64,000 nt of DNA, taken from the NCBI RefSeq assembly GCF_900106995.1, contig NZ_FNOK01000057.1, positions 1 to 64,000 of the forward strand. Reading direction: 5' to 3'. Position 1 is the stretch's first letter. Each line of letters starts with the position of its first letter. Both the position numbers and the translations under genes were made by a program. Below are positions 1 through 64,000 of this stretch, one piece after another. The notes under the pieces are model-generated. The model did no database searches and was not told the DNA's origin. It worked only from the letters and a program-made list of their open reading frames with translations. Source of the stretch: Saccharopolyspora shandongensis. Lineage in GTDB: Bacteria > Actinomycetota > Actinomycetes > Mycobacteriales > Pseudonocardiaceae.

Positions 1-97
1 ATAGGCAACAGCTACCAACTGTGCTTCTCCTTTCTCGACCACACCGGACTCCGCCTATGAACCAAGATCACCCAAATACCAAAAGATCATTAGTACG
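1..97. other. Foreign-looking edge sequence, possible mobile-element end
   Basis: This stretch is clearly more AT-rich than everything after it. On the plus strand frame 1 it reads as a short C-terminal peptide ending at a stop at 58-60, followed by a second in-frame stop at 91-93. Directly after that stop the reading frame becomes a recognisable carboxypeptidase C-terminus. An abrupt change of composition at a gene break is typical of an insertion-sequence end, but I do not recognise the element and see no terminal repeat within the window. A recombination scar is the alternative. Confidence 0.35.
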
Positions 98-612
98 ACA
101 CGGTGTGGTCGGCGCCGGAGCAGTCGTCGGCGGCGCGCTTCCCGGCGGCCGGCGATCCGGACTGGTACGTCTCCGGTTTCGCCGAGGGCGCCGAGCAGCT
201 GCACGGTAAGAGCGCGGTGGTGGACGAGAACGTCGGCAGCGGGCGCGTGGTGCTGTTCGGCTTCGACCCGAACTACCGGGCGTTCACCAACGGCACGGCG
301 AAACTGCTGTTCAACGCCATCACCGGGCCGAAGACGGCGAACGCCCCGCGGGCTGCCGCCGCGCCGGTGGCGATGCCGGCCGCGCCGACCTCGGACCGGA
401 TGGTGATCAGCGTGCGCCCGGACGCGGCGGACGAGGTGCAACGGCTGATCGCCGAGCGCGGCGGGACGGCCGATGTCGTGCACGGCCCGAACGTCGTGCG
501 CTTCCGCGTCGACCTCGGCGGCATGAACGCGGACGAGCACCCGTGGGGGCGCCGGCTCGCCGACGAGGCCGCCGCCCTCGGGCGCGACGTGGTGGCGATC
601 AGCCTGCCGTAG
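94..612 (+). pseudogene. Zinc carboxypeptidase (M14 family), C-terminal fragment
   Basis: From residue YDTVW onwards the frame matches the C-terminal region of large secreted actinobacterial M14 carboxypeptidases: a segment around WYVSGFAEGAEQLHGK, then VVDENVGSGRVVLFGFDPNYR and a GTAKLLFNAI helix. This is known from the family's general C-terminal style and is not the catalytic zinc domain. No HxxE or catalytic Glu region is present, so the fragment cannot be an active peptidase. The in-frame stop at 91-93 and the composition change upstream show that the gene is broken, not simply cut by the window. A 169-residue frame from GTG at 103 is open, but I see no ribosome-binding site for it. Confidence 0.6.
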
Positions 613-753
613 CGGGGCACCGGGCGGGCTGGCGGTCATATCCGGCCGCAGCTCGCCCGGCGTTCACCTCCGCGACGCCTGCTCGCGGCCTAACGGACGT
701 TCCCGCTGCGCAAGATCGCTGCGTTGTCCAGTTTGCGACAGATGGAGCGACGC

Positions 754-2325
754 ATGTCAGGAAAGTTGAATCGCCGCAAGGTGCTGGGTCTCGGCGGCGC
801 GAGCGCGGCCGCGGTGCTGCTCGGGACGGGAGCGTGGAGCAGCGCGGCGGCCGACACCCGGCTGCGGGGCGGGTACCCGTTCTCGCTGGGCGTCGCCTCC
901 GGCGATCCGATGCCCGACGGCGTGGTGCTCTGGACGAGGCTGGCGCCGCAGCCGCTGGCCGCCGACGGCGCCGGCGGCATGCCGGACAAACCGGTGAAGG
1001 TGCGCTACGAGGTGTCCACCGACGAGCTGTTCCGCGACGTCGTGCGGCGCGGCGAGGCCACCGCGACGCCGGAGCTCGGCCACTCGGTGCACGCCGAGGT
1101 CGCCGGCCTGCAGCCGGGCCGCGAGTACTTCTACCGCTTCCGCGCCGGTGGCGAGCTCAGCCCGATCGGCCGGACCAGGACCGCGCCCGCGAACAGCGCC
1201 GCGCTGGCCTCGCTGTCGTTCGCCTTCGCCTCCTGCCAGCACTGGAGGGAGGGCTTCTTCACCGCCTACCAGCACATGGCCGCCGAAGACCTCGACTTCG
1301 TCGTGCACCTCGGCGACTACATCTACGAGTACGACCAGACGGACAACAAGCGCGGCGTCGCGCTCGGCGCCGAGTTCAAGCCGGAGACCGAGCGCCTGGA
1401 GCGCTACCGGCTGCAGTACGCGCTGTTCAAGTCCGATCCGCACCTGCAGGCCGCGCACGCGGCGTTCCCGTGGATCGTCACGATGGACGACCACGAGGTG
1501 GACAACAACTGGGCGGGCGCGATCTCCCAGGACAACACCGATCCCGCGGTGTTCCTGCAGCGCCGGGCCGCCGCCTTCCAGGCGATGTACGAGAACCTGC
1601 CGCTGCGCCGCACCGCGATGCCCAGCGGCCCGGACGTCCGCCTGCACCGCAGGCTGAAGTTCGGCGACCTGGCCGACCTGACCATGATCGACACCCGCCA
1701 GTACCGCGACGACCAGCCCTGCGGCGACGGCTCGAAGTACGACTGCACCGATCGGCTGGACCCGAGCCGCACGATCCTCGGGGAGCAGCAGCGGGAATGG
1801 CTGCTGGACGGGTTCTCCCGGAACCGGTCGCGGTGGCAGATCCTCGGCAACCAGGCGCCGATGGGCGAGACCGACCTCGACGCCGGCCCGGCGAAGAAGC
1901 TGTTCATGGACCCGTGGGACGGCTACGTGGCGGAGCGCGACGCGGTGCTGGCGGGTGCGGCCGACCGCGGGGTGCGCAACCTGGTGGTGATCACCGGCGA
2001 CCGGCACCAGAACTACGCCTGGGACCTCAAGCGCGACTTCGAGGACCCGGGCTCGCCCACGGTGGCCAGCGAGTTCGTCGGCACCTCGATCACCAGCGGC
2101 GGCGACGGCGCGGACATCACCGACGAGGGCCGCACGATGCTCGCGGCGAACCCGCACATGAAGTTCTTCAACGCCCAGCGCGGCTACGTCCGCTGCACGC
2201 TGACGCCGGAGCTGTGGCGCAGCGACTACCGGGTGGTGCCGTTCATCTCGCGACCCGACGCCCCGATCTCGACCAGGGCCAGCTACGTCGTCGAGGACAC
2301 CCGCCCCGGCGTCCAGTCCGCCTGA
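754..2325 (+). CDS. PhoD-like alkaline phosphatase, Tat-exported
   Basis: The 523-residue product has a twin-arginine signal (NRRKVLGLGG, residues 6-15) followed by a hydrophobic stretch and an AAA-type cleavage region near residue 34, so it should be exported folded. The N-terminal PhoD beta-domain (SLGVASGDP...VVLWTRLAP) precedes the metallophosphatase domain with HLGDYIYEY near residue 187, MDDHEVDNNW near 245 and ITGDRHQNY near 416, which supply the metal ligands. PhoD enzymes hydrolyse phosphodiesters and monoesters to free phosphate outside the cell. I chose ATG 754 because GGAG lies six bases upstream; ATG 742 is in frame but has no such site. Expression under phosphate limitation is expected for the family, but I did not identify a Pho box. 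Confidence 0.92.
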   Translation: MSGKLNRRKVLGLGGASAAAVLLGTGAWSSAAADTRLRGGYPFSLGVASGDPMPDGVVLWTRLAPQPLAADGAGGMPDKPVKVRYEVSTDELFRDVVRRGEATATPELGHSVHAEVAGLQPGREYFYRFRAGGELSPIGRTRTAPANSAALASLSFAFASCQHWREGFFTAYQHMAAEDLDFVVHLGDYIYEYDQTDNKRGVALGAEFKPETERLERYRLQYALFKSDPHLQAAHAAFPWIVTMDDHEVDNNWAGAISQDNTDPAVFLQRRAAAFQAMYENLPLRRTAMPSGPDVRLHRRLKFGDLADLTMIDTRQYRDDQPCGDGSKYDCTDRLDPSRTILGEQQREWLLDGFSRNRSRWQILGNQAPMGETDLDAGPAKKLFMDPWDGYVAERDAVLAGAADRGVRNLVVITGDRHQNYAWDLKRDFEDPGSPTVASEFVGTSITSGGDGADITDEGRTMLAANPHMKFFNAQRGYVRCTLTPELWRSDYRVVPFISRPDAPISTRASYVVEDTRPGVQSA

Positions 2326-2368
2326 CCGGTCCGGCCGGGCACCTCCCGCCGGGGAGGTGCCCGGCCGG

Positions 2369-2857
2369 CTAGCCGCGAGGTTTGGCGTAGGTCGCGGCGC
2401 TAGCCCAGGATTCCGCGACCTCCGACCACGGCGCGTCGCTGGACAGCAGCGCGATCGCCGCGGTCTTGAGCTCCGCCGGTTCGCCGGTGAGCAGCGACGT
2501 CAGGTCTTCCAGGCCCGGGTTGTGGCCGATCACCGCCGCGGTCATGACCGAGGGCGGGATCTCGCGGATGACGGCCAGCAGCTCGCGGGCCGAGGCCGCG
2601 TAGATCCGGTCGTCGTGCTTGAGCACCGGCTCCGCCGGGATCTCCGAGGCCGCCAGTTCCCACGTCCGCCGGGCGCGCACGGCGGGGGAGCAGAGCACGA
2701 TCTCGACCGCCGCGGCGTGCTTGCGCAGCCACCGGCCGACGGCCGGCGCGTCGCGGAGGCCCCGCTCGGCCAGTGGCCGGTCGAAGTCGTCGGCGTCGTC
2801 CGGCCAGGCCGACTTCGCGTGTCGGATCAGCACCAGTTTCCGTTGCGCCTCGGTCAT
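2369..2857 (-). CDS. SixA-type histidine phosphatase
   Basis: A 162-residue histidine phosphatase-superfamily protein. The phosphohistidine motif LIRHAKS (Arg12, His13) is at the N-terminus, the second arginine is in CSPAVRARRT, and the second catalytic histidine is in IGHNPG (His112). The RHAKS variant and small size are those of the SixA family, which dephosphorylates phosphohistidine on signalling proteins in enterobacteria; the actinobacterial target is unknown. It converges on the PhoD gene with about 45 bases between stops. Start ATG 2857 gives the normal short N-terminus. Confidence 0.88.
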   Translation of the reverse strand: MTEAQRKLVLIRHAKSAWPDDADDFDRPLAERGLRDAPAVGRWLRKHAAAVEIVLCSPAVRARRTWELAASEIPAEPVLKHDDRIYAASARELLAVIREIPPSVMTAAVIGHNPGLEDLTSLLTGEPAELKTAAIALLSSDAPWSEVAESWASAATYAKPRG

Positions 2858-3031
2858 GTCGCGCCGCCCACCTGCTCGCCGGGATTCCTGCTCCCACGGT
2901 AGAGGCCGCGCCGACCCGCTGCCGCACCCGGCGCGCTTCCGCATCGCGGAACGCATTGAGTCGCCGGTGGTCTCAGCGCGGCGCCGATTCCGTATTGGAC
3001 AGCCCCGCGACCCGGTGGAAACGTGCTGGGC

Positions 3032-4708
3032 ATGAACTTCGCCGACCTCGATCCCGCCCTGCGCCCGCTGCTGGCCCGCTACGTCGACCAGCTGGACCGC
3101 GTCGAGCCGCTCCTGCGCGACGTCGGCGAGGTGGCAGCCGGCGAGCTGGACCGGCTGGCCGCGGTCGCCGAGGTCAACCCGCCGCGGCTGCGCCAGTACG
3201 ACGCCGCGGGCGACCGCGTCGACGAGGTCGTCTACCACCCGGCGTACGCCGAGATGTCGCGGCTGGCGTTCGAGCGGTTCGGCTTCGCCGCGATGTCGCA
3301 CCGCCCGGGCGTGCACGGCTGGCCGACCAAGATCCCGCACGTGGTCAAGTACGCCCTGTCGTACGTGTTCGTGCAGTCCGAGTTCGGGCTGTTCTGCCCG
3401 GTTTCGATGACCGACTCGGCGGCGCGGGTGCTGCGCAGGTTCGGCGACGAGGCGGTCTTCGAGCGCGAGATCGACGGCCTGAGCTCGCCCCGGTTCGACT
3501 CGCTGCTGACCGGCGCGATGTTCATGACGGAGAAGCAGGGCGGCAGCGACGTCGGCCAGACCGCGACGGAGGCCACCCCGAGCGGGTCGCATTGGACGTT
3601 GCGCGGCCAGAAGTGGTTCGCCTCCAACGTGAACGCGGACGTGATCCTGACGCTGGCCCGGGTTCCCGGCGGGCCGGCGGGCACCAAGGGGCTCGGGCTG
3701 TTCATGGTGCCGAGGCTTCGCCCGGACGGCAGCCGGAACAGCTACCGGATCGACCGGCTCAAGGACAAGCTCGGCACCCGCTCGATGGCCAGCGGGGAGG
3801 TGACGCTGGAGGACTGCTACGCGCTGCCGGTCGGCGACCTCTCGCGCGGCTTCGTGCAGATGGCGGAGATGGTCAACGTGTCGCGGCTGTCCAACGCGAT
3901 GCGCGCGGTGGCGCTGATGCGGCGCGCGCTGCACGAGTCGATCGTCCACACGCGACAGCGGGTGGCGTTCGGCAAGCCGCTGTTCGACCAGCCGCTGATG
4001 CGGCGAACGCTGCTGCCGATGATGCTGCACACCGAGGCGGGCCTCGGGTTCGTGCTGGAAGCGGCGGCGACGCTGGACCGGGCGGACGCGGGGGACGCCG
4101 AGGCGCGCCGGCTGATCCGGGTGCTGACGCCGCTGGGCAAGCACCACCTGTGCAAGCTGGCGCGCGAGGTGACCGGCGAGGCGATGGAGATCCGGGGCGG
4201 CAACGGCTACATCGAGGACTGGGTCAACCCGCGCCTGTTGCGCGACGCGCACCTGGGCTCGATCTGGGAAGGCTCCAGCAACGTGATCGCGCTGGACGTC
4301 CTGCGCTGCATCCGCAAGGACAACGCCCATGAACTCCTGGCGGACGCGGCCCAGCAGCGCCTGGAACGCATCGCGGACGCGGACGTCGCGGCGGCGGCCG
4401 GGCAACTCCTCGTCGAGGTGGAGGGGCTGCGAACCCTGGGCAAGTCCCTGCTGTCGGAATCCGACGAGTACGCCCAGGCGATGTGCGGCGACTTCACGAC
4501 GCTGGCGGCGTGCACGACGATCGCGTCGCTGTTGTTCGAGCAGGCGGACCACGAAGCCAGGAGCGGTGCGGGATACCGGAAGCTGTTGGTGGCGAAGACG
4601 TATCTCCACCACGCGATGCGCGGAACGGACCCGGTGCCAGAGGCCCTCCGCTGGCTCCCGGAACTCGCAGACGGAGGCGACGTCCCGGCCGAGGCGGCTC
4701 AGTCCTGA
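3032..4708 (+). CDS. Acyl-CoA dehydrogenase, AidB-like
   Basis: A 558-residue flavoprotein of the acyl-CoA dehydrogenase superfamily. MFMTEKQGGSDVGQT (about residues 163-177) and the following W-x-L-R-G-x-K-W-F-A strand form the FAD site. EIRGGNGYIEDW and SIWEGSSNVIALD near residue 410 form the C-terminal helical domain. The TEKQGGSD signature and the length of about 550 residues are those of the AidB group and not of short beta-oxidation enzymes. AidB binds DNA in E. coli, but many actinobacterial relatives are probably metabolic, so the substrate is open. ATG 3032 is preferred over the upstream in-frame start because it begins at the conserved N-terminus. Its last 10 bases overlap the stop of the convergent KAP gene. 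Confidence 0.88.
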   Translation: MNFADLDPALRPLLARYVDQLDRVEPLLRDVGEVAAGELDRLAAVAEVNPPRLRQYDAAGDRVDEVVYHPAYAEMSRLAFERFGFAAMSHRPGVHGWPTKIPHVVKYALSYVFVQSEFGLFCPVSMTDSAARVLRRFGDEAVFEREIDGLSSPRFDSLLTGAMFMTEKQGGSDVGQTATEATPSGSHWTLRGQKWFASNVNADVILTLARVPGGPAGTKGLGLFMVPRLRPDGSRNSYRIDRLKDKLGTRSMASGEVTLEDCYALPVGDLSRGFVQMAEMVNVSRLSNAMRAVALMRRALHESIVHTRQRVAFGKPLFDQPLMRRTLLPMMLHTEAGLGFVLEAAATLDRADAGDAEARRLIRVLTPLGKHHLCKLAREVTGEAMEIRGGNGYIEDWVNPRLLRDAHLGSIWEGSSNVIALDVLRCIRKDNAHELLADAAQQRLERIADADVAAAAGQLLVEVEGLRTLGKSLLSESDEYAQAMCGDFTTLAACTTIASLLFEQADHEARSGAGYRKLLVAKTYLHHAMRGTDPVPEALRWLPELADGGDVPAEAAQS

Positions 4709-6657
4709 GCGGTATCGCGGTCGGCCACGACACGCTCGATCCAGGACATGAGCTCGCGGGGATCGGCGGTGACGCCCAGCGCTCCGAGCTCCTCGGCGCG
4801 CTTGACGCGGGACGGGGTGACCCTGCTGGTGTAGAAGATGACGGGGCCGTCGTAGATCCCGTCGGATCGCAGCGCGGCGAGGTCGTCCAGCCCCGCGTTC
4901 GGGTCGCCGTCGCGGGTGATGTCCGAGATCAGTAGGCCGGGTTTGAATCGCTGGATAACGAATTTCGTGGATTCCAGGTCGCCGATCCCTGTCTGGAAAA
5001 CCCGGACGCCTCGGCTGTGTGCGCCGGCGATCAGGTCGAGCTTCGCGTCGTCCGTAAGGTCAGGTGTAAAGGAGTCGTCGATCCACAAAACACGGAGGAG
5101 TGGGGAGGACTTGTCATCTCCCGGCTGGACGAGGGTCGGCCATGCGTTCACCGCGTCGATGTTCTGGTGTAGCAGATCTCGCAGGCTTTGTGGGTCGTTC
5201 GGGCCGCGCAGGTCGCTCATCAAAGCCCACAGGTCGTTCTGTGTGGCCTGCAACCTGACGGCATCGGGACTTCTCGCTGGTCGGTTCAGCAAGAATGCAT
5301 TCATGAATTCGTCGTCGGTGAGTGCGCCGGGCGATGAGAGGCCGCCGGGGCGGCCGTGCTGCAGATATCCCCGGAGTTCGTCGAAGTCTGCATCCTGGAA
5401 GAGTTCGCGGATCAGCGACACGAAATCCTTATCCGTCGCCAATCCAGGGAAGAAGACGGGCAGTTCCTGCTCGATTCTGTCCAATGAGGACAGTAGCACG
5501 TCGTGGTCCGCGCCGGCGGGCGGCGGCGCCACCTGGTGGTTGGTGAAGAACTCGTCGTCACCCGGGTGGTTGCCCGCCTTGCAGTGCTCGCGAACCGAGG
5601 TGTAGGCCAGGAATTCCGAAACGATGTCCCGGTCATCGGTGCTCGTCAGGCTCCGGTAGAACTCGGGGTAGAAGTGCTGCAGCAGGATGACGCGGACCAG
5701 CGCGGACGCGCCGAAGCGCTGCCAGTCCCGGTTCAGGTGGTATTCGAGGACGAAGCTGTTGATCAGCCGTTTGATCCGGCGCGGATTCCGCCTGGTGCGC
5801 TGGGCGATCAGCGCGGTCACGCCGTCGCCGAACAGCTCCTTCGTGCCGGACCGGTCGGCGAAGCCGTCGATCAGCCGCCGCACGCTTTCCTGGTCGGGCG
5901 CGGGCGTGCGGTAGTAGACCTGCACGATCTTCTCCAGGTGTCCCAGCGCATGCCCCGCCGAGCCGCCGGATTCCTGCATGTTGCGGGCCAGGACCGCCTG
6001 GTCGCAGCCGATGACGAACACCAGCCCCGGCACGTCCAGGTACAGCTTGATCGCCTCGCACACCGCCAGCACCACGTCGCCGGAGCAGCGGTCGAGGTCG
6101 TCGATGAACACCACGAGCTGGCGGCCGGGCGAGGTCCCGCCGTCCGCCCAGTCCTTGGCCATGTCGTGCACGACGTCGCGGATCTCGTTGCGCGACTTGG
6201 CATCGACCGACAGCTGCCGCCACAGCTCGTCCACCAGCCGGTGCACCCCGAAGAACCGGAGCACCACCTTGAGCAGCAGCCGGACCACCCGCACGGCCCG
6301 GCGCCGCTTCGCCAGCCGGTGGTAGGCCCGCCGCACGATGTTGCGGTCGAAGTTCAGCAGCACCGACTTGATCAGCACTTCCAGCGCGTCGGCGCCGGAG
6401 GTCCACGCGTTGAACCAGGCCGTCGGGGTGCCCCGCTCCTCCAGCCGCGCCCGCATCAGCCGCATCAAGCTGCTCTTGCCCATGCCCCACCCGGCGTCGA
6501 TGGCAACCGTGAACGGGGTGGAGACGTGGGAGTCGGTGATGAGGTCGACCAGTGAGCGTGCCGTGGCCGCGGCGTCGAGCAGGTCGTCCTCGCCGGTTTC
6601 CACCGGCTGGTCGTTGAGCACCACGAACCGCGTGGTCACCGCCTGGGTCAACGCCAC
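4699..6657 (-). CDS. KAP-family P-loop NTPase fused to a receiver-like domain
   Basis: A 652-residue protein. Residues 1-510 form a KAP NTPase: Walker A DAGWGMGKSS at 54-63, Walker B LVVFIDDLDR at 181-190, and a VFVIGCDQ strand at about 213-220 followed by the arginine-rich RTRRNPRRIKRLINSF helix. KAP NTPases usually have membrane helices inserted in the domain. Here only one basic, hydrophobic segment (about 121-138) is seen, so membrane attachment is uncertain. Residues 519-645 look like a CheY-type receiver: LWIDD acidic pair at 527-528, candidate phospho-Asp579 in LISDIT, Thr610 in FYTSR. The conserved lysine near the end reads Asp (TADP). GTG 6657 gives the longest frame; a later GTG is possible. 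No partner kinase is adjacent. Confidence 0.85.
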   Translation of the reverse strand: MALTQAVTTRFVVLNDQPVETGEDDLLDAAATARSLVDLITDSHVSTPFTVAIDAGWGMGKSSLMRLMRARLEERGTPTAWFNAWTSGADALEVLIKSVLLNFDRNIVRRAYHRLAKRRRAVRVVRLLLKVVLRFFGVHRLVDELWRQLSVDAKSRNEIRDVVHDMAKDWADGGTSPGRQLVVFIDDLDRCSGDVVLAVCEAIKLYLDVPGLVFVIGCDQAVLARNMQESGGSAGHALGHLEKIVQVYYRTPAPDQESVRRLIDGFADRSGTKELFGDGVTALIAQRTRRNPRRIKRLINSFVLEYHLNRDWQRFGASALVRVILLQHFYPEFYRSLTSTDDRDIVSEFLAYTSVREHCKAGNHPGDDEFFTNHQVAPPPAGADHDVLLSSLDRIEQELPVFFPGLATDKDFVSLIRELFQDADFDELRGYLQHGRPGGLSSPGALTDDEFMNAFLLNRPARSPDAVRLQATQNDLWALMSDLRGPNDPQSLRDLLHQNIDAVNAWPTLVQPGDDKSSPLLRVLWIDDSFTPDLTDDAKLDLIAGAHSRGVRVFQTGIGDLESTKFVIQRFKPGLLISDITRDGDPNAGLDDLAALRSDGIYDGPVIFYTSRVTPSRVKRAEELGALGVTADPRELMSWIERVVADRDTAQD

Positions 6658-6720
6658 CTCCGGTTCCGCGAGACGCAGAGGAGTATCGCAGCTCGTCGGC
6701 GCGCGGAGGTGGAAAACGAT

Positions 6721-7257
6721 CTAGCTCGCCGGTTGGTCGACGATCAGGTGCCAGGCTCGTTCGCCGTCGTACCACTGGTCCGTTGGCTGCAGGCCTGCCG
6801 CCGTCGCCACCGCCGCCGATGCGTGGTGGTCCGGGTGGATGCGGGCGAGGACCGCGCGCACCGGTTTCCGGCGGAGCCAGTCCACCAGGCCGCGCGCCGC
6901 TTCCGTCGCGATGCCCCGCTTCTGCCATTCCGTGCCCACGATCCAGGCGATCTCGGCGATCGGTCCCGGGTAGGCCGGGCTCACCGTCACCTGCACCGTG
7001 CCGACGAGGCCCGTCTCGCCGGACAGCCGGATCACCCAGTTGCACCAGGACACCTCGGGATCCGGCGAGCCGGCGAGTATCCGCTCGTAGCGGGTCCGCA
7101 GTTCCTCGGGCGTGAGCGGGGCGCCGCCGATGAAGGCGTACAGCTCCGGATCCGCCAGCACGCTCGACATCTCCGCGGCGTGGTCGATGCGCAGCGGCAT
7201 CAGGTCGAGCCGCTCGGTCCGGATCACCTGCGGCCTGATGCCGCCCGCCGTGCTCAT
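6721..7257 (-). CDS. GNAT acetyltransferase, RimJ/RimL-like
   Basis: A 178-residue N-acetyltransferase. The opening TERLDLMPLR and the acetyl-CoA loop around VGTEWQKRGIATEAARGLVDWL (the family Q/R-x-x-G-x-G/A motif) are typical of RimJ/RimL-type GNATs. The acceptor cannot be deduced. It is the last of three GNAT genes transcribed together: its ATG overlaps the stop of the preceding gene by four bases (ATGA, 7254-7257), which indicates translational coupling. Confidence 0.85.
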   Translation of the reverse strand: MSTAGGIRPQVIRTERLDLMPLRIDHAAEMSSVLADPELYAFIGGAPLTPEELRTRYERILAGSPDPEVSWCNWVIRLSGETGLVGTVQVTVSPAYPGPIAEIAWIVGTEWQKRGIATEAARGLVDWLRRKPVRAVLARIHPDHHASAAVATAAGLQPTDQWYDGERAWHLIVDQPAS

Positions 7258-7721
7258 CGCAGGCCCTTGCGGAAGTGGATCAGCTCGTAGTGCCCTGCCG
7301 GGCTCCGGTGGGTCTCCACGTAGCCCATGCTCCGGTAGAGCCGCAGGTTCGCGGTGCTGTGCTCGCCGGTGAACAGCTCGATCGCCTCGACCTGCGCCGG
7401 GAGGTTCCGCTCGGCGTGCAGCAGCATGCCGGTGCCGAGGCCGTGGCCCTGCCGGTCGGGCGCGACCATCAACCGGCCCAGCTCCGCCGTCGCCCCGTGG
7501 AGCTCCACGCGAACCGACGCGACCAGCCGCCCCGCCTCGCGGCAGCCCCACGCCAGGCACGACGGCCGGGCGAGGTCGGCGCGCACGTCGTCGAGGGTCT
7601 GCAGCAGCGGCGGCAGCCGGACGTCGTCGTGGGCCTGCGCCTCGGTCACGTACGCCGCGCGTTGCAGCGTCAGCACTTCGCCGGCATCCGCGACCGTCAG
7701 GCGCTCGACTCGCCCGCTCAC
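7254..7721 (-). CDS. GNAT acetyltransferase
   Basis: A 155-residue GNAT protein with the acetyl-CoA-binding segment LGRLMVAPDRQGHGLGTGML and the C-terminal motif LFTGEHSTANLRLYRSMGYVE, close to the minimal length of the fold. It starts at GTG 7721, overlapping the stop of the upstream GNAT by four bases (GTGA), and its own stop overlaps the start of the next GNAT. The three coupled acetyltransferases share little sequence beyond the fold, so they do not look like a recent tandem duplication. Substrate unknown. Confidence 0.85.
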   Translation of the reverse strand: MSGRVERLTVADAGEVLTLQRAAYVTEAQAHDDVRLPPLLQTLDDVRADLARPSCLAWGCREAGRLVASVRVELHGATAELGRLMVAPDRQGHGLGTGMLLHAERNLPAQVEAIELFTGEHSTANLRLYRSMGYVETHRSPAGHYELIHFRKGLR

Positions 7722-8209
7722 AACAGCTTCTTCTCGAACCAGTGTTCGGCGTAGGGGCCGTTGTTGAACGCCGGGATCTCGTCGAAGCCGTTCTTGGCGT
7801 AGAGGTTCCGGGCCTCCACGAGATCGTTGCGGGTGTCCAGGCGGATCGACCGGAACCCCAGGTCCCTCGCGTGCCGCTCGACGGCGGCCAGCAGCCCGGT
7901 GCCGACGCCGAGGCCGCGGGCCTGCGGCCGGACGTACATCCGCTTGAGCTCCGCGATGCCGGGCTCCATCGGGCGGATCCCGACGCAGCCGAACGGTTCC
8001 GCGCCGCGGGCCACCAGGAACACGCCTTCCGGCGGGTGCAGGCCGTCGTTGGGATCTTCCGCGATCGTCTCGTCGATCTCGGCCGCGGTGGCGGGGCGCC
8101 CGAAGTAGCGGCTGGCGACCTCGTCGATGTACTCGCGCAGCAGCGCGACGACCACGGGTTCGTCCACGGCGACAGGTTCGACGGTCCAGTGCTGGTTCAC
8201 GTGATGCAT
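7718..8209 (-). CDS. GNAT acetyltransferase, first gene of a three-GNAT operon
   Basis: A 163-residue GNAT protein with ELKRMYVRPQARGLGVGTGLL as acetyl-CoA site and the downstream LDTRNDLVEARNLYAKNGF motif; this pattern is common in GNATs that act on small molecules or free amino groups. ATG 8209 is preceded by GGTGAG. It heads the three-gene operon on the minus strand, divergent from the SDR at 8334, leaving about 125 bases for both promoters. Confidence 0.85.
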   Translation of the reverse strand: MHHVNQHWTVEPVAVDEPVVVALLREYIDEVASRYFGRPATAAEIDETIAEDPNDGLHPPEGVFLVARGAEPFGCVGIRPMEPGIAELKRMYVRPQARGLGVGTGLLAAVERHARDLGFRSIRLDTRNDLVEARNLYAKNGFDEIPAFNNGPYAEHWFEKKLL

Positions 8210-8333
8210 TCTCACCGGCCTGTCCACCGGATATAGGCCGGGCCTTCGATTCCGTTCGCGAACCGGACTTTGACCGGCGTCGAAGGGCGTGCTTTGAATG
8301 GGCCGAGCACACCGGTGTGGAAAGGATCTGCGC

Positions 8334-9098
8334 ATGCGCCTGGAAGGCATTTCGGCGGCGGTGACCGGCGGGGCGTCCGGTCTCGGGCTCGCCACCACCC
8401 AGAAGCTGGTCAAGGCGGGGGCCAAGGTCACCATCATCGACCTACCGACGTCGCAGGGCGCCGAGGTCGCGAAGGAACTCGGCGACGCCGCGCGCTTCGC
8501 AGCCGCCGACATCACCGACGAGCAGCAGTTCGCCGCCGCCCTGGACGCCGCGGACGAGGTCGGCCCGCTGCGGGCGCTGGTGCACTGCGCCGGGCGCGGG
8601 GCCCGCATCCGGCTGGTGGAGAAGGACGGCCGGCCCGGTGCGCTGGAACCCTTCGAGGACGTCATCCAGCTGAACCTGGTCGGCTCCTACAACGCGCTGC
8701 GGCTCGGCGCGGCGCGGATGGCGAAGCACGACGCCGTCGACGACGAGCGCGGCGCGATCGTGCTGACCGCGTCGGTGGCCGCGTTCGACGGGCAGATCGG
8801 GCAGATCGCCTACACCGCGTCGAAGGCGGCGATCGTCGGCATGACGCTGTGCTCGGCGCGAGACCTGGCGAGCAAGGCGATCCGGGTGTGCACCATCGCG
8901 CCGGGCATCATGGACACCCCCCTGCTGGGGCGGCTGCGCGAGGACGTGCGCAAGTCGCTGGAGGACTCGGTGCCGAACCCGAAACGCCTCGGCGAGCCCG
9001 CCGAGTTCGGCGCGCTGGCCTGCCACATCGTCGAGAACCCGTACCTCAACGGCGAAACGATCCGCCTGGACGGCGCCATCCGCATGGCCCCCCGCTGA
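8334..9098 (+). CDS. SDR dehydrogenase, type-2 3-hydroxyacyl-CoA dehydrogenase-like
   Basis: A 254-residue short-chain dehydrogenase. The NAD motif TGGASGLG lies at residues 11-18, the strand-4 motif reads CAGRGAR, catalytic Tyr and Lys are in YTASK (about 160-164), and the C-terminal NGETIRLDGAIRM loop is intact. The GGASGLG nucleotide motif and the DL dipeptide after strand 2 (IIDLP) resemble NAD-dependent 3-hydroxyacyl-CoA dehydrogenase type 2 (HSD17B10-like). ATG 8334 follows an AAAGGA site. Substrate assignment is inference from overall similarity of motifs. Confidence 0.85.
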   Translation: MRLEGISAAVTGGASGLGLATTQKLVKAGAKVTIIDLPTSQGAEVAKELGDAARFAAADITDEQQFAAALDAADEVGPLRALVHCAGRGARIRLVEKDGRPGALEPFEDVIQLNLVGSYNALRLGAARMAKHDAVDDERGAIVLTASVAAFDGQIGQIAYTASKAAIVGMTLCSARDLASKAIRVCTIAPGIMDTPLLGRLREDVRKSLEDSVPNPKRLGEPAEFGALACHIVENPYLNGETIRLDGAIRMAPR

Positions 9099-9370
9099 CC
9101 CATGACGACGGGCGCCGCTGGAACAGCGGCGCCCGTCGCATGCCCGCCCCGGATTCGCCAGCGGGCCGAGTCGTGCCATCGTGCCGGGAGCCGGTGCGGC
9201 GCCGGGGCCGGCCGTTGCGCTTCTTGGCGTAAATGCATGCGCCAGTCTGTTCTCACCCCCATCGGATCTGTTGCGCTGTTCGGGTTCGCAGCGTTGGCGG
9301 ACAGTCGAAGTTCGGGACGGTGCCGGATCTGATCGCCTAGCATGGATCGGCGATTGTTCTGGGGGTGGTG

Positions 9371-10720
9371 ATGCGCACGCCTAGCCCGATCCGCCGGATG
9401 CGTCCCGTCGCCAGACCGCTGATCACCGCAGTCGTGACGTCGGCGGTGGCCCTTCTCATCAACGTGGCCACCAACCAGCCTGGTGCCTTGTGGCCGTGGA
9501 TGGGTGTCGTCGTGCTGACGGTGCTCGTCGGCATCTTGTCCTGGTACGAGAAGCACGAGCAGGATCATTCGAAAAGCGGTCGCACAGCGACTCCGCCCGG
9601 CAATCGGGCGGTGGCCGCGGGCCCGGTCCGGCCGGGCGAAATCGGCAGCGGAACCGTTTCGCGCGCGCGACCGCCCGCGGCCGGTGGAGTGGTGGGTGCT
9701 CGCACCGTTCAGCCGGGCCCGGTTCGCGATCGAAGTGACCGGCGTCCGGTCGTGTTCAACGCGATCCCGCTGCGCCTCGCCGATGTCACCGCCACTCTCG
9801 ACGCGACGCGGCTGTGGGTGCAGCGGGTTCAGAATGCGGACGGCGGTTTGCCGACGGACGGAAAAGGATCGCGGAGTTGCACTTGGAGCACGGCGGGCCT
9901 GGTCTGGGCGATATCGGAAACCACGACGAGATGCGATGCCATCTGGCTGGAGCGCGCGTTGACGTGGGTGCTCGACAACAAGAACGAGGACGGCGGTATC
10001 CCGATCACTCGTCGTGGTGACCGCTCGATCGTGGATGCGACCGCGCAGACGCTCATCGCTTGCTGTCGGGGCCTGCGGGATTCCGGTGACGAGAACTACC
10101 TCACGGCCGTGCAGTCGCTGGCGAAGTGGCTGCTCCTCCGCCAGGAACCGGATGCCGGATGGAGCTGGGCGCCCCGGGCGGAGTGCAGTTGGACGGCCAC
10201 GACGTGCTTCGGCCTCCTCGCGTTGCACGAAGTCGAGGCTCTCGCAGAGCAAGCAGACCGGATCGGCGAGTCGATCCAGGCCGGGTTGCGGTGGATCGGC
10301 ACGACCCAGAACGAGGACGGTGGTTGGGGATCACGGGCGGGCGACGATTCGAGGGCGGCGGTGACCGGCCTGGTCGGCTTCACCCTCGCCCGGTTGGAGC
10401 AACGGTCCATGGCGCAGGCCGCTGCCCACCACCTCCGGGATTCGATGACCGATGCCGGTGGCTGGCCGTCGGCGGTCGACCGGCCTACCGGGCACACCGT
10501 TACGCGGTTCGGTGACGCGTACGGCGTTCTCGGACTCGCCGCGGTCGGCGATGCGGCGGACGACGACCGGATCGCGCATGCCGTCGCCAATTTGATGAAG
10601 TCGTACCGCGGCGGGCATTTCCAGTACCTGGACACGATCATGCACACCTGGCCGACCCGGGACGGACTGCTCGCGCTGGCAGCTGTGGTGCGGATGCTCG
10701 AAGAACGCGATCTGGAGTGA
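9371..10720 (+). CDS. Membrane-anchored squalene-cyclase/prenyltransferase repeat protein
   Basis: A 449-residue protein with two predicted membrane helices near the N-terminus (about 13-33 and 40-58), a low-complexity linker, then an alpha/alpha-barrel of QW-like repeats: VQNADGGLPTDG, DNKNEDGGIPI, PDAGWSWAPRAECSWTATT, TQNEDGGWGS and AGGWPSA, each followed by a hydrophobic helix. This is the terpene-cyclase/prenyltransferase repeat fold. The DxDD protonation motif of squalene-hopene cyclase is not seen, so cyclase activity should not be assumed. Spacing of about 30 bases to the next cupin gene suggests an operon of four. GC content is lower than in neighbouring genes. GTG 9365 and 9368 are alternative starts. 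Confidence 0.75.
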   Translation: MRTPSPIRRMRPVARPLITAVVTSAVALLINVATNQPGALWPWMGVVVLTVLVGILSWYEKHEQDHSKSGRTATPPGNRAVAAGPVRPGEIGSGTVSRARPPAAGGVVGARTVQPGPVRDRSDRRPVVFNAIPLRLADVTATLDATRLWVQRVQNADGGLPTDGKGSRSCTWSTAGLVWAISETTTRCDAIWLERALTWVLDNKNEDGGIPITRRGDRSIVDATAQTLIACCRGLRDSGDENYLTAVQSLAKWLLLRQEPDAGWSWAPRAECSWTATTCFGLLALHEVEALAEQADRIGESIQAGLRWIGTTQNEDGGWGSRAGDDSRAAVTGLVGFTLARLEQRSMAQAAAHHLRDSMTDAGGWPSAVDRPTGHTVTRFGDAYGVLGLAAVGDAADDDRIAHAVANLMKSYRGGHFQYLDTIMHTWPTRDGLLALAAVVRMLEERDLE

Positions 10721-10751
10721 CCAGGCACCTCCGGCATTGGAAAGGAGCTCC

Positions 10752-11414
10752 ATGGATGACCAGCGGAAACTCGCTCGTGCCATCGTCGATGGTGGCGACC
10801 ACCACGAGATCGTTGCCCATTTGACGCGTCTGCTCCGGGCTTCGGAGAGTGAGAACCTGACCGCGATGTGGCACCCGTTGGGGTTTATCAACATATCTTT
10901 GGTGTGGGATTCGACTTGGCCTGGCGGAGATCGTCCTAGGATTCACGTGTGGCATCCGGAACTGAGCCGGCCGCAATTTCCGCAGCACGTCTGCCACTCC
11001 CATGGCTGGCATTTGCGCAGCAATGTTCTGCATGGGCGATTCGTCAATGAGACCTATGAGGTGAGCAGTGATCCGCACGGCGACCACGCCCTTTTCGAGG
11101 TCTCCTACGGTGATGGGGTGTCCCGGGCCAGGTCTGTCGACGAGGCGGTGAGCGTCGAGTTGGTTCGCGCGGACGAGCTCGCGGCCGGCGCCAGCTACGA
11201 GATCGGGAGCAACACGTTCCACTGGACGCGTCAGGTGAACGACGACCTCATCGTCACCGCGATGAACGGCAGCGGCCTCGGGGGCGATGCGCCTCCGCCG
11301 CGAAATGCGCGGAAGAAACCCTGCGAACCCGAGTATTCCTACATCCGAAGTTCCTGTTCCAGTGCGGACAAGAAGCGATTGTACGGTGATATCGTTGACT
11401 GCCTTGAAATTTAG
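10752..11414 (+). CDS. Cupin-like metal-binding protein of unknown role
   Basis: A 220-residue protein I cannot place in a named family. The central segment QHVCHSHGWHLRSNVLHGRF has the clustered histidines of a cupin/dioxygenase metal site, and YEIGSNTFHWT near residue 160 supplies the later histidine strand, so a single cupin-type barrel is likely. The C-terminal 50 residues are Cys- and charge-rich (CEPEYSYIRSSCSSADK) and may be disordered. ATG 10752 follows AAAGGAG at ideal spacing. It is the second gene of the cyclase-repeat, cupin, cupin, SDR operon. Confidence 0.7.
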   Translation: MDDQRKLARAIVDGGDHHEIVAHLTRLLRASESENLTAMWHPLGFINISLVWDSTWPGGDRPRIHVWHPELSRPQFPQHVCHSHGWHLRSNVLHGRFVNETYEVSSDPHGDHALFEVSYGDGVSRARSVDEAVSVELVRADELAAGASYEIGSNTFHWTRQVNDDLIVTAMNGSGLGGDAPPPRNARKKPCEPEYSYIRSSCSSADKKRLYGDIVDCLEI

Positions 11415-11443
11415 TCCGAGGTGTGCGAGTGGTTGGAGATCTC

Positions 11444-11779
11444 GTGGCGTACTACTTCCCTGGTGCTGACGGTGTCGAGCGCAGCTTTTCGGGTGTGACG
11501 ATCCGGAATCTCATTGCCGGCCCGGAGAGAACTGTCAGCGTTGCGGCCGTGAATTTGGATGGTGTGCATCCGCCGAGCATCAGCAAGCTCAGCGACCGCG
11601 CGTATTACATCATCCACGGGGAGGTGGAGGTCACGGTCGGCTCCGAAACATTCGTCGCGAGTTCCGGAGATGCCGTTTTCGTGCCGAAGACGACGCGGCA
11701 TTCGTTGGTGGGGAAGGCGGAGTACGTTGTCGTGAACGTGCCTCCATTCGATCCGTCGGCCGAGGAAGCGGCGGACTGA
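11444..11779 (+). CDS. Small cupin-domain protein
   Basis: A protein of about 111 residues with a standard cupin motif set: DRAYYIIHGEVEVTVG (motif 1 region), GDAVFVPKTTRHSL (motif 2 with histidine) and a closing strand AEYVVVNVPPF. One expected motif-1 histidine is not obvious, so metal occupancy is uncertain. GTG 11444 is favoured because GGAGA lies five bases upstream; GTG 11423 or 11429 would add up to seven residues. Its role is probably tied to the preceding cupin-like gene and the following SDR. Confidence 0.7.
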   Translation: MAYYFPGADGVERSFSGVTIRNLIAGPERTVSVAAVNLDGVHPPSISKLSDRAYYIIHGEVEVTVGSETFVASSGDAVFVPKTTRHSLVGKAEYVVVNVPPFDPSAEEAAD

Positions 11780-11879
11780 GGAGGACGGCACGCCCCCCCG
11801 CGTGCCGCGGAACGTGGTCGAAGAGATCTACCGGCACGGCACCCGGCGGTCGGGCGTCGGCAGGGTGAACGGAGAGCGC

Positions 11880-12617
11880 GTGCGATTCGACGGAAGTGTT
11901 GTGGTGGTGACGGGTTCCTCGCGGGGCATCGGCCGCGTCAGCGCGCTGAAGTTCGCGGCGGAGGGGGCGAAGGTCGTCGTCTGCTGCCATCGCAATGCGG
12001 ACAGCGGGAAGCAGGTCGCCGACGAAGTCGGGCCGCAGCGCGGCATGCTCTTCGTCGGAGACCTTGCCGACGAAGATTGCGCTCAGGCCTTGGTGAGCCA
12101 GGTCGAGGACCGTTTCGGGCGAGTGGACGTGCTGGTCAACAACGTGGGGGAACTGGCCCGCCCCGCGGGGTGGGACGTCTCCGTGGCAGCGTGGGAAGCC
12201 GCGATTCGGGCGAATCTCACGACCGCGTGGCTGGTCACGCGTTTGATGGTGCCCCTGCTGCAGGCGAGTGATGGTGCGGCGATCGTGAACGTCACCTCGA
12301 TCTACGGGCTGCTCGGCCAGGCGCCCGTGCTGGCCTATTCCGTGGCCAAGGGCGGTCTCGTCACCTTGACCAAGGCGTTCGCGAAGCAGTTGGCGCCGGC
12401 TGTCCGGGTCAACGGCGTTGCGCCGAGCAATGTCTGGACGGACATGACGCGGGGGGCGGATGAGGAGCTCCTGGCGAAGTTCCGCGATCAGACCCCGCTC
12501 GGCCGGATTGCCGAGCCAGGGGAGATCGCGAGCGTGATCGCTTTCCTGGCATCCGCGGAGGCCAGCTACGTCACGGGACAGGTCGTTGCCGTGGACGGTG
12601 GTTACAGCCTGAAGTAG
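11880..12617 (+). CDS. SDR family oxidoreductase
   Basis: A 245-residue classical short-chain dehydrogenase: TGSSRGIG at residues 11-18, NNVGE in strand 4, Ser of NVTSIYG, catalytic Tyr/Lys in YSVAK, and the terminal VTGQVVAVDGGYSLK typical of 3-oxoacyl-ACP reductase-like (FabG-type) enzymes. The arginine after the glycine motif and CHRN after strand 2 suggest NADP preference. GTG 11880 with GGAGAG upstream gives the normal N-terminus; the frame is open back to 11802 but that extension has no family counterpart. It closes the four-gene operon that begins at 9371. Confidence 0.85.
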   Translation: MRFDGSVVVVTGSSRGIGRVSALKFAAEGAKVVVCCHRNADSGKQVADEVGPQRGMLFVGDLADEDCAQALVSQVEDRFGRVDVLVNNVGELARPAGWDVSVAAWEAAIRANLTTAWLVTRLMVPLLQASDGAAIVNVTSIYGLLGQAPVLAYSVAKGGLVTLTKAFAKQLAPAVRVNGVAPSNVWTDMTRGADEELLAKFRDQTPLGRIAEPGEIASVIAFLASAEASYVTGQVVAVDGGYSLK

Positions 12618-12675
12618 TGGACCAGGGGCACCCGCGACCGCCGGAACCCATTGCGGGTGCCCCTGGCCTCGTTTG

Positions 12676-14076
12676 TCAGTCGAAGGAGACGCCGAAGACG
12701 CTGAGGAGGCTGTAGACGCCCAGCAGGCTGATCGCGATGCTGCTGATCACCAGGAGGGTGTTGAAGGCCTTCGAGCCGTGCAGGCGCTTGTCGACCTGGG
12801 TGTTGCGCAGGTACCAGGTCGCGATCACCACCGCAGGCAGGAAGATGCCGGTCATGATGCCGCCGATCTGCACCATCACCACCGGCGAGTTGACGAACAG
12901 GTAGGCCGCGCCCCACAGGATCGGCAGCGCCACCGTGAAGCCGCGGATCCACTTCTGCCGGGAGCGGGCGTCCTTCCAGTCCATGATGCCCAGCTCCGCC
13001 AGGACGTTGACGTACATCCGGGCCCAGCTGGGGATCGCGGCCCACAGGGTGGAGCCGAGCACCGCGATCGCGCCGATGAGGAACGCCACGGCCGCCCACT
13101 CGCCGATGACGTCGGTGTACATCTGCGACAGCGTCGTGATCATCTCGTTGCCCTTGAGCACCAGGCCCTGCGGGTTGAGCACCGCCGCGCCCATCAGGTA
13201 GAACGCCAGGGTGCTGAAGGTGTAGATGACCCAGGACAGGAAGACGTCCTTGTACATCACCTTGATCCAGCCCTGGGCGCGGTTCTGCCACGCCTCGCTG
13301 CCGTCGTTCGGGCCGACCCAGCGCGCGTAGCCCTTCTCCACGCACCAGTAGGTGTAGAAGGTGATCTCGTCGGCACCGACGCCGGTGATGCCGAACATCG
13401 CCACCGCGGCGCCGATGGCCCCGACCGGGATGGTGAAGGTGAGACCGCTGAGCAGGTCGCCGCCGCTGTAGCCGAACGGCGTGAACGGCAGGCCGAGCGC
13501 GATCACCACGGTGGCCACCGAGAACACCGCCACCAGCGCGAAGGCGCCGCGTTCGATCAGGTTGTAGTTGTTGGAGTACAGCAGCGCGATGCTGCCGACG
13601 ACGATGATGATCGTCCACACCGTCAGCGAGGTGGCGCCGAGCGGCTCGCCGCCGACCGGGATCAGCAGGCTCATCGCGACCGCGGTGCCGCCGACGATGC
13701 CGCCGACCTGCAGCAGCTTCGACAGCGCCATGATCATCCACAGCAGGTTGATCCAGCCGACCCGGCCGATCTTCGGCGGCACCTGGTTGAACCCGGTCAG
13801 CGCGGGCTTGCCGGTGATGATCGTCCAGCGGGCGAGCTCGGCCTGCACCGCCACCTTGACGGCGGTGGACAGGATCACCATCCACAGCAGGGCGAAACCG
13901 ACTTCCGCGCCGAGCGCGGTGGTGGCGATGAGCTCGCCGGAACCGACGATCGAGGCGCTGACGATCAGGCCCGGGCCGAGATAGCGGAGGCTGGACTTCC
14001 AGCCCTTGGGGGGTTCCTTGACGCCGTCCGCGGTGAGAACGTACGGATCGTCGCCGCTGGCGACCGATGTTCCCAT
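12676..14076 (-). CDS. Nramp-related transporter with altered metal-site motif
   Basis: A 466-residue, 11-12-helix inner-membrane protein of the Nramp fold. The first helix carries GPGLIVSASIVGSGELIATT where manganese/iron Nramps have DPGN, and helix 6 reads GITGVGADEITFY where Nramps have the MPH motif. Both canonical binding-site motifs are therefore replaced, as in a distinct Nramp-related clade of unsettled substrate. The family classically couples divalent metal entry to protons; with these changes I would not claim manganese or iron. ATG 14076 is preceded by AGGGAG. Expressed alone, convergent with the SDR operon. Confidence 0.8.
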   Translation of the reverse strand: MGTSVASGDDPYVLTADGVKEPPKGWKSSLRYLGPGLIVSASIVGSGELIATTALGAEVGFALLWMVILSTAVKVAVQAELARWTIITGKPALTGFNQVPPKIGRVGWINLLWMIMALSKLLQVGGIVGGTAVAMSLLIPVGGEPLGATSLTVWTIIIVVGSIALLYSNNYNLIERGAFALVAVFSVATVVIALGLPFTPFGYSGGDLLSGLTFTIPVGAIGAAVAMFGITGVGADEITFYTYWCVEKGYARWVGPNDGSEAWQNRAQGWIKVMYKDVFLSWVIYTFSTLAFYLMGAAVLNPQGLVLKGNEMITTLSQMYTDVIGEWAAVAFLIGAIAVLGSTLWAAIPSWARMYVNVLAELGIMDWKDARSRQKWIRGFTVALPILWGAAYLFVNSPVVMVQIGGIMTGIFLPAVVIATWYLRNTQVDKRLHGSKAFNTLLVISSIAISLLGVYSLLSVFGVSFD

Positions 14077-14244
14077 CGGGCACTCCCTTGTGCTCGAAAT
14101 TTCACATTTGTGAAGCTTTATTTGTGGATGTGAAAACTACAGTTGCGAACGGGGCCGGTCAACGGACTGGGAAGCACGGTTCGCGGAGGTTTTCGATCGC
14201 CCCACGGCGGGCATTCGGGAGGCGAGCGCGTCCGGAGGTGCCCG

Positions 14245-14682
14245 ATGGTTTCCCGCTCGCGATGGCAGCGCCCGCTGATGCGCTGGCAGTTGTTGCTGGG
14301 CGCGGAAGGCCTGTTGCTGATCCTGCTCGGCGCGCTGGGACTGGCCGGTCGGCAGGCGGGAGCCGTCCCGGTGCTGGTGGTCTTCCACCTCAACACCGCG
14401 CACAGCGTCCTGCTGCTGATCGCCGGTGTGCTCGCGCTGGTCGCCGCACCGTGGCGGCGCGGGGCGGCGCTGTTCGCGGCGGTGCAGATGGTCGGCGGCG
14501 TGATGCTGTTCGTCTACGGCACGGCGGAAAGCACTGCGGGCGAAGGGAGAACGCCGTTGCTGTTGCACCCGGCCGAGAACTTCCTGCACGCGGGCCTGGC
14601 CGTGCTCGGCTTCATCATCCTGTGCGGCGTGGAGTCGACGCCGCGCCCGGTCCGGCCGCGCCGCATGGTCCCCCGGCATTGA
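14245..14682 (+). CDS. DUF4383-type small membrane protein
   Basis: A 145-residue protein with four predicted membrane helices; the pattern of a short second-helix entry HLNTAHSVLLLIAGVLAL followed by an A-A-x-F helix resembles the DUF4383 family of actinobacterial membrane proteins, function unknown. The C-terminus is basic (RPVRPRRMVPRH). ATG 14245 lies eight bases after GGAGG, so the longer open frame from 14143 is rejected. It is divergent from the Nramp-like gene. Confidence 0.7.
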   Translation: MVSRSRWQRPLMRWQLLLGAEGLLLILLGALGLAGRQAGAVPVLVVFHLNTAHSVLLLIAGVLALVAAPWRRGAALFAAVQMVGGVMLFVYGTAESTAGEGRTPLLLHPAENFLHAGLAVLGFIILCGVESTPRPVRPRRMVPRH

Positions 14683-14765
14683 GGCGGTAGGCGTTGACCA
14701 CATCCGGGACGGCCCCGGCACCCGGACAGCCGCTTTGGACGGACGCCTGGCGTGCGGCCCCGCCG

Positions 14766-14984
14766 TTAGAGGTTTTCAGCAGAGGGGTCGATCGCCGGTT
14801 CCATCGACATTGCCAAGACGGTGTTGATCTCGTGGCGTAGTTCGTCCTCGGTGTCGAACCCGACGTTCACGTCGGCATGACCCGGCAGGCTGTACGTGAG
14901 CCGCCAGATCCCGCCGACCGACCGGGTGACCGATAGCCGCGCCTCGAAGTCTTGCGCCCCGTACCGGATCACGAAACCGTCCAT
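14766..14984 (-). CDS. Small hypothetical protein (72 aa)
   Basis: A 72-residue acidic protein (starts MDGFVIRYGAQDFEARLSV, ends PAIDPSAENL) without signal peptide or recognisable motif. Regular alternation of hydrophobic residues suggests a small beta-rich fold followed by a helix (DTEDELRHEINTVLAMSM). GAAGG lies nine bases before ATG 14984 and third-position GC is high, which supports real coding. I do not recognise the family. Confidence 0.55.
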   Translation of the reverse strand: MDGFVIRYGAQDFEARLSVTRSVGGIWRLTYSLPGHADVNVGFDTEDELRHEINTVLAMSMEPAIDPSAENL

Positions 14985-15253
14985 TTCGGTACCTTCGTCC
15001 TTCTCGCCTCAGCATGCGGATGCGGCGGGTTGGAAGCACAGGGCATTACGACCTTGGGCCAGTGAGGTGGTGCCCCGCCGGACGCCGAGTTGATCGGGCG
15101 TCGCGTGGATCGGGGAGTGCAGCAGCGAAAGAGAGCTCTCGCCTCGAACGGTGACCGAAGGCTTCTCAGGTTGACGTGTTCGGTGGTGAGTCCGTCGAGC
15201 ACTCGTTGAAGAGTTGGCGAGCCGCCTCGTTGTTGTTCAGAACGTCTGATGGT

Positions 15254-15688
15254 TCAGACCGTGAGAGGGGCCGGGCTGGACCTGTCCAGCCCGCCTGCGC
15301 GCAACGCTCGTTCGACGGCGGTGGAACCGCCGGCCACGATGAACTCCACGTCTCGGTGGGGCGCGTAGGCGAGGGCGGCGGTGATCAGTTCCAACCCCGC
15401 CACGCCCAGGAAGGTCACGCCACTGAGGTCCAGTACAACGGTCGACAGCTTGGTCAGCAGCCGAGGCCACAGCAGGGCGGCCACTCGTGGGGCCGTTGCG
15501 GTATCGATTTCGCCGGTCGCGGTCAGCACGACCACGTCGTGGCTGGGGTAGGTGAGGCGGAGCCGAAGAGTGGATCCGAACTTGATGGCTTCCAAGTGCA
15601 GGCCAGACGACGTTGGCACGGGCATTTCAGCGGGGGCAAGAAGAGGTCCCGGGCGTTGCAGGGCACGCGCGGTCGTTCGGATGGTCAT
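15254..15688 (-). CDS. STAS-domain protein (anti-sigma factor antagonist-like)
   Basis: A 144-residue protein with a STAS domain at about residues 45-135: VVVLTATGEIDTATAP, then VVLDLSGVTFLGVAGLELI. STAS proteins of this size normally bind anti-sigma kinases and are controlled by phosphorylation of a serine directly after the LSGVTFLD stretch. Here that position is in LGVAG and no serine is present, so it may be a constitutively active or differently regulated partner. The first 40 residues are unstructured and an internal ATG could be the true start. No anti-sigma kinase gene lies beside it. Confidence 0.78.
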   Translation of the reverse strand: MTIRTTARALQRPGPLLAPAEMPVPTSSGLHLEAIKFGSTLRLRLTYPSHDVVVLTATGEIDTATAPRVAALLWPRLLTKLSTVVLDLSGVTFLGVAGLELITAALAYAPHRDVEFIVAGGSTAVERALRAGGLDRSSPAPLTV

Positions 15689-15886
15689 GAAATGATCCGA
15701 TCCAAGCCGAACAGGATGGTCGCTCGGCTCGCTAGAGCTGTGAGGAGAGCGGCCCTGCGTCGTGTCAACGGGTGACGTGGTGGGAGCAGCCCTGTCGATT
15801 GCAGGAGCAACCAGTTCAGCCAGCTACCCGCAACCCTACGCTTCCGGGACCGGAAAAAGCAGAAAGCGACCGTCGGGGCCCCGTCA

Positions 15887-16462
15887 TCACTGCGCGCGGT
15901 AGCCAGGCGGCAGGTCCGCACGCGGCGCCAACCGGTCCAGGTCAGCCGGCCGAAGCCGGTAGAGCTCCACGGTCTGCCCGAAGTACTTGTCGGTCTCCCC
16001 GGCCCATTCCATGCCGTTGTCGCGGACCGTCTCCGCAGCCTGGACGTTGTCCGGCCGGACCACCGCGAAAAGCTCATCGACCTCGTGCTCGAACGCCCAC
16101 CGAACCAGCGCGAACATCGCCTCACCGGTGTAACCCTGTTCCCAGAGTTCCGGATGCACGTGCCAGCCCACTTCAAGGTCCTGATTGCCCGGCGGCAGCG
16201 GCAGCAGGGACGCACCACCGATCACACGGTCGTCCTCGCGTCGCTGGATGCACCAACGTCCCACGGGCGGGATGGCTCTGACGTCCTCGGCGATCCACTG
16301 CCGCAACAACAGGCGCATGGCCACAAGGTCCGGAACCGTCTCCATGATCGGGCTCAGCCACCGCGTCACCTCGGCGCTGCCGTACACGTCGAGCGCCGCT
16401 TCTGCGTCCTCGATGCGCCAGCTCCGCAAGAGCAACCTGTTCGTGACCAGCTGCCGAGCCAT
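15887..16462 (-). CDS. GNAT acetyltransferase, RimJ-like
   Basis: A 191-residue N-acetyltransferase with the RimJ/RimL opening VTNRLLLRSWRIEDAEAALD, a VIGGASLLPLP strand and the acetyl-CoA segment VGWHVHPELWEQGYTGEAMFALVRWAF. ATG 16462 fits the family start. A single-gene unit; acceptor unknown. It is not closely similar to the three GNATs at 6.7-8.2 kb beyond the fold. Confidence 0.85.
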   Translation of the reverse strand: MARQLVTNRLLLRSWRIEDAEAALDVYGSAEVTRWLSPIMETVPDLVAMRLLLRQWIAEDVRAIPPVGRWCIQRREDDRVIGGASLLPLPPGNQDLEVGWHVHPELWEQGYTGEAMFALVRWAFEHEVDELFAVVRPDNVQAAETVRDNGMEWAGETDKYFGQTVELYRLRPADLDRLAPRADLPPGYRAQ

Positions 16463-16746
16463 GCTGCCAGGATAACCGCCCATTCCAGGGCCAGTGCAGT
16501 CTTCGCGGGCACCGCCCAGTCCGCGCGGAGCTGGGGCGCTCGCCAGAACCTGGATAACGGCAGGGAAACAAGAGGCTGTTCGCCATCGCGGACCAAGCCG
16601 CTCACGAGGGCTCACCAGGCTCGGCCGGTTCCGGTGCCGCCCGATTCCGGACGCAGCGGGAATTTCCGGCGGGTGTTCGGCGTTGGGCCCCGACCGCAAC
16701 CGGATTTCCGGTGCTTGCCGACGACGGGACGGATAGGGTTTCGAAC

Positions 16747-19110
16747 ATGGTGGGTTCATTGCTGGGGACCGAAGTCCAACGGGTCGAGGACCCGGAACTG
16801 CTCCGCGGTCGGGGCACCTACGTCGGCAACCTCGAACTGACGGGCATGCTGCACCTCGGGTTCGTCCGCTCGCCGCTCGCGCACGCGCGGCTGGGCAATG
16901 TGGACGTCACCGCGGCCGCCGCCGCGCCGGGCGTCGTCGCGGCGTTCACGGCGGCCGACCTGGACGTGCCGATTCCTCCGCCGTTCATCGAGCTCAACGC
17001 GAAGTGCGCGCGGCCGCCGCTGGCCACCGACCGAGTCCGGTTCGTCGGCGAGGCCGTCGCCGTGGTCGTCGGCGAGAGCGCCGCGGCGGTTGCCGACGCG
17101 ATCGAGCTGGTCGACGTCGACTACGACCCGCTGCCCGCCGTCGCCGATCCGGAGCAGGCCCTGGACCCCGCTGCGGAGCAGCAGTTCCCGGAGCTGGGTT
17201 CGAACGTGGCCGCCGGATATCGCGACGCGGCCGGGGCGGACGTGCTGGCCGAGGCGGACGTCGTGGTCCGGGCCCGCATCGAGAACCAGCGCGTCGCGGT
17301 GGTTCCGTTGGAGGGCAACGCGATCGCGGTGCAGCCGGGCGGCCCGAACGAGGAGTACGACGCCACGGTGCACGTCTCGACGCAGATGCCGCACGGCCTG
17401 CGGGACGGGGTGGCGAAGGCGTTCGGCTGGGAGCCGGAGCGGGTGCGGGTGATCTCCCCGCACGTCGGCGGCGGGTTCGGCGGCAAGGCCGGGGTGATCC
17501 CGGAGCACGCGGTGGCGGTCGCGGTCGCCAACCGCCTGGGGCGGCCGGTCCGGTGGATCGAGACGCGCTCGGAGAACATGCAGGCGATGCCGCACGGCCG
17601 GGCGCAGGTGCAGTTCGCGGAGCTGGGCCTCAAGCGCGACGGCACGATCGTCGGGTTGCGCTGCCGCGTGATCGGCGACTCCGGTGCCTACGCGGGCTGG
17701 GGCGGCATCCTGGCCATGGGCTCGACGCGCATGATGGCGCAGGGCGTCTACCAGATCCCGAAGATCAGCTACGACGCCGTCGCCGCGATGACCAACACCA
17801 CGCCGACCGGCGCGTTCCGCGGCGCGGGGCGGCCGGAGGCCGCGGCGATGCTGGAGCGGATGATGGACCTGGCCGCGGCCGAACTGGACGTGGACCCGGT
17901 CGCGTTGCGGCGCAAGAACTTCCTCGTGCCGGAGTCCTTCCCGTACAAGACGGTGGTGGGCGCCAACTACGACAGCGGCGACTACGAGCTGCCCTTCGAC
18001 GAGGCCTTGCGGCTGGCCGACTACGACGCGCTGCGCGCCGAGCAGGCCCGGCGCATCGCCGCCGGTGAGAAGGTGCTGCTGGGCATCGGGGTGGCCGCGT
18101 ACGTGGAGATCACCGGCGGCGGCTCGGGCGAGTACGCCGAGGTCGAGGTGCACGAGAACGGCGCCCGGATCAAGGTCGGCACGTCCGCGCACGGGCAGGG
18201 GCACGCGACCTCGTTCGCCATGATCGTCTCCGACACGCTGGGCATCCCGATGGAGTCGATCGAGTTCGTGCAGTCCGACACGGCGCAGGTGCCGCGTGGT
18301 GGCGGCACCGGCGGTTCCCGGTCGCTGCAGATCGCGGGCAGCGCGGTGCAGGAGGCCGGCACCAGCGTGCTGCAGAAGGCCAAGGAGCTCGCGGCGTCCA
18401 GGTTGGAGGCATCCGTCGACGACATCCAGGTGACCGACGGCGGCGAGCTCGGCGTGGCCGGGGTGCCGAGCGCGACGATCGCGTGGGCGGAGCTCGCCCG
18501 CGCCGCCGCCGACGACGGCGACCGGCTGGCCGCGAACGTCGACTTCGCGCCCGGCGGCGCGACGTTCCCGTTCGGCGCGCACGTGTCGGTGGTCGAGGTG
18601 GACACCGAGACCGGGTTCGTCCGGCCGCTGCGACACGTCGCGGTGGACGACTGCGGCCGGGTGCTCAACCCGCTGATCGTGCGCGGCCAGCAGCACGGCG
18701 GCGCGGCGCAGGGCATCGCGCAGGCGCTGTGGGAGCAGGTCACCTTCGACGCCGACGGCAACCCGGAGACCGGCACCCTCGCCGACTACACGATCCCGTC
18801 GGCGGCGGACCTGCCGTCCTTCGAGGTGTCGAACACCGAGACCCCGAGCCCGCACAACCCGTTGGGCGCCAAGGGAATCGGCGAGTCCGCCACCATCGGC
18901 TCGACCCCGGCGGTGCAGAACGCCGTGGTGGACGCGCTCAAGCACCTCGGGGTCCGGCACGTCGACATGCCGACCACCCCGGAGCGGGTGTGGCGGGCGA
19001 TCGAGGCCGGCGCGTCCGCGACGCACTGGCAGGAGCCGCCGGCAGCGTTCGAAACGCTGCCGCTGCGCCCGGACGACACCCCGGACGACGCCGACGAGGC
19101 CGTCGCCTGA
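16747..19110 (+). CDS. Xanthine/aldehyde/CO dehydrogenase-family molybdopterin subunit
   Basis: A 787-residue large subunit of the molybdenum hydroxylase family. The N-terminal a/b-hammerhead domain (LLRGRGTYVGNL, FVRSPLAHARL) is followed by the molybdopterin-binding domains with GGFGGKAGVIPEH, AFRGAGRPEAAAMLERM, GGGTGGSRSLQ and KGIGESATIGS, the last carrying the catalytic glutamate. The RGAGRPE active-site loop is that of form II CoxL-like or aldehyde-type enzymes, not the CSFR loop of true CO dehydrogenase, so CO oxidation should not be assumed. Such subunits normally work with a FAD subunit and a 2Fe-2S subunit; neither is adjacent here. ATG 16747 begins at the conserved start. Confidence 0.88.
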   Translation: MVGSLLGTEVQRVEDPELLRGRGTYVGNLELTGMLHLGFVRSPLAHARLGNVDVTAAAAAPGVVAAFTAADLDVPIPPPFIELNAKCARPPLATDRVRFVGEAVAVVVGESAAAVADAIELVDVDYDPLPAVADPEQALDPAAEQQFPELGSNVAAGYRDAAGADVLAEADVVVRARIENQRVAVVPLEGNAIAVQPGGPNEEYDATVHVSTQMPHGLRDGVAKAFGWEPERVRVISPHVGGGFGGKAGVIPEHAVAVAVANRLGRPVRWIETRSENMQAMPHGRAQVQFAELGLKRDGTIVGLRCRVIGDSGAYAGWGGILAMGSTRMMAQGVYQIPKISYDAVAAMTNTTPTGAFRGAGRPEAAAMLERMMDLAAAELDVDPVALRRKNFLVPESFPYKTVVGANYDSGDYELPFDEALRLADYDALRAEQARRIAAGEKVLLGIGVAAYVEITGGGSGEYAEVEVHENGARIKVGTSAHGQGHATSFAMIVSDTLGIPMESIEFVQSDTAQVPRGGGTGGSRSLQIAGSAVQEAGTSVLQKAKELAASRLEASVDDIQVTDGGELGVAGVPSATIAWAELARAAADDGDRLAANVDFAPGGATFPFGAHVSVVEVDTETGFVRPLRHVAVDDCGRVLNPLIVRGQQHGGAAQGIAQALWEQVTFDADGNPETGTLADYTIPSAADLPSFEVSNTETPSPHNPLGAKGIGESATIGSTPAVQNAVVDALKHLGVRHVDMPTTPERVWRAIEAGASATHWQEPPAAFETLPLRPDDTPDDADEAVA

Positions 19111-19159
19111 TCCGGTCCGAGGGGCGGGTGCTTTCGGTGGAAGGCGCCCGCCCTTCGCG

Positions 19160-19636
19160 TCAGGCGCGGCGGGCGCCCGGCGGCCAGATGACCGTGACCG
19201 GGAGCCCGCGGTCGCGGGCGGCCGCGACGATGTCGGCGGTGCCGCCGGGGCCGGCGGGCGGGCGGCCGTCCCAGACCGCGATCAGGTGGTTCGCCGTGTC
19301 GAGCATGCGCAGGCCGGCCGCCAGGTAGGCCTGCGGTTCCGCGGCGACGTAGTCGAGCTCGACGAGCTCGGACGCCGCCGCGCGCAGCGCGTCGAAGGTC
19401 ACGAGGTGCGATTCGGGCAGCGAGTCGCGGTACTCGCTGGCCGGGAGGATCACGGCGAGCCGGCCGCCGTGGTCGAGCACGAGCCGCGCGAAGATGCTGT
19501 CCGCGCCGTCGGCGAGGCAGGTGAGCCCGACGAGTTCGGCGGCCTGGTAGCCGCCGATCTCCGCGCGCAGCCCGTCGGCCACCATTCGGGCTGTTTCCGC
19601 AGGTAGTCCTCTGTGCCCGGTGATCGCAACCCGCAT
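19160..19636 (-). CDS. SLOG-superfamily (Rossmann-like) protein
   Basis: A 158-residue protein opening with VAITGHRGLPAETA, the glycine-rich turn of SLOG/YspA-type nucleotide- or ligand-binding Rossmann folds, followed by LTCLADGADSIFARLVLDHGGRLAVILP and TANHLIAVWDGRPPAGPGGTADIVAAARDRG, the usual second ligand loop. Related proteins are thought to bind nucleotide-derived ligands; no function is established for this actinobacterial type. It lies 37 bases downstream of the CGNR regulator and may be co-transcribed with it. Confidence 0.7.
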   Translation of the reverse strand: MRVAITGHRGLPAETARMVADGLRAEIGGYQAAELVGLTCLADGADSIFARLVLDHGGRLAVILPASEYRDSLPESHLVTFDALRAAASELVELDYVAAEPQAYLAAGLRMLDTANHLIAVWDGRPPAGPGGTADIVAAARDRGLPVTVIWPPGARRA

Positions 19637-19673
19637 CGAACGTTCCTATTCCTCGTCGTGAACGCCGGTCGGA

Positions 19674-20201
19674 TCAGGCCTTGCGGCGCGTTCGGTAGGC
19701 GCGCATCTTGTGGCGCGCTCCGCAGATGTCCATGCTGCACCAGGTGCTGTTGTTGCCCGGTGACCTGTCGTAGTACAGCCAGCGGCAGTCGTCGGCCCGG
19801 CAGACCTTGAGTCGGCCCTGCTTGCCGCGCAGCCCGTCGACCACCAGGGTCGCGATGAGCCGGCCGACGAGCCGCTCGACGGCGGACCCGTGCGCGATCG
19901 GGATCTCCACCTGGCCGTCCTGCCACTGAGGCGCGTCGAGCAGGCGGCTCGCGTAGTCGTTCAGGTCCGCGGAGCCGGTTCCGGCGAGATGGTCGCGGAT
20001 CGCCTCCCGGGCCCGCGCCAGTTCCTGACGCCCGGGCTCGTCCAGCTCGTCGGCCGCTTCAGGCCAGTCGTGCGCGCGCAGCCAGGCCTGGGTGCCTGCC
20101 ACGTCCGCGAAGGCGTCCTCGTCGTGCAGGAAGCGCGCGGAGTTGCCGAACGCTTCGACTGCTTCCAGCTCGCCCGGTGCGGCCGGTCGGTCGTATGCCA
20201 C
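19674..20201 (-). CDS. CGNR zinc-finger transcriptional regulator
   Basis: A 175-residue regulator: an N-terminal ABATE-like helical domain (residues 1-125) and a C-terminal zinc finger CRADDCRWLYYDRS...WCSMDICGARHKMRAYR. The four zinc cysteines are present, and the family tetrapeptide reads CGAR here. These proteins are predicted DNA-binding repressors or activators of nearby enzymes. It starts at GTG 20201, divergent from the hydrolase at 20280. The 78-base gap contains a perfect palindrome with extra half-sites, so autoregulation together with the hydrolase is likely. Confidence 0.82.
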   Translation of the reverse strand: MAYDRPAAPGELEAVEAFGNSARFLHDEDAFADVAGTQAWLRAHDWPEAADELDEPGRQELARAREAIRDHLAGTGSADLNDYASRLLDAPQWQDGQVEIPIAHGSAVERLVGRLIATLVVDGLRGKQGRLKVCRADDCRWLYYDRSPGNNSTWCSMDICGARHKMRAYRTRRKA

Positions 20202-20210
20202 GACATCAGA

Positions 20211-20267
20211 TTACCGTCATATAGCTTCTGATGGTAACGTTACCGGCATAGGCTTTGAGGCGGTAAC
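20211..20267. promoter_or_regulatory. Palindromic operator between CGNR regulator and hydrolase
   Basis: A perfect 12-base palindrome GGTAACGTTACC lies at 20233-20244. Additional half-sites occur as TTACC at 20211-20215 and GGTAAC at 20262-20267, so the element reads as several spaced GGTAAC sites in both orientations. Position in a 78-base divergent promoter region makes it the obvious binding site for the adjacent regulator, though binding is inferred. Confidence 0.55.
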
Positions 20268-20279
20268 GAGGAGGTCGAG

Positions 20280-21098
20280 ATGAACTGGGAGCTGCCGGAG
20301 CGGCACGAGTCGCGGCACGGAACGGTGCGCTGGGCGAGCCTGGGACAGGGCGATCCGGTGGTGCTGATGCACGGGACGCCGTTCTCCTCGTACGTCTGGC
20401 GCGATGTCGCCGTGGCGCTCAGCGCCCGGCACCAGGTGTTCGTCTGGGACATGCCGGGCTACGGGCAGTCCGAGAAGCGCGACGGTCAGGACGTCTCGCT
20501 GGCCGCCCAGCAGGAGGTGTTCACGGGCCTGCTGCGGCTCTGGGGCCTGCGCGCCCCCTCGGTGATCGCCCACGATTTCGGCGGCGCGGTGGCTCTGCGG
20601 ACGGCGCTGCTGGATGGTGTCCAATATGGACGGCTGGCGCTGATCGACGCGGTGAGCGTGCGCCCGTGGGGCTCGGAGTTCTTCCGCCTGGTGCACGACG
20701 ACCACGAGGTCTTCGAGGCGTTGCCGCCGAACCTGCACGAGGCGCTGGTCCGCCGCTACATCACGACGGCGGCGCACCGCGAGCTGCGCGGCGAGGTGCT
20801 CGACGCGCTGGTCGAGCCCTGGCTCGGCGAAGCGGGCCGCCCGGCGTTCTACCGGCAGATCGCCCAGGCCGACGAACGCTTCACCCGCGAGGTCGAGGAC
20901 CGCTACGGGGAACTCGACTGCCCGGTCCTGATCGCCTGGGGAGACCAGGACGCGTGGCTGCCGCCGGAGCGCGCGAAGGACCTGGCGAAGCGGATCCCGC
21001 AGGTCGAGCTGGCCTGGATCGGCGAAGCCGGCCACCTGGTGCAGGAGGACAACCCGGCGAAGGTGACGGCCCTCGTCACGGATTTCCTCGGCCGCTGA
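20280..21098 (+). CDS. Alpha/beta hydrolase, haloalkane dehalogenase-like
   Basis: A 272-residue alpha/beta hydrolase. The oxyanion region is HGTPFSSYVW, and the nucleophile elbow reads AHDFGGAVALR: aspartate replaces the usual serine, as in haloalkane and haloacetate dehalogenases and epoxide hydrolases. The acid is in WGDQDAWLP and the catalytic histidine in AGHLVQED. An Asp nucleophile means an alkyl-enzyme ester mechanism; whether the substrate is a halide or an epoxide cannot be read from the sequence. ATG 20280 follows GAGGAGG. Probably controlled by the divergent CGNR regulator. Confidence 0.85.
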   Translation: MNWELPERHESRHGTVRWASLGQGDPVVLMHGTPFSSYVWRDVAVALSARHQVFVWDMPGYGQSEKRDGQDVSLAAQQEVFTGLLRLWGLRAPSVIAHDFGGAVALRTALLDGVQYGRLALIDAVSVRPWGSEFFRLVHDDHEVFEALPPNLHEALVRRYITTAAHRELRGEVLDALVEPWLGEAGRPAFYRQIAQADERFTREVEDRYGELDCPVLIAWGDQDAWLPPERAKDLAKRIPQVELAWIGEAGHLVQEDNPAKVTALVTDFLGR

Positions 21099-21218
21099 CC
21101 GCCAGGCACCCCGCGGCTTGCGTCGAAGCCGCGGGACGCGGCCCCACGGCGGGATTCGAGAAACCGAGGCTGGCGGCTGCCACGTTGTTGTCGGGGGCCG
21201 GTGCCAGAATCTCGCGGC

Positions 21219-22346
21219 ATGGCGAGGAGAACGGTTCGGGCGCTGGCCGGCCTGCTGGTTCGTTCGGGCATGGTGGCGGAGGAGAAGGCCGCCGAGGTGC
21301 TGGCCGGCATCGGCAAGCGAAACGATCTGGACGAGGAGCTGGCGGAACACGACATCTTCGGTTGGCTCCCGGAATTCGGCATCGCGATCTCGGTGCACGG
21401 TGAAGACGTCGACCACGTCGAGGGCTACTACCGGTACCTGCTGGAACGGGAAGTGACCGCGTGCACGGGTGGCGCGGTGGTCGTCTCGGATCTGGTGCTG
21501 GTGCGCGACGAGGACGACTACGAGTTCCTGCACTTCCTGCGCAACGGCGAGTCCGTCTGGTGGTCGGTCGAGCACCAGTCCGATGACTACGCGGACCAGG
21601 GAGCAGTGGCGACGCAGATCATCGACCTGAACCCGGGCGGCGACGATCCGCGCGTGTTCTACCAACTCCGGCGGGAGACGGTGGAGGCATGTCAGGACGA
21701 TGTGCACGTCCTGGCGTCGCCGGCGCAGGCCAGGGCGCTTCGCGACGAGTTCGGCCTCGATTTCTACGGGCCGGACGTGGAGTGGCCGCGTCGCGGGGCG
21801 GCACCGACGGCGGAGCCGGGCACGGCCGAGTGGTACATGCAGGAGGATCGCCGGCTCATGACCGAATCGGCCAAGGAATTCCTCGACCGGTGGCTGTCCG
21901 ATATGGACGGTGCGCTTGACGCGTGGCGTTCCGGGTTCCTGCCGGAGGACTTCCCGTTCGACTTCTCCCTCGACTCCCTGGACGCGCTGGGGCGGCTCGT
22001 GCTCGACCGGTTCCCCGCCCGGTCGGCGGTCCGCGAAGCCGCCGGGGACCCGTTCGTCGTGGGCGCGGTTCGCTACCTCGGCGAGACGCTGATCCGGAAC
22101 GGGCAGAACCACTGGGGTTACCAGGACCTGGTGGGGGACGTGGACGACTGGATGCCGAAGATCCGGCCCAACACCCCGGACGCCTTCCAGCTGATCGTGA
22201 CCCCGCTGCACGAGCTCTGCGCTGCCGCCGGCGATCGCGATCCCGGCATCCTCGGCAGGTCGGCCGAGGAGCTGCACGACTCGGTCGACCGGTACGCGAA
22301 GGCGCTGCGGGCGCTCGGCTCGATGCGGTCAGAGGTGGACGTCTAG
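21219..22346 (+). CDS. Hypothetical protein (375 aa)
   Basis: I do not recognise this gene. The product is acidic and soluble, with no signal peptide or membrane segment. It begins with a short helical region (ARRTVRALAGLLVRSGMVAEE), contains two aromatic- and acid-rich domains, and has a YLGETLIRNGQNHWGYQ stretch near residue 290 of the type seen in several small immunity-like or DUF families. High third-position GC across the whole frame supports real coding. It converges on the GH116 gene, overlapping its stop by 18 bases (22329-22346). ATG 21219 is the first in-frame ATG. Confidence 0.6.
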   Translation: MARRTVRALAGLLVRSGMVAEEKAAEVLAGIGKRNDLDEELAEHDIFGWLPEFGIAISVHGEDVDHVEGYYRYLLEREVTACTGGAVVVSDLVLVRDEDDYEFLHFLRNGESVWWSVEHQSDDYADQGAVATQIIDLNPGGDDPRVFYQLRRETVEACQDDVHVLASPAQARALRDEFGLDFYGPDVEWPRRGAAPTAEPGTAEWYMQEDRRLMTESAKEFLDRWLSDMDGALDAWRSGFLPEDFPFDFSLDSLDALGRLVLDRFPARSAVREAAGDPFVVGAVRYLGETLIRNGQNHWGYQDLVGDVDDWMPKIRPNTPDAFQLIVTPLHELCAAAGDRDPGILGRSAEELHDSVDRYAKALRALGSMRSEVDV

Positions 22347-25316
22347 GCGCTGACCTGCGTTGATCGTGCAGGTCTTGGGGAAGCGGAGCAGCGGGCCGGA
22401 TTCGTCGGCGCTCGTCCGCACGTCGACCGGGGCGCCGTCGAGGGTGGCTCGCGGCTCGGCGGCGGTCGCGTCGAGGCGGAGGGTGCGCAGCGCCAGGCGG
22501 CCGTGGTGGAGCTCGATCGTGCTGGTGCGTTCGGATTCGGTGCGCGTCTGCCGGTACCGGCCCCAGCCTTCGGCCGTCGCGAAGGCCGCCGCGAACTCCT
22601 CGGGACGGATCTTGGGGGCGAAGCCCAGGTGCCGGTTGGGGCCGTGGTGCTCGAAGCCGAGCGCGCTCAGGTAGGTGCCGAAGCTGGCCATCGAGCGCGC
22701 GTAGTGGTCGCTGCACTCGATCTCGTTGTACGGGTTGCGCCGCAGCGGGCCGTACCGGTCGTGCACGGAGCGGGCGATCGCCAGGCCCTCGCCGGCCATT
22801 CCCTCGGCGATCAGGTGCGCGGCCACCTGGTACTCGATGCCGTGCCAGGCCTCGTTGAAGTAGCTGGTCGACCAGTTGTCGCCGGCCTCGTCGCCGCCGC
22901 CGTCCGGCCACGTGCACATCACCAGCGCCGGGACGTCGGCGTCGTAGAAGATCCGCCCGCCGTCGATCGGGCTGTGCTCCCGGTATTCCATCGGCCGGGG
23001 CACGAAGTTGTGCCGCCAGATGCTGCGCAGCGCCGACCTGGTCGGCTCGGGTGGCAGCACGCGGGGCAGTCCGAGCTGGGCGGCCCAGCTCTGCCCGAGC
23101 AGCTGGTCGGCGAAGCAGCCCCGGTTGGTGTTGACCGAGCCCGGGTGCGCCGGGTCGAGCTCGTGCACGAAGTACTCGCCGTTGAACAGGTCCCGGACGA
23201 TCACCTCGGTCCCGCTGGCGGCCAGTTCGGCGCAGCGCAGGGTGAACGCGTCGTCGCCGACCTCGCGAGCCATCGCCTCCCCGGCCCGCAGCGCCGCGAC
23301 GTACAGCCCGGAGAGCCAGCTGTTGCGGCCGAACCAGGTGGCGTCCTGGGTGTTGGGCTGCGCGCCGTCGAGGATCCCGTCGGGCTCGGCGTCGGAGCCG
23401 ATCAGGTACTCGACCGCCTGCCGGGTTCGCGGCCAGACGCGGTGCAGCCAGCCGGAATCCGGTGACATCTGGTGCTCGCGGTAGATCCGCAGGATCGTCC
23501 CGGCCTGCCCGTCGACGGCCGGGCTGCGGTCGGCCTCGCCGCGCATGCTCAGCTGCCCGGTCGCGGCGTGGAAACCGATGCCCAGGTCGACGCGTTCCCG
23601 CGTGTCCCGCTCCACGGCCGGGAACAGCCGGGCGAGCGCGTGTGCGTAGTGCCACACGTGCGTGCAGGTACCGGCGCAGCAGTAGGCGCCTTCCCAGCCG
23701 TAGAACCGGCCGTCGGCGAAGCGGTAGCAGGTCGACGTCGACAGGATCGTGGTGTTCGCGGCGACCCGTTCCAGGAACCAGTGCGGCAGCGTCGAGTCCT
23801 CGTACCAAGCGCGAGTCCACGCCCGCGTCGCGCCGAGCAGCCGCTCCTGTTCGCGCGCCAGGTGCGTGACGACGTCTTGCGCGCTGCCGAAGCGGTTCGC
23901 GTAGTGCCGCAGCAGTTCCCGGCTGCGCTCCAGGAACGCCAGCCCTTCCCGGTCCGGCACCGGGAAGTACCAGGCCAATGCGAACCGGATCGTCCGCTGC
24001 TCGCCCGGCTCCAGCGTCACGGCCGCCGCGACCACCCCGGCGCCGCGCTGCGTCAATCCATCCACTGTGGATGAGCCCAGTGCCGGTGCGAGGACGTCGC
24101 CCGGCGATTCGAAGGTCTCCGTCGCCGGGCAGACCCGCACCCGGTCGGCGCCGAGCGCGGCCAGGGCGACGCTGCCGTGGTCCGGCAGTTCCGGCAGGGC
24201 CGGTTGGGCGGGGGCGTGATCGGTGAGCCGGAGCTGGTCGACGCCGACGTGCCCCCACGGGCCGGTCTCGGCGTCGACGATCTCGATGACCGCGTCCGCG
24301 CCCTGCCACGGCCCCAGGTAGAGCACCCGGTCGGCCAGCCGGTCGCTGAACGAGCCGGTGGCGGTGCCGACGACCGCGCCGCCCACGACGACGTTGAGGC
24401 AGCACGTGCCGGGGTAGTTGCCGCCGCTGATGCGGAACCGCAGGTAGTTGCGCTCGATCCGGAACGGCTCGCTGCGCAGCGTCCCGGTCGCGCGATCCCG
24501 CGCTCCGGCGTCGGCGCCGGGGGCGCTCGCGTGCGAATCGGCCATCCGCATCCCGAACGCGCCCGCCTCGCCCTGGTAGCCGGGCCGGTCGAGGGTGCGG
24601 ACCGGGCCGCTGCCGAACGCCTCGCCGGTCACCGACCAGCCCGCGTAGTCGGGCTTTTCCCAATCCTCCAACACGATGTCGGCGCGCCCCGGGTTCTCCG
24701 GTGCTCCCTCGGCGGCGGTGAACTGCACGCCGGTCGCACCGTCGAGGGCGAATTCCCGGGCGCGCAGCCGGAGCGGCCGGGTGTGCCTGCTGGTCAGGCA
24801 AACGGGATTCGCCAGGAATCCGGCGATCTCGACCTCCACCGTGATCGTCCCGGTGTTCGTCGCGGTGTAGTCGAGGAACACCGCGGGGTAGGAGCTGTCG
24901 TCGATCTCGGTCGGGACGAACGGCGAACAGGCGTTCAGCGCGATCCGCACCGGCTCGCCCGGATCGGCGTAGTCGACCTCCGCCGCCGGTGGCCGCCCGG
25001 CGAAGGTCACCTCCGGGAAGCCGCGCGCGTCGAGCCAGCGGGCGCGCACGCCGTCGCCGTCGGTGACGCGCACCGCGAAGCCGTGCTCGAAGGGCGAGCT
25101 CGGCAGCGGTGGCCGGGTGAAGTGCAGGTCGTTGATGTTGGCCGGGGCGGTCCGGTTGTCGACGTCCCAGAGCCACAGCCGCCCGTCGCCGCCAAGGTAG
25201 AGCTGACCGCAGCCGATGCCACCGACCGGCATCCCGACGAATCTCAGCTCCTCGCCGCGAAACCGGCTCGGGGCGCCGCGGTCGGACAGGTCCTCGCGTT
25301 CAGCTTCGGCGGACAC
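22329..25316 (-). CDS. GH116-type glycoside hydrolase (GBA2/beta-glucosidase-like)
   Basis: A 995-residue enzyme. The N-terminal beta-sandwich (LRFVGMPVGGIGCGQLYLGGDGRLWLWDVDNR) and the C-terminal (alpha/alpha)6 barrel match the GBA2/GH116 arrangement. FYGWEGAYCC carries the candidate nucleophile Glu, and the GDEAGDNWSTSYFNEAWHGIEYQ segment near the C-terminus is the usual site of the acid/base Asp. An extra jelly-roll-like insert (about residues 230-370) interrupts the N-terminal domain and is unusual for the family. No signal peptide, so probably cytoplasmic. It would hydrolyse beta-glucosides or related glycans. It starts at GTG 25316 with GGGAG upstream. Confidence 0.8.
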   Translation of the reverse strand: MSAEAEREDLSDRGAPSRFRGEELRFVGMPVGGIGCGQLYLGGDGRLWLWDVDNRTAPANINDLHFTRPPLPSSPFEHGFAVRVTDGDGVRARWLDARGFPEVTFAGRPPAAEVDYADPGEPVRIALNACSPFVPTEIDDSSYPAVFLDYTATNTGTITVEVEIAGFLANPVCLTSRHTRPLRLRAREFALDGATGVQFTAAEGAPENPGRADIVLEDWEKPDYAGWSVTGEAFGSGPVRTLDRPGYQGEAGAFGMRMADSHASAPGADAGARDRATGTLRSEPFRIERNYLRFRISGGNYPGTCCLNVVVGGAVVGTATGSFSDRLADRVLYLGPWQGADAVIEIVDAETGPWGHVGVDQLRLTDHAPAQPALPELPDHGSVALAALGADRVRVCPATETFESPGDVLAPALGSSTVDGLTQRGAGVVAAAVTLEPGEQRTIRFALAWYFPVPDREGLAFLERSRELLRHYANRFGSAQDVVTHLAREQERLLGATRAWTRAWYEDSTLPHWFLERVAANTTILSTSTCYRFADGRFYGWEGAYCCAGTCTHVWHYAHALARLFPAVERDTRERVDLGIGFHAATGQLSMRGEADRSPAVDGQAGTILRIYREHQMSPDSGWLHRVWPRTRQAVEYLIGSDAEPDGILDGAQPNTQDATWFGRNSWLSGLYVAALRAGEAMAREVGDDAFTLRCAELAASGTEVIVRDLFNGEYFVHELDPAHPGSVNTNRGCFADQLLGQSWAAQLGLPRVLPPEPTRSALRSIWRHNFVPRPMEYREHSPIDGGRIFYDADVPALVMCTWPDGGGDEAGDNWSTSYFNEAWHGIEYQVAAHLIAEGMAGEGLAIARSVHDRYGPLRRNPYNEIECSDHYARSMASFGTYLSALGFEHHGPNRHLGFAPKIRPEEFAAAFATAEGWGRYRQTRTESERTSTIELHHGRLALRTLRLDATAAEPRATLDGAPVDVRTSADESGPLLRFPKTCTINAGQRLDVHL

Positions 25317-25570
25317 GACGCAACTCCCTCTGCGCTACCGCGCGGGTGGCCGATTTCGGTGCGAAACCAGTCGATTCTAGGAATTCGCTGCGTGTTCGGG
25401 TGGTTACTCGGTACGTTGATCATCCGGTCGGACGAACGGCCGAGGATCGTTACCGACCGTGAGGATGCCCACTATGCGGGAGTCGCATCTCGGCTAGTGG
25501 TCGGCCGAGGTTTAGAGTGCGGTAGAGGCCGTTTTGAATGGGGTGGGGTGCGCTAGGGCGGGTTGTTGTT
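25317..25570. other. Intergenic stretch without a gene
   Basis: Upstream of the GH116 gene and next to repeat copy A. I see no convincing reading frame; composition is mixed, with a G-rich run near 25540-25552. It must contain the promoter of the minus-strand GH116 gene, but I cannot point to clear -35/-10 boxes. Confidence 0.4.
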
Positions 25571-25741
25571 CTTGAAGCGGCGTAGCCGCTTAGCCCACCT
25601 ACGCAACTTGCACCGCCGCGGGTTCTCAGGGGTCTTCTCGCGAGGACAGCCCCGACGCGTCGTATTGGTCATACGTGTGTCGGGATCCCACAGCGAGAAG
25701 GCCCCTGAGGTTCCGCCACCCGCACCGCCAAGCAGAACGAG
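25571..25741 (-). repeat. Dispersed intergenic repeat, copy A
   Basis: Read on the minus strand it opens with CTCGTTCTGCTTGGCGGTGC, continues with GGCGGAACCTCAGGGGCC, GGGATCCCGA, a CCAATACG block and GTCCTCG, and closes with CCCCTGAGAACCCGCGG and a GCGGCT...CCGCTTCAA stem. The CTCAGGGG and CCCCTGAG blocks are exact reverse complements, so the element can fold into a long hairpin. Copies B and C share the blocks in the same order. It occupies the space just before the MFS gene. Confidence 0.75.
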
Positions 25742-25783
25742 CCTGGAAACAGGTATTCGTGTTACGAGGAAGGTTTCGACGTT

Positions 25784-27121
25784 ATGGCGGTCGGCCAAGC
25801 CCCAGCACCAGGAGTGCGGGGTTCCGGAGCATCGGGAGATCCCACCCCGCGGAACTCGACCCGGCAGGTCGTGCTCGCCAGCCTCGTAGGCACCTCGATC
25901 GAGTTCTACGACTTCTACGTCTACGCGACCGCCGCGGTCCTGGTCTTCCCGCACCTGTTCTTCCCGGCGGGCGACCCCACCGCCGCGACCCTGCAGTCGC
26001 TGGCGACGTTCGCGATCGCCTTCGTCGCCCGCCCGGTCGGCTCCGCGCTGTTCGGGCACTTCGGCGACCGCATCGGCCGGAAGTCCACGCTCGTCGCGTC
26101 GCTGCTGACGATGGGCATCTCGACCGTGCTGATCGGCCTGCTGCCCGGCTACGAGCAGATCGGCGTCGTCGCGCCGCTGCTGCTGGCGCTGTGCCGGTTC
26201 GGCCAGGGCCTGGGCCTCGGCGGCGAGTGGGGCGGCGCCGCGCTGCTGGCCACCGAGAACGCGCCCGCGGGCAAGCGGGCCTTCTTCGGCACCTTCCCCC
26301 AGTTGGGCGCGCCGATCGGATTCTTCTTCGCCAACGGCCTGTTTCTGCTGCTGTCGGAGTTCATGGACGACGCGACGTTCCTGGCCTGGGGATGGCGCGT
26401 GCCGTTCCTGGTGTCGGCGGTGCTGGTCGTGGTCGGCCTGTGGGTGCGGCTGAGCATGCACGAAACCCCGGCGTTCGCGAAGGTCGTGGCGCGCAACGAG
26501 CGCGCGAAGGTGCCGTTCGCGCAGGTCTTCCGCAGCGACCTCAAGGCGCTGGTGCTCGGCACGTTCATCATGCTGGCCACCTACGTGCTCTTCTACCTGA
26601 TGACGGTGTTCTCGCTGTCCTACGGCACGGCCAAGACCGGCCTGGGCTACGAGCGCTCGCAGTTCCTGGTCATGCTGCTGGTCGGCGTCGTGTTCTTCGG
26701 CCTGACGGTCCCGCTGGCCGGCTGGCTGGCCGACCGCTTCGGGCGGCGGCCCACGCTGATCAGCACCACCGTCGCGATCATCGTGTTCGGCCTGCTGCTG
26801 GGCCCGTGGTTCGGCGCGAACTCCGGCGTGGCCACGGTGACGTTCCTGATCGTCGGGCTCGGCCTGATGGGCATGACGTTCGGGCCGATGGGCGCGGTGC
26901 TGCCGGAGCTGTTCCCGACCGCGGTGCGCTACACCGGCGCCTCGGTGTCCTACAACCTGGCCAGCCTGCTGGGCGCCTCGGTCGCCCCGTACATCGCGAC
27001 CTGGCTGGCCAGCTCCTACGGGCTGGGCTGGGTCGGCGTCTACCTGGCGGCGATGGGCGCCATCACGCTGATCGCGCTGATCATCTCCAGGGAGACCCGC
27101 GAGACCTCAATCGACGACTGA
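25784..27121 (+). CDS. MFS transporter, metabolite:H+ symporter (MHS) type
   Basis: A 445-residue, 12-helix major facilitator. The MHS-type signature is clear: VGTSIEFYDFYVYATAAVLVFP in helix 1, FGHFGDRIGRKSTL between helices 2 and 3, RFGQGLGLGGEWGGAALLATE in helix 4, and ELFPTAVRYTGASVSYN in helix 11. MHS carriers (ShiA, ProP, KgtP) import organic acids or osmolytes with protons; which one is open. ATG 25784 follows GAGGAAGG. The repeat element lies directly upstream and may separate or form part of its leader. Confidence 0.9.
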   Translation: MAVGQAPAPGVRGSGASGDPTPRNSTRQVVLASLVGTSIEFYDFYVYATAAVLVFPHLFFPAGDPTAATLQSLATFAIAFVARPVGSALFGHFGDRIGRKSTLVASLLTMGISTVLIGLLPGYEQIGVVAPLLLALCRFGQGLGLGGEWGGAALLATENAPAGKRAFFGTFPQLGAPIGFFFANGLFLLLSEFMDDATFLAWGWRVPFLVSAVLVVVGLWVRLSMHETPAFAKVVARNERAKVPFAQVFRSDLKALVLGTFIMLATYVLFYLMTVFSLSYGTAKTGLGYERSQFLVMLLVGVVFFGLTVPLAGWLADRFGRRPTLISTTVAIIVFGLLLGPWFGANSGVATVTFLIVGLGLMGMTFGPMGAVLPELFPTAVRYTGASVSYNLASLLGASVAPYIATWLASSYGLGWVGVYLAAMGAITLIALIISRETRETSIDD

Positions 27122-28267
27122 ACCCACCCGCGCGAGCAGCTCGTCCAGCAACGGCAGCGAGGTCGCGTGGTTCAGACGGACGAAGCCCCGTCCGGCCGTC
27201 GAGCCGGGCGGGGCGTAGTTCGTTCCGGCGTTGACCCGGACCCGGGCGTCCCGCAACAGCACCTCCGCCGGTTCCGGGCCGAGCTCGCGTACGTCCAGCC
27301 AGGCCAGGAAACCAGCCTGCCCGCGGTGCACCCGGACCCGTGAGCGCTCGCCCGCCCACTCCTGCAGCCGGTCGCGCGTGCGGTCCAGGTAACTGCGCAC
27401 CGCAGTCAGCCAGCCGCCGTCATCGCGCCACAGGGCGGTTGCGACGGCCAGCCCGGCCGTCGAGGCGCGCATCTTCTCGTGCGGCGGGATGGTGTCGAGG
27501 AGGTGTTTCGTCGACTCCTGGCACACCAGCACCGCGGACTTGAGCCCCGCGATGTTCCACCCCTTGGACGCGCTGGTCACCGTGACGGCCCGGTCGCCGA
27601 CGGCGGCGAAGGGGACGAAGTCCTGATCGCTCGCGCGCAGCGGCGCGTGGACCTCGTCGCTGATCACGAAAGCCCCGTGCCGGTCGGCGAGTTCGGCGAT
27701 CGTCCGCAGTTCCTCGCGCGACCAGATCCGGCCCGTCGGGTTGTGCGGGTGGCACAGCAGCACCGCCGTCGCGCCGGTGGCGAGCGCGTCGGCGACCGCG
27801 TCGAAGTCGATCCGCCAGCCCTCCTCGGTGTCGAGCAGCGGGCATTCCCGGACCGGCCGGCCGAGGTGGTCGAGCAGGCCTAGGAACGGGGGATAGGCCG
27901 GCGTCAGCAGCACGACGCCGTCGCCGGGCGCGGTCAGGCGGCGCACCGCCGCCTCCAGCCCCGCCAGCACGTCGGCGACGGGTGCGACCAGCGCGGGATC
28001 GACGCGCCAATCCTGTTCCCGCGCAACCCAATCCGCGAACGCCGCGAGGTGCTCGTCGATCACCGGGTAGCCGAAGTCGGCGCGCTCGACCAGTTCCAGC
28101 AGCACGTCGCGGGCCACCGGGCACAGCGGGTAATCCATCTCGGCGATCCAGGCGGGCAGGACGTCGGGATCGACCAGGGCCCACTTCTGCGAGCGGCGCC
28201 GCCGCAGCTCGTCGGGGCGCAGAGCATCGAATTCGGCGTGCAGTTCCGCAACCGTCATTCTCGTCAT
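27107..28267 (-). CDS. PLP aminotransferase, MalY/PatB cystathionine beta-lyase type
   Basis: A 386-residue fold-type I PLP enzyme. PAWIAEMDYPL near residue 35 is the MalY/PatB signature, HPHNPTGRIW holds the Asn contact, SDEVHAPL the ring-nitrogen Asp, and SASKGWNIAGLK the Schiff-base lysine near residue 230. PatB-type enzymes cleave C-S bonds of cystathionine and cysteine conjugates. Two in-frame starts exist, ATG 28267 and ATG 28258; neither has a strong ribosome-binding site. Its 3' end overlaps the convergent MFS gene by 15 bases. Confidence 0.88.
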   Translation of the reverse strand: MTRMTVAELHAEFDALRPDELRRRRSQKWALVDPDVLPAWIAEMDYPLCPVARDVLLELVERADFGYPVIDEHLAAFADWVAREQDWRVDPALVAPVADVLAGLEAAVRRLTAPGDGVVLLTPAYPPFLGLLDHLGRPVRECPLLDTEEGWRIDFDAVADALATGATAVLLCHPHNPTGRIWSREELRTIAELADRHGAFVISDEVHAPLRASDQDFVPFAAVGDRAVTVTSASKGWNIAGLKSAVLVCQESTKHLLDTIPPHEKMRASTAGLAVATALWRDDGGWLTAVRSYLDRTRDRLQEWAGERSRVRVHRGQAGFLAWLDVRELGPEPAEVLLRDARVRVNAGTNYAPPGSTAGRGFVRLNHATSLPLLDELLARVGSVVD

Positions 28268-28340
28268 TATGCGCTGGCGGCGGCGCTCGATCGGCGAAAT
28301 TCGTTGGCGCGACGCCGGGTTCGCGTGGTTAGGTGCGGTC

Positions 28341-29363
28341 ATGTCCGACATCGCCGCTGCTGAGCGCCTGCGGGCGTGGGTTCGGGAAGACTTCGGCATC
28401 GACCTCGTGGCGATCGATCCGGTCGGCAGCGGTGCGGACGTGGCAGCCGAAGTCGGGCGCGGGACTTCCGCGGCGGGGGAGCGGTACGCAGTCAAGTGGA
28501 GCGGCGGCGGCACGACGGCGGGGCTGGCGGTGTCGGCGTGGCTCGCCGGGCGCGGAGTGCCGGGCGTCGCCGGTCCGGTGCCGACGCGTGGCGGCGGGTT
28601 GTGGAGCGAGCGCGCGGGGCGCCGGCTGTCCCTGGCGCCGTGGGCGTCCGACGAGGGCGCGCTGGATGGCGGGATGACGGCAGAGCACTGGGAGGCTTAT
28701 GGAGCAATGCTCGCGCAGGTTCACAGCATGCCGGTGGCGGAGGCGCCGGAGTCGCTGCCGCGCGAGGAACACACGCACGAGCGCTGGGCATCGGCGGTGC
28801 GCGTGCTCCACGGCGAGTGCACCTCCGACGAACTTCCGGACGACCACCTCGTCCGCTCCCTGGCCGCGGAGTGGCGATCGGCGGCGGACCGCATCGCGGC
28901 GCTGCTGACGCACGCCGATGCCCTGGGGCGGAAGCTCCGCGCCCAGTACGCGCCCGAAGTGGTCTGCCACGGCGACCCGCACCTGGGGAACGTGCTGCTG
29001 CGCGGTGCGGACGTGTCCCTGATCGACTGGGACGACGCGGTCCTCGCCCCGCGCGAACGCGATCTCCTGTTCGCGATCGGCGGTGTCCTGCTGCCGTTCG
29101 CGCCGGTCAGCCGGCAGGAGCAGCAGTGGTTCTTCGCCGGGTACGGGCCGGTGGACGTCGACCCGCACCGCCTGGCGTACTACCGCTGCGTGCGCGCCTT
29201 GGAGGACCTCGCCGTCCCGGCCGCGCAGGTGCTGGAGAACCGCGCCCCGGAGGCCGAGCGAGCGGACGCGCTGTCGCTCTTCCGAGGCGTGGTGTCGTCC
29301 ACCGGCCTCGTCGGGCTCGCCCTCGCCTCGGCGGGGAACGGTTCGACGGCGGTCACGAGCTAG
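28341..29363 (+). CDS. Aminoglycoside phosphotransferase (APH)-fold kinase
   Basis: A 340-residue kinase-fold protein. A weak P-loop-like N-lobe with Lys in YAVKWSG is followed by the catalytic loop CHGDPHLGNVLL and the magnesium motif LIDWDDAV near residue 230. The family includes antibiotic kinases but also many kinases of sugars, amino acids and choline; no substrate can be named, and resistance should not be assumed. ATG 28341 is used; the divergent lyase gene begins only 73 bases away. The stop overlaps the end of the convergent MOSC gene. Confidence 0.82.
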   Translation: MSDIAAAERLRAWVREDFGIDLVAIDPVGSGADVAAEVGRGTSAAGERYAVKWSGGGTTAGLAVSAWLAGRGVPGVAGPVPTRGGGLWSERAGRRLSLAPWASDEGALDGGMTAEHWEAYGAMLAQVHSMPVAEAPESLPREEHTHERWASAVRVLHGECTSDELPDDHLVRSLAAEWRSAADRIAALLTHADALGRKLRAQYAPEVVCHGDPHLGNVLLRGADVSLIDWDDAVLAPRERDLLFAIGGVLLPFAPVSRQEQQWFFAGYGPVDVDPHRLAYYRCVRALEDLAVPAAQVLENRAPEAERADALSLFRGVVSSTGLVGLALASAGNGSTAVTS

Positions 29364-30145
29364 ATCTCGGCTTCACCCCAGGCTTCGACGACGACCTTGT
29401 CGCCGACGGACAGCCTGCCCGGTCGCACGACCGCGAACTTGGTGCCGAAGGCGATTCCCGCATCCGCCCGCCGGTACCGGGCGAGGGTGCGCAGCGGCTG
29501 CGGGCCGGCTCGGCGACCGGTCTCCTGGTCGACGGTCGTGACGGCGCAGCGGATCGCGAGCTTGGCGTAGCCCAGCGCCGCTTCGCCGATCGAGATCGTG
29601 CGCGCCAGGTCTTCGGTGTGCGGGTCGGCCCAGCCGCTGATCACGATGTTGGGCCGGAACCGGTTCATCGGCAGCGGCGCCGAACCGTCCTCCGCCAGCC
29701 GCTCGTTGAGCAGGTCCAGCGACGCCGTGGAGATCAGGTGCACGGGGCAGCTGTCGGCGTAGCCGGACGTCCCGGGCGTCGCGCCGTCGGTCACGCGGTC
29801 GTGCTCGGGCGCGACCCGCACCAGCCTGCTCCGCGTCCCGAGCAGGTCGGAGAACCACTCCGCGGCGGCGTCGCCCTGGTCGATGCCCAGGTACGGCACG
29901 CCGAACAGGTCGACCGGGCGGCGGGCGCCCGTGCTGTTCACGGCGACGGTCAGCGGGTCGGTTCCCGGCGCCGAGAGGCTCAGCAGGTCTCCGTCGACCT
30001 GGGGTCGGGCCAACGCGAGCCGGGGATGCCTGCGCTGGGTCCGGTAGGTGCCGTCGAGGTCGACGACCATGAACGCGCGGTCGTGTTCGAGCCCGGCCGG
30101 CGTCAGCGCGGAACCGCTCGTCGCGATTCCCGCGCATCCCTTCAC
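29360..30145 (-). CDS. MOSC-domain protein (molybdenum cofactor sulfurase C-terminal type)
   Basis: A YPVKGCAG beta-barrel start leads into a MOSC domain: HDRAFMVVDLDGTYRTQRRHPRLAL, then SCPVHLIS, NRFRPNIVIS and the conserved cysteine in AIRCAVTTVDQETG. MOSC proteins bind sulfur or molybdenum cofactor, as in the mARC reductases; an accessory role for molybdoenzymes such as the subunit at 16.7 kb is possible but unproven. GTG 30145 is used as the start, yet homology clearly begins upstream (IAALISYPVKG), where no standard start codon exists. An AGGAGG site followed six bases later by ATC at 30191-30193 may be the true initiation region. Confidence 0.8.
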   Translation of the reverse strand: MKGCAGIATSGSALTPAGLEHDRAFMVVDLDGTYRTQRRHPRLALARPQVDGDLLSLSAPGTDPLTVAVNSTGARRPVDLFGVPYLGIDQGDAAAEWFSDLLGTRSRLVRVAPEHDRVTDGATPGTSGYADSCPVHLISTASLDLLNERLAEDGSAPLPMNRFRPNIVISGWADPHTEDLARTISIGEAALGYAKLAIRCAVTTVDQETGRRAGPQPLRTLARYRRADAGIAFGTKFAVVRPGRLSVGDKVVVEAWGEAEI

Positions 30146-30329
30146 CGGATAGCTGATGAGAGCGGCGATCTCGCCTGGCGCGATGAACGTGATGACGCAC
30201 CTCCTCGGTCAGGAGGCGCCCTTGTGTCCCTTCGCGTCGGCGGCCAAGCGTGGCGGGCATACCCCGTCGCAGCGCCTCTCGACCGCGTCGTTGAGCAGCT
30301 TGCCGATTCGCGGCCTCGTCGTCAACGGG

Positions 30330-30812
30330 TTATCGCGGCAGGCGGCCGGTGCTGCGCAGCAGGTCGAGCAGGCGGTCGACGAACTCGGCCTGGGCCGGGT
30401 TGAGCTTCTCGCGGGCGGTGTCCGGATCGCACCACAGGGCCCGGTCGACCTCCGGGAAGCTCTGGCGGCGGCCCGACTTCGGCGGCCACTCCACCTCGAA
30501 CTCGTTGCTGCGCAACGTGGTCGGGTCGAAGTCGCCCTCGACGGCCCAGGCGGTCACGAGCTTGCCGTTGCGCTGCTTCACCTCGCCCAGCGGCGACAGC
30601 TCGCGGTCGGTCAGCGGCATGCCGGTCTCCTCGGCGAATTCCCGGACCGCCGCCGACCGCGCGTCCTCGTCGGGCTCGTGCTCGCCCTTCGGGATGGACC
30701 AGGCACCGGCGTCCTTCTTCCGCCAGAACGGGCCGCCCGGATGCACCACGAGGACCTGCGGAGATCCGTCCTCGACCTTGAACAGCAGGATGCCGGCGCT
30801 TCGCTTGCTCAC
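30330..30812 (-). CDS. NUDIX hydrolase
   Basis: A 160-residue NUDIX protein. The Nudix box is complete, GEHEPDEDARSAAVREFAEE followed by TGM, with the magnesium glutamates in place. The fold opens with SAGILLFKVEDGSPQVLVVHPGGPFW and WSIPKGE. This subgroup (NTP pyrophosphohydrolases acting on oxidised nucleotides or dinucleoside polyphosphates) is common in actinobacteria. Start GTG 30812. Divergent from the Pol IV gene, with repeat fragment D between them. Confidence 0.88.
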   Translation of the reverse strand: MSKRSAGILLFKVEDGSPQVLVVHPGGPFWRKKDAGAWSIPKGEHEPDEDARSAAVREFAEETGMPLTDRELSPLGEVKQRNGKLVTAWAVEGDFDPTTLRSNEFEVEWPPKSGRRQSFPEVDRALWCDPDTAREKLNPAQAEFVDRLLDLLRSTGRLPR

Positions 30813-30912
30813 GCCACCAGTGTCGCGCACCCGGTCGGTGCCGCCGCACGGTGTCCGATATGGATGGTGGCGCGAGGTTGTCCGGTTTCGGATATGCCGG
30901 GTGCGGGGCGGG

Positions 30913-30941
30913 CCGCCATCCGCACCGCCACGCAGGACGAG
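30913..30941 (-). repeat. Dispersed intergenic repeat, head fragment (copy D)
   Basis: On the minus strand this 29-base block begins CTCGTCCTGCGTGGCGGTGC and ends GGATGGCGG. It differs at only two positions from the head of copy B at 35119-35147, and at three from copy A. Only the head of the repeat is present here, in the divergent region between the NUDIX and Pol IV genes. Confidence 0.6.
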
Positions 30942-30992
30942 TCCGGAAAAGGCTCTCTGGCGCAAATCCCGAAACCCGTCGATGCTGGCAGC

Positions 30993-32039
30993 GTGGAACG
31001 GGTCGTGTTGCACGTGGATCTCGATCAATTCATCGTCGCCGTGGAGCTGTTGCGGCATCCAGAGCTGCGCGGGCGGCCGGTGCTCGTCGGTGGCTCCGGC
31101 GACCCGAAGCAGCGCGGCGTGGTGGCCGGGGCGTCCTACGAGGCCCGCGAGTTCGGTGTTCGCTCCGGCACGCCGCTGCGCACCGCGGCGGCCCGCTGCC
31201 CGGAGGCGGTGTTCCTGCCCGCGGACCGCGAGACCTACCTCGCCGCGTCCGCCGACGTGATGGCGGCGCTGCGGGAGGTCGGCGGCGTCCTGGAGGTCGC
31301 CGGGTGGGACGAGGCGTTCATGCTGGTCGACACCGAGGACGCCGAGCTGACCGCGCGATCGGTGCAGCGGCACGTGCGGGAGCGCACCGCGCTCGCGTGC
31401 TCGGTGGGCATCGGCGACAACAAGCTCCGCGCGAAGCTGGCCTCCGGGCTGGCCAAACCGGCCGGGGTGTTCCGGTTGGACATGTCGAACTGGGTCGAGG
31501 TGATGGCGCACCGGCCGCCGGAAGCGCTGTGGGGCGTCGGCGCGAAGACGGCGAAGAAGCTCGCCGCGCGCGGCATCGCCACGGTCGGCGACCTGGCGCG
31601 GACCGCGATGGCGGACCTCGCGGGCGAATTCGGCCCCAACATCGGGCCGTGGCTCGTCGCGCTCGCGCACGGCTACGACTCGACCCCGGTCACCGACGAG
31701 CCCTACCAGGCCCGCTCGCACGGCCGGGAGGTCACCTTCCAGCAGGACCTGCGCGACGACGCCGAGATGCGCTCGGAGATCACCCGCCTCTCGCACGTCG
31801 TCGCGGACGACCTGGCGGCCGAGGACGTCCTGGCCCGCCGTGTCGTGGTGAAGGTGCGGGATTCCCGCTTCGCCACCCACACCCACGGCGTGTCCCTCCC
31901 GGCCCCGACGCGGGACGCCGAAGCCATCGACGGCGCGGCGCAGAAGGCCCTCGGCCGGTTCCCGCTGGACCGCCCGGTCCGCCTCCTCGGCGTCCGGGCC
32001 GAGATCGCCCGAGCAGCGCCGGAACCCGCTGACCGGTAG
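30993..32039 (+). CDS. dinB: Y-family DNA polymerase (Pol IV/DinB-like)
   Basis: A 348-residue translesion polymerase. Catalytic residues appear in LHVDLDQFIVAVE (first Asp) and in VAGWDEAFM (Asp-Glu); the latter reads GWDEAF instead of the common SIDEA, as in one actinobacterial branch. The thumb HhH motif GVGAKTAKKLAARGIATVGDLA and a little-finger domain follow. No C-terminal beta-clamp motif is obvious, and the protein ends at PEPADR. GTG 30993 is chosen because the product then starts four residues before the conserved VVLHVDLD strand. Confidence 0.85.
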   Translation: MERVVLHVDLDQFIVAVELLRHPELRGRPVLVGGSGDPKQRGVVAGASYEAREFGVRSGTPLRTAAARCPEAVFLPADRETYLAASADVMAALREVGGVLEVAGWDEAFMLVDTEDAELTARSVQRHVRERTALACSVGIGDNKLRAKLASGLAKPAGVFRLDMSNWVEVMAHRPPEALWGVGAKTAKKLAARGIATVGDLARTAMADLAGEFGPNIGPWLVALAHGYDSTPVTDEPYQARSHGREVTFQQDLRDDAEMRSEITRLSHVVADDLAAEDVLARRVVVKVRDSRFATHTHGVSLPAPTRDAEAIDGAAQKALGRFPLDRPVRLLGVRAEIARAAPEPADR

Positions 32040-32139
32040 CTCCGGGTCCGCTGCACGTTCCGCCAGGTAAGGCCCGTGCGTACTTTGTGTCGCTATGGCA
32101 GCAAGAAATGCACACGGGTCCTGACCAGGCGAAACCCGG

Positions 32140-32625
32140 CTACTTCTGCTCGCGTTCGGCGAGGGCCTTGCGCAGCAGCGGGGTCAGGCGGAAGTCGACC
32201 ATGCTGCGCATCGCCAGCGCGAAGTTGGTGCGCTCCACTCCCGGCGTCGCCAGGACCTGCCCGGCGATCCGGTACAGGTCGTCGGCGTCGACCGCGACCA
32301 CCCGCACCAGCAGGTCGGTCGCGCCGGTGAGGCCGAAGACCTCGACGACCTCCGGGATCTGCGCCATCGACTCGGCGAGCTCGCCGAGCATCTGCTGGGT
32401 GACCTGCACGGTGATGAACGCGGTCAGCGGGTGGCCGAGCGAGGCCGGGTCGATGCGCCGCTCGAACGACCCGAGCCTGGGCTCCAGCTTGGCGAGCCGG
32501 GCCTGCACCGTGTTGCGGGACAGCCCGACGCGTTCGGCCAGCGCGACCACCGTCGCGCGCGGCTCCTCCCGCAGCGCCAGCAGCAGCCGGATGTCCACCT
32601 CGTCGAGCGTGTCAGCGCTGGGCAC
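32140..32625 (-). CDS. Lrp/AsnC-family regulator
   Basis: A 161-residue regulator: winged helix DEVDIRLLLALREEPRATVVALAERVGLSRNTVQARL (residues 8-45) and a C-terminal RAM/AsnC effector domain with VTGATDLLVRV-type strands (FGLTGATDLLVRVVA). Start GTG 32625 has GGAGG eight bases upstream. It is divergent from the transketolase-like gene; Lrp proteins commonly regulate the adjacent enzyme in response to an amino acid. The intergenic region contains TTGTGCA-like repeats (32691-32711) that could be its boxes. Confidence 0.88.
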   Translation of the reverse strand: MPSADTLDEVDIRLLLALREEPRATVVALAERVGLSRNTVQARLAKLEPRLGSFERRIDPASLGHPLTAFITVQVTQQMLGELAESMAQIPEVVEVFGLTGATDLLVRVVAVDADDLYRIAGQVLATPGVERTNFALAMRSMVDFRLTPLLRKALAEREQK

Positions 32626-32757
32626 AATGCTCACCTCCGTCCGCCCGCACCGAGCCGTGCCGGTGCAGAATGCGCAAAATCGGGTCCACAACTTGTGCAT
32701 TGATTGTGCTCTTGATGTTCTCCTTGAAGCAATGTGGCAACTTCCCGAGGAGGCGCG

Positions 32758-35070
32758 ATGACCAGCGCGGCACCGGTCCAGGCGGCGACGGCCGAATCCC
32801 TGCGCGAGGTCGAGCAGCGGGTGCTGTGGCTGTCGGCCGCGATCGTCGACCACGCGAACCGGGTGCGGCCCAACGTCTCGGGGCTCAAGGTCGGCGGGCA
32901 CCAGGCGTCCTGCGCCTCGATGGTGTCGATCATGACGTCGCTGTACTTCGAGCACCTGACCGCGGCGGACCGGGTCTCGGTGAAGCCGCACGCCTCGCCG
33001 GTGCTGCACGCGATCAACTACCTGCTCGGCGAGCTCGACGAGTCGCACCTGACCACGCTGCGCGAGTTCGGCGGCCTGCAGAGCTACCCGAGCCGCACCA
33101 AGGATCCCGACCCCGCGGACTACTCGACGGGCTCGGTCGGTCTCGGCGCCACCGCGCCGATCTGGGGCGCGGTGGCCCGCCGCTACGTCGACAGCCACGT
33201 CGGCGGGGCGGGCACCGGGCGGCAGTACTCGCTGCTGGGCGACGCCGAGCTGGACGAGGGCGCCTGCTGGGAAGCGATCATGGATCCGACCGTCGCCGAC
33301 CTCGGCGAGATCGTCTGGATCGTCGACCTCAACCGCCAGTCCCTGGACCGGGTCGTGCCGAACATCGCGGCCAACCGCCTGCAGGGCATGTTCGCCGCCG
33401 CCGGCTGGCAGGTGCTCACATTGAAGTACGGGCGGCTGCTGGAAGAGCTGTTCGCCCGGCCGGGCGGCGAGGCGCTGCGGGCGCGCATCGACGGCATGAG
33501 CAACCCGGAGTACCAGCGGTTGCTGCGCTGCACACCGGAGCAGCTGCGCGAGCGGCTGCCCGGCGCCGACGGCGGGGAGATCGCGCGGCTGCTGTCCGAA
33601 GTGGACGACGAGGCGCTGGCCGCGGCGATCCGCAACCTCGGCGGGCACGACCTGGCGGCGCTGGACGGCGCTTTCCGGGCCATCGACGACACCCGGCCGA
33701 CCGTCATCTTCGCTTACACCATCAAGGGATACGGCCTGGCCAGCGAGGGGCACCCGCAGAACCACGGCTCGCTGCTGAGCGCCGAGCAGATGCAGCAGCT
33801 CGCCGAGAACGTCGGCGCCGACCTGAACGACCCGTGGCACCGCTTCGCGGCCGGCAGCCCGGCGGGGCAGCGGTGCTCCGACGCCGCCGCGCGCCTGCGC
33901 CGCCGCGAGCGCCCGCAGGTGTCGGCGCCGGAGCTGCCGGCGGACATCGGCCGGACGCCGACCGGCACCACGACCACGCAGGCCGCGCTCGGCCGCGCGC
34001 TGCTGGACCTGACGCGCGGCGCGCCGGAGGCCGCGGCGCGGATCGTGACGCTGGCGCCGGACGTCAGCTCGTCGACGAACCTGGGCGGCTGGCTGAACAA
34101 GGTCGGCGTGTGGTCGCCGACGGAGCGGGTGGACTGGTTCGCCGACGACGCCGAGACCATCCTGCACTGGCGGGAACGCCCGGCCGGTCAGCACATCGAG
34201 CTCGGCATCGCCGAAACGAACCTGGTCGGGCTGCTCGGCGAGCTCGGCGCCACCTGGAGCCGCTGGGGCCAGCCGCTGCTGCCGATCGGCGTGGTCTACG
34301 ACTGCTTCGTCGGGCGCGCGCTGGAACCGTGGTCGTTCGGGATGTACGCGGGCGGCCAGTCGATCCTGGTGGGCACGCCCTCGGGCGTCAGCCTCGCGCC
34401 GGAGGGCGGCGCGCACCAGTCCGTGATCACGCCGTCGATCGGCCTGGAGCAGCCGGGCCTGACCAGCTACGAGCCGGCGTTCGCCATCGACACCGAGTGG
34501 TGCCTGCTGGCGTCGCTGGCCCGCCTCGGCAGGCCGGACGGCGGCTCCGCCTACCTGCGCCTGTCGACCCGGCCGGTCGACCAGACGCTCGCGGCGGTGC
34601 CCGCCGACCCGGCGGCCCGCGAACGCCGTCGCCGCCTGGCGATCGGCGGCGCGTACCCTCTGCGCCGCCACGAGGCGCCGGAGGTGACGCTTGCGGCGAT
34701 GGGCGCGCTGGTGCCTGAGGCGCTGGCGGCCGCCGACCGGCTCGAAGCGCAGGGCGTCGGCGCGGACGTGGTGTGCGTGACCAGCCCGGGCCTGCTGTTC
34801 GAGGCGTTGCGGGCGCGTCAGGGAGCCGGTGGCTCCGCGGGCATCCTGGACCAGGTCTTCCCGGCGCACCGGGCGACGCCGCTGGTGACCGTCCTAGATG
34901 GACACCCGCACACGCTGGCGTTCCTGACGGGGATCAACCGGGTTCGCGCGGCCCACCTCGGCGTCACGAACTTCGGCCAGTCGGGCGCCCTGGAAGACGT
35001 CTACCGCTACCACGGCCTGGACGCGGACACGATCGTCCGCACGGCCCTCGACCTCACCGACCACGCCTGA
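32758..35070 (+). CDS. Transketolase-like / pyruvate dehydrogenase E1-like TPP enzyme
   Basis: A 770-residue thiamine-diphosphate enzyme with the homodimeric E1/transketolase arrangement: N-terminal TPP domain (GGHQASCASM, YSTGSVGLGATAPIWGAVA, GDAELDEGACWEA, VDLNRQSLD), pyrimidine domain (ELGIAETNLVGLLGELG) and a C-terminal domain. It is shorter than the approximately 900-residue AceE. The frequent pairing of an Lrp regulator with such a protein in actinobacteria suggests 2-oxo acid metabolism tied to amino-acid catabolism; the true substrate is not deducible. No E2 or E3 gene is adjacent. ATG 32758 follows GAGGAGG at good spacing. Confidence 0.82.
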   Translation: MTSAAPVQAATAESLREVEQRVLWLSAAIVDHANRVRPNVSGLKVGGHQASCASMVSIMTSLYFEHLTAADRVSVKPHASPVLHAINYLLGELDESHLTTLREFGGLQSYPSRTKDPDPADYSTGSVGLGATAPIWGAVARRYVDSHVGGAGTGRQYSLLGDAELDEGACWEAIMDPTVADLGEIVWIVDLNRQSLDRVVPNIAANRLQGMFAAAGWQVLTLKYGRLLEELFARPGGEALRARIDGMSNPEYQRLLRCTPEQLRERLPGADGGEIARLLSEVDDEALAAAIRNLGGHDLAALDGAFRAIDDTRPTVIFAYTIKGYGLASEGHPQNHGSLLSAEQMQQLAENVGADLNDPWHRFAAGSPAGQRCSDAAARLRRRERPQVSAPELPADIGRTPTGTTTTQAALGRALLDLTRGAPEAAARIVTLAPDVSSSTNLGGWLNKVGVWSPTERVDWFADDAETILHWRERPAGQHIELGIAETNLVGLLGELGATWSRWGQPLLPIGVVYDCFVGRALEPWSFGMYAGGQSILVGTPSGVSLAPEGGAHQSVITPSIGLEQPGLTSYEPAFAIDTEWCLLASLARLGRPDGGSAYLRLSTRPVDQTLAAVPADPAARERRRRLAIGGAYPLRRHEAPEVTLAAMGALVPEALAAADRLEAQGVGADVVCVTSPGLLFEALRARQGAGGSAGILDQVFPAHRATPLVTVLDGHPHTLAFLTGINRVRAAHLGVTNFGQSGALEDVYRYHGLDADTIVRTALDLTDHA

Positions 35071-35093
35071 CCGAGGTGCTCACGTGGGTCCGC

Positions 35094-35395
35094 GATTTCA
35101 ATTGAGGTTTTTCCAACCTCGTTCTGCGTGGCGGTGCGGGTGGCGGCCCCCCTGCGGGAGTTACAGCGCCCGCCTGGCTGTGGGTGCCCTGACTTATGTA
35201 TGCCCAATACACGGCGTCAGGGCCGTCCTCGCCGGAGGAACCCCAGAGGGGTGGGCTCCGTGAACCCGCGGCGGTGCCAGTTGCGAGGGTGGGCCCGAAA
35301 GCGCCTGACGGCGCTTGGCGACCGCACGCACTCAGGCGCAGGTCAGGCGCCGCGGCTGCGGTACCCGACCAAGATGAAAAACCCTCGTTGAAATC
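35094..35395 (+). repeat. Dispersed intergenic repeat, copy B, MITE-like
   Basis: This 302-base gene-free element is bounded by imperfect 19-base inverted ends: GATTTCAATTGAGGTTTTT at 35094-35112 and, in reverse complement, GATTTCAACGAGGGTTTTT at 35377-35395 (15 of 19 identical). Inside are the family blocks: TGGCGGTGCGGGTGGCGG, a CCCAATACACGGCGTCAGGG block, GTCCTCG and GTGAACCCGCGGCGGTGCCAG. It codes for nothing I can see. It fills the 35071-35452 gap between the TPP enzyme and the convergent TetR gene. Confidence 0.7.
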
Positions 35396-35452
35396 GAACC
35401 TTCGGCCTCAATGGAAATCGCGGCTCGACCTCGGGTGCTCGGGAATTCCCGG

Positions 35453-36079
35453 TCAGGTGGCGAATCCTGCTGCTATGGCCAGGAAGATCTCGGTGCAGTG
35501 GTCGATGAGGCGGGGTTCGTCGACGTCCAGGGTGCCGTCGAGCCACGCCGTCAGCGCCTGGGCCAGGCCGCCCACGATGAAGTGCGTCGTGAGTTCGAGG
35601 TGCGGGGTTCCGGTGATGCCGTAGAAGTCCTTGGCCTGGCCGCCCAGCAGCGCTGCGAACAGCCTCGATGAGTCCAGGCGGCGCTGCGCCAGCAGGGGAC
35701 TGGAGAGCGAGATCGAGAACAGCAGCCGGCCGCGCCTCGGGTCGTGGGCGATCGTGCGGACGATGTTCTCCAGTCCCGTCCGGACCTTGGCCCGTTCGCC
35801 CGGCGCCGCCGCCGTGACCGCGTCGAGCGTCGTCGTGGCGAGGTCGTCGACGACGTGGTCGTACACCGCCGCCGCCAGCGCGTCGCGGTCGGCGAAGCTC
35901 TCGTAGAAGTAGCGCGTCGCCAGGCCTGCCCGCTGGCACGCCCCGCGCACCGTCAGGGTCGGGCTGTCGCCCGGCGCGCCGAGCAGGTCCAGTCCGGCCT
36001 CGATGAACTGCGCCCGGCGCTCGGCCTGGCGGTCATCGCCCTGCACTCCGCCGTAGACCCGCAGTGGAGACGTGCTCAT
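35453..36079 (-). CDS. TetR-family regulator
   Basis: A 208-residue TetR regulator. The N-terminal HTH is RRAQFIEAGLDLLG...TLTVRGACQRAGLATRYFYESF (about residues 22-65). The ligand domain ends with an HFIVGGLAQALTAWLDG helix. ATG 36079. It is divergent from a DUF2236 gene with two palindromes in between, a very common actinobacterial pairing, so control of that gene and of itself is likely. Confidence 0.88.
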   Translation of the reverse strand: MSTSPLRVYGGVQGDDRQAERRAQFIEAGLDLLGAPGDSPTLTVRGACQRAGLATRYFYESFADRDALAAAVYDHVVDDLATTTLDAVTAAAPGERAKVRTGLENIVRTIAHDPRRGRLLFSISLSSPLLAQRRLDSSRLFAALLGGQAKDFYGITGTPHLELTTHFIVGGLAQALTAWLDGTLDVDEPRLIDHCTEIFLAIAAGFAT

Positions 36080-36094
36080 CCGCCCATCTTGACA

Positions 36095-36127
36095 GATCTC
36101 CGAGATCGCTGTTCCCTATCTGGGAAC
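36095..36127. promoter_or_regulatory. Two palindromes between TetR and DUF2236 genes
   Basis: GATCTC-C-GAGATC occupies 36095-36107 (six-base arms, one-base centre) and GTTCCC-TATCT-GGGAAC occupies 36111-36127 (six-base arms, five-base centre). Both lie in the 72-base divergent promoter region and are candidate operators for the TetR protein; which is used cannot be told from sequence. Confidence 0.5.
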
Positions 36128-36151
36128 GGGCGTGTTCAGAAATGGGCCTCG

Positions 36152-36994
36152 GTGCGGAGGGCGGCGGCGGTGGCGGTTTCGGCGACGAAGGTCAGGCGGA
36201 TCGAGGACGCGGTGCTCGGTGTCGGCCTGCTGGCCGGCAACGCGAACGTGATCATGCAGCTGGCCCGCCCCGGGGTGGGGTACGGCGTGGTGGAGAGCAG
36301 GGTCGAATCCGGCCAGCTGTTCCGGCACCCGGTGAAGCGGACCCGCACGACCCTGGCCTACCTGGTGGTCGCGGCGATGGGCACCGATCAGGAGAAGGAG
36401 CTGTTCCGGCGCGGGGTGAACCGCGCGCACGCGCAGGTGCGCTCGACGGATGCCAGCCCGGTCGCCTACAACGCCTTCGATCCGGACCTGCAGCTGTGGG
36501 TCGCCGCCTGCCTGTACAAGGGCTTCGAGGACAACTACCGGATCTTCTTCGGCGAGCCCGACGCGGCGACCGTCGAGGCCTTCTACCGCGAGGGCGCGGT
36601 GCTGGGCACGACCCTGCAGGTGCGGGCGGAGGCGTGGCCGCCGGACCGGGCCGCGTTCGAGGAGTACTGGGCCGAGTCGCTGGACCGCATCTCGATCGAC
36701 GACACCGTGCGCGCCTACCTCTACGACGTGACGATGCTGGCCTGGCTGCCGCGCCCGGTGGCGCTGCTCTTCGGCCGCTTCAACAGGTTCGTGACGACCG
36801 GGTTCCTGCCGGAGCGGTTCCGGGAGGAGATGCGGCTGCCGTGGAACGGCCGGGACCAGCGCCGGTTCGACGCGTTGATGTCGGCGCTGGCGGCGATCGT
36901 GCGGCGGGTGCCGCCGGTGGTGCGCCGGTTCCCGTTCAACCTCGTCCTCTGGGACCTGCGCCGTCGGATCAGGACGGGCCGCCCGCTGGTCTGA
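36152..36994 (+). CDS. DUF2236/MpaB-type oxygenase-like protein
   Basis: A protein of about 280 residues of the DUF2236 family (related to fungal MpaB and latex-clearing protein). Conserved pieces: an early Arg-rich helix before NANVIMQLARPGVGYGVVES, RTRTTLAYLVVAAMG, VNRAHAQVR with the presumed heme-ligand histidine, and YNAFDPDLQLWVAACLYKG. Some relatives are b-type heme oxygenases; most are uncharacterised. No good start codon stands out; GTG 36152 is chosen, GTG 36170 is an alternative. Probably regulated by the divergent TetR. Confidence 0.78.
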   Translation: MRRAAAVAVSATKVRRIEDAVLGVGLLAGNANVIMQLARPGVGYGVVESRVESGQLFRHPVKRTRTTLAYLVVAAMGTDQEKELFRRGVNRAHAQVRSTDASPVAYNAFDPDLQLWVAACLYKGFEDNYRIFFGEPDAATVEAFYREGAVLGTTLQVRAEAWPPDRAAFEEYWAESLDRISIDDTVRAYLYDVTMLAWLPRPVALLFGRFNRFVTTGFLPERFREEMRLPWNGRDQRRFDALMSALAAIVRRVPPVVRRFPFNLVLWDLRRRIRTGRPLV

Positions 36995-36997
36995 CCC

Positions 36998-37240
36998 TCA
37001 GCAGGATCCGTCGGCGACGGTGGCCGCGAGGGTGTACGAGTACGTCGACAGCCGGCCCGCTTCGCCGACGTGGTGGCGGCGACCGTCATGCACACCGCGG
37101 CGTCGTCGGCGCTGATGGTGTAGCGCTCCACGGTCACCTGGCCCTCGTGCTCCACGGCACCACCGCAGCGCGCGTTGATCGCGGAAGCCGAGCGCCGCGA
37201 CCCCGATGGCGGCGAGCAGGGTGAGCGCGGCGAAGAGCAT
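36998..37240 (-). pseudogene. Small secreted/membrane-anchored protein with two apparent frameshifts
   Basis: ATG 37240 has GGAGG at ideal distance and starts a hydrophobic signal-like segment MLFAALTLLAAIGVAALGF. After about residue 25 the protein-like reading moves to another frame (CGGAVEHEGQVTVERYTISA through AVCMTVAATTSA), then returns to the first frame for LSTYSYTLAATVADGSC and the stop. The joined product would be about 80 residues with paired cysteines. Two compensating shifts point to a decayed gene or sequencing errors. I do not recognise the family. Confidence 0.45.
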
Positions 37241-37448
37241 CGGCGTTCCTCCGGGTGCGGCCTTCGCCGGTCGTCCTCGGCGGTCGCTTGCCGGTGCGAC
37301 GCAGCCCGCGCGCTCGCGGTTCCCACTGATCAGCGGTCGGCCACTGTGGACTCGCGTCCGGTGCCCGGGCGGTCGGTTCGTCGGTCTTCGTTCTCCTGAT
37401 CGTCACCTGCTCGGGGGTGTCCTGCGTCCATCAAACATGAAAGATTTT

Positions 37449-37468
37449 CTGATCAGTTGGTTGATCAG
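37449..37468. promoter_or_regulatory. Inverted repeat upstream of metallophosphoesterase
   Basis: CTGATCA (37449-37455), six-base spacer, TGATCAG (37462-37468): exact seven-base arms, 25 bases before the ATG of the Tat metallophosphoesterase. A candidate operator or a leader hairpin; no adjacent regulator gene suggests which protein would bind. Confidence 0.35.
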
Positions 37469-37492
37469 GGACGCAAGGACTGGGAACTAGAC

Positions 37493-39211
37493 ATGGCAGG
37501 GATGAGCAGGCGCGGTTTCCTCCGGGCCGCGGGCATCACCGGAACCGTCCTCGGCAGCGGCTTGCTCGGCGCCGGCCCGGCGCTCGCCAGGGGCGCCAAC
37601 CCGAGGGTGGTCAACTCCGCAGGGACGACCTTGCAGCGCACGGCCGTCGCCGCGCCGGGCAGCGGCTACCGGCGCCTGGTGGCCGGTCCGGGCTGGTCGC
37701 AGGTGGTGCGCACCGACCTGGTCGAGGGCCGCGCGGGCCGGGACGATCGCCGGGTGCCGATCGCCTCCTTCGTCCAGTTCACCGACATGCACCTGGTGGA
37801 CGCGCAGAGCCCGGCGCGGTTCGAGTACGTGCACCCGCTGACGGGTGGGGCGTGGCGCCCGCAGGAGACGCTCGGCGCCCTGGCCGCGGCGCACCTGGTG
37901 CAGCGGGTCAACGCCCTGCCGGGCGGGCCGGTCACCGGCCGGCCGCTGGACTTCATGATCACCACCGGCGACAGCACCGACAACCACGAGCAGGCCGAGC
38001 TCGACTGGTACTTCGGGGTGCTCAACGGCGGGCGGCTGGCGCAGAACACCGGCGACCCCGACAACTACGAAGGCGTGCAGGACTCCGGCGACCCGCTGTA
38101 CTGGCACCCCGAAGGCGGCGTCGCGGACCGGTTCCGCGAGCGCGGTTTCCCGGTGCTGGACGGGTTCTTCGCGGACGCGCTCCGGCCGTTCGACAGCCCC
38201 GGGCTGCGCATCCCGTGGTACGCGGTCTTCGGCAACCACGACAACACCGTCGTCGGGACGGTGCCGGACGAGCTGATCCCGGGCCTGCACAACTGGTACA
38301 CCGGCTCGTGCAAGATCATCGGCCGGGACGAGCGCGAGACCCGCGAGGTCGCGGCCCTCCTGCGCGGCGACCGGCAGCGGTCGGCGCTGGCGGTGGAAAC
38401 CCGCAGCGGCATCATCCGCACCGTCACGCCTGACGAGCGCCGCCGGCCGTTCAAGACCGAGGAGTTCGTCCAGGCCCACCTGGACCCGGCCAACACCGGG
38501 CCGGGGCCGGTCGGCCACGGCTTCGACGCCGACCACACCGAGCCGTACTACACCTTCCAGATCGCGCCCGGCGTCACCGGCATCAGCCTGGACAGCACGA
38601 ACACCGCAGGCTTCGCGGAAGGCTCCCTCGGGCTCGCCCAGTACCAGTGGCTGGAAGATGTGCTCACGCGCGGCAGCTCGGAGTACTACGACGCCTTCGG
38701 GCGCAAGCAGCGGCAGTCCGCGTCCGACGAGCTGTTCGTGCTGTTCAGCCACCACACCAGCGAGTCGATGACGGCGCTGCTGCCGGACTTCCGCAGGCCC
38801 GGCGAGATCCGCAAGAGCGGCAGCGCGGTGGTGCGGCTGCTCAAGCGCTTCCCCAACGTGCTGGCCTGGGTCAACGGGCATACCCACCGCAACGCGATCA
38901 CGCCGCACCACGCCGACGATCCGGCGTGCGGGTTCTGGGAGATCAACACGGCGTCCCATGTGGACTTCCCGCAGCTCGCGCGCGTCATCGAGCTGGTCGA
39001 CAACGGCGATGGCACGCTGTCGCTGTTCACCACGCTGATCGAGGCCGACAGCCCGTACCAGGTCGACTACGACGACCGCTCGCCGGCGGGCCTCGCCTCG
39101 CTGTACCGGGAGCTGTCGTTCAACGACCCGCACACCGACCTCGCGCAGCTCGGCGAGCCCGGCGACCGCAACACCGAGCTGTTCGTCGCCGGACGCGTGC
39201 CGACCCGCTGA
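37493..39211 (+). CDS. Tat-exported metallophosphoesterase (PPA1498-like)
   Basis: A 572-residue exported enzyme. The Tat signal is MSRRGFLRAAGITG (residues 4-17) with an ALA-type cleavage region. The calcineurin-like phosphoesterase motifs are QFTDMHLVDAQ, TTGDSTDNHEQ, VFGNHDN, LFSHHTSES and WVNGHTHRN. The layout matches the TIGR03767 group described in Propionibacterium (PPA1498). Substrate unknown. ATG 37493 begins directly before the Tat motif; the open frame upstream to 37457 is ignored. Confidence 0.88.
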   Translation: MAGMSRRGFLRAAGITGTVLGSGLLGAGPALARGANPRVVNSAGTTLQRTAVAAPGSGYRRLVAGPGWSQVVRTDLVEGRAGRDDRRVPIASFVQFTDMHLVDAQSPARFEYVHPLTGGAWRPQETLGALAAAHLVQRVNALPGGPVTGRPLDFMITTGDSTDNHEQAELDWYFGVLNGGRLAQNTGDPDNYEGVQDSGDPLYWHPEGGVADRFRERGFPVLDGFFADALRPFDSPGLRIPWYAVFGNHDNTVVGTVPDELIPGLHNWYTGSCKIIGRDERETREVAALLRGDRQRSALAVETRSGIIRTVTPDERRRPFKTEEFVQAHLDPANTGPGPVGHGFDADHTEPYYTFQIAPGVTGISLDSTNTAGFAEGSLGLAQYQWLEDVLTRGSSEYYDAFGRKQRQSASDELFVLFSHHTSESMTALLPDFRRPGEIRKSGSAVVRLLKRFPNVLAWVNGHTHRNAITPHHADDPACGFWEINTASHVDFPQLARVIELVDNGDGTLSLFTTLIEADSPYQVDYDDRSPAGLASLYRELSFNDPHTDLAQLGEPGDRNTELFVAGRVPTR

Positions 39212-39276
39212 GCGCGCGCCCCGAGGGCTCCTGGACCACCCTGGTGTCGTGACGCGACAGGCACCGGGAGGCTGAG

Positions 39277-40152
39277 ATGGACGGCGGACCTGTGGTCGTG
39301 GGCGTGGACGGCTCGGCGGTCGCGCGCAACGCCGCGCGCTGGGCGGCGCGGGAGGCGGTGCGCCGGCGGGTCGGCCTGCGGATCGTCTACGCGGACGCGG
39401 CCGCGCAGTCAGGACCGGCGGAAGGGTACCGGTTGAGGGAGCACCGCCTCCGCGACGAGGTCGCCCGCTGGCTCGCGGCGAGCACGGACGCCGCGCGGGA
39501 GCAGGAACCCGAGGTGCCCATCGACGCCGCGGCCGTGCCGGGCACGGCGGAGAAGGTGCTCATCGCGGAGTCCGAGCAGGCCGGGCTCCTGGTGGTCGGG
39601 GATCGCGGCTTCGGCGGGTTCACCGGTCTGCTGGCCGGGGCGGTCGCGGTGAAGGCCGCCGCGCACGCGCGTTGCTCGGTGGCCGTCGTGCCGGACACCG
39701 GCGAGCCGCTGACCTTCCCGGTGACCGGCCCGGTGGTGGCCGGGGTGGACGATGCCCGGTCCTCGGAGCAGGTGCTGGCGCATGCCTTCGCGTTGGCGGC
39801 GTCCCGGGCGGTGCCGGTGCACGTCGTGCACGCCTGGGAGGTGGTCGGGATCGACCTCAGGTGGCTGCGGGCGCGGCTGCCCGAGGAGGAGGTCAGCGAG
39901 AACGAGCAACGGTTCGTCGCCGAGGCCGTGGCGGGCTGGGGCGAGCGGTTCCCCGACGTCGAGGTGCGGCGGTTCGTCAGCCACGGATCGCCCACCGGGG
40001 AACTGCTCGCCCATGCCGCGGAGGCCCAGCTCGTCGTGGTCGGCGCCCGCGGCCGGGGCGGCGTCGCGGGCGCCCACCTGGGCTCGACGAGCCACAAGCT
40101 GATCCACCATTCGCCCTGCCCGGTGCTCGTCGTCCGCGACCACCCGCGGTAG
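39277..40152 (+). CDS. Universal stress protein, two UspA domains
   Basis: A 291-residue tandem UspA protein. Domain 1 runs from VVVGVDGSAVARNAARWAA to GDRGFGGFTGLLAGAVAVKAAAHA; domain 2 from VVAGVDDARSSEQVLAHAFA to GARGRGGVAGAHLGSTSHKLIHHSPCPVLVVR. Both ATP-binding loops (G-x2-G-x9-G-S/T) are recognisable, complete in the second domain. Such proteins are often induced in stasis or hypoxia. GGGAGG precedes ATG 39277. Confidence 0.92.
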   Translation: MDGGPVVVGVDGSAVARNAARWAAREAVRRRVGLRIVYADAAAQSGPAEGYRLREHRLRDEVARWLAASTDAAREQEPEVPIDAAAVPGTAEKVLIAESEQAGLLVVGDRGFGGFTGLLAGAVAVKAAAHARCSVAVVPDTGEPLTFPVTGPVVAGVDDARSSEQVLAHAFALAASRAVPVHVVHAWEVVGIDLRWLRARLPEEEVSENEQRFVAEAVAGWGERFPDVEVRRFVSHGSPTGELLAHAAEAQLVVVGARGRGGVAGAHLGSTSHKLIHHSPCPVLVVRDHPR

Positions 40153-40273
40153 GAATCCCCTTTCCGCACAAGTGAGTTCCGCTCCGGTGATCGCCTCTTG
40201 ACGGCGTTCCCCGGATTTTCCATGCTCGGGTGGCCAGATGTGACCTTGACGGCCATTCGACGAGGAGTGGGAC

Positions 40274-41401
40274 ATGAAGACCAAGGCTGCAGTGCTGCAC
40301 GGCCCCGGCGAGGACTGGGAAATCGAGGAGATCGACCTGGGTGACCCGGTGGCCGGCGAGGTGCAGGTGCGGCTGGCGGCCTCGGGGCTGTGCCACTCCG
40401 ACGAGCACTTGCGCACCGGCGCGAGCCCGGTCGCGTTCTACCCGGTGGTGGGCGGCCATGAGGGCGCCGGGGTGGTCACGAAGGTCGGGCCCGACGTCAC
40501 CGGCATTGCGGAAGGCGACCACGTCGTGCTCGCGTTCATCCCCGGCTGCGGGGCGTGCCGGGCGTGCGCGCGCGGGATGCAGAACCTCTGCGACGCGGGC
40601 GGGAGCCTGCTGACGGGCAAGGCGATTTCCGATGGCACGCACCGGTTGTCGTTGCGTGGCAAGCCGATGGTGCCGATGTGCCTGCTCGGGACCTTCGCCC
40701 CGTACGTGACCGTCAACCAGGCGTCGGTGATCAAGATCGAAGACGACGTCCCGCTGGACAAGGCCGCGTTGCTGGGCTGCGGCGTGTCCACCGGCTGGGG
40801 CTCTGCGACCGAGGTCGGCAACACCCGCGCCGGCGACACCGTGGTGGTCGTGGGCGTCGGCGGCGTCGGCATCAACTCGGTGCAGGGCGCGGCGGCTGCC
40901 GGGGCGCGCTACGTGATCGCGGTCGACCCGGTGGCGTTCAAGCGGGAGAAGGCGCTGGAACTCGGCGCCACGCACGCGTTCGAGTCGATGGCCGACGCGG
41001 CGGCCGCGGTCGGCGAGCTGACCTGGGGGCAGAACGCCAACACCGTCATCCTGACCAAGGGCGAGGTCGGGGGCGACGACCTGCAGCCGGCGCTGAGCAT
41101 GACGGCCAAGGGCGGCCAGGTCGTGGTCGTCGGCATGGGCCACTACCAGCAGACCGATGCCAAGGTCAGCCTTTTCGAGCTGACGCTGCTGCAGAAGCGC
41201 GTGCAGGGCGCGATCTTCGGCGGCGTCAGCCCGCGCACCCAGATCCCGCGGCTGCTGGAGCTCTACCGGCACGGCACGTTGAAGCTCGACGAGCTGGTCA
41301 CCAACACCTACCGGCTGGAGGACATCAACGCCGCGTACCAGGACATGCGCGACGGCAAGAACCTGCGCGGCGTGGTCATCTACGGCGACGCCGACCACTG
41401 A
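40274..41401 (+). CDS. NDMA-dependent (mycofactocin-associated) alcohol dehydrogenase
   Basis: A 375-residue zinc-dependent medium-chain dehydrogenase. Catalytic zinc ligands are in GLCHSDEHL and GGHEGAG; the structural zinc cysteines are in CGACRACARGMQNLC; the NAD fold is VVVVGVGGVGINSVQGAAAAG. Sequence style and location identify the NDMA-dependent alcohol dehydrogenase group (Rxyl_3153-like). In these, NAD stays bound and is reoxidised by mycofactocin instead of exchanging. Its stop lies 17 bases from the stop of mftR, next to the cofactor operon, which supports the assignment. ATG 40274 follows GAGGAGTGGG. Confidence 0.92.
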   Translation: MKTKAAVLHGPGEDWEIEEIDLGDPVAGEVQVRLAASGLCHSDEHLRTGASPVAFYPVVGGHEGAGVVTKVGPDVTGIAEGDHVVLAFIPGCGACRACARGMQNLCDAGGSLLTGKAISDGTHRLSLRGKPMVPMCLLGTFAPYVTVNQASVIKIEDDVPLDKAALLGCGVSTGWGSATEVGNTRAGDTVVVVGVGGVGINSVQGAAAAGARYVIAVDPVAFKREKALELGATHAFESMADAAAAVGELTWGQNANTVILTKGEVGGDDLQPALSMTAKGGQVVVVGMGHYQQTDAKVSLFELTLLQKRVQGAIFGGVSPRTQIPRLLELYRHGTLKLDELVTNTYRLEDINAAYQDMRDGKNLRGVVIYGDADH

Positions 41402-41417
41402 TCGCTGCGGCCGGGCG

Positions 41418-42047
41418 TCACCGCGTGGCGTCCGGCCGGGCCGCCGCACCGAATCCGGCCGCCAGCTCGCGCATCGCGGCGTCGAGCAGTTCGCTGAGGT
41501 CGGAATCCTCGCTGTCCAGCCATTTTTCGTAGGCCGCGACGGCGACGCCGAGCGTCGCGTGGGCGATGGCCTGCGGCGCGAGGCCGTCCGCGGGTTCGCC
41601 GAGGCGGTCGCCGACGAACTCCGCCACCACCTGCCGCCAGGCCTGGAAGCGCAGCGTCGAGTGGGCCTGCAGCGCGGGCACCCCGAGGATGAGCCGCATC
41701 CGGCGGCGGTGCGCCGGAACCTGCTCCGGGGCGACCCGGTTGAACTCGACGAGGCAGTGCCGGATCGCGTCCATCAGCGGGCTTTCCGGCGGCGCGGTGC
41801 GGAGATCCGCGCGCATCCGGTCGAGCTCGCCGTCGAAGTCGCCCCACGGGATGTCGTTCTTCGACGGGAAGTAGTGGAAGAACGTCCGGCGCGCGATGCC
41901 GGCCGCGCGCGCGATGTCGGTGATGGTGGTCTGCTCGAACCCCTGCTCGTCGAAGAGCTCGAACGCGACCTGCTCCAGCTCGGCGGCGGTGGTCACCCGC
42001 CGTCGACCGCCGGGTCGCGGGATTGAGCCGATCGTGTTCTGCCCCAA
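41418..42047 (-). CDS. mftR: Mycofactocin regulator MftR (TetR family)
   Basis: A TetR regulator of about 209 residues. The HTH is AAELEQVAFELFDEQGFEQTTITDIARAAGIARRTFFHYF followed by PSKNDIPWGDFDGELDRM, a run typical of MftR proteins. In Mycobacterium MftR represses mftA and responds to long-chain acyl-CoA; the same role is expected here. No ATG is available at the N-terminus: TTG 42047 (with GGAG nine bases upstream) fits the expected length, and GTG at about 41996 would be the shorter alternative. Divergent from mftA with a palindrome between them. Confidence 0.88.
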   Translation of the reverse strand: MGQNTIGSIPRPGGRRRVTTAAELEQVAFELFDEQGFEQTTITDIARAAGIARRTFFHYFPSKNDIPWGDFDGELDRMRADLRTAPPESPLMDAIRHCLVEFNRVAPEQVPAHRRRMRLILGVPALQAHSTLRFQAWRQVVAEFVGDRLGEPADGLAPQAIAHATLGVAVAAYEKWLDSEDSDLSELLDAAMRELAAGFGAAARPDATR

Positions 42048-42073
42048 CGGATGCGTCTCCAGGTCTTCCAAAA

Positions 42074-42086
42074 TGCACTCGGTGCA
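42074..42086. promoter_or_regulatory. Candidate MftR operator
   Basis: TGCAC-TCG-GTGCA is an exact five-base-arm palindrome within an A/T-flanked stretch, 63 bases before the mftA ATG and 27 bases before the mftR start. It is the only clear symmetric site in the divergent region. Confidence 0.5.
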
Positions 42087-42149
42087 AATACGGTTGCCGG
42101 AAGTGGCCGGTGGCCGACTTCGGTCGGCCCGCTCGACGAGGAGCATCGC

Positions 42150-42257
42150 ATGGCTGACGAACAGCACGATTTGGGCACTGCCGCCGCCGAGCCGGCGATC
42201 GAAGAGGAACTGCTGGTCGAAGAGGTCTCGATCGACGGGATGTGCGGGGTCTACTGA
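42150..42257 (+). CDS. mftA: Mycofactocin precursor peptide MftA
   Basis: A 35-residue peptide, too short for most gene callers. It ends IDGMCGVY, the invariant MftA C-terminus; the last Val-Tyr is decarboxylated and cross-linked by MftC and becomes the redox cofactor core. The acidic leader (EEELLVEEVS) is the MftB-binding part. GAGGAG lies at correct distance before ATG 42150. The stop overlaps the mftB start (TGATG), so the two are translationally coupled. Confidence 0.96.
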   Translation: MADEQHDLGTAAAEPAIEEELLVEEVSIDGMCGVY

Positions 42258-42529
42258 TGACCACCGCCGCGGAGTTCGACACGAGCCAGGGCTACCGGTT
42301 GAATCCGCAGGTCGCGTTGCGCCCCGAGCCGTTCGGGGCGCTCGCGTACCACTTCGGCAACCGCAAGCTGTCGTTCCTGAAAGTTCCCGAGCTGGTGGAC
42401 CTCGTGCGAGGCCTCGGCGACCACGCCACCGTCGAGGACGCGCTGCTGGCCGTCCCGGAGGCGCGCCGAGCGTCGTTCCGGCGGGCGCTGGCCTCGCTGG
42501 CCGCCACCGACATGATCCGCCCCCGCTGA
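42257..42529 (+). CDS. mftB: Mycofactocin chaperone MftB
   Basis: A 90-residue PqqD-like RiPP recognition element. It presents MftA to the radical SAM enzyme. The middle region (RPEPFGALAYHFGNRKLSFLK) forms the winged-helix beta strands, followed by the helices VPELVDLVRGLG and ARRASFRRALASLAATDMI. It overlaps mftA by one base and precedes mftC after a 97-base gap that contains paired palindromes. Confidence 0.95.
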   Translation: MTTAAEFDTSQGYRLNPQVALRPEPFGALAYHFGNRKLSFLKVPELVDLVRGLGDHATVEDALLAVPEARRASFRRALASLAATDMIRPR

Positions 42530-42540
42530 GCTTGCGGCGG

Positions 42541-42593
42541 TTTCGCGCGAAAACGTCGCGGCCCCGCACCGAAGGCGCCGGTTTCGCGCGAAA
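42541..42593. promoter_or_regulatory. Twin palindromes TTTCGCGCGAAA between mftB and mftC
   Basis: Two exact copies of the 12-base palindrome TTTCGCGCGAAA stand at 42541-42552 and 42582-42593, 41 bases apart centre to centre. Both are preceded by CGG, and the second sits inside a GCGCCGG-rich frame that could form a stable hairpin. This is the longest gap in the otherwise tightly packed front of the mft operon. It could be an internal operator, a processing site or an attenuator. Confidence 0.5.
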
Positions 42594-42626
42594 GCGCCGG
42601 TGCTGCCCGAACGAGTGGAGTCGAAG

Positions 42627-43817
42627 GTGACTGCTGTCGAACCGGCGCCCGTCCCCTCGCTGGTGGAGCAGTTCAAGGGCGGGCTGGCCGCCCCGATCTG
42701 CCTGACCTGGGAGTGGACCTACGCCTGCAACCTGGCCTGCGAGCACTGCCTCTCGTCGTCCGGGCGGCGCGATCCGCGCGAGCTGAGCACGGCCGAGATG
42801 AAGGCCGTGATCGACGAGTTGCAGCGGATGCAGGTGTTCTACGTCAACGTCGGGGGCGGCGAGCCGACCGTGCGCCCGGACTTCTGGGAGCTGCTGGACT
42901 ACGCCGTCGAGCACCAGGTGGGCGTCAAGTTCTCCACCAACGGCCTGCGCATCGACCGCGAGCGCGCCGAGCAGCTGGCGGCCACCGACTACGTGGACGT
43001 GCAGATCTCCCTGGACGGCGCGACGCGCGAGGTGAACGACGCCGTGCGCGGCCCGGGCTCGTTCGACATGGCGATGCGCGCGCTGGAGAACCTGTCCGCC
43101 GCCGGGATGCGGGATTTCAAGATCTCGGTCGTGATGACCCGGCAGAACGTGTCGCAGCTGGACGACTTCAAGGCGATCGCGGACCGCTTCGGCGCCCAGC
43201 TGCGGATCACGCGGCTGCGCCCGTCGGGGCGCGGCGCGGACGTGTGGGACGAGCTGCACCCGACCGATGCGCAGCAGCACGAGATCTACTCGTGGCTGAT
43301 CGAGCACGGCGAGCAGGTGCTCACCGGCGACTCCTTCTTCCACCTGAATGCGCTGGGCTCCACGCCCCTGCCGGGGCTGAACCTGTGCGGCGCGGGCCGC
43401 GTCGTGTGCCTGATCGACCCGGTGGGCGACGTCTACGCGTGCCCGTTCGCGATCCACGACGCGTTCAAGGCGGGCAACGTCCGCGAGACCGGCGGATTCG
43501 ACCGGGTGTGGCGGGAATCGGAGCTGTTCACCGAGCTGCGGCAGCCGCAGTCCGGCGGCGCGTGCCGGTCGTGCTCGGCGTTCGACGCCTGCCAGGGCGG
43601 CTGCATGGCGGCGAAGTTCTTCACCGGCCTGCCGCTGGACGGCCCCGACCCGGAGTGCGTGAAGGGCCACGGGCAGACCGCACTGTCCGTTGTGGACCGT
43701 TCCGGGCTGCCGAAGGCGTCGCAGGACCACTCCCGCTCCTCGCGGAAGGTCCGGCTGGGCATGCCTTCGATGCCCGCCAAGCCGTGCGACTCCAGCCCCT
43801 TGGCGAGCCAGTTGTGA
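42627..43817 (+). CDS. mftC: Mycofactocin radical SAM maturase MftC
   Basis: A 396-residue radical SAM/SPASM enzyme. The SAM cluster motif is CNLACEHC near residue 38, with the GGEP motif in NVGGGEPTVR. The SPASM cysteines are in LCGAGRVVCLIDPVGDVYACPF and CRSCSAFDACQGGCM. It oxidatively decarboxylates the C-terminal tyrosine of MftA and then forms the Val-Tyr C-C bond. GTG 42627 has GTGGAG six bases upstream; the frame is open to 42600. The stop overlaps the start of the next gene (GTGA). Confidence 0.96.
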   Translation: MTAVEPAPVPSLVEQFKGGLAAPICLTWEWTYACNLACEHCLSSSGRRDPRELSTAEMKAVIDELQRMQVFYVNVGGGEPTVRPDFWELLDYAVEHQVGVKFSTNGLRIDRERAEQLAATDYVDVQISLDGATREVNDAVRGPGSFDMAMRALENLSAAGMRDFKISVVMTRQNVSQLDDFKAIADRFGAQLRITRLRPSGRGADVWDELHPTDAQQHEIYSWLIEHGEQVLTGDSFFHLNALGSTPLPGLNLCGAGRVVCLIDPVGDVYACPFAIHDAFKAGNVRETGGFDRVWRESELFTELRQPQSGGACRSCSAFDACQGGCMAAKFFTGLPLDGPDPECVKGHGQTALSVVDRSGLPKASQDHSRSSRKVRLGMPSMPAKPCDSSPLASQL

Positions 43818-45733
43818 AGCTGACCGACGGCGTCCGGCTGGGCGCGGCGACCGCGCCGTCGCGGGTCCTGTTCGGGCCGCACGAGACGAATCTGGGCCGT
43901 GGTCGCGGCATTTCCGACCGGCACGTGGCTTACTACGCCGCGCGGGCGGCCGGCGGCGCGGGCGTGATCGTCACCGAGACGGCCAGCGTGCACGCCTCCG
44001 ACTGGCCCTACGAGCGCGCTCCGCTCGCCGCGGAGTGCGGCGGGGGCTGGGCGGCCGTGGCCGACGCCTGCCGACCGCACGGCGCGGTGGTGCTCGCCGG
44101 GCTCGGGCATGCCGGCTCGCAGGGATCCTCGGCGTTCTCGCAGAACGCGCTGTGGGCGCCGTCCCGGGTGCCGGACGTGGCCAGCCGCGAGCTGCCGATG
44201 GAACTGGAGCAGGGCGAAATCGACGAGCTCGTCGAGGGTTTCGCCGCGGCGGCGGAATCGGCCGTGCGGGCCGGGATGCACGGCGTGGAGATCGAAGCCG
44301 GTCAGCACTCGCTGCTGCGCCAGTTCCTGTCGGGGCTCACCAACCAGCGCGCGGATGCCTACGGCGAAGATAAAACGCTGCTGCTGCGCGATGTTCTGGC
44401 CGCGGTACGGCGCGCGGTCGGCGATCGCGTGGTGGGGCTGCGGCTGTCCTGCGACGAACTGGCGCCCTGGGCGGGGATCACGCCGGAGCAGGCCGGCGGG
44501 GTCGTCGAAGCGGTGGCTGGCCGGATCGATTACCTCGTGGTGGTGCGCGGCTCCGCGATGGGGACCTCGGCGACGCGGCCCGACCTGCACACCGAGCCCG
44601 GCTTCAACACCGACCTCTGCAAGCAGATCCGCGACGTCGTGAGCGCATGTCCCGCGCAGCCGCTGGTGGTGCTGCAGGGCAGCGTCGTCGAGCCGGAGCA
44701 GGCGCAGCAGGCGCTGGACGACGGCGTCGCGGACCTCGTCGAGATGACGCGCGCCCAGATCGCCGACCCGCGACTGGTCGGGCTGGTCCGGGCCGGACAT
44801 CCGGAGCGGATCCGGCCGTGCGTGCTGTGCAACCAGAAGTGCCGCGTCCGGGACAACCGGAACCCGATCGTCTCCTGCATCGGCGAGCCGTTCAGCGGGC
44901 ACGAGAGCGGCGCCCCCGAGCCCGCGCCCGCGGCGCGGCGCGAGGTGCTGGTCGTCGGCGGTGGCCCGGCCGGGCTGGAAGCCGCGCGGGTGCTGGCCGA
45001 GGGCGGGTACGAGGTCGAGATCGTCGAGAAGGACGACCGGCTCGGCGGCACCGCGCTGTGGGCCGCCGAGGTCGGCGGGCGCGGTCGGCTGCGCCGGATC
45101 GTCGACTGGCTGGAAGCCGAGGTGCGGCGGCTCGGCGTGCGCGTCACGCTCGGCACCGAGGTCACCGAGGCGGACCTGATCGGCACCAGGCGGGACGTGC
45201 TGGTGGCGATCGGCTCGGTGCCGGGGCCGCGCGCGTACGAGATCCGCGGCGGCCTGGTCATCGACGTCGTCGACCTGCTCGAACACCACGCCGTGCCGGA
45301 CGGTCCGGTGGTGGTGTCCGACCCGGTCGGGGACGCCGTCGGCGTCGGAGTCGCCGAGCTGCTCGCCGGGCAGGGGCGAGACGCGGTGATCGTCACGCAG
45401 GACCAGGTCGTGGGCACGCAGCTGGCCCTCACCGGCGACCTGGCGGATGCCAACGGCCGGCTACAGCGCGCCGGGGTGCGGCTGGAGAAGCGTTCGCTGC
45501 TGCGGGAGGTGCACCCCGATCACGTGGTCCTGGAGGACACCTTCACCGCCCAGCGCCGAACCATGCCCTGCGCCTCGGTCATCCACTGTGGACACAGGCT
45601 GTCCAGCCCCGATCTGGCCGGGTGGCCGCGGGCGGGCGACTGCGTGGCGCCCAGGACGATCCACGAGGCGATCCTCGAAGGCCGCCGCGCGGCGCACGAG
45701 ATCACCGCGCTGGTCGGGGGAGGCGTGCGATGA
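43814..45733 (+). CDS. Mycofactocin-system FadH/OYE-family oxidoreductase 1
   Basis: A 639-residue two-domain flavoenzyme like 2,4-dienoyl-CoA reductase: an N-terminal OYE FMN barrel (SDRHVAYYAARAAGGAGVIVTE), a 4Fe-4S motif CVLCNQKC...SC near residue 335-355, and a C-terminal FAD/NAD domain (VLVVGGGPAGLEAARVLAEGGYEVEIVEKDDRLGG). Starts at GTG 43814 inside the mftC stop. A homologous but clearly diverged enzyme follows directly. Role in mycofactocin biology is inferred from its place in the operon: reducing or oxidising the cofactor, or a substrate-specific step. Confidence 0.9.
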   Translation: MKLTDGVRLGAATAPSRVLFGPHETNLGRGRGISDRHVAYYAARAAGGAGVIVTETASVHASDWPYERAPLAAECGGGWAAVADACRPHGAVVLAGLGHAGSQGSSAFSQNALWAPSRVPDVASRELPMELEQGEIDELVEGFAAAAESAVRAGMHGVEIEAGQHSLLRQFLSGLTNQRADAYGEDKTLLLRDVLAAVRRAVGDRVVGLRLSCDELAPWAGITPEQAGGVVEAVAGRIDYLVVVRGSAMGTSATRPDLHTEPGFNTDLCKQIRDVVSACPAQPLVVLQGSVVEPEQAQQALDDGVADLVEMTRAQIADPRLVGLVRAGHPERIRPCVLCNQKCRVRDNRNPIVSCIGEPFSGHESGAPEPAPAARREVLVVGGGPAGLEAARVLAEGGYEVEIVEKDDRLGGTALWAAEVGGRGRLRRIVDWLEAEVRRLGVRVTLGTEVTEADLIGTRRDVLVAIGSVPGPRAYEIRGGLVIDVVDLLEHHAVPDGPVVVSDPVGDAVGVGVAELLAGQGRDAVIVTQDQVVGTQLALTGDLADANGRLQRAGVRLEKRSLLREVHPDHVVLEDTFTAQRRTMPCASVIHCGHRLSSPDLAGWPRAGDCVAPRTIHEAILEGRRAAHEITALVGGGVR

Positions 45734-47673
45734 CCCGCTACCTGTTCTCCCCGCTGCGGATCGGCCCGGTGACCGTGCGCAACCGCATCGTGTTCTCCGC
45801 GCACCTGACGAACTACGCCGAGGACGGCCTGCCCAGCGAGCAGCACGCCGCCTACTACGCCGCCCGGGCCGCCGGCGGTGCGGGCCTGGTGATCACCGAG
45901 GAACATTCGACGCACCCCACGGACTGGCCGTACGAGAAGCTGATCCACGGCTTCCACCGGTCGGTCGTGCCCGGGTACCGGCGGATCACCGAGGCGGTCC
46001 ACGCCCACGGCGTGCCGATCTTCGCCCAGCTCAACCACAACGGCGGGCAGGCGTCGTCGATGTACTCCCGCCTGCCGGTGTGGGCGCCGTCCGCGGTGCC
46101 GGACCCGATGTTCCGGGAAGTGCCCAAGGCGATCGACACCCGCGAGATCGCCGAGGTCGTCGCCGGCTACGGCACCGTCGCCGGGCACTGCGCCGAAGGC
46201 GGGTTCGACGGCGTCGAGCTGCAGTGCTCGCACTCGTCCATCGTGCGCGGTTTCCTTTCCCCCGCCACGAACAAGCGCACCGACTCCTACGGCGGATCGC
46301 TGGCCGGGCGGGCCCGCATCCTGCTGGAGATCATCGACGCGGTGCGCGAGGCGCTCGGCCCCGAGCGGGCGCTGGGCGTGCGGCTGTGCGGGGACGAGTT
46401 GATCGAGGGCGGCACCACCATCGACGAGGCGGTCGAGGTCGCGCGGATGGTGGAGGCCACCGGCAAGGTCGACTACATCAACACCTCCATCGGCGTGGCG
46501 ACCTCGACGCTCTACATGATCGAGGCGTCGATGGCGATCCCGCCGGGCTACGCGCTGTTCATCTCCAACGCGATCCGCCGGGCCGTGCGCCTGCCGGTGG
46601 TCGGTGTCGGGCGGATCAAGGACCCGCTGCAGGCCGAACGGGCGCTGGAGGAGGGCCACTGCGACCTCGTCGGCGTCGTGCGCGGTCAGATCGCCGACCC
46701 GGACTTCGCGGCCAAGGCCCGCTCCGGGCACGGCGGCGACATCCGGACCTGCCTGTCCTGCAACCAGGAATGCGTCGGCCGGATGGGCCTGAACCGCTGG
46801 CTGGGCTGCATCGAGAACCCGCGGACCGGCCGCGAGGCGGTGGCGCTGCCGATGCCCCGGGCCCGCAAGCGGGTGCTGGTCGTCGGCGGCGGCCCGGCGG
46901 GCCTGCAGGCGGCGTCGACCGCGGCGGAACGCGGCCACCACGTGACCCTGTTCGAGCGGCAGCAGGGGACCGGTGGGCAGGTCGCGGTCGCCGCCACGGT
47001 GCCCAGCCGCGCGGAATTCCTCGACGTGGTCCGGAATCTGCGCGCCGAATGCGAACGCCACGGCGTCGACGTCAAGACGGGCGTCGCGGCGACGGCGGAG
47101 ATGCTGCGCGACGAGCACCCGGACGTGGTCGTGCTCGCGACCGGAGCCCGCCCGCAGCCGGTGCACTGGGCCGGCGGCGTCGACCGGGTCGTCGACGTCC
47201 GCGACGTGCTGGAGGGCCGCGCGGCACCGGAAGGCGACGTGCTGGTCGTCGACGAGCTCGGCTTCCACCAGGCGTCCTCGGTCGCCGAGCTGCTGGCCGA
47301 CCGGGGCTGCCGGGTGCGGATCTCCACGCCGGGCATGGTGGTCTGCCAGGATCTCGGCGTGACGCTGGACATGGAGACCTTCAACGTCCGCGCGCACGCG
47401 AAGGGCATCGAGCAGGCCACCGACGAGGTCGTGATGTCGGCGGCGGCCGAACCGGACGGAGTCGCGCTGCAGATCCTCAAGCACACCACCGGGGAAATGA
47501 CCGAAGCCCGCTTCGACTGGGTCGTGTGCGCGACGCACCAGGCCCCGGAAGACGCGTTGTGGCACGAGCTCAAGGATTCCCCGTTCGCGGTGCACCGGGT
47601 CGGCGACTGCATCGCGCCGCGCCGCGCGCACGCCGCGGTCGTCGAAGGACATCGAGTGGCGGTGGGCCTGTGA
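45730..47673 (+). CDS. Mycofactocin-system FadH/OYE-family oxidoreductase 2
   Basis: A 647-residue paralogue of the preceding protein. The barrel carries RIVFSAHLTNYAEDGLPS, the ATNKRTDSYGGS segment and GVGRIKDPLQAE. The 4Fe-4S motif is CLSCNQECVG...GC, and the C-terminal FAD site is VLVVGGGPAGLQAASTAAERG. The barrel is closer to canonical dienoyl-CoA reductase than that of oxidoreductase 1. ATG overlaps the previous stop (ATGA), and its own stop overlaps the ETF alpha start (GTGA). Confidence 0.92.
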   Translation: MTRYLFSPLRIGPVTVRNRIVFSAHLTNYAEDGLPSEQHAAYYAARAAGGAGLVITEEHSTHPTDWPYEKLIHGFHRSVVPGYRRITEAVHAHGVPIFAQLNHNGGQASSMYSRLPVWAPSAVPDPMFREVPKAIDTREIAEVVAGYGTVAGHCAEGGFDGVELQCSHSSIVRGFLSPATNKRTDSYGGSLAGRARILLEIIDAVREALGPERALGVRLCGDELIEGGTTIDEAVEVARMVEATGKVDYINTSIGVATSTLYMIEASMAIPPGYALFISNAIRRAVRLPVVGVGRIKDPLQAERALEEGHCDLVGVVRGQIADPDFAAKARSGHGGDIRTCLSCNQECVGRMGLNRWLGCIENPRTGREAVALPMPRARKRVLVVGGGPAGLQAASTAAERGHHVTLFERQQGTGGQVAVAATVPSRAEFLDVVRNLRAECERHGVDVKTGVAATAEMLRDEHPDVVVLATGARPQPVHWAGGVDRVVDVRDVLEGRAAPEGDVLVVDELGFHQASSVAELLADRGCRVRISTPGMVVCQDLGVTLDMETFNVRAHAKGIEQATDEVVMSAAAEPDGVALQILKHTTGEMTEARFDWVVCATHQAPEDALWHELKDSPFAVHRVGDCIAPRRAHAAVVEGHRVAVGL

Positions 47674-48605
47674 ACGGACGTCCGGAGATGCTCGCCGTCG
47701 TCATCGCCCGCGGCGGCGCGCTGCCCGGCGGCGCCGACGAAGCCGCGGCGGAATGCGGCGGAGCGGTCCTCGTCGTGGGCACCGGCACGCGGGAAGCGGC
47801 TCGCGCCTTCACCGCGGCCCGGCGCATCTGGGCGGCGGAAGTCCCGGTGATCGCGCCCGGCGCGCTTGCCGCGGTGCTGGCGCCGCTGATCGCCGAGGTC
47901 CCCATCGTGGTGCTACCGGCCTCGCCGGACGGGCGCGACATCGCCGCTCGCCTGGCCTTCCAGAGCGAAAGGCCCCTGCTCGCCGGCGCCACCCGGTGCA
48001 CGCCGGAGCACGCCGATCTGTCCAGATTGGACGATTCGCTGGAGGTCCGGGTCGCACTCGACGAACCGGCCGTGGTCACCCTGATCCCGGGCGTGCGCGG
48101 CACGCCGCAACCGGTGCCCGCCCCGGACCCGGTCGAACTGACCGTCATCCTGCCCGAGGTGCTCGACGCCGAGGTCGTCGAGGTCCTGGAACCGGAACCC
48201 GAAACGGTCGAACTCGCCGAAGCCAAGCGGATCCTCGGCGGCGGGGCCGGGCTGGTGCGCCCCGGCGAAGACGGCGCGGCGGTAATGCGGACCCTGACCG
48301 GCGTGGCCACCGCCCTCGACGCCTCCGCCGGCGCCACCCGGGTGATCACCGACGCCGGCTGGGCGGGGCACGACCGCCAGATCGGCACCACGGGCGTCGT
48401 CGTCGACCCCGACCTCTACGTCGCCTTCGGCGTCTCCGGCGCGACGCAGCACGTCGGCGGCCTGGGCCGCCCGGCGCACGTGATCAGCGTGAACACCGAC
48501 CCGTCCTGTCCGATGACCGCGCTGGCCGACCTGGGCATCGTCGCCGACGCGCCCGACGTCCTGCGCGAACTGGCGCGCCGACTGAACGGAGCCGCCGATG
48601 CCTGA
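47670..48605 (+). CDS. Electron transfer flavoprotein alpha subunit, mycofactocin-associated
   Basis: A 311-residue ETF alpha (FixB-like) protein. The C-terminal FAD-binding domain is diagnostic: GGGAGLVRPGED, GWAGHDRQIGTTG, then LYVAFGVSGATQHVGGL and NTDPSCPMTALADLGIVAD. It pairs with the ETF beta gene four genes downstream, the two being separated by fixC- and fixX-like genes. ETFs pass electrons singly or in pairs from flavin dehydrogenases to the quinone oxidoreductase. Overlaps the fixC-like gene by eight bases. Confidence 0.92.
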   Translation: MNGRPEMLAVVIARGGALPGGADEAAAECGGAVLVVGTGTREAARAFTAARRIWAAEVPVIAPGALAAVLAPLIAEVPIVVLPASPDGRDIAARLAFQSERPLLAGATRCTPEHADLSRLDDSLEVRVALDEPAVVTLIPGVRGTPQPVPAPDPVELTVILPEVLDAEVVEVLEPEPETVELAEAKRILGGGAGLVRPGEDGAAVMRTLTGVATALDASAGATRVITDAGWAGHDRQIGTTGVVVDPDLYVAFGVSGATQHVGGLGRPAHVISVNTDPSCPMTALADLGIVADAPDVLRELARRLNGAADA

Positions 48606-49902
48606 ACACTCCGAAGTGGACGCCGTGGTGGTCGGGGCGGGCCCGGCCGGCGCGTCCGCGGCGCTGGAGCTGGCGCGGGCCGGGCGCAGCGTGATCCTGC
48701 TGGAGCGCGGGCCGTTCCCGGGCGCGAAGAACGTCTACGGCGGCGTCGTCTACGGCCGGGTGCTCGACGAAGTCCTGCCCCGCTGGTGGGAAGAGGTGCC
48801 GGTGCAGCGCTGGGTGACCCGCCGCAGCACCATGATGATGACCCCGACCCAAGCCCTCACCGTCGACTTCCGCACCGAGGACTGGGGGAGCGCGCCGTAC
48901 AACGGCATGACCACCTACCGCGCGGACTTCGACGCGTGGCTCGCGGGCAAGGCGGTGGCAGCCGGTGCGCAGCTGGTGACCTCCACGGTCGCGACCGAGC
49001 TGCTGCGCGACGCCACCGGGCGCGTGATCGGCGTCCGCACGGACCGGCCAGACGGCGACATCCGGGCACAACTCGTCATCGCCTGCGACGGCGTCAACTC
49101 GTTCCTCGCGAAGCAGGCGGGCCTGCTGCCGCGGACGGACCCCGAGCACCAGACCCTCGGGGTGAAGGAAACCCTTTCCCTGCCGCGCAGGGCGATCGAG
49201 GAGCGCTTCGGGCTCAGCGGCGACGAAGGCGCGGACTTCGAGATCCTCGGCTGCACCGGCGACATCCCCGGCGGCGGCTTCCTCTACACCAACCGCGACA
49301 CCGTCAGCATCGGCGTGGTGCTGTCGCTGACCGGCCTGGCCTCCGCCGGGCGGCGCCCCGAGGAAGTCCTCGCGGACCTCAAAGCGCACCCGGCGATCGC
49401 GCCCTACCTGCGGGGCGCGGAGCTCAAGGAGTACTCCGCGCACCTGATCCCGGAAGGCGGCTATCGCAGCATGCCGCCGCTGCACGCCGACGGCCTGCTG
49501 GTCGCGGGCGACGCGGCCGCGATGTGCCTGGCGGCCGGGATCTGGCTGGAGGGCGTCAACTTCGCCATCGGCTCCGGCCTGGCCGCGGGCCGCACCGCCG
49601 CCGAAGCCATCGCGGCGGGCGATCCCACCCGGCTCGCGGGCTACCGCGAGCGACTGGAGGGCAACTTCGTGCTGACCGACCACAAGAACCTGCAGGGCGC
49701 GCCGCACCTGGTCCTCTCCGACCGGGTCCAGCGGCAGTACCCGAGGCTGCTCTGCGACTTCGCGCAGGAGGTCTTCACCGTCCGCAACCCGGAACCGAAA
49801 CCCGGCCTCGGCAAGCTGTTCCGGCGCACGGCTGCCCGGCACGGCGTCCGGCTGCGGCAACTCGCCGCGGACGCCTGGGCCGGCCTCCGCGTCTTCGGCT
49901 GA
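48598..49902 (+). CDS. FixC-like ETF:quinone oxidoreductase, mycofactocin-associated
   Basis: A 434-residue FAD protein: AVVVGAGPAGASAALELARAG dinucleotide motif, GAKNVYGGVVYG loop, and GLLVAGDAAAMCLAAGIWLEGVNFAIGSG, all FixC hallmarks. Like FixC it lacks its own iron-sulfur domain, which is supplied by the FixX-like ferredoxin downstream. Together with ETF it would deliver electrons to membrane quinone. The 196-base gap after this gene, with repeat copy C, is the largest break in the operon. Confidence 0.92.
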   Translation: MPEHSEVDAVVVGAGPAGASAALELARAGRSVILLERGPFPGAKNVYGGVVYGRVLDEVLPRWWEEVPVQRWVTRRSTMMMTPTQALTVDFRTEDWGSAPYNGMTTYRADFDAWLAGKAVAAGAQLVTSTVATELLRDATGRVIGVRTDRPDGDIRAQLVIACDGVNSFLAKQAGLLPRTDPEHQTLGVKETLSLPRRAIEERFGLSGDEGADFEILGCTGDIPGGGFLYTNRDTVSIGVVLSLTGLASAGRRPEEVLADLKAHPAIAPYLRGAELKEYSAHLIPEGGYRSMPPLHADGLLVAGDAAAMCLAAGIWLEGVNFAIGSGLAAGRTAAEAIAAGDPTRLAGYRERLEGNFVLTDHKNLQGAPHLVLSDRVQRQYPRLLCDFAQEVFTVRNPEPKPGLGKLFRRTAARHGVRLRQLAADAWAGLRVFG

Positions 49903-49920
49903 CGGATGTTTCGAAAGTGA

Positions 49921-50080
49921 TTTGCGTAGCGGTGCGGATAGCGGAACCTCAGGGGCCGCCTCACTCCGGGATCCCGAGTCCAATACGCGGCGCCGGGGCG
50001 GTCCTCGTGACGCGTCCCCTGAGAACCCGCGGCGGTGCAAGCTGAGTCCCTCACCGCAAGCGGCTGCCTCCGCTTCAAAG
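49921..50080 (+). repeat. Dispersed intergenic repeat, copy C, inside the mft operon
   Basis: In plus orientation: GCGTAGCGGTGCGGATAGCG, GGAACCTCAGGGGCC, GGGATCCCGA, CCAATACGCGGCGCCGGGGC, GTCCTCG, CCCCTGAGAACCCGCGGCGG, and the closing GCGGCT..CCGCTTCAA stem. The CTCAGGGG/CCCCTGAG pair is exact, so the transcript can form a long hairpin. It fills nearly the whole gap between the fixC-like and fixX-like genes and could alter downstream expression or mRNA stability. Confidence 0.75.
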
Positions 50081-50098
50081 CAGACCTGAGGAGTGACT

Positions 50099-50392
50099 AT
50101 GCACCAGTACCCGGAAGTGTCCTTCGAGGACCGGATGAGCACCGTCGACTTCCAGGTCGGCGAGCGCCCGCACATCACCGTGGACACCGAGATCTGCCGG
50201 TCGTGCACCACCAAGGCGTGCGTGCCCGCCTGCCCGGCGAAGCTGTTCGTGCCCACCGGCGACGGCGGCATCCTGTTCAACTACGAGCAGTGCTTCGAAT
50301 GCGGCACCTGCTACCAGATCTGCAACTCCGCCGGCGCCATCACCTGGACCTACCCGGACGGCGGGCACGGCGTCGTCTTCCGGAAGGGCTGA
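50099..50392 (+). CDS. FixX-like ferredoxin, mycofactocin-associated
   Basis: A 97-residue ferredoxin-like protein. Cysteines are grouped as CRSCTTKACVPAC and CFECGTCYQIC, the arrangement of FixX, which carries a 4Fe-4S cluster for the FixC-type oxidoreductase. ATG 50099 has GAGGAG seven bases upstream, a strong site that may allow fresh initiation after the upstream repeat. Only one base separates its stop from the ETF beta start. Confidence 0.93.
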   Translation: MHQYPEVSFEDRMSTVDFQVGERPHITVDTEICRSCTTKACVPACPAKLFVPTGDGGILFNYEQCFECGTCYQICNSAGAITWTYPDGGHGVVFRKG

Positions 50393-50393
50393 C

Positions 50394-51242
50394 ATGGGAC
50401 CGCAGATCGTCGTGGCGCTGAGCTGGTCCTGGCGGCGGGTCCGGGTGGATCCGCTCACCGGGGAGCTCGACGCCGGAGACCGGGGCGGCAACGCCGCCGA
50501 ACACGCGGCGCTGGAACACGGCCTCCGGCTCGCCGAGGAACTCGACGGCCGCGTCCTGGCGGTGACAGTCGGGCCCCCAGCGGCCGAGGAGGGCCTGCGC
50601 GCAGCGCTGGCGGCGGGCGCGCACGAGGCGATCCGCGTGGCGCGGGACGACCAGCTGAAGCCCGGCCACCTCGTCCACAATGGAGCAGACACGGCCAAGG
50701 CGATCGCAACGGCGGTCGCGGAACCGGATCTCGTGCTGTGCGGCGACAGATCGGACGACGGCGGCACCGGAACAACGCCCGCGTTCCTCGCAGCCCGGCT
50801 CGGTGCCGCGCAGGCACTTGGCGTCGTGAAGCTCGAATCCGAAGGCGAATCACTGCTGGCGCACCGCAGGCTCGACGGAGGAAGCCGCGAGGTCTTGCGG
50901 CTGCCCACGCCCGCGGTCGTCTCGGTCGAAGCCGCCGGTGTGCGCCTCCGCCGAGCGAGCCTGCCTGCCGTGCTGGCAGCCCAGAAGGCGACGATCCGCA
51001 CGATCGCGGCCGAGCCGCAGCGGCCGCGACGCGTGGTCTCGGCCCGCCCGCTCCGCCCACGAGCGCGAGAACTGACCGCCCCGGCGGGAACGACGGCGCA
51101 CGACCGGATGCTCGAACTGACGGGCGCGCTGCAAGACCGCACGCCACCGACCGTCATCGGCCCGCTGCCTGCCGCCGAAGCGGCCGACGAACTGCTGGGC
51201 TACCTGAAGCGCCACGGATACCTCACGGGGGAGACGCCATGA
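50394..51242 (+). CDS. Electron transfer flavoprotein beta subunit, mycofactocin-associated
   Basis: A 282-residue ETF beta (FixA-like) protein: VVALSWSWRRVRVDPLTGEL at the N-terminus, EHAALEHGLRLAEELDGRVLAVTVGP, and LVLCGDRSDDGGTGTTPAFLAARLG forming the nucleotide site. The last 90 residues (Pro/Arg-rich, then PLPAAEAADELLGYLKRHGYL) are more divergent than usual. Partner of the ETF alpha at 47670. ATGA overlap with the SDR that follows. Confidence 0.9.
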   Translation: MGPQIVVALSWSWRRVRVDPLTGELDAGDRGGNAAEHAALEHGLRLAEELDGRVLAVTVGPPAAEEGLRAALAAGAHEAIRVARDDQLKPGHLVHNGADTAKAIATAVAEPDLVLCGDRSDDGGTGTTPAFLAARLGAAQALGVVKLESEGESLLAHRRLDGGSREVLRLPTPAVVSVEAAGVRLRRASLPAVLAAQKATIRTIAAEPQRPRRVVSARPLRPRARELTAPAGTTAHDRMLELTGALQDRTPPTVIGPLPAAEAADELLGYLKRHGYLTGETP

Positions 51243-52021
51243 GCAGGGTCGCGGTGGTCACGGGCGCGGCACGCGGAATCGGCGCAGCGGTCGTGCGGCG
51301 GCTCGCCGCGGACGGCTGGCGCGTGGTCGCCGTCGACATCTGCGCGGACATCCCCGGGACCGGATACCCGCTGGGAACCCGGGAACAGCTCCGGGCGCTG
51401 GCGGAGGAGTGGCCGGAGTCCGTGCGCGACGTCGTGGCCGACGTCCGCGACGAGGCCGCGGTGCGGCGAGCCGTCGCGGTGGCGGAAGCCGAGTTCGGCG
51501 GCCTGGACGCGGCGGTGGCGGCGGCCGCCGTCATGGCGGGCGGACGGCCGCTGTGGGAGACCTCGAACGACGAGTGGGACGCCCTGTTCGACGTCGGCGT
51601 CCGCGGCGTGGCGAATCTGGCCCGCGCCGCGGTCCCGCTGCTGCTGCAACGACCCGAACCCCGATCCGGCCGGTTCGTCGCCCTGGCCTCGTCGGCGGCG
51701 CACCGAGGTCTCTACCACCTCGCCGGCTACAACGCGGCCAAGCACGCGGTGGTCGGCCTGATCCGTGGCCTCGCCACCGACCTCCGCGGCACCGGGGTGA
51801 CGGCGACGGCGGTCTCGCCGGGATCGACCCGCACGGACATGCTCACCGCCACCGCGGCCTACTACGACCTGGCGGACGTGGAGGAGTTCAGCCGGCACCA
51901 GCTGGTCGAACGCCTGCTGGAGCCGGACGAGGTGGCGGCTGCGGTGTGCTGGCTGTGCGGCGAAGGTGCCTCGGCTGTCACGGGAACCGTCGTGCACGCC
52001 GACGGAGGATTCACGGCATGA
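51239..52021 (+). CDS. Mycofactocin-coupled SDR family oxidoreductase
   Basis: A 260-residue short-chain dehydrogenase. TGAARGIG lies at residues 8-15, catalytic YNAAK in the middle, and the end is VTGTVVHADGGFTA. The insertion after strand 2 (VDICADIPGTGYPLGTREQL) is the hallmark of the mycofactocin-coupled SDR group, thought to shield a non-exchangeable NAD that is recycled by mycofactocin. Overlaps both neighbours by four bases, so it is fully coupled to the operon. Confidence 0.93.
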   Translation: MSRVAVVTGAARGIGAAVVRRLAADGWRVVAVDICADIPGTGYPLGTREQLRALAEEWPESVRDVVADVRDEAAVRRAVAVAEAEFGGLDAAVAAAAVMAGGRPLWETSNDEWDALFDVGVRGVANLARAAVPLLLQRPEPRSGRFVALASSAAHRGLYHLAGYNAAKHAVVGLIRGLATDLRGTGVTATAVSPGSTRTDMLTATAAYYDLADVEEFSRHQLVERLLEPDEVAAAVCWLCGEGASAVTGTVVHADGGFTA

Positions 52022-53370
52022 CGGCCAGGCTCGCGCCCGACCCCGGCCTGCGCCGCTGGGACGGCGGACGAACGCTCGCGGGCGGATCGCCGTTCCGCGT
52101 GCTGCGGCTGACCGCGGCCGGCGCGGCCATGGTCGACGGCTGGATCGCGGGCGAGCCGGTGACCGCCGGAGCGGCCCTGGCGCAGCGGCTCGTCCGGGCG
52201 GGAATGATGCACCCGAGCTACGACCAGGCCCAGCACGGGCCGAGCGACGTGACCGTGGTGATCCCGGTGCGCGACGGCGACGTGTCCGGACTGCTCGCGG
52301 CGCTCGACGCGCCCGCCATCGTCGTCGACGACGGCTCCCGGCAGCCGATCCCGGGAGCCGCGATCCGCCACGAAACCGCCCGGGGCCCGGCGGCGGCCCG
52401 CAACGCCGGATGGCGGCTGGCCCGAACGCCGCTCGTGGCGTTCCTGGACGCCGACACGATCCCTGAACCGGGCTGGCTCGCACCGCTGCTCCGCCACTTC
52501 GAAGACCCGGCGGTCGTGGCCGTGGCGCCGAGAATCCGCAGCACACCGGGAAAAACGGCGCTGGCCCGCTACGAGAGCACCCAGTCGCCACTCGACCTCG
52601 GCGACCAACCGAGCCTGGTGCAACCCGGCAGCAGGATCAGCTACGTCCCCACGGCGGCCCTGGTGGTCCGCACGTCGGCGCTGCGCGAGCTCGACGGCTT
52701 CGACGAGACGATGCGCTTCGGCGAGGACGTCGACCTGATCTGGCGCCTGACCGCCCGGGAACACCTGGTCCGCTACGAACCGGCAGCCGTCGTCGAACAC
52801 GCGCCGCGCCCGCGGTGGACGGCCCTGCTGCGACAGCGATTCGACTACGGAACCTCGGCAGGCCCCCTGGCGCAGCGGCACGGCGACGCGGTCGCCCCGG
52901 TGCGGGCATCGCTGTGGAGCGCGGTGGCGTGGGCGTTGATCCTCGTGGGCAGGTCGGGAGCCGGACTGGCCGTGATAGGCGCGGCGGCGGCCCTGCTGAC
53001 CCGCAAGCTCGGCAAGCTGGGCATCCCGGCCCGCGAAGCGATTAGCCTGGCAGCACAGGGAAATCTCGGCGCGGGCCGCATCTTCGCCGACGCGATCGGG
53101 CGAGCCTGGGCGCCGGTGGCGGTCCCGCTGCTGCTGCTCAGCCGCCGCGGCCGAGCGGTGCTGGCGCTGGTGCTGCTCAGGAACCTGCTGGACTGGGCGC
53201 GCAAGAAGCCCTCGCTCGACCCGATCCGCTGGTGCCTGGCGCGCACGGCCGACGACGTGGCGTACGGCTGCGGTGTCGCGCGCGGCGCCCTGCGCTCCCG
53301 CAGCCCCGCGTCGCTGATGCCGTTCCTGACTGATCGCGGCGGCCGCAGCAGCGTCCAGGTGTCGCGATGA
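52018..53370 (+). CDS. mftF: Mycofactocin glycosyltransferase MftF
   Basis: A 450-residue GT2-fold enzyme. The catalytic region is VTVVIPVRDGD, IVVDDGS, ARNAGWRLARTPLVAFLDADTIPEPGW (DxD), and FGEDVDLIWRL. The C-terminal half has hydrophobic helices (about residues 300-400) that probably associate with the membrane. MftF adds beta-1,4-glucose units to premycofactocin. Overlaps the SDR and mftE genes by four bases each. Confidence 0.94.
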   Translation: MTARLAPDPGLRRWDGGRTLAGGSPFRVLRLTAAGAAMVDGWIAGEPVTAGAALAQRLVRAGMMHPSYDQAQHGPSDVTVVIPVRDGDVSGLLAALDAPAIVVDDGSRQPIPGAAIRHETARGPAAARNAGWRLARTPLVAFLDADTIPEPGWLAPLLRHFEDPAVVAVAPRIRSTPGKTALARYESTQSPLDLGDQPSLVQPGSRISYVPTAALVVRTSALRELDGFDETMRFGEDVDLIWRLTAREHLVRYEPAAVVEHAPRPRWTALLRQRFDYGTSAGPLAQRHGDAVAPVRASLWSAVAWALILVGRSGAGLAVIGAAAALLTRKLGKLGIPAREAISLAAQGNLGAGRIFADAIGRAWAPVAVPLLLLSRRGRAVLALVLLRNLLDWARKKPSLDPIRWCLARTADDVAYGCGVARGALRSRSPASLMPFLTDRGGRSSVQVSR

Positions 53371-54104
53371 CGGCCCTGGCGGACCTGACCTGGCCAGAGA
53401 TCGCCTCGATCGCCGGTCGGAGCATCCTCGCGGTCCCGGTCGGCGCGACGGAACAACACGGCCCGCACCTGCCGTTCACCGTCGACACCGAGATCGCGGA
53501 GGCACTCTGCGCCCGCCTGGCGGAGCAGATCGAGGTCGTGGTGGCACCGGCGGTGACCTACGGCTCCAGCGGCGAGCACGCGGGCTTCCCGGGCACGCTG
53601 TCGATCGGCCAGGAAGCGGTCGAGCACCTGCTGGTGGAACTGGTCCGCTCGGCGGACGCGTTCGCGGGAGTGGTGCTGGTGTCGGCCCACGGCGGCAATG
53701 CCGAACCGGTCCGCAGAGCGGTGGGGAAGCTCCGAGCGGAAGGCCGCCACGTGCTGGCGTGGGCGCCGACGGGACGGCCGGACGACACCCACGCGGGCCG
53801 AACCGAGACCTCGGTGATGCTGGCGGTGCGCCCGCAAGCGGTGCACCTGGCCAGAGCGGAGCGGGGCAACACCACGCCACTGCCGAACCTGATCGACACG
53901 CTCCGCACCGGAGGGCTCCGCGCGGCCACGACCAACGGTGTCCTGGGCGACCCGGCAGGGGCGACGGGGGAGGAGGGAGCCCGAATCCTGGCGGCCTGGA
54001 CGACGTCGCTCACGGCGGCGGTGACGGCCTGGCAAAGCCATGACCAGGGAAAATGGCAACCGGAGGGCCCCGATGATCGCCCATCCGGAGGTGCGGTAAG
54101 CTAA
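53367..54104 (+). CDS. mftE: Mycofactocin peptidase MftE (creatininase family)
   Basis: A 245-residue creatininase-fold metallopeptidase. Metal ligands appear in VGATEQHGPHLPFTVDTEIA, SSGEHAGFPGTLSIG, VLVSAHGGN and DTHAGRTETSVML. MftE cleaves the modified MftA to release the AHDP core. It is placed after mftF, an order different from the mycobacterial mftABCDEF. It is the last gene of the operon, followed by tRNA-Pro after 34 bases. Confidence 0.95.
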   Translation: MTALADLTWPEIASIAGRSILAVPVGATEQHGPHLPFTVDTEIAEALCARLAEQIEVVVAPAVTYGSSGEHAGFPGTLSIGQEAVEHLLVELVRSADAFAGVVLVSAHGGNAEPVRRAVGKLRAEGRHVLAWAPTGRPDDTHAGRTETSVMLAVRPQAVHLARAERGNTTPLPNLIDTLRTGGLRAATTNGVLGDPAGATGEEGARILAAWTTSLTAAVTAWQSHDQGKWQPEGPDDRPSGGAVS

Positions 54105-54138
54105 CGACACGCCCCAAGAGGGGCAAAAAATTGAAGAA

Positions 54139-54212
<74 letters not shown>

Positions 54213-54223
54213 CCGTGGAGAGA

Positions 54224-54265
54224 GCCCGCTGATCGGCACGTAAGTGCAGGTCAGCGGGCCTTTTT
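54224..54265 (+). terminator. Rho-independent terminator after tRNA-Pro
   Basis: GCCCGCTGA (54224-54232) pairs exactly with TCAGCGGGC (54251-54259), an 18-base loop between them, followed by C and TTTTT. It begins 11 bases after the tRNA and should end the tRNA transcript. Confidence 0.85.
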
Positions 54266-54266
54266 G

Positions 54267-54667
54267 TGTTGTGATGTGGATCTTTTGTTGATCGTCCATT
54301 GTGGTTGGTGATCTGGTTTTTGGGAGGATTTTGGGAGTCGCGATGTTGTGCGGGGTGGGAGGGGGTCGCGTCCCGGCGGGCTCAAGTTGACCGGGTGCGA
54401 TCCGTCTTTTTGTGGTTTGTGGATCACGAGTTTTCTGTTATCGCAGGTCAGATTGGGTTCGCTGGTTGCGGCTGGGTTGGTTGCTCTCGAGTGGGAGCGG
54501 GGTTGTGTGACGGCGTTGCCGGCGCTGGTGGTGGTGGGTTTTTTCCGCTGGTCAAGGGGTCGCGGTGGGGCGTGCTGATGGCTGGTCGCGCGGTGTTTTC
54601 AGGCGTGTTGTGGGGTAAATGAGGTGGGGGTGTTCGGTGGTGTTGCTGAGGTCTCCCAGCGGTGTTA
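54267..54667. other. G/T-rich stretch without a recognisable gene
   Basis: About 400 bases strongly biased to G and T on the plus strand, with no good start signal or family match. A 107-codon open frame (54299-54622) is glycine- and tryptophan-rich and its minus-strand counterpart is proline-rich low complexity, so both look like artefacts of the base bias. It lies between the tRNA terminator and the end of the insertion sequence. Confidence 0.4.
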
Positions 54668-55412
54668 GAGCCTGTTCCTGAACTCAGGTGAGGCGTTTGC
54701 TGGTGGTGTGGATCATGGCCCAGCGGACCATGGCCTCGTGGTGTTCGGGAAGGCGTTCGTAGTCGCGGACGCAGCGTCGGCGTTGGTTGATCCAGGCCAG
54801 ACTGCGTTCGACGACCCATCGTCGGTGCAGGACGACGAATCCGACCTGGCCTGCGAGTTTGGCGACGATCTCGATGCTGATGCCGAACAGGGTTCTCGCC
54901 CAGTCGATCAACGTGCCGGTGTAGCCGGAGTCGGCCCATAGGTGCCGCACGCTCGGGCAGTGATACTTCAGCCTCGCGAGCAGGTGGCGGGCGGCGGTGC
55001 GGTCCCGGACGTCGGCGCCAGTGACCAGCACGCAAACCAGCAGTCCGACGGTGTCGACGGCGATATGGCGCTTGCGGCCGTTGATCTTCTTGCCCGCGTC
55101 GAACCCGCGGCTGTCCGCTCCGACGGTTTCGGCGGCTTTGACCGAGGCCGAGTCGATGATGCCCGCGCTCGGCGCGGCCCGGCGGCCTTCGTTCAGCCGA
55201 GCTCGGTCTCGCAGGGCGTCGAGCAGGTCCTGGCTGACGCCTGCGTCCTCCCAGGCGACGAAGTAGTTGTACACAGTGGACCACGGCGGGAAATCCGTCG
55301 GCAGGGCACGCCATTTGATGCCGTTGTCGACCACATACAGGATCGCGTCCACGAGCTCGCGGCGGCAGTGCTTCGCTCGGCGGCCACCCCGCCCTGCCGG
55401 CCAACCCGGGGC
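54668..55412 (-). mobile_element. IS5-family insertion sequence remnant, transposase 5'-truncated
   Basis: The reading frame 54684-55412 (continuing to ATG 55478 only through foreign DNA) encodes about 238 residues of an IS5-type DDE transposase: RRELVDAILYVVDNGIKWRALPTDFPPW, SAGIIDSASVKAAE (first Asp), INGRKRHIAVDTVGLL, LWADSGYTG (second Asp) and RRWVVERSLAWINQRRR (Glu). The N-terminal 40 or so residues are missing. A candidate terminal repeat GAGCCTGTTCCTGAAC stands at 54668-54683 just after the stop. The matching end is absent at 55412, where tail-sheath coding sequence begins. The element is therefore dead. Confidence 0.8.
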
Positions 55413-55548
55413 AGTCATCTGCGACGACACCAACAACACGCCCGACACGATCGATACCGGCAAGGTCGTCTGCGACATCGGCGTCGCTCCGGTCCGCCCC
55501 GCCGAGTTCGTTCACTTCACGATCACCCAGATCGCCGGCGCGCCGTAG
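55412..55548 (+). pseudogene. Contractile tail sheath protein, C-terminal fragment
   Basis: The plus frame reads AVICDDTNNTPDTIDTGKVV then CDIGVAPVRPAEFVHFTI and TQIAG before the stop at 55546-55548. The C-D-x-T-N-x-P-x-x-I-D-x-G-x-x-V-C-D-I-G-V-A-P-x-x-P-A-E-F run is the C-terminal signature of sheath proteins from phage tails and extracellular contractile injection systems. The rest of the gene was lost at the junction with the insertion sequence. No other tail gene is found in the window. Confidence 0.65.
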
Positions 55549-55873
55549 TCCAGGGCCCGGAGGAACCCCGGCCGTGCGGGCGCGCCAACGCGGTACCGGT
55601 CCAGTGGCGTGCCGACCTGTCCACCGGGACCGGGCCTGTGTCTGGGCCGTCTGCTACATCGTGGATCAGGAGCGCAGTCGGTTGCGGATCGCTTGGCGTT
55701 GGTTCGCGCAGGTGAGTGTTCAGGCGGTCCAGCACGCCTTCGAGCTCCTCAAGACGTCTGCGAAGTTGCTTGGTGCGAGCAGGGTCGGTTTCGGTCGCGA
55801 GTGCCAGGGCTGCTTCGTCGCGGAGGGTCTGAAGCCAGGCGCGGCGTTGCGCGTAGGGGTCAGTTGGGGGCAT
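55523..55873 (-). CDS. Small hypothetical protein downstream of ku
   Basis: A protein of 116 residues whose first 55 residues form a charged helix or coiled coil (RRAWLQTLRDEAALALA...KQLRRRLEELEGVLDRLN). The remainder is Pro/Arg-rich and partly antisense to the sheath remnant, so the C-terminus may be an artefact of the junction. ATG 55873 overlaps the end of ku by 14 bases, implying co-transcription. Family not recognised. Confidence 0.45.
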   Translation of the reverse strand: MPPTDPYAQRRAWLQTLRDEAALALATETDPARTKQLRRRLEELEGVLDRLNTHLREPTPSDPQPTALLIHDVADGPDTGPVPVDRSARHWTGTALARPHGRGSSGPWTTARRRSG

Positions 55874-56675
55874 CGCGCCCACCTCGCGCCGTGGTGGTTT
55901 TGGCGTGCTCGACACTGGCTTGCAGGGCGTCCATGAGGTCGACCATGGCGGTGCTCCGTGGAGGTGGCACGGCGGGTTCGATGGTGCCGCCGGCGCGCTT
56001 GGCTTCGACGAGGGCCCTGACCCGCTGCTGGTATGTGTCCTGGTAGCTCTGCAGCGCCCAGTCGATGGCCATCGCTTCGATCAACTGCACCGCGGTGTCT
56101 ATTTCCGCCCCGGTGGTCTCGGCGTGCCGGGGCAGGCTTCCGCCGAGCTCGCGGTGCGGGTCGCGCACCTCGGTCGCCCAGCGCAGCACGTCAGCGACGA
56201 GGACGTCCGCAGACGGTCTCACGGTGGTGAGGTATTCCCGGCCCCGCATCACGAAGGTGCCCAGGCCAGCTCGGCCAGTGCGGGCAAGTGCCTCCCTGAG
56301 CAGGGCGTAGACCTTGCCGTACTCGGCTCCGTCCGGCGCGAGGTAATAGCTGCTGCGGTAGTAGACCGGGTCGACCTGGTCGAGGTCGACGAAGCCGATG
56401 ACCTCCAGCGCCCGGGATCGCCCCGGGGCGATGTCCGCCAGTTCGTCAGGCTCAACGACGACGAAGCCGTCCCCGGTCGGGTAGCCTTTAACGATCTCGT
56501 TGTAGGGGACTTCTTCGCCGGTCCGCTCATTGACTCGCTTGTTACGGACTCTGTCAGACGTTCCGCGCTGAAGCTGGTGGAAACGGATCGCGTGGTCCTC
56601 GGTCGCAGCGAACAACTGCACGGGCAAGGATACGAGACCGCAGGTCAGAACGCCCGTCCAGACTGCACTGGCCAT
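55860..56675 (-). CDS. ku: Ku, bacterial non-homologous end-joining protein
   Basis: A 271-residue Ku homologue. It begins ASAVWTGVLTCGLVSLPVQLFAATE, the invariant bacterial Ku start, and contains HQLQRGTSDRVRNKRVNERTGEEV, GYPTGDGFVVVEPDEL and the bridge region YYRSSYYLAPD. Ku forms a homodimeric ring on DNA ends and recruits LigD. No LigD gene lies beside it, so it would rely on a ligase elsewhere. GGGAGG precedes ATG 56675. Its island location suggests an extra, mobile copy. Confidence 0.92.
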   Translation of the reverse strand: MASAVWTGVLTCGLVSLPVQLFAATEDHAIRFHQLQRGTSDRVRNKRVNERTGEEVPYNEIVKGYPTGDGFVVVEPDELADIAPGRSRALEVIGFVDLDQVDPVYYRSSYYLAPDGAEYGKVYALLREALARTGRAGLGTFVMRGREYLTTVRPSADVLVADVLRWATEVRDPHRELGGSLPRHAETTGAEIDTAVQLIEAMAIDWALQSYQDTYQQRVRALVEAKRAGGTIEPAVPPPRSTAMVDLMDALQASVEHAKTTTARGGRDAPN

Positions 56676-56748
56676 CGCGCCACCTCCCCGGGGCGTCACT
56701 TCCGAGCGCATTCCATCACCGGGCAGCGGGCCGTAGGAGGGTCGCAAG

Positions 56749-57167
56749 TCACCGTTGAGGCTGGTTGAGGGCCCGGGTGAGCTCATGGTTGGCAGCCCGT
56801 GCGGCGTCGAGTTCGTCGGTGCGTTCCTCGAGTTGTCCTTGCAGCTCGAGGACATGCTGTTCGAGCGTAGTGATCTGCTGTTGGAGGTGGTCGATGTCGA
56901 CGGGTGCACCGAGGCCGGAGTCGTGCCAGGCGTGTTCTCCGAGCAGCTCGGAGAGACGTCGTTCGAGCTGCCGGACTCGAGCGGTCAGGCGCCTGTTGCG
57001 TTCCAGTGCGTTGGCGAGGTCGGCTTGCAGAGACGCTCGGGTGACACTGGCCTGCCCGTCGGCCGGGGGTGGGGTGGCTGCGGCGGTGTGGATGCGTTCC
57101 AGCAGGTCACGGTGGCGATAGAAGAACGACCGGTTAACTCTGGTTGCATTGGGTCGGTGCGGGTCAT
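56749..57167 (-). pseudogene. DUF6262/TnpC-like coiled-coil protein, frameshifted
   Basis: ATG 57167 overlaps the stop of the preceding gene (ATGA) and opens MTRTDPMQ, but after about 12 codons the protein-like reading is in another frame: NRSFFYRHRDLLERIHTAAA, then ASVTRASLQADLANALERN, VRQLERRLSELLGEHAWHDS and a long coiled coil ending TRALNQPQR at the stop 56749-56751. The RSFFYRHRDLLE helix plus coiled coil resembles DUF6262 proteins that accompany Tn554-like tyrosine recombinases. The length from ATG to stop is not a multiple of three, confirming the shift. Confidence 0.6.
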
Positions 57168-57472
57168 GCGGACCGCTCCGGTCGTGGGTCGGGAAGTGGT
57201 GGCTGGATGCGCGGCATGCCGAGCAGCACGCCGCCCTGCCGTCCGCGGCGGAGCACTGCGACGGCTTGGTCGAACTCGGCTCGCTGGGTGTCGTCGAGCT
57301 CGTCTATGCCGTTCTTGATCCGGGCGATGAGTCTGCGGACTCGGCGGATCTCGTCGTCGGAGGGCATGGCCTCGGCTTTGGCCCAGTCGTCGGCCTCGAG
57401 CGTGGCCGCGAGTCGTTCCCGGTTGCGCAGAAGGTCGGCGAGGTAGGCCTCGAGGTCGGGCAGGTAGGACAC
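57164..57472 (-). CDS. Small hypothetical protein (102 aa)
   Basis: A 102-residue, highly charged helical protein: LPDLEAYLADLLRNRERLAA, MPSDDEIRRVRRLIARIKNG, then a proline-rich tail GMPRIQPPLPDPRPERSA. Starts at GTG 57472; the frame is open further upstream to a GAGGAGG site near 57520-57526 without a standard start codon. Its stop overlaps the start of the frameshifted DUF6262-type gene, so both belong to one mobile-element unit. Family not recognised. Confidence 0.5.
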   Translation of the reverse strand: MSYLPDLEAYLADLLRNRERLAATLEADDWAKAEAMPSDDEIRRVRRLIARIKNGIDELDDTQRAEFDQAVAVLRRGRQGGVLLGMPRIQPPLPDPRPERSA

Positions 57473-57709
57473 GTCGGTGCGGAAGTGACCTTCCGTGTCA
57501 AGTCTGTACGTGTTGCCGTTACCTCCTCGCGGGGTGTCCGGAATGGGATCCAGTTTCTGAAATGCCCGGTGGGCTACTAGGGAACCCGGCTTTCAGCGGC
57601 CGTCTGAAGGTGCTCAGGGACCCAGTTGTCGCTCGGCTTTGGGCCGATGGTGTCGGGTCACGGCGCTATCGTGCAGTCGATCATCATCGACGTTCGCGAA
57701 GGAGCTGGG

Positions 57710-58009
57710 ATGGGCAAGCACGGTGACGAGCCGCCCGAGGATGCCTGGAACCGCATCATGGCCGAGCTGACCGAGGTCTCCGATGACCAGCTTTGGCAGC
57801 AGCTGGCGGGTATGGCCGGATATCGCGGTGGAGATGCCGAGCAGAACCTCACCCTGGCTGCGCTTGTGCATACCCTCGCCGACCGTGACGAGCAGGCCTG
57901 TGCGGCTTTCGAATCCTGGAAGCAGGGACCGGACGGCGGCGGGGACTCGGGTCCTGTCGTCGCGTGGATGCTCGAGGCGACCGGCCGTTTGGAGGGCTCG
58001 CAGGGGTGA
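57710..58009 (+). CDS. Small acidic protein coupled to the zinc-repeat nuclease gene
   Basis: A 99-residue acidic protein (MGKHGDEPPEDAWNRIMAEL start) with predicted helices SDDQLWQQLAGMAGY and NLTLAALVHTLADRDEQACAAFESW. No family recognised. GGAG precedes ATG 57710. The stop overlaps the GTG of the next gene (GTGA), so the two are translated as a pair. It could be a partner or inhibitor of the large protein; this is inference from coupling only. Confidence 0.6.
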   Translation: MGKHGDEPPEDAWNRIMAELTEVSDDQLWQQLAGMAGYRGGDAEQNLTLAALVHTLADRDEQACAAFESWKQGPDGGGDSGPVVAWMLEATGRLEGSQG

Positions 58010-59976
58010 GCCCGCGTCCAGCGGTGCCTGTCGGGCGCGCCTGGGCTGACGCCCGTTGGCGTGCTGTTGAGCCCCGCGCCGCGTTCACCAATACCCAGCA
58101 GGGCTGGCCGGGACGGTGCTTGACCTGCGGTGGGAAGACCAAGCACCGCTACGGGCGGGGTGGATGCAAGCCCTGTGCGAGGCTGCGACGGGGGGAACAC
58201 CGGCGGCTGCCGCCAGGCACGCGGCTGGCACGCATGCTCGCCGCAGGCCAGGTCCCGACCGCACCCGATCCGGGGCTGACCGCCGTTGCATGGCTCTCGC
58301 GCTGCCTGATCGCCGGGCACCCCGGTGCCCATACGGTCAAGGGCAAGCGCATCGGCAACTGCGGTCGGTGTGCGCATGAAGCCACGAGCCGCCGCAGCTC
58401 GGTGCCCAACCGCCTCGCCGACGCGCGAGCCCGCGCTCGATTAACCGAGCCCTTGGCCGACTACCGCGCGCGAGGCGACTGGCCACGACGATGTCTGGGA
58501 TGCGGACGGCTGGTCTCCAAGCGGCTCAGATTTTCTGGTAATCGCCCCTTCTCGGGTGGTTGTGACTACTGCTTGGCCGCTATTGGCGCAATCCGCCGCA
58601 GGGAGCTACCCGTCGACGTCGCCCTCGCCCGCGCGCTGTTGCGAGGTCAGCAACCGCTAGAACCCTGGTCTGGGAGCACGATGGGCGCTTGGCGGATGCG
58701 GTGCCTGATGTGCGGCCACGCCGCCCCGAAGACGCTGTCGCATTTGCATCAAGGGGTGGGGATCTGCGCGCGGTGCTCCCGCTACGGCTTCGATTCCGCT
58801 TCTCGTGCCGAGGTTTACGTGGTCACCCGGACGGTCGATCACGCAGGAAAATACGGCATCGGCGGTCTCGACAACGGCATCGACCGTGTAGGCCAGCACG
58901 AACGCGCGGGCTGGCAACTATACGAGCGCCTGGAATTCGACTACGGAGCCCAGGCCAGGCTGGTCGAAGACCTCGTCGAGGCGGAACTGCGGGTCGGTTG
59001 GGGCGTTCCCGCATTCCTCGGACCCCAGCAGGTACCTCAAGGTGGTTGGACCGAGACCTTCGATCTTCGCCGGTGTTCGGCTCAAGCCGTCTGGCGCCTG
59101 GTCGAGAGGTTCGCCGCGCAGGTCACCGGATCCGCTCTGCTGCCCGCCCCGGCACCCGCCAATCGTCGGCTGGCCTCCCAGCGCGAGGCGTGGCTGGAGG
59201 CCCTGCGGGCCGGAGCAGTACCTCTGGAGGAGTATCCAGGGGGCAGCGGTAAGCCCTGGCGGATGAGATGCCTGTGTTGTGGAAAAGCCGCACCACGGCG
59301 CCTGTCTCATCTACGTGAAGAGCGGACATGCTCGCGATGCCGCGGAATCTCTCGTCGCACCCCAACTTTCCGTGCTCACGCGCTGGCCCGAGCCGGCCTC
59401 GTTGAGCCGCTGGCCCAGATCCTGCCGACCTCGGCTCATCAGCCGTGGCCTGGTCGCTGCCTGGGCTGTGGAGCGCAGAGTAAGGTGCGGCTGGCCAATC
59501 TCAGCAGCGGAGAGGGCGGCTGTCTGCCCTGCGGACGCACCCGCAGCGCAGCAAAGATGCGGCTGAGCCAGGAGCTCAGCCGCATCCGGTTCCGCGCCCG
59601 GTTACTGGAGCCGCTGCAGGATTACCAGAACAACACATATCGAGTACGATGCCGCTGCCTGGTGTGCGGGCACGCGGCTCTGCGCACACCGGCGGCCGTG
59701 TTCACTGGCAACGCAGGATGCTCGAACTGCGAGAAGGCCCGCCTCGCCACTCGCTACCGCAGCCCGCAGGACCGCGCCGTCGCGACCATGCACATCGGCG
59801 GATGGCAACCGCTCGTTCCCTATTCCAACGCGAAAACCCCGTGGCCAAGCCGTTGCCTATTTTGTGGCACGCCCGAGCGCCCCCAGAAGACCAACGTCCA
59901 GCAGCGAGTGGCGGGCTCAGCCTGCGAAGGCGGTAACCGCCACAAGCCTGGGCGACAGCGTCGGCCACCGACGTAG
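58006..59976 (+). CDS. Zinc-knuckle repeat protein with a central GIY-YIG-like nuclease domain
   Basis: A 656-residue protein. It contains eight repeats of about 60-70 residues, each with a zinc-knuckle (W-x2-R-C-L-x-C-G ... G-C-x2-C) followed by a helix (A-R-A-x-L-x-E-P-L). Cysteine pairs: 38/41-54/57, 100 with 119/122 (degenerate), 163/166-186/189, 233/236-254/257, 422/425-442/445, 485/488-506/509, 551/554-572/575, 617/620-640 (degenerate). Residues 265-375 between repeats 4 and 5 fit a GIY-YIG/T5orf172-type nuclease: VYVVTR, KYGIGG, R294, H298, LVEDLVEAEL and GGWTETF with the terminal Glu. Likely a DNA-binding mobile endonuclease. GTG 58006 is coupled to the preceding gene. Confidence 0.7.
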   Translation: MSPRPAVPVGRAWADARWRAVEPRAAFTNTQQGWPGRCLTCGGKTKHRYGRGGCKPCARLRRGEHRRLPPGTRLARMLAAGQVPTAPDPGLTAVAWLSRCLIAGHPGAHTVKGKRIGNCGRCAHEATSRRSSVPNRLADARARARLTEPLADYRARGDWPRRCLGCGRLVSKRLRFSGNRPFSGGCDYCLAAIGAIRRRELPVDVALARALLRGQQPLEPWSGSTMGAWRMRCLMCGHAAPKTLSHLHQGVGICARCSRYGFDSASRAEVYVVTRTVDHAGKYGIGGLDNGIDRVGQHERAGWQLYERLEFDYGAQARLVEDLVEAELRVGWGVPAFLGPQQVPQGGWTETFDLRRCSAQAVWRLVERFAAQVTGSALLPAPAPANRRLASQREAWLEALRAGAVPLEEYPGGSGKPWRMRCLCCGKAAPRRLSHLREERTCSRCRGISRRTPTFRAHALARAGLVEPLAQILPTSAHQPWPGRCLGCGAQSKVRLANLSSGEGGCLPCGRTRSAAKMRLSQELSRIRFRARLLEPLQDYQNNTYRVRCRCLVCGHAALRTPAAVFTGNAGCSNCEKARLATRYRSPQDRAVATMHIGGWQPLVPYSNAKTPWPSRCLFCGTPERPQKTNVQQRVAGSACEGGNRHKPGRQRRPPT

Positions 59977-60072
59977 GGCTCGCGGAGGTTAGAAGGACCG
60001 CATCAAGAACGTTGTGCCAGAGGTTGAGTGCACCAGAAGCCGCGTGCACCATTGCTGGCACTGTCGCTTGGT

Positions 60073-60567
60073 TCACCGCCCGAGCACGCGGATAGTAGCT
60101 TCTGGTCGGCTCTGCTCGCGGAGTTGGGCGTTTTCAACCTCGAGGACGTGGATGATGCGGGCGTACCGCCCCAGTTGGTCGCTGAGCCGCGTGTGGACGG
60201 TGCGGAGGTCGGCGAGTTTCTGGCGGAGCCGGTCGTTGTCGGCCTGCAGTTGATCGGCGATCTTGGGGCGGTGGTCCTGGGAACGGACGAGCGCGTAGAA
60301 CAGGTCTTTCAGCCCGGTGTGCTTGTGAGTCAGCTTGTTGCGGCGCAGTCCGGCTTCCTCAGCGAGCGACTTGATGGTGAGTTGTCCGTTGGAACGCAGC
60401 GGGACGCCGATGAGCAGGCGGACCATGGCTTCGGTGATTGCCCGGACCTCGGTGGCGTCCTCGGTCCGGCTGGTGGCGGTGGCCTCGGCGGCTTGGGTCA
60501 GCGCGTCACGGATTGCGGTGGCGATCTCGGCTGCCGGCCGATGTTCTGCCTGCGGTTGCTCGGTCAC
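60073..60567 (-). CDS. Helix-turn-helix/coiled-coil partner of tyrosine recombinase
   Basis: A 164-residue protein. A helix-turn-helix-like region LTIKSLAEEAGLRRNKLTHK (about residues 63-82) is followed by a coiled coil DQLQADNDRLRQKLADLRTV and VLEVENAQLREQ. This resembles the small DUF6262-type proteins placed after large tyrosine recombinases of Tn554-like elements. ATG 60567 overlaps the recombinase stop by four bases, so it is coupled to it. Exact role is unknown; in Tn554 the third gene influences transposition frequency. Confidence 0.65.
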   Translation of the reverse strand: MTEQPQAEHRPAAEIATAIRDALTQAAEATATSRTEDATEVRAITEAMVRLLIGVPLRSNGQLTIKSLAEEAGLRRNKLTHKHTGLKDLFYALVRSQDHRPKIADQLQADNDRLRQKLADLRTVHTRLSDQLGRYARIIHVLEVENAQLREQSRPEATIRVLGR

Positions 60568-61490
60568 TGGGTGTTCTCCGACGAGTTCGGGAGGATGCGG
60601 GTGGCCTGGTGGCGGGTGATGATCTCGTTCAGCGTGGCCTGGCGCTGCCGCAGGCGTTGGTGAATCGGCAGCGGAACCAGCCCGTCGGTGATCTCGACGT
60701 CGATCCGGTCGACCTCGACCTGAATACGCTCGATGTGGGTGTCGGTGCGGGAGATGTTCGCGCAGGCACTATGGCATCGGTCCTGGCTCGGAGTGCGCTG
60801 TGGTTGAGTCCCGGGCTTGCCCCGGTTGGGATCGCAGAGTGCCTTGAGCGGGTCGTGATTGCAGGTCAACAGAGCCTTCGGGTGGTCGAAGACCTGCAGG
60901 CGGGGGTTGTCTAGCAGCGCCTTGTATTGGCGTTTGGAGGCGAAGCCGCCTGTGTAGGCAGCCTGAAATTCCTGGGTGGCGGCGATGTAGCGGGTGGCGG
61001 CTGGGCCGCTGACGCCCTCCCCGTGATCGAGCCGCTCGGCGGCCGCAGCGAGGGTGTCGGCGGTGGCCAGTGCCTGCTCGAGGTCGAGGATCTGCAGCAT
61101 GTCTACCCGGGAGCGGCCGCCGTAGGACTCCGCCAGCGAGGCTCGCAAGTGTCCATATTGGACAACGAGCGCGATTCGCCCGCCGGGCTGTCGGTTGATG
61201 AACCAGGCGACGGTGCGCCGCAATCGCCGCAGGGTGACCGCGCCGTCTGGGTCGGCGGGGATCACTTCGTGGTCGCGTTCGTGGGCGACGGCGAGGGTAT
61301 TCGCCCAGGCGGCGAACCGCGCGATCCGCGCGTTGGCGGTTCTCACGCTGATTGCGTCGCCCACGTAGGCGCAGGGTTTGGCGGACTTGGACAGCTCCCG
61401 CGGGAACAGCAGTGGGCTGGGCGAGCACCTCAGGCTGCTGAATTTCTTCAGAGGCGGCCCGCCCACGGGTCCAAGTTTGCCATGGCACAT
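60564..61490 (-). pseudogene. Large tyrosine recombinase (integrase), C-terminal portion
   Basis: Of about 308 residues from ATG 61490, those from SPLLFPRELSKSAKP onwards match the C-terminal catalytic part of roughly 700-residue actinobacterial integrases: LRRLRRTVAWFINRQPGG (Arg), VVQYGHLRASLAESYGG (His and the nucleophile Tyr), then the family tail with LLTCNHDPLKALC...DRCHSACANISRTD, a cysteine cluster. The N-terminal core-binding domain and first catalytic Arg region are missing, and the residues before SPLLFP look unrelated. Probably inactive. Confidence 0.7.
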
Positions 61491-61605
61491 GGTCAGCGAT
61501 CTTCTCTCAGGCCGCCTCGGCTCACTAGTATGAACGAAGTCGCCCCTACCTGGATGGCCGGACCGACTGGGACGGACTCCACCTCCAACAGGAAGATGTG
61601 TCACG

Positions 61606-63753
61606 ATGCCTTTGCAAGTTGTGTACGGGGAAAGTCGGAACCGAAGCACAGCTTCGCACCTGGCTGATGTGTTGGGGGGCGTAGTCGACGAGGGAACGGT
61701 CTACCTCGGTTATCCCGTACTTGCCACCGCTGATCAGCGCGTCGAGGTGGATGCTCTCTTGGTCAGCCGGACTAAGGGTCTGGTTGCCTTCCTGCTGGCG
61801 GATTCTGTACCCCACAGTGAGGAAGAGTGGGATGAAGTGATTGCCAAGCAGGACCGTCTGTACAACGTCCTGGAGAGTACCCTAGGAAAACACGATCAGC
61901 TCCGCTCTCGTCGTAAACTGGCAGTTGATATCGAGACCATGACAGTTTTTCCAGGCCCTGTAGAGAGTCTGCCTCCCGGGGCGCAGGGAGAGTACTGCGA
62001 TTTTCAGCAAGTGGCATCAAAAATAGCCGAGTTGCCTGGAATTGAAGATTCGATCGAACGGGCACTGCAAGCTGCACTTCAGCGTGTTACGACAATCAAG
62101 CCAATTAAGAAACGCTCCTCGGTCCAAGATGCTTCTTCGCGTGGAGCTGCGCTAAAGATCATTGAGCGCGGAATTGCCAACCTTGACCAATGGCAGAAGG
62201 CTGCAGCGATCGAGACACCGCAAGGCCCTCAGAGGATCCGTGGCCTTGCGGGCTCGGGAAAGACGGTGGTGCTTGCTCTCAAGGCGGCATACCTTCACAC
62301 TCAGCATCCCGAGTGGCGCATTGCCATGACCTTTCATTCTCGGGCCCTGTACCAGCAGATTACTGATCTGGTCGAGCGCTTTACTTTCGAGTATAGCAAC
62401 GACAGGCCGGACTACGACACTTTGCAGATCATGCATTCGTGGGGATCGAATGCACGGGCTGGCCTTTACAGTGAGATGGCTCGAGCTGTAGGAACGACGC
62501 CGCGGGATTGGAATTATGCGCGCGCCACTTACGGGATGGACGACGCATTTCAAGGAGTATGTCAAGAACTCCTTGGTATCGTTCGCCAAATCAATCCCGA
62601 ACCAATCTTCGACGCAGTGCTGATCGATGAGGCACAGGACCTCCCGCCCGAGTTTTTCCAGCTTGTCTACCGGCTCACTAAGGAGCCCAAACGTATCGTC
62701 TGGGGCTACGACGAGCTTCAGAAACTTTCCGAGTCTGCGATGCCGGAGACCGACGAACTATTTGGTACAGGGCCTTCGGGAGAAAGCCTAGTTAGTCTGG
62801 TTACGCGCGCTAAGGAGCCCCAAAGGGACATTGTCCTCCCGGTTTGTTATCGAAATACTCCCTGGGCTCTGGCGACTGCACACGCCCTGGGGATTGGTGT
62901 CTACAGAGACGGTGGTCTCCTGCAACACTTCGATGATCCAGCACTTTGGGCCGATATTGGGTATAACACTGTCCATGGTCGACTTGACTTGGGGGCACCG
63001 GTCACGCTAGAGCGGTCAGAGACGAGCTATCCGACCTACTTTCCAGAGCTCATCTCGGTTGATGATGCAGTTGTAATGCAGAAATTTGAAAGCCAAGATG
63101 CTCAAGACCTCTGGGTTGCGCAAGAGATCAAGAAGAACCTCATCGAGGATGAGCTTGAGCACGACGACATTCTGATCGTGCTGCCTGACGTGTACCGTGC
63201 TAAGTCCCGTGCGCCCCGACTCATGCGGACCCTCGCAGAGCACAATGTAAACTCGCACCTCGTTGGAGTAAGTACAAGCGTCGACGAGATTTTCATGCGA
63301 GAATCTGTCGCTTTGGCTCACATTTTTCGGGCCAAAGGAAATGAAGCGCCAATGGTGTACGTGGTCGATTCGCAACATGCAGCCAGCGAATATAATGCCG
63401 TAACTCGACGAAATACGCTCTTCACGGCCATTACGCGCAGCAGAGCTTGGGTTCGGATCGTCGGCTGGGGCGAAAGAATGGACCTGATCGCAAGCGAAGT
63501 CGATACCGTGCGCCAAAAGGGATTCAAACTGGACTTTACTATCCCAACGCTTGCCGAGTTGGCGGAGATGCGGCACATCAACCGGGATCGTTCCGAAGAC
63601 AACCGGGCGTCGGTCAAGAAGGCTACTGAAGGACTCCAGGCTTTTATAGAGGCGTACGAGCGACAGGAAATCGACCTGTACGACCTCCCTCCTGGCCTTA
63701 GGACACGTTTGGTCACGAAGATGCGGGAAGAGTTTCCACGTGGCGACGACTAG
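61606..63753 (+). CDS. SF1 helicase of a helicase-DUF2290 defence pair
   Basis: A 715-residue superfamily 1 helicase. Q-motif LDQWQKAA at 193-200, Walker A GLAGSGKT at 213-220, Walker B LIDEAQDLPPEFF at 339-351, VWGYDELQ at 365-372, VCYRNTPW as motif IV and TAITRSRAWVRIVG as motif VI. The N-terminal 70 residues resemble a NERD-type nuclease core (VEVDALLVSRTKGLVAFLL), but the E-x-K catalytic pair is not seen. GC content falls sharply and codon use is unlike the rest of the window, indicating transfer. The following DUF2290 gene overlaps its end. Helicase-DUF2290 pairs are a described anti-phage system from P2/P4-type satellites. Confidence 0.85.
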   Translation: MPLQVVYGESRNRSTASHLADVLGGVVDEGTVYLGYPVLATADQRVEVDALLVSRTKGLVAFLLADSVPHSEEEWDEVIAKQDRLYNVLESTLGKHDQLRSRRKLAVDIETMTVFPGPVESLPPGAQGEYCDFQQVASKIAELPGIEDSIERALQAALQRVTTIKPIKKRSSVQDASSRGAALKIIERGIANLDQWQKAAAIETPQGPQRIRGLAGSGKTVVLALKAAYLHTQHPEWRIAMTFHSRALYQQITDLVERFTFEYSNDRPDYDTLQIMHSWGSNARAGLYSEMARAVGTTPRDWNYARATYGMDDAFQGVCQELLGIVRQINPEPIFDAVLIDEAQDLPPEFFQLVYRLTKEPKRIVWGYDELQKLSESAMPETDELFGTGPSGESLVSLVTRAKEPQRDIVLPVCYRNTPWALATAHALGIGVYRDGGLLQHFDDPALWADIGYNTVHGRLDLGAPVTLERSETSYPTYFPELISVDDAVVMQKFESQDAQDLWVAQEIKKNLIEDELEHDDILIVLPDVYRAKSRAPRLMRTLAEHNVNSHLVGVSTSVDEIFMRESVALAHIFRAKGNEAPMVYVVDSQHAASEYNAVTRRNTLFTAITRSRAWVRIVGWGERMDLIASEVDTVRQKGFKLDFTIPTLAELAEMRHINRDRSEDNRASVKKATEGLQAFIEAYERQEIDLYDLPPGLRTRLVTKMREEFPRGDD

Positions 63754-64000
63754 GGCTGTCAGGGATGAAATCAACAACCTGCTGGACTATCTCCTCCAAG
63801 CGGAGATGGCCGCCTATATTAACGTCGTGTCAGTATCGGGATCCAGGGTCTCGTGGCACTCTCATAATCCAAATGCGGCCTTCTTGGTAAATCGAGGCGA
63901 TCCTGGCCTGCAAGATTATCGAGCATGGGTAGAATCTGGCTCCTATTCTGCTATTTTGCTCGATGGGGCGCTCCTGCAAATAACCTACGATATTGAGGGG
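63740..64000 (+). CDS. DUF2290-domain protein (partial, runs off the window)
   Basis: The first 87 codons of a gene that continues past the window end. From GTG 63740 (GGAAGAG seven bases upstream) the product starts VATTRAVRDEINNLLDYLLQ and includes DYRAWVESGSYSAILLDGAL followed by LQITYDIEG. The Y-S-x-x-L-x-D-G-A-L-L-Q-x-x-Y run is the N-terminal hallmark of DUF2290 proteins. It overlaps the helicase stop by 14 bases. Low GC matches the helicase gene. Second component of the defence pair. Confidence 0.78.
   Translation, partial: MATTRAVRDEINNLLDYLLQAEMAAYINVVSVSGSRVSWHSHNPNAAFLVNRGDPGLQDYRAWVESGSYSAILLDGALLQITYDIEG

Follow-up and report, generated by a model that had tools for sequence, protein, structure and literature searches.

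A mycofactocin locus of Saccharopolyspora shandongensis with an OYE-ETF-FixCX module in place of MftD suggests an oxygen-independent route to the cofactor

The 64,000-nucleotide stretch of Saccharopolyspora shandongensis DNA that we analysed (the window; NZ_FNOK01000057.1) contains, at 40274-54104, a mycofactocin (mft) locus in which the genes for MftR, MftA, MftB, MftC, MftF and MftE are accompanied by those for two FadH/OYE oxidoreductases, EtfA, FixC, FixX and EtfB. MftD, the flavin-dependent enzyme that deaminates AHDP and is treated as the premycofactocin synthase, is missing from the locus and, above the cut-off, from the entire genome, and the same exchange recurs among actinobacterial genomes. 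The flavoprotein module found in the place of MftD suggests a second, oxygen-independent route to make or recharge mycofactocin. Judging from gene content and protein families, the chances seem evenly balanced that the locus represents a second form of the mycofactocin system, with OYE2, the ETF and FixCX taking the place of MftD; the fuller proposal, that OYE2, EtfAB and FixCX constitute an O2-independent premycofactocin synthase, acting as an AHDP:ETF dehydrogenase and exchanged for the oxidase-type MftD after mftC several times in Actinomycetota, is put forward tentatively, as falling a little short of an even chance.

Gene identities in the locus are profile matches judged against NCBIfam curated cut-offs, which most of them exceed (Table 1). 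MftA, MftB, MftC, MftE and MftF all do so, which identifies a mycofactocin biosynthesis locus, as do mft_etfA (448 bits) and mft_etfB (361 bits), which identify a mycofactocin-associated ETF; FixC and FixX match their own relatives with scores below the cut-offs. Each component listed in the initial annotation (mftR, mftA, mftB, mftC, two OYE genes, ETF/FixC/FixX, an SDR, mftF and mftE) was found, with corrections: mftR, there placed in the same run, is encoded on the minus strand and points away from mftA, and the NDMA-dependent alcohol dehydrogenase (TIGR03989) encoded at 40274 had been omitted. The four-base overlaps described as prevailing hold at five junctions (mftC-OYE1, OYE1-OYE2, etfB-SDR, SDR-mftF and mftF-mftE), whereas mftB and mftC are separated by an 85-base gap, and fixC and fixX by one of about 190 bases that is occupied by a dispersed repeat. 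This repeat folds as RNA no better than its shuffles, and a tRNA was the sole match of an Rfam search of 36-58 kb of the window.

Table 1. Features of the mycofactocin locus in the window, with the profile matches on which the assignments rest
Feature	Position	Strand	Evidence
NDMA-dependent alcohol dehydrogenase, likely mycofactocin-dependent nicotinoprotein	40274..41401	+	TIGR03989 584.5 bits, cut-off 440
mftR, TetR-family regulator, divergent	41418..41996	-	TIGR03968 268.7 bits, cut-off 224.9
mftA precursor peptide, C-terminus IDGMCGVY	42150..42257	+	TIGR03969 55.2 bits, cut-off 25
mftB peptide chaperone	42257..42529	+	TIGR03967 105.2 bits, cut-off 33
mftC radical SAM maturase (alternative GTG start 42600)	42615..43817	+	TIGR03962 652.6 bits, cut-off 265
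OYE1, mycofactocin FadH/OYE oxidoreductase 1	43814..45733	+	TIGR03996 819 bits, cut-off 627.9
OYE2, mycofactocin FadH/OYE oxidoreductase 2, proposed MftD substitute	45730..47673	+	TIGR03997 1015.9 bits, cut-off 793
mft_etfA, ETF alpha subunit with FAD domain	47688..48605	+	NF038209 448.2 bits, cut-off 240; PF00766
FixC-like ETF:quinone oxidoreductase flavoprotein	48598..49902	+	NF007542 312 bits, below cut-off 610; PDB 7koe_C FixC E 2.6e-70
Dispersed repeat copy between fixC and fixX	49903..50092	+	At least 40 own-genome matches including itself
FixX-like ferredoxin (possible GTG start 50093)	50099..50392	+	NF011993 54.8 bits, below cut-off 166; 4Fe-4S Pfam domains
mft_etfB, ETF beta subunit	50394..51242	+	TIGR04503 361.1 bits, cut-off 200
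Mycofactocin-coupled SDR oxidoreductase	51239..52021	+	TIGR04504 408.2 bits, cut-off 250
mftF glycosyltransferase	52018..53370	+	TIGR03965 424.6 bits, cut-off 280
mftE peptidase	53367..54104	+	TIGR03964 268.8 bits, cut-off 172

The claimed absence of MftD and MftG from the locus is borne out and extends further: profile searches recovered neither above its cut-off anywhere in the S. shandongensis genome, which thus lacks, at this threshold, both of these marks of the canonical mycofactocin pathway. The top match to the MftG model (TIGR03970), on another contig, reaches 340 bits against a cut-off of 387.45, and the top match to the MftD model (TIGR03966) 250 bits against 470.85. The latter protein is LldD-like and is fitted better by the lactate dehydrogenase model (333 vs 251 bits), and with this best candidate falling short (250 of 471 bits), the option that mftD lies elsewhere in the genome, raised originally, is rejected. 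A second, partial mft locus on another contig (C117) comprises mftA-B-C, a split OYE1 gene and OYE2 and is also devoid of mftD.

MftC was found in 118 actinobacterial genomes (53 of 396 in a phylum draw and 66 of 150 in a family draw, the window's genome being in both), 80 of which formed our panel; the 38 left out before any MftD search were four near-duplicates in the phylum draw and 34 genomes from the family draw, which was thinned to a single representative of each genus, six genomes from the genus of the window and three more. Searched at E 1e-100, 13 of the 80 genomes lack MftD; a repeat at 1e-60 on these 13 added none above the cut-off, and seven of them gave zero matches. OYE2, EtfA and FixC are present in all 13, with EtfA above its curated cut-off in 12 and divergent in one. 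The panel divides into 56 genomes with MftD only, 12 with OYE2 and the ETF only, nine with both (out of 67 that carry MftD), two with MftD and OYE2 without the ETF, and one with OYE2 and a sub-cut-off ETF; none of the 80 lacks both MftD and OYE2. The genome with the sub-cut-off ETF (G186) has a variant mft system, with genes for variant_MftA, MftC, OYE2 (928 bits), EtfA, FixC, FixX, EtfB and MftF, and OYE1 was not found in it.

The separation is sharper at the level of loci: MftD and an ETF gene occur together within 40 kb in none of 85 mftC loci (41 with MftD, 18 with ETF, 4 with OYE2 only and 22 with neither), and neither MftD nor MftG is present in any of 80 named ETF loci, 55 of which contain mftC, all 55 with OYE matches. 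Whole genomes were checked for MftD for 50 of these 80 loci (11 MAGs and 39 genomes without MAG in the title, among the latter one Candidatus Frankia; completeness not stated). MftD above the cut-off is absent from 39 of the 50, including 28 of the genomes without MAG in the title; at E 1e-60, there was no match at all in 15 of the 50, Kitasatospora sp. Root107 and Streptomyces viridiviolaceus among them. MftD and the ETF locus are not exclusive, given that nine panel genomes hold both; in six of these, MftD is detached from the rest of the mft biosynthetic genes and might work for the ETF locus. The OYEs have some use beside MftD as well, because two genomes (G409 and G487) carry OYE1 and OYE2 adjoining mftC, without mft_etfA and with MftD unlinked. 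In G407, which we take to be S. erythraea, mftD lies beside mftC and mft_etfA is absent. Some MftD-less genomes hold divergent MftD relatives that score below the cut-off: one in S. spinosa (332 bits, with a better fit to the MftD model than to that of lactate dehydrogenase, 299 bits) and two from Amycolatopsis (359 and 334 bits); the S. spinosa gene lies in a catabolic-looking operon.

On a tree of MftC from 83 of the 85 loci (without G441:C1, covered in part, and the split G237; one of two G074 places is uncounted), we count 13 state changes of the ETF type, at least seven of these on starred branches. The informative contrasts all point one way, but the sign test reaches only a median p of 0.0625. 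A single ancient ETF lineage is rejected given these 13 changes, although 29 of the 80 inner branches of the tree are open.

OYE1 and OYE2 resemble amine dehydrogenases that feed an ETF, with OYE2 nearer to reductases. The nearest solved relatives of the two include histamine, trimethylamine and 6-hydroxypseudooxynicotine dehydrogenases; the closest matches of OYE2 in both fold and sequence are 2,4-dienoyl-CoA reductase and 2-naphthoyl-CoA reductase, not the amine dehydrogenases. Among homologues from two overlapping locus sets (distinct over residues 21-500: 65 of 72 for OYE1 and 71 of 79 for OYE2), the 4Fe-4S motif is retained in all 79 OYE2 proteins and in only 46 of the 72 OYE1 proteins, and the GxGxxG of the second domain, the NAD(P)H loop, is found in none of either. 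OYE2 thus has the architecture of the ETF-coupled amine dehydrogenases (an OYE barrel, a 4Fe-4S site and a last domain lacking the NAD(P)H loop), and the folds align. In place of the TMADH catalytic set, which we take to be C30, Y169, H172, W264 and D267, OYE2 has L, Q, H, T and M at positions counted in the alignment, so that of the five only H172 remains, in 76 of 79 homologues; the catalytic residues of FadH 2,4-dienoyl-CoA reductase, presumably Y166 and H252, are missing as well, with S170 and A257 in their stead in 79 of 79.

The initial suggestion that an OYE-type enzyme may perform the MftD step gains from the fit of the census and from the kinship of the OYEs with ETF-coupled amine dehydrogenases. 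We infer the substrate, electron route and division of labour of the OYE/ETF set as follows. MftA, MftB, MftC and MftE, given their conserved genes, would yield the cyclised amine AHDP as usual, and OYE2, with its predicted FMN, 4Fe-4S and Rossmann domains, would oxidise this amine as a dehydrogenase, replacing MftD. Electrons would then pass from the OYE2 cluster to the dedicated EtfAB and via FixC/FixX to the quinone pool, and MftF would attach sugars. With quinone rather than O2 receiving the electrons, the amine oxidation would need no O2. Where a genome is devoid of MftG, reduced mycofactocin may also feed its electrons into the same chain, perhaps with the help of OYE1.

It is conceivable, though unlikely, that the OYE/ETF/FixCX set instead does the job of MftG, re-oxidising mycofactocinol, with premycofactocin supplied by some other enzyme. 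Passages of the MftG study describe this protein as coupling reduced mycofactocin to respiration and put the MftC genomes without it at about 25%, a matter left open by its authors (PMC11778925). No MftG above the cut-off occurs in the 21 panel genomes with the ETF or in G186, and both OYEs are retained where MftD is present too. However, in a search at E 1e-120, stricter than the cut-off, with a repeat at 1e-80 on 50 genomes that added one (G399), at least 11 of the 80 panel genomes (10 and G399) have MftG above the cut-off, and most of those that bear MftD have neither MftG nor the ETF set, so that the loss of MftG by itself creates no need for the module, which follows the absence of MftD much more closely than that of MftG. 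The original idea that ETF/FixCX replaces MftG is weaker than that of an OYE performing the MftD step. An equally composed set, EtfA, EtfB, FixC and FixX, makes up EtfABCX/FixABCX, and the best solved relative of our FixC is the FixC of 7koe, which would suit a bifurcating complex delivering low-potential electrons to MftC. Yet the mft set differs in its link to the OYEs and mycofactocin and in its EtfB, where the second nucleotide site, aligned with 4kpu and 7koe, has the consensus D-R-G-T-G-S-V and not D-G-D-T-x-x-V, which we take to be the second-flavin motif of bifurcating EtfB. Bifurcation, which also leaves the link with MftD absence unexplained, is disfavoured as the main role in view of this motif and is most improbable.

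Other readings retain the MftD step or dispense with its product. The set might be a catabolic add-on, co-regulated with mycofactocin and oxidising an amine or alcohol-derived substrate, with a divergent MftD/lactate dehydrogenase paralogue performing the MftD step. The adjoining SDR and NDMA-dependent alcohol dehydrogenase genes, the LldD-like protein of S. shandongensis and the S. spinosa relative would fit, but this is distinctly unlikely: the LldD-like protein is better described as lactate dehydrogenase, such paralogues occur in genomes with true MftD as well, at E 1e-60 seven of the 13 panel genomes without MftD yielded no candidate, and the pairing of MftD absence with the set is not accounted for. 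The unusual active sites of the two OYEs and the reductases as nearest relatives of OYE2 would also suit a cofactor other than mycofactocin, made without converting the AHDP amine to the ketoamide and with another redox centre built by the OYEs. This is very unlikely, considering that the IDGMCGVY core at the end of MftA is unchanged and that NDMA-type, mycofactocin-dependent alcohol dehydrogenases occur in 11 of 12 MftD-less ETF genomes vs 1 of 19 MftC-less genomes. Finally, the S. shandongensis assembly is in 134 contigs and 98.55% complete, and mftD could have fallen into its gaps; this explanation is rejected and retains next to no probability, with MftD likewise missing above the cut-off from 39 of 50 related ETF genomes. 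The replacement of MftD by OYE2, EtfAB and FixCX is the reading that we prefer.

Cluster-finding rules have required MftD. If the ETF-linked set does perform the MftD step, such clusters would mark organisms that make mycofactocin with a different electron acceptor; this would account for how mycofactocin could be made without O2 and offer one candidate answer to what serves MftG-less genomes. The locus shares MftR, MftA, MftB, MftC, MftE, MftF and the precursor core with the canonical mycobacterial mftABCDEF(G), but has neither MftD nor MftG and has two OYEs, EtfAB and FixCX inserted after mftC. The genome-wide exchange and the mechanism appear to be new, whereas mftD-less OYE clusters and named ETF families were known. 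Passages of the BGCFlow study report 17 mftD-less mycofactocin-like clusters in Saccharopolyspora, in an account leaning on S. erythraea; these share with our locus the TIGR03997 OYE and the MftA IDGMCGVY, and, lacking mftD, they are labelled ranthipeptides by antiSMASH 6.1.1 (PMC11162802). Its main text uses neither 'electron transfer' nor 'mftg', and its passages on these clusters contain no genome-wide MftD search or mechanism. Curated NCBIfam entries already tied the ETF subunits and OYEs to mycofactocin (NF038209, TIGR04503, TIGR03996 and TIGR03997), under names that carry no function. With trimethylamine, histamine and 6-hydroxypseudooxynicotine dehydrogenases, OYE2 has in common the OYE barrel, 4Fe-4S and Rossmann domains without the NAD(P)H loop, along with a dedicated ETF and quinone reductase (here judged from genes); identity in structural matches is 21-29%, catalytic residues differ, and reductases are equally close or closer to OYE2. 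In nicotine degradation an ETF-linked dehydrogenase stands in for an amine oxidase, just as we propose for OYE2 and MftD. 6-Hydroxypseudooxynicotine dehydrogenase is reported to pass electrons to EtfAB and on to EtfQO (PMC7688666).

An exchange of gene content, in which the mycofactocin enzyme MftD gives way to four electron-transfer proteins (EtfA, FixC, FixX and EtfB, the ETF set), is well supported in actinobacteria. In the window, on a contig of 66,222 bases from a 10.15 Mb genome, an NDMA-dependent alcohol dehydrogenase gene and mftR, on the minus strand, are followed by mftA, mftB, mftC, the FadH/OYE oxidoreductase genes OYE1 (TIGR03996) and OYE2 (TIGR03997), etfA, fixC, fixX, etfB, an SDR gene, mftF, mftE and tRNA-Pro. 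Scores exceed the curated NCBIfam cut-offs for every mft protein, the two OYEs and the two ETF subunits; those of FixC and FixX to their own families fall short of them. The best named match of EtfA is from Saccharopolyspora elongata (97%, among the matches listed, the best 80 of 230), which places the source in Saccharopolyspora or close to it. The initial annotation had the mft, OYE and ETF genes right, and missed the alcohol dehydrogenase and the minus strand of mftR; the locus without mftD and with OYE and ETF/FixCX genes that it described is real and, judging by the genome panel and the named ETF loci, general beyond this genome.

Two intervals of the locus hold repeated sequence. The mftB-mftC interval holds two 41-base units in tandem, each with the palindrome GGTTTCGCGCGAAA, possibly a regulator site or a repeat. 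The fixC-fixX interval is filled by one copy of a partly palindromic repeat that is dispersed through the genome, with at least 40 matches there, itself included (316 candidates), the others listed being 73-88% identical; eight copies were aligned, and RNA folding was no better than that of shuffles. The fixC-fixX gap is about 220 bases in S. elongata and about 210 in S. spinosa (lengths alone compared), and under 20 in S. soli, S. hirsuta and S. kobensis. The region 3' of mftE is possibly mobile.

Coordinates of features in the window and on fetched DNA stretches
Feature	Stretch	Position	Strand	Remark
Tandem 41-base units	window	42518-42599		mftB-mftC interval
Dispersed repeat	window	49903-50092		fixC-fixX interval
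Dispersed repeat, second copy	window	25601-25734	-	
Region 3' of mftE	window	54139-64000		tRNA-Pro, then weaker coding composition
IS4/5-type transposase	window	54687-55478		within the region 3' of mftE
Ku gene, UvrD-like helicase	window			within the region 3' of mftE
Second, partial mft locus	L038 (contig C117)	3719-9237		source genome
332-bit protein gene	L287	7057-8283		S. spinosa
359-bit protein gene	L288	5844-7055		Amycolatopsis
334-bit protein gene	L289	5069-6286		Amycolatopsis

MftC scored over cut-off in 53 of 396 phylum-drawn and 66 of 150 family-drawn genomes, and 80 of these 118 form the panel. MftD passed in 67 of the 80, mft_etfA (NF038209) in 21, OYE2 in 24 and MftG, which links reduced mycofactocin to respiration, in 10, plus one on a repeat search (at least 11). 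Taken jointly, 56 genomes have MftD alone, 12 OYE2 and ETF without MftD, nine all three, two MftD and OYE2 without ETF, and one OYE2 alone; ETF goes with MftD absence at a Fisher p of 5.6e-8 across the 80 genomes, relatedness ignored. Because the OYE2-alone genome, G186, proved ETF-bearing too, with ETF scores under cut-off, OYE2, EtfA and FixC are present in all 13 MftD-less genomes; 12 of them also show FixX and EtfB, and in the remaining one, G322, the contig breaks off within fixC. G186 has a variant mycofactocin system (stretches L133 and L267), in which variant_MftA, a precursor ending VDGICGVY, and an alcohol dehydrogenase precede MftC (41% identical), OYE2, EtfA, FixC, FixX, EtfB and MftF. 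A repeat search at E 1e-60 found no MftD in it, and OYE1 was not found either, as all five further FadH-like proteins of this genome fit OYE2 better than OYE1; OYE1 can thus be missing. Mycofactocin client enzymes are retained without MftD, since the NDMA-dependent alcohol dehydrogenase (TIGR03989) is over cut-off in 11 of 12 MftD-less ETF genomes (22 copies, eight of them in G436) versus 1 of 19 genomes without MftC; it passes in 9/9 genomes with MftD and ETF and in 11/20 with MftD and without ETF (two of these with OYE2).

Among 85 mftC loci, taken over a 40 kb range, 41 have MftD, 18 mft_etfA, four OYE2 only and 22 neither, and MftD and mft_etfA occur together within 40 kb in none. Where one genome has both, MftD stands by a second mftC (G524, G441, G474) or away from the mft biosynthesis genes (G439, G458, G420, G421, G486, G413). 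Stretches L127, L128, L131, L149 and L153 carry full-length MftD genes of ETF-type genomes, distant from any recognised mft biosynthesis gene; these might serve the ETF locus. The recurrent order is mftABC-OYE1-OYE2-etfA-fixC-fixX-etfB-SDR-mftF-mftE, with mftE and SDR swapped in some; the genes are scattered over several places in G091, G188 and G294, and fixX-etfB-SDR is separate from the rest in G284. A quick maximum-likelihood tree built from 83 MftC proteins calls for 13 changes of ETF type, seven or more of them on strongly supported branches; here and there an MftD-type locus is sister to an ETF-type one (e.g., G102 and G284, support 100). Nine independent pairs on starred branches differ in ETF. 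On average, MftD absence follows the ETF difference in five of them, runs against it in none and does not differ in four (median p 0.0625, range 0.03-0.25), so that the trend has a single direction and comes from few pairs.

A scan with the EtfA alignment covered the best 80 of 230 relatives, every title an actinobacterium, and tblastn found neither MftD nor MftG in any of these 80 named loci. In 55 there is mftC, accompanied in 55/55 by OYE1 and OYE2 matches (tblastn, cross-matches between the two not separated) and in 51/51 by best match of called genes; the other 25 have no mftC within the fetched stretch. Across 50 of their genomes, searched whole, MftD is over cut-off in 10, split across contig ends in one (Amycolatopsis rhizosphaerae) and lacking in 39; of the 50 genomes, 39 are not titled MAG, and 28 of these lack MftD (e.g., S. 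spinosa, S. hirsuta, Kutzneria sp. 744, Streptomyces viridiviolaceus and Kitasatospora sp. Root107). Two MAG contigs with mft_etfA, L227 and L229, bear the surprising label Bifidobacterium breve.

In G407, a candidate S. erythraea genome, MftD adjoins MftC and no mft_etfA is over cut-off; if the identification holds, an S. erythraea result is therefore no test of the mftD-less type. That species is cited as producer in BGCFlow 2024, which describes 17 Saccharopolyspora clusters that lack mftD and contain TIGR03997, and proposes a mycofactocin-like product for them (PMC11162802). Haft 2011 already placed MftD in most, not all, mycofactocin species (PMC3023750). The NCBIfam names mark the ETF subunits as mycofactocin-associated, and in the open-licence literature, which is without the main biochemical papers, we found no publication joining mycofactocin to this ETF set.

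Could MftD be encoded elsewhere, as the initial annotation allowed for the source genome? A genome-wide profile search argues against it: nothing reached the MftD cut-off of 470.85 bits, and the top match, at 250 bits, fits lactate dehydrogenase better (333 bits versus 251 with the MftD model), the true MftD of a relative scoring 695 bits. No MftG over cut-off (387 bits) was found in this genome either, the top match being 340 bits. Its second, partial mft locus comprises mftA, mftB, mftC, OYE1 in two pieces and OYE2; along its 20 kb, ETF genes, mftF and mftE were not recognised, and on the MftC tree its MftC clusters with MftD-type proteins, not with that of the window. On the E 1e-60 repeat, none of the 13 MftD-less panel genomes had MftD over cut-off, seven giving no match and six matches between 221 and 332 bits. 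The strongest of these, from S. spinosa (G507), scores 332 bits with the MftD model versus 299 with lactate dehydrogenase and lies outside the mft loci, amid amidohydrolase, Rieske, aldolase and NuoF-like genes, in a catabolic-looking operon; two Amycolatopsis genomes have similar proteins, of 359 and 334 bits, also outside mft loci. All three fall below the MftD cut-off and above their lactate dehydrogenase scores, and would at most be divergent MftD relatives. In those strains, a paralogue of this kind might explain how the MftD step is done.

Both OYE1 and OYE2 have the three domains of OYE/FadH proteins, and their nearest solved sequences are 2-naphthoyl-CoA reductase, 2,4-dienoyl-CoA reductase, the 6-hydroxypseudooxynicotine amine enzyme 6l6j, and histamine and trimethylamine dehydrogenases. 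In AlphaFold models (pLDDT 79 each, pTM 0.80 and 0.66; loops around the barrel mouth and the 4Fe-4S motif poor), OYE1 finds histamine dehydrogenase and 6l6j first by E-value, with a higher TM-score for 2-naphthoyl-CoA reductase, and OYE2 finds 2,4-dienoyl-CoA and 2-naphthoyl-CoA reductases first. The 4Fe-4S motif is kept in 79/79 OYE2 and 46/72 OYE1, the second cysteine being gone in 25 of the 26 without it. The last-domain GxGxxG loop is present in none of the 151 OYEs (79 OYE2, 72 OYE1) and, in alignments, is absent from histamine and trimethylamine dehydrogenases too. Catalysis depends on a residue pair in FadH and on a set including H172 in trimethylamine dehydrogenase; OYE2 differs from both, lacking the pair and most of the set, with a histidine at the H172 place in 76/79. 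An FAD domain is recognised in EtfA, the second nucleotide motif of EtfB is altered, and FixC most resembles its namesake in the EtfABCX complex 7koe and, next, ETF-QO 2gmh.

The most economical reading, to which we give roughly an even chance, is that OYE2 would take the place of MftD, its electrons passing via EtfAB and then FixCX. MftD reportedly uses O2. It converts AHDP, the cyclised amine precursor, to a ketoamide by deamination (PMC11778925). The proposed OYE2-ETF-FixCX route would follow the pattern of 6-hydroxypseudooxynicotine dehydrogenase, an ETF-linked dehydrogenase in an amine-oxidase role. That enzyme, a relative of the histamine and trimethylamine dehydrogenases, contains FMN, 4Fe-4S and ADP, uses neither NAD(P)+ nor O2, and passes its electrons to EtfAB and on to the ETF:quinone oxidoreductase of the same cluster, in a reaction resembling that of an amine oxidase elsewhere (PMC7688666).
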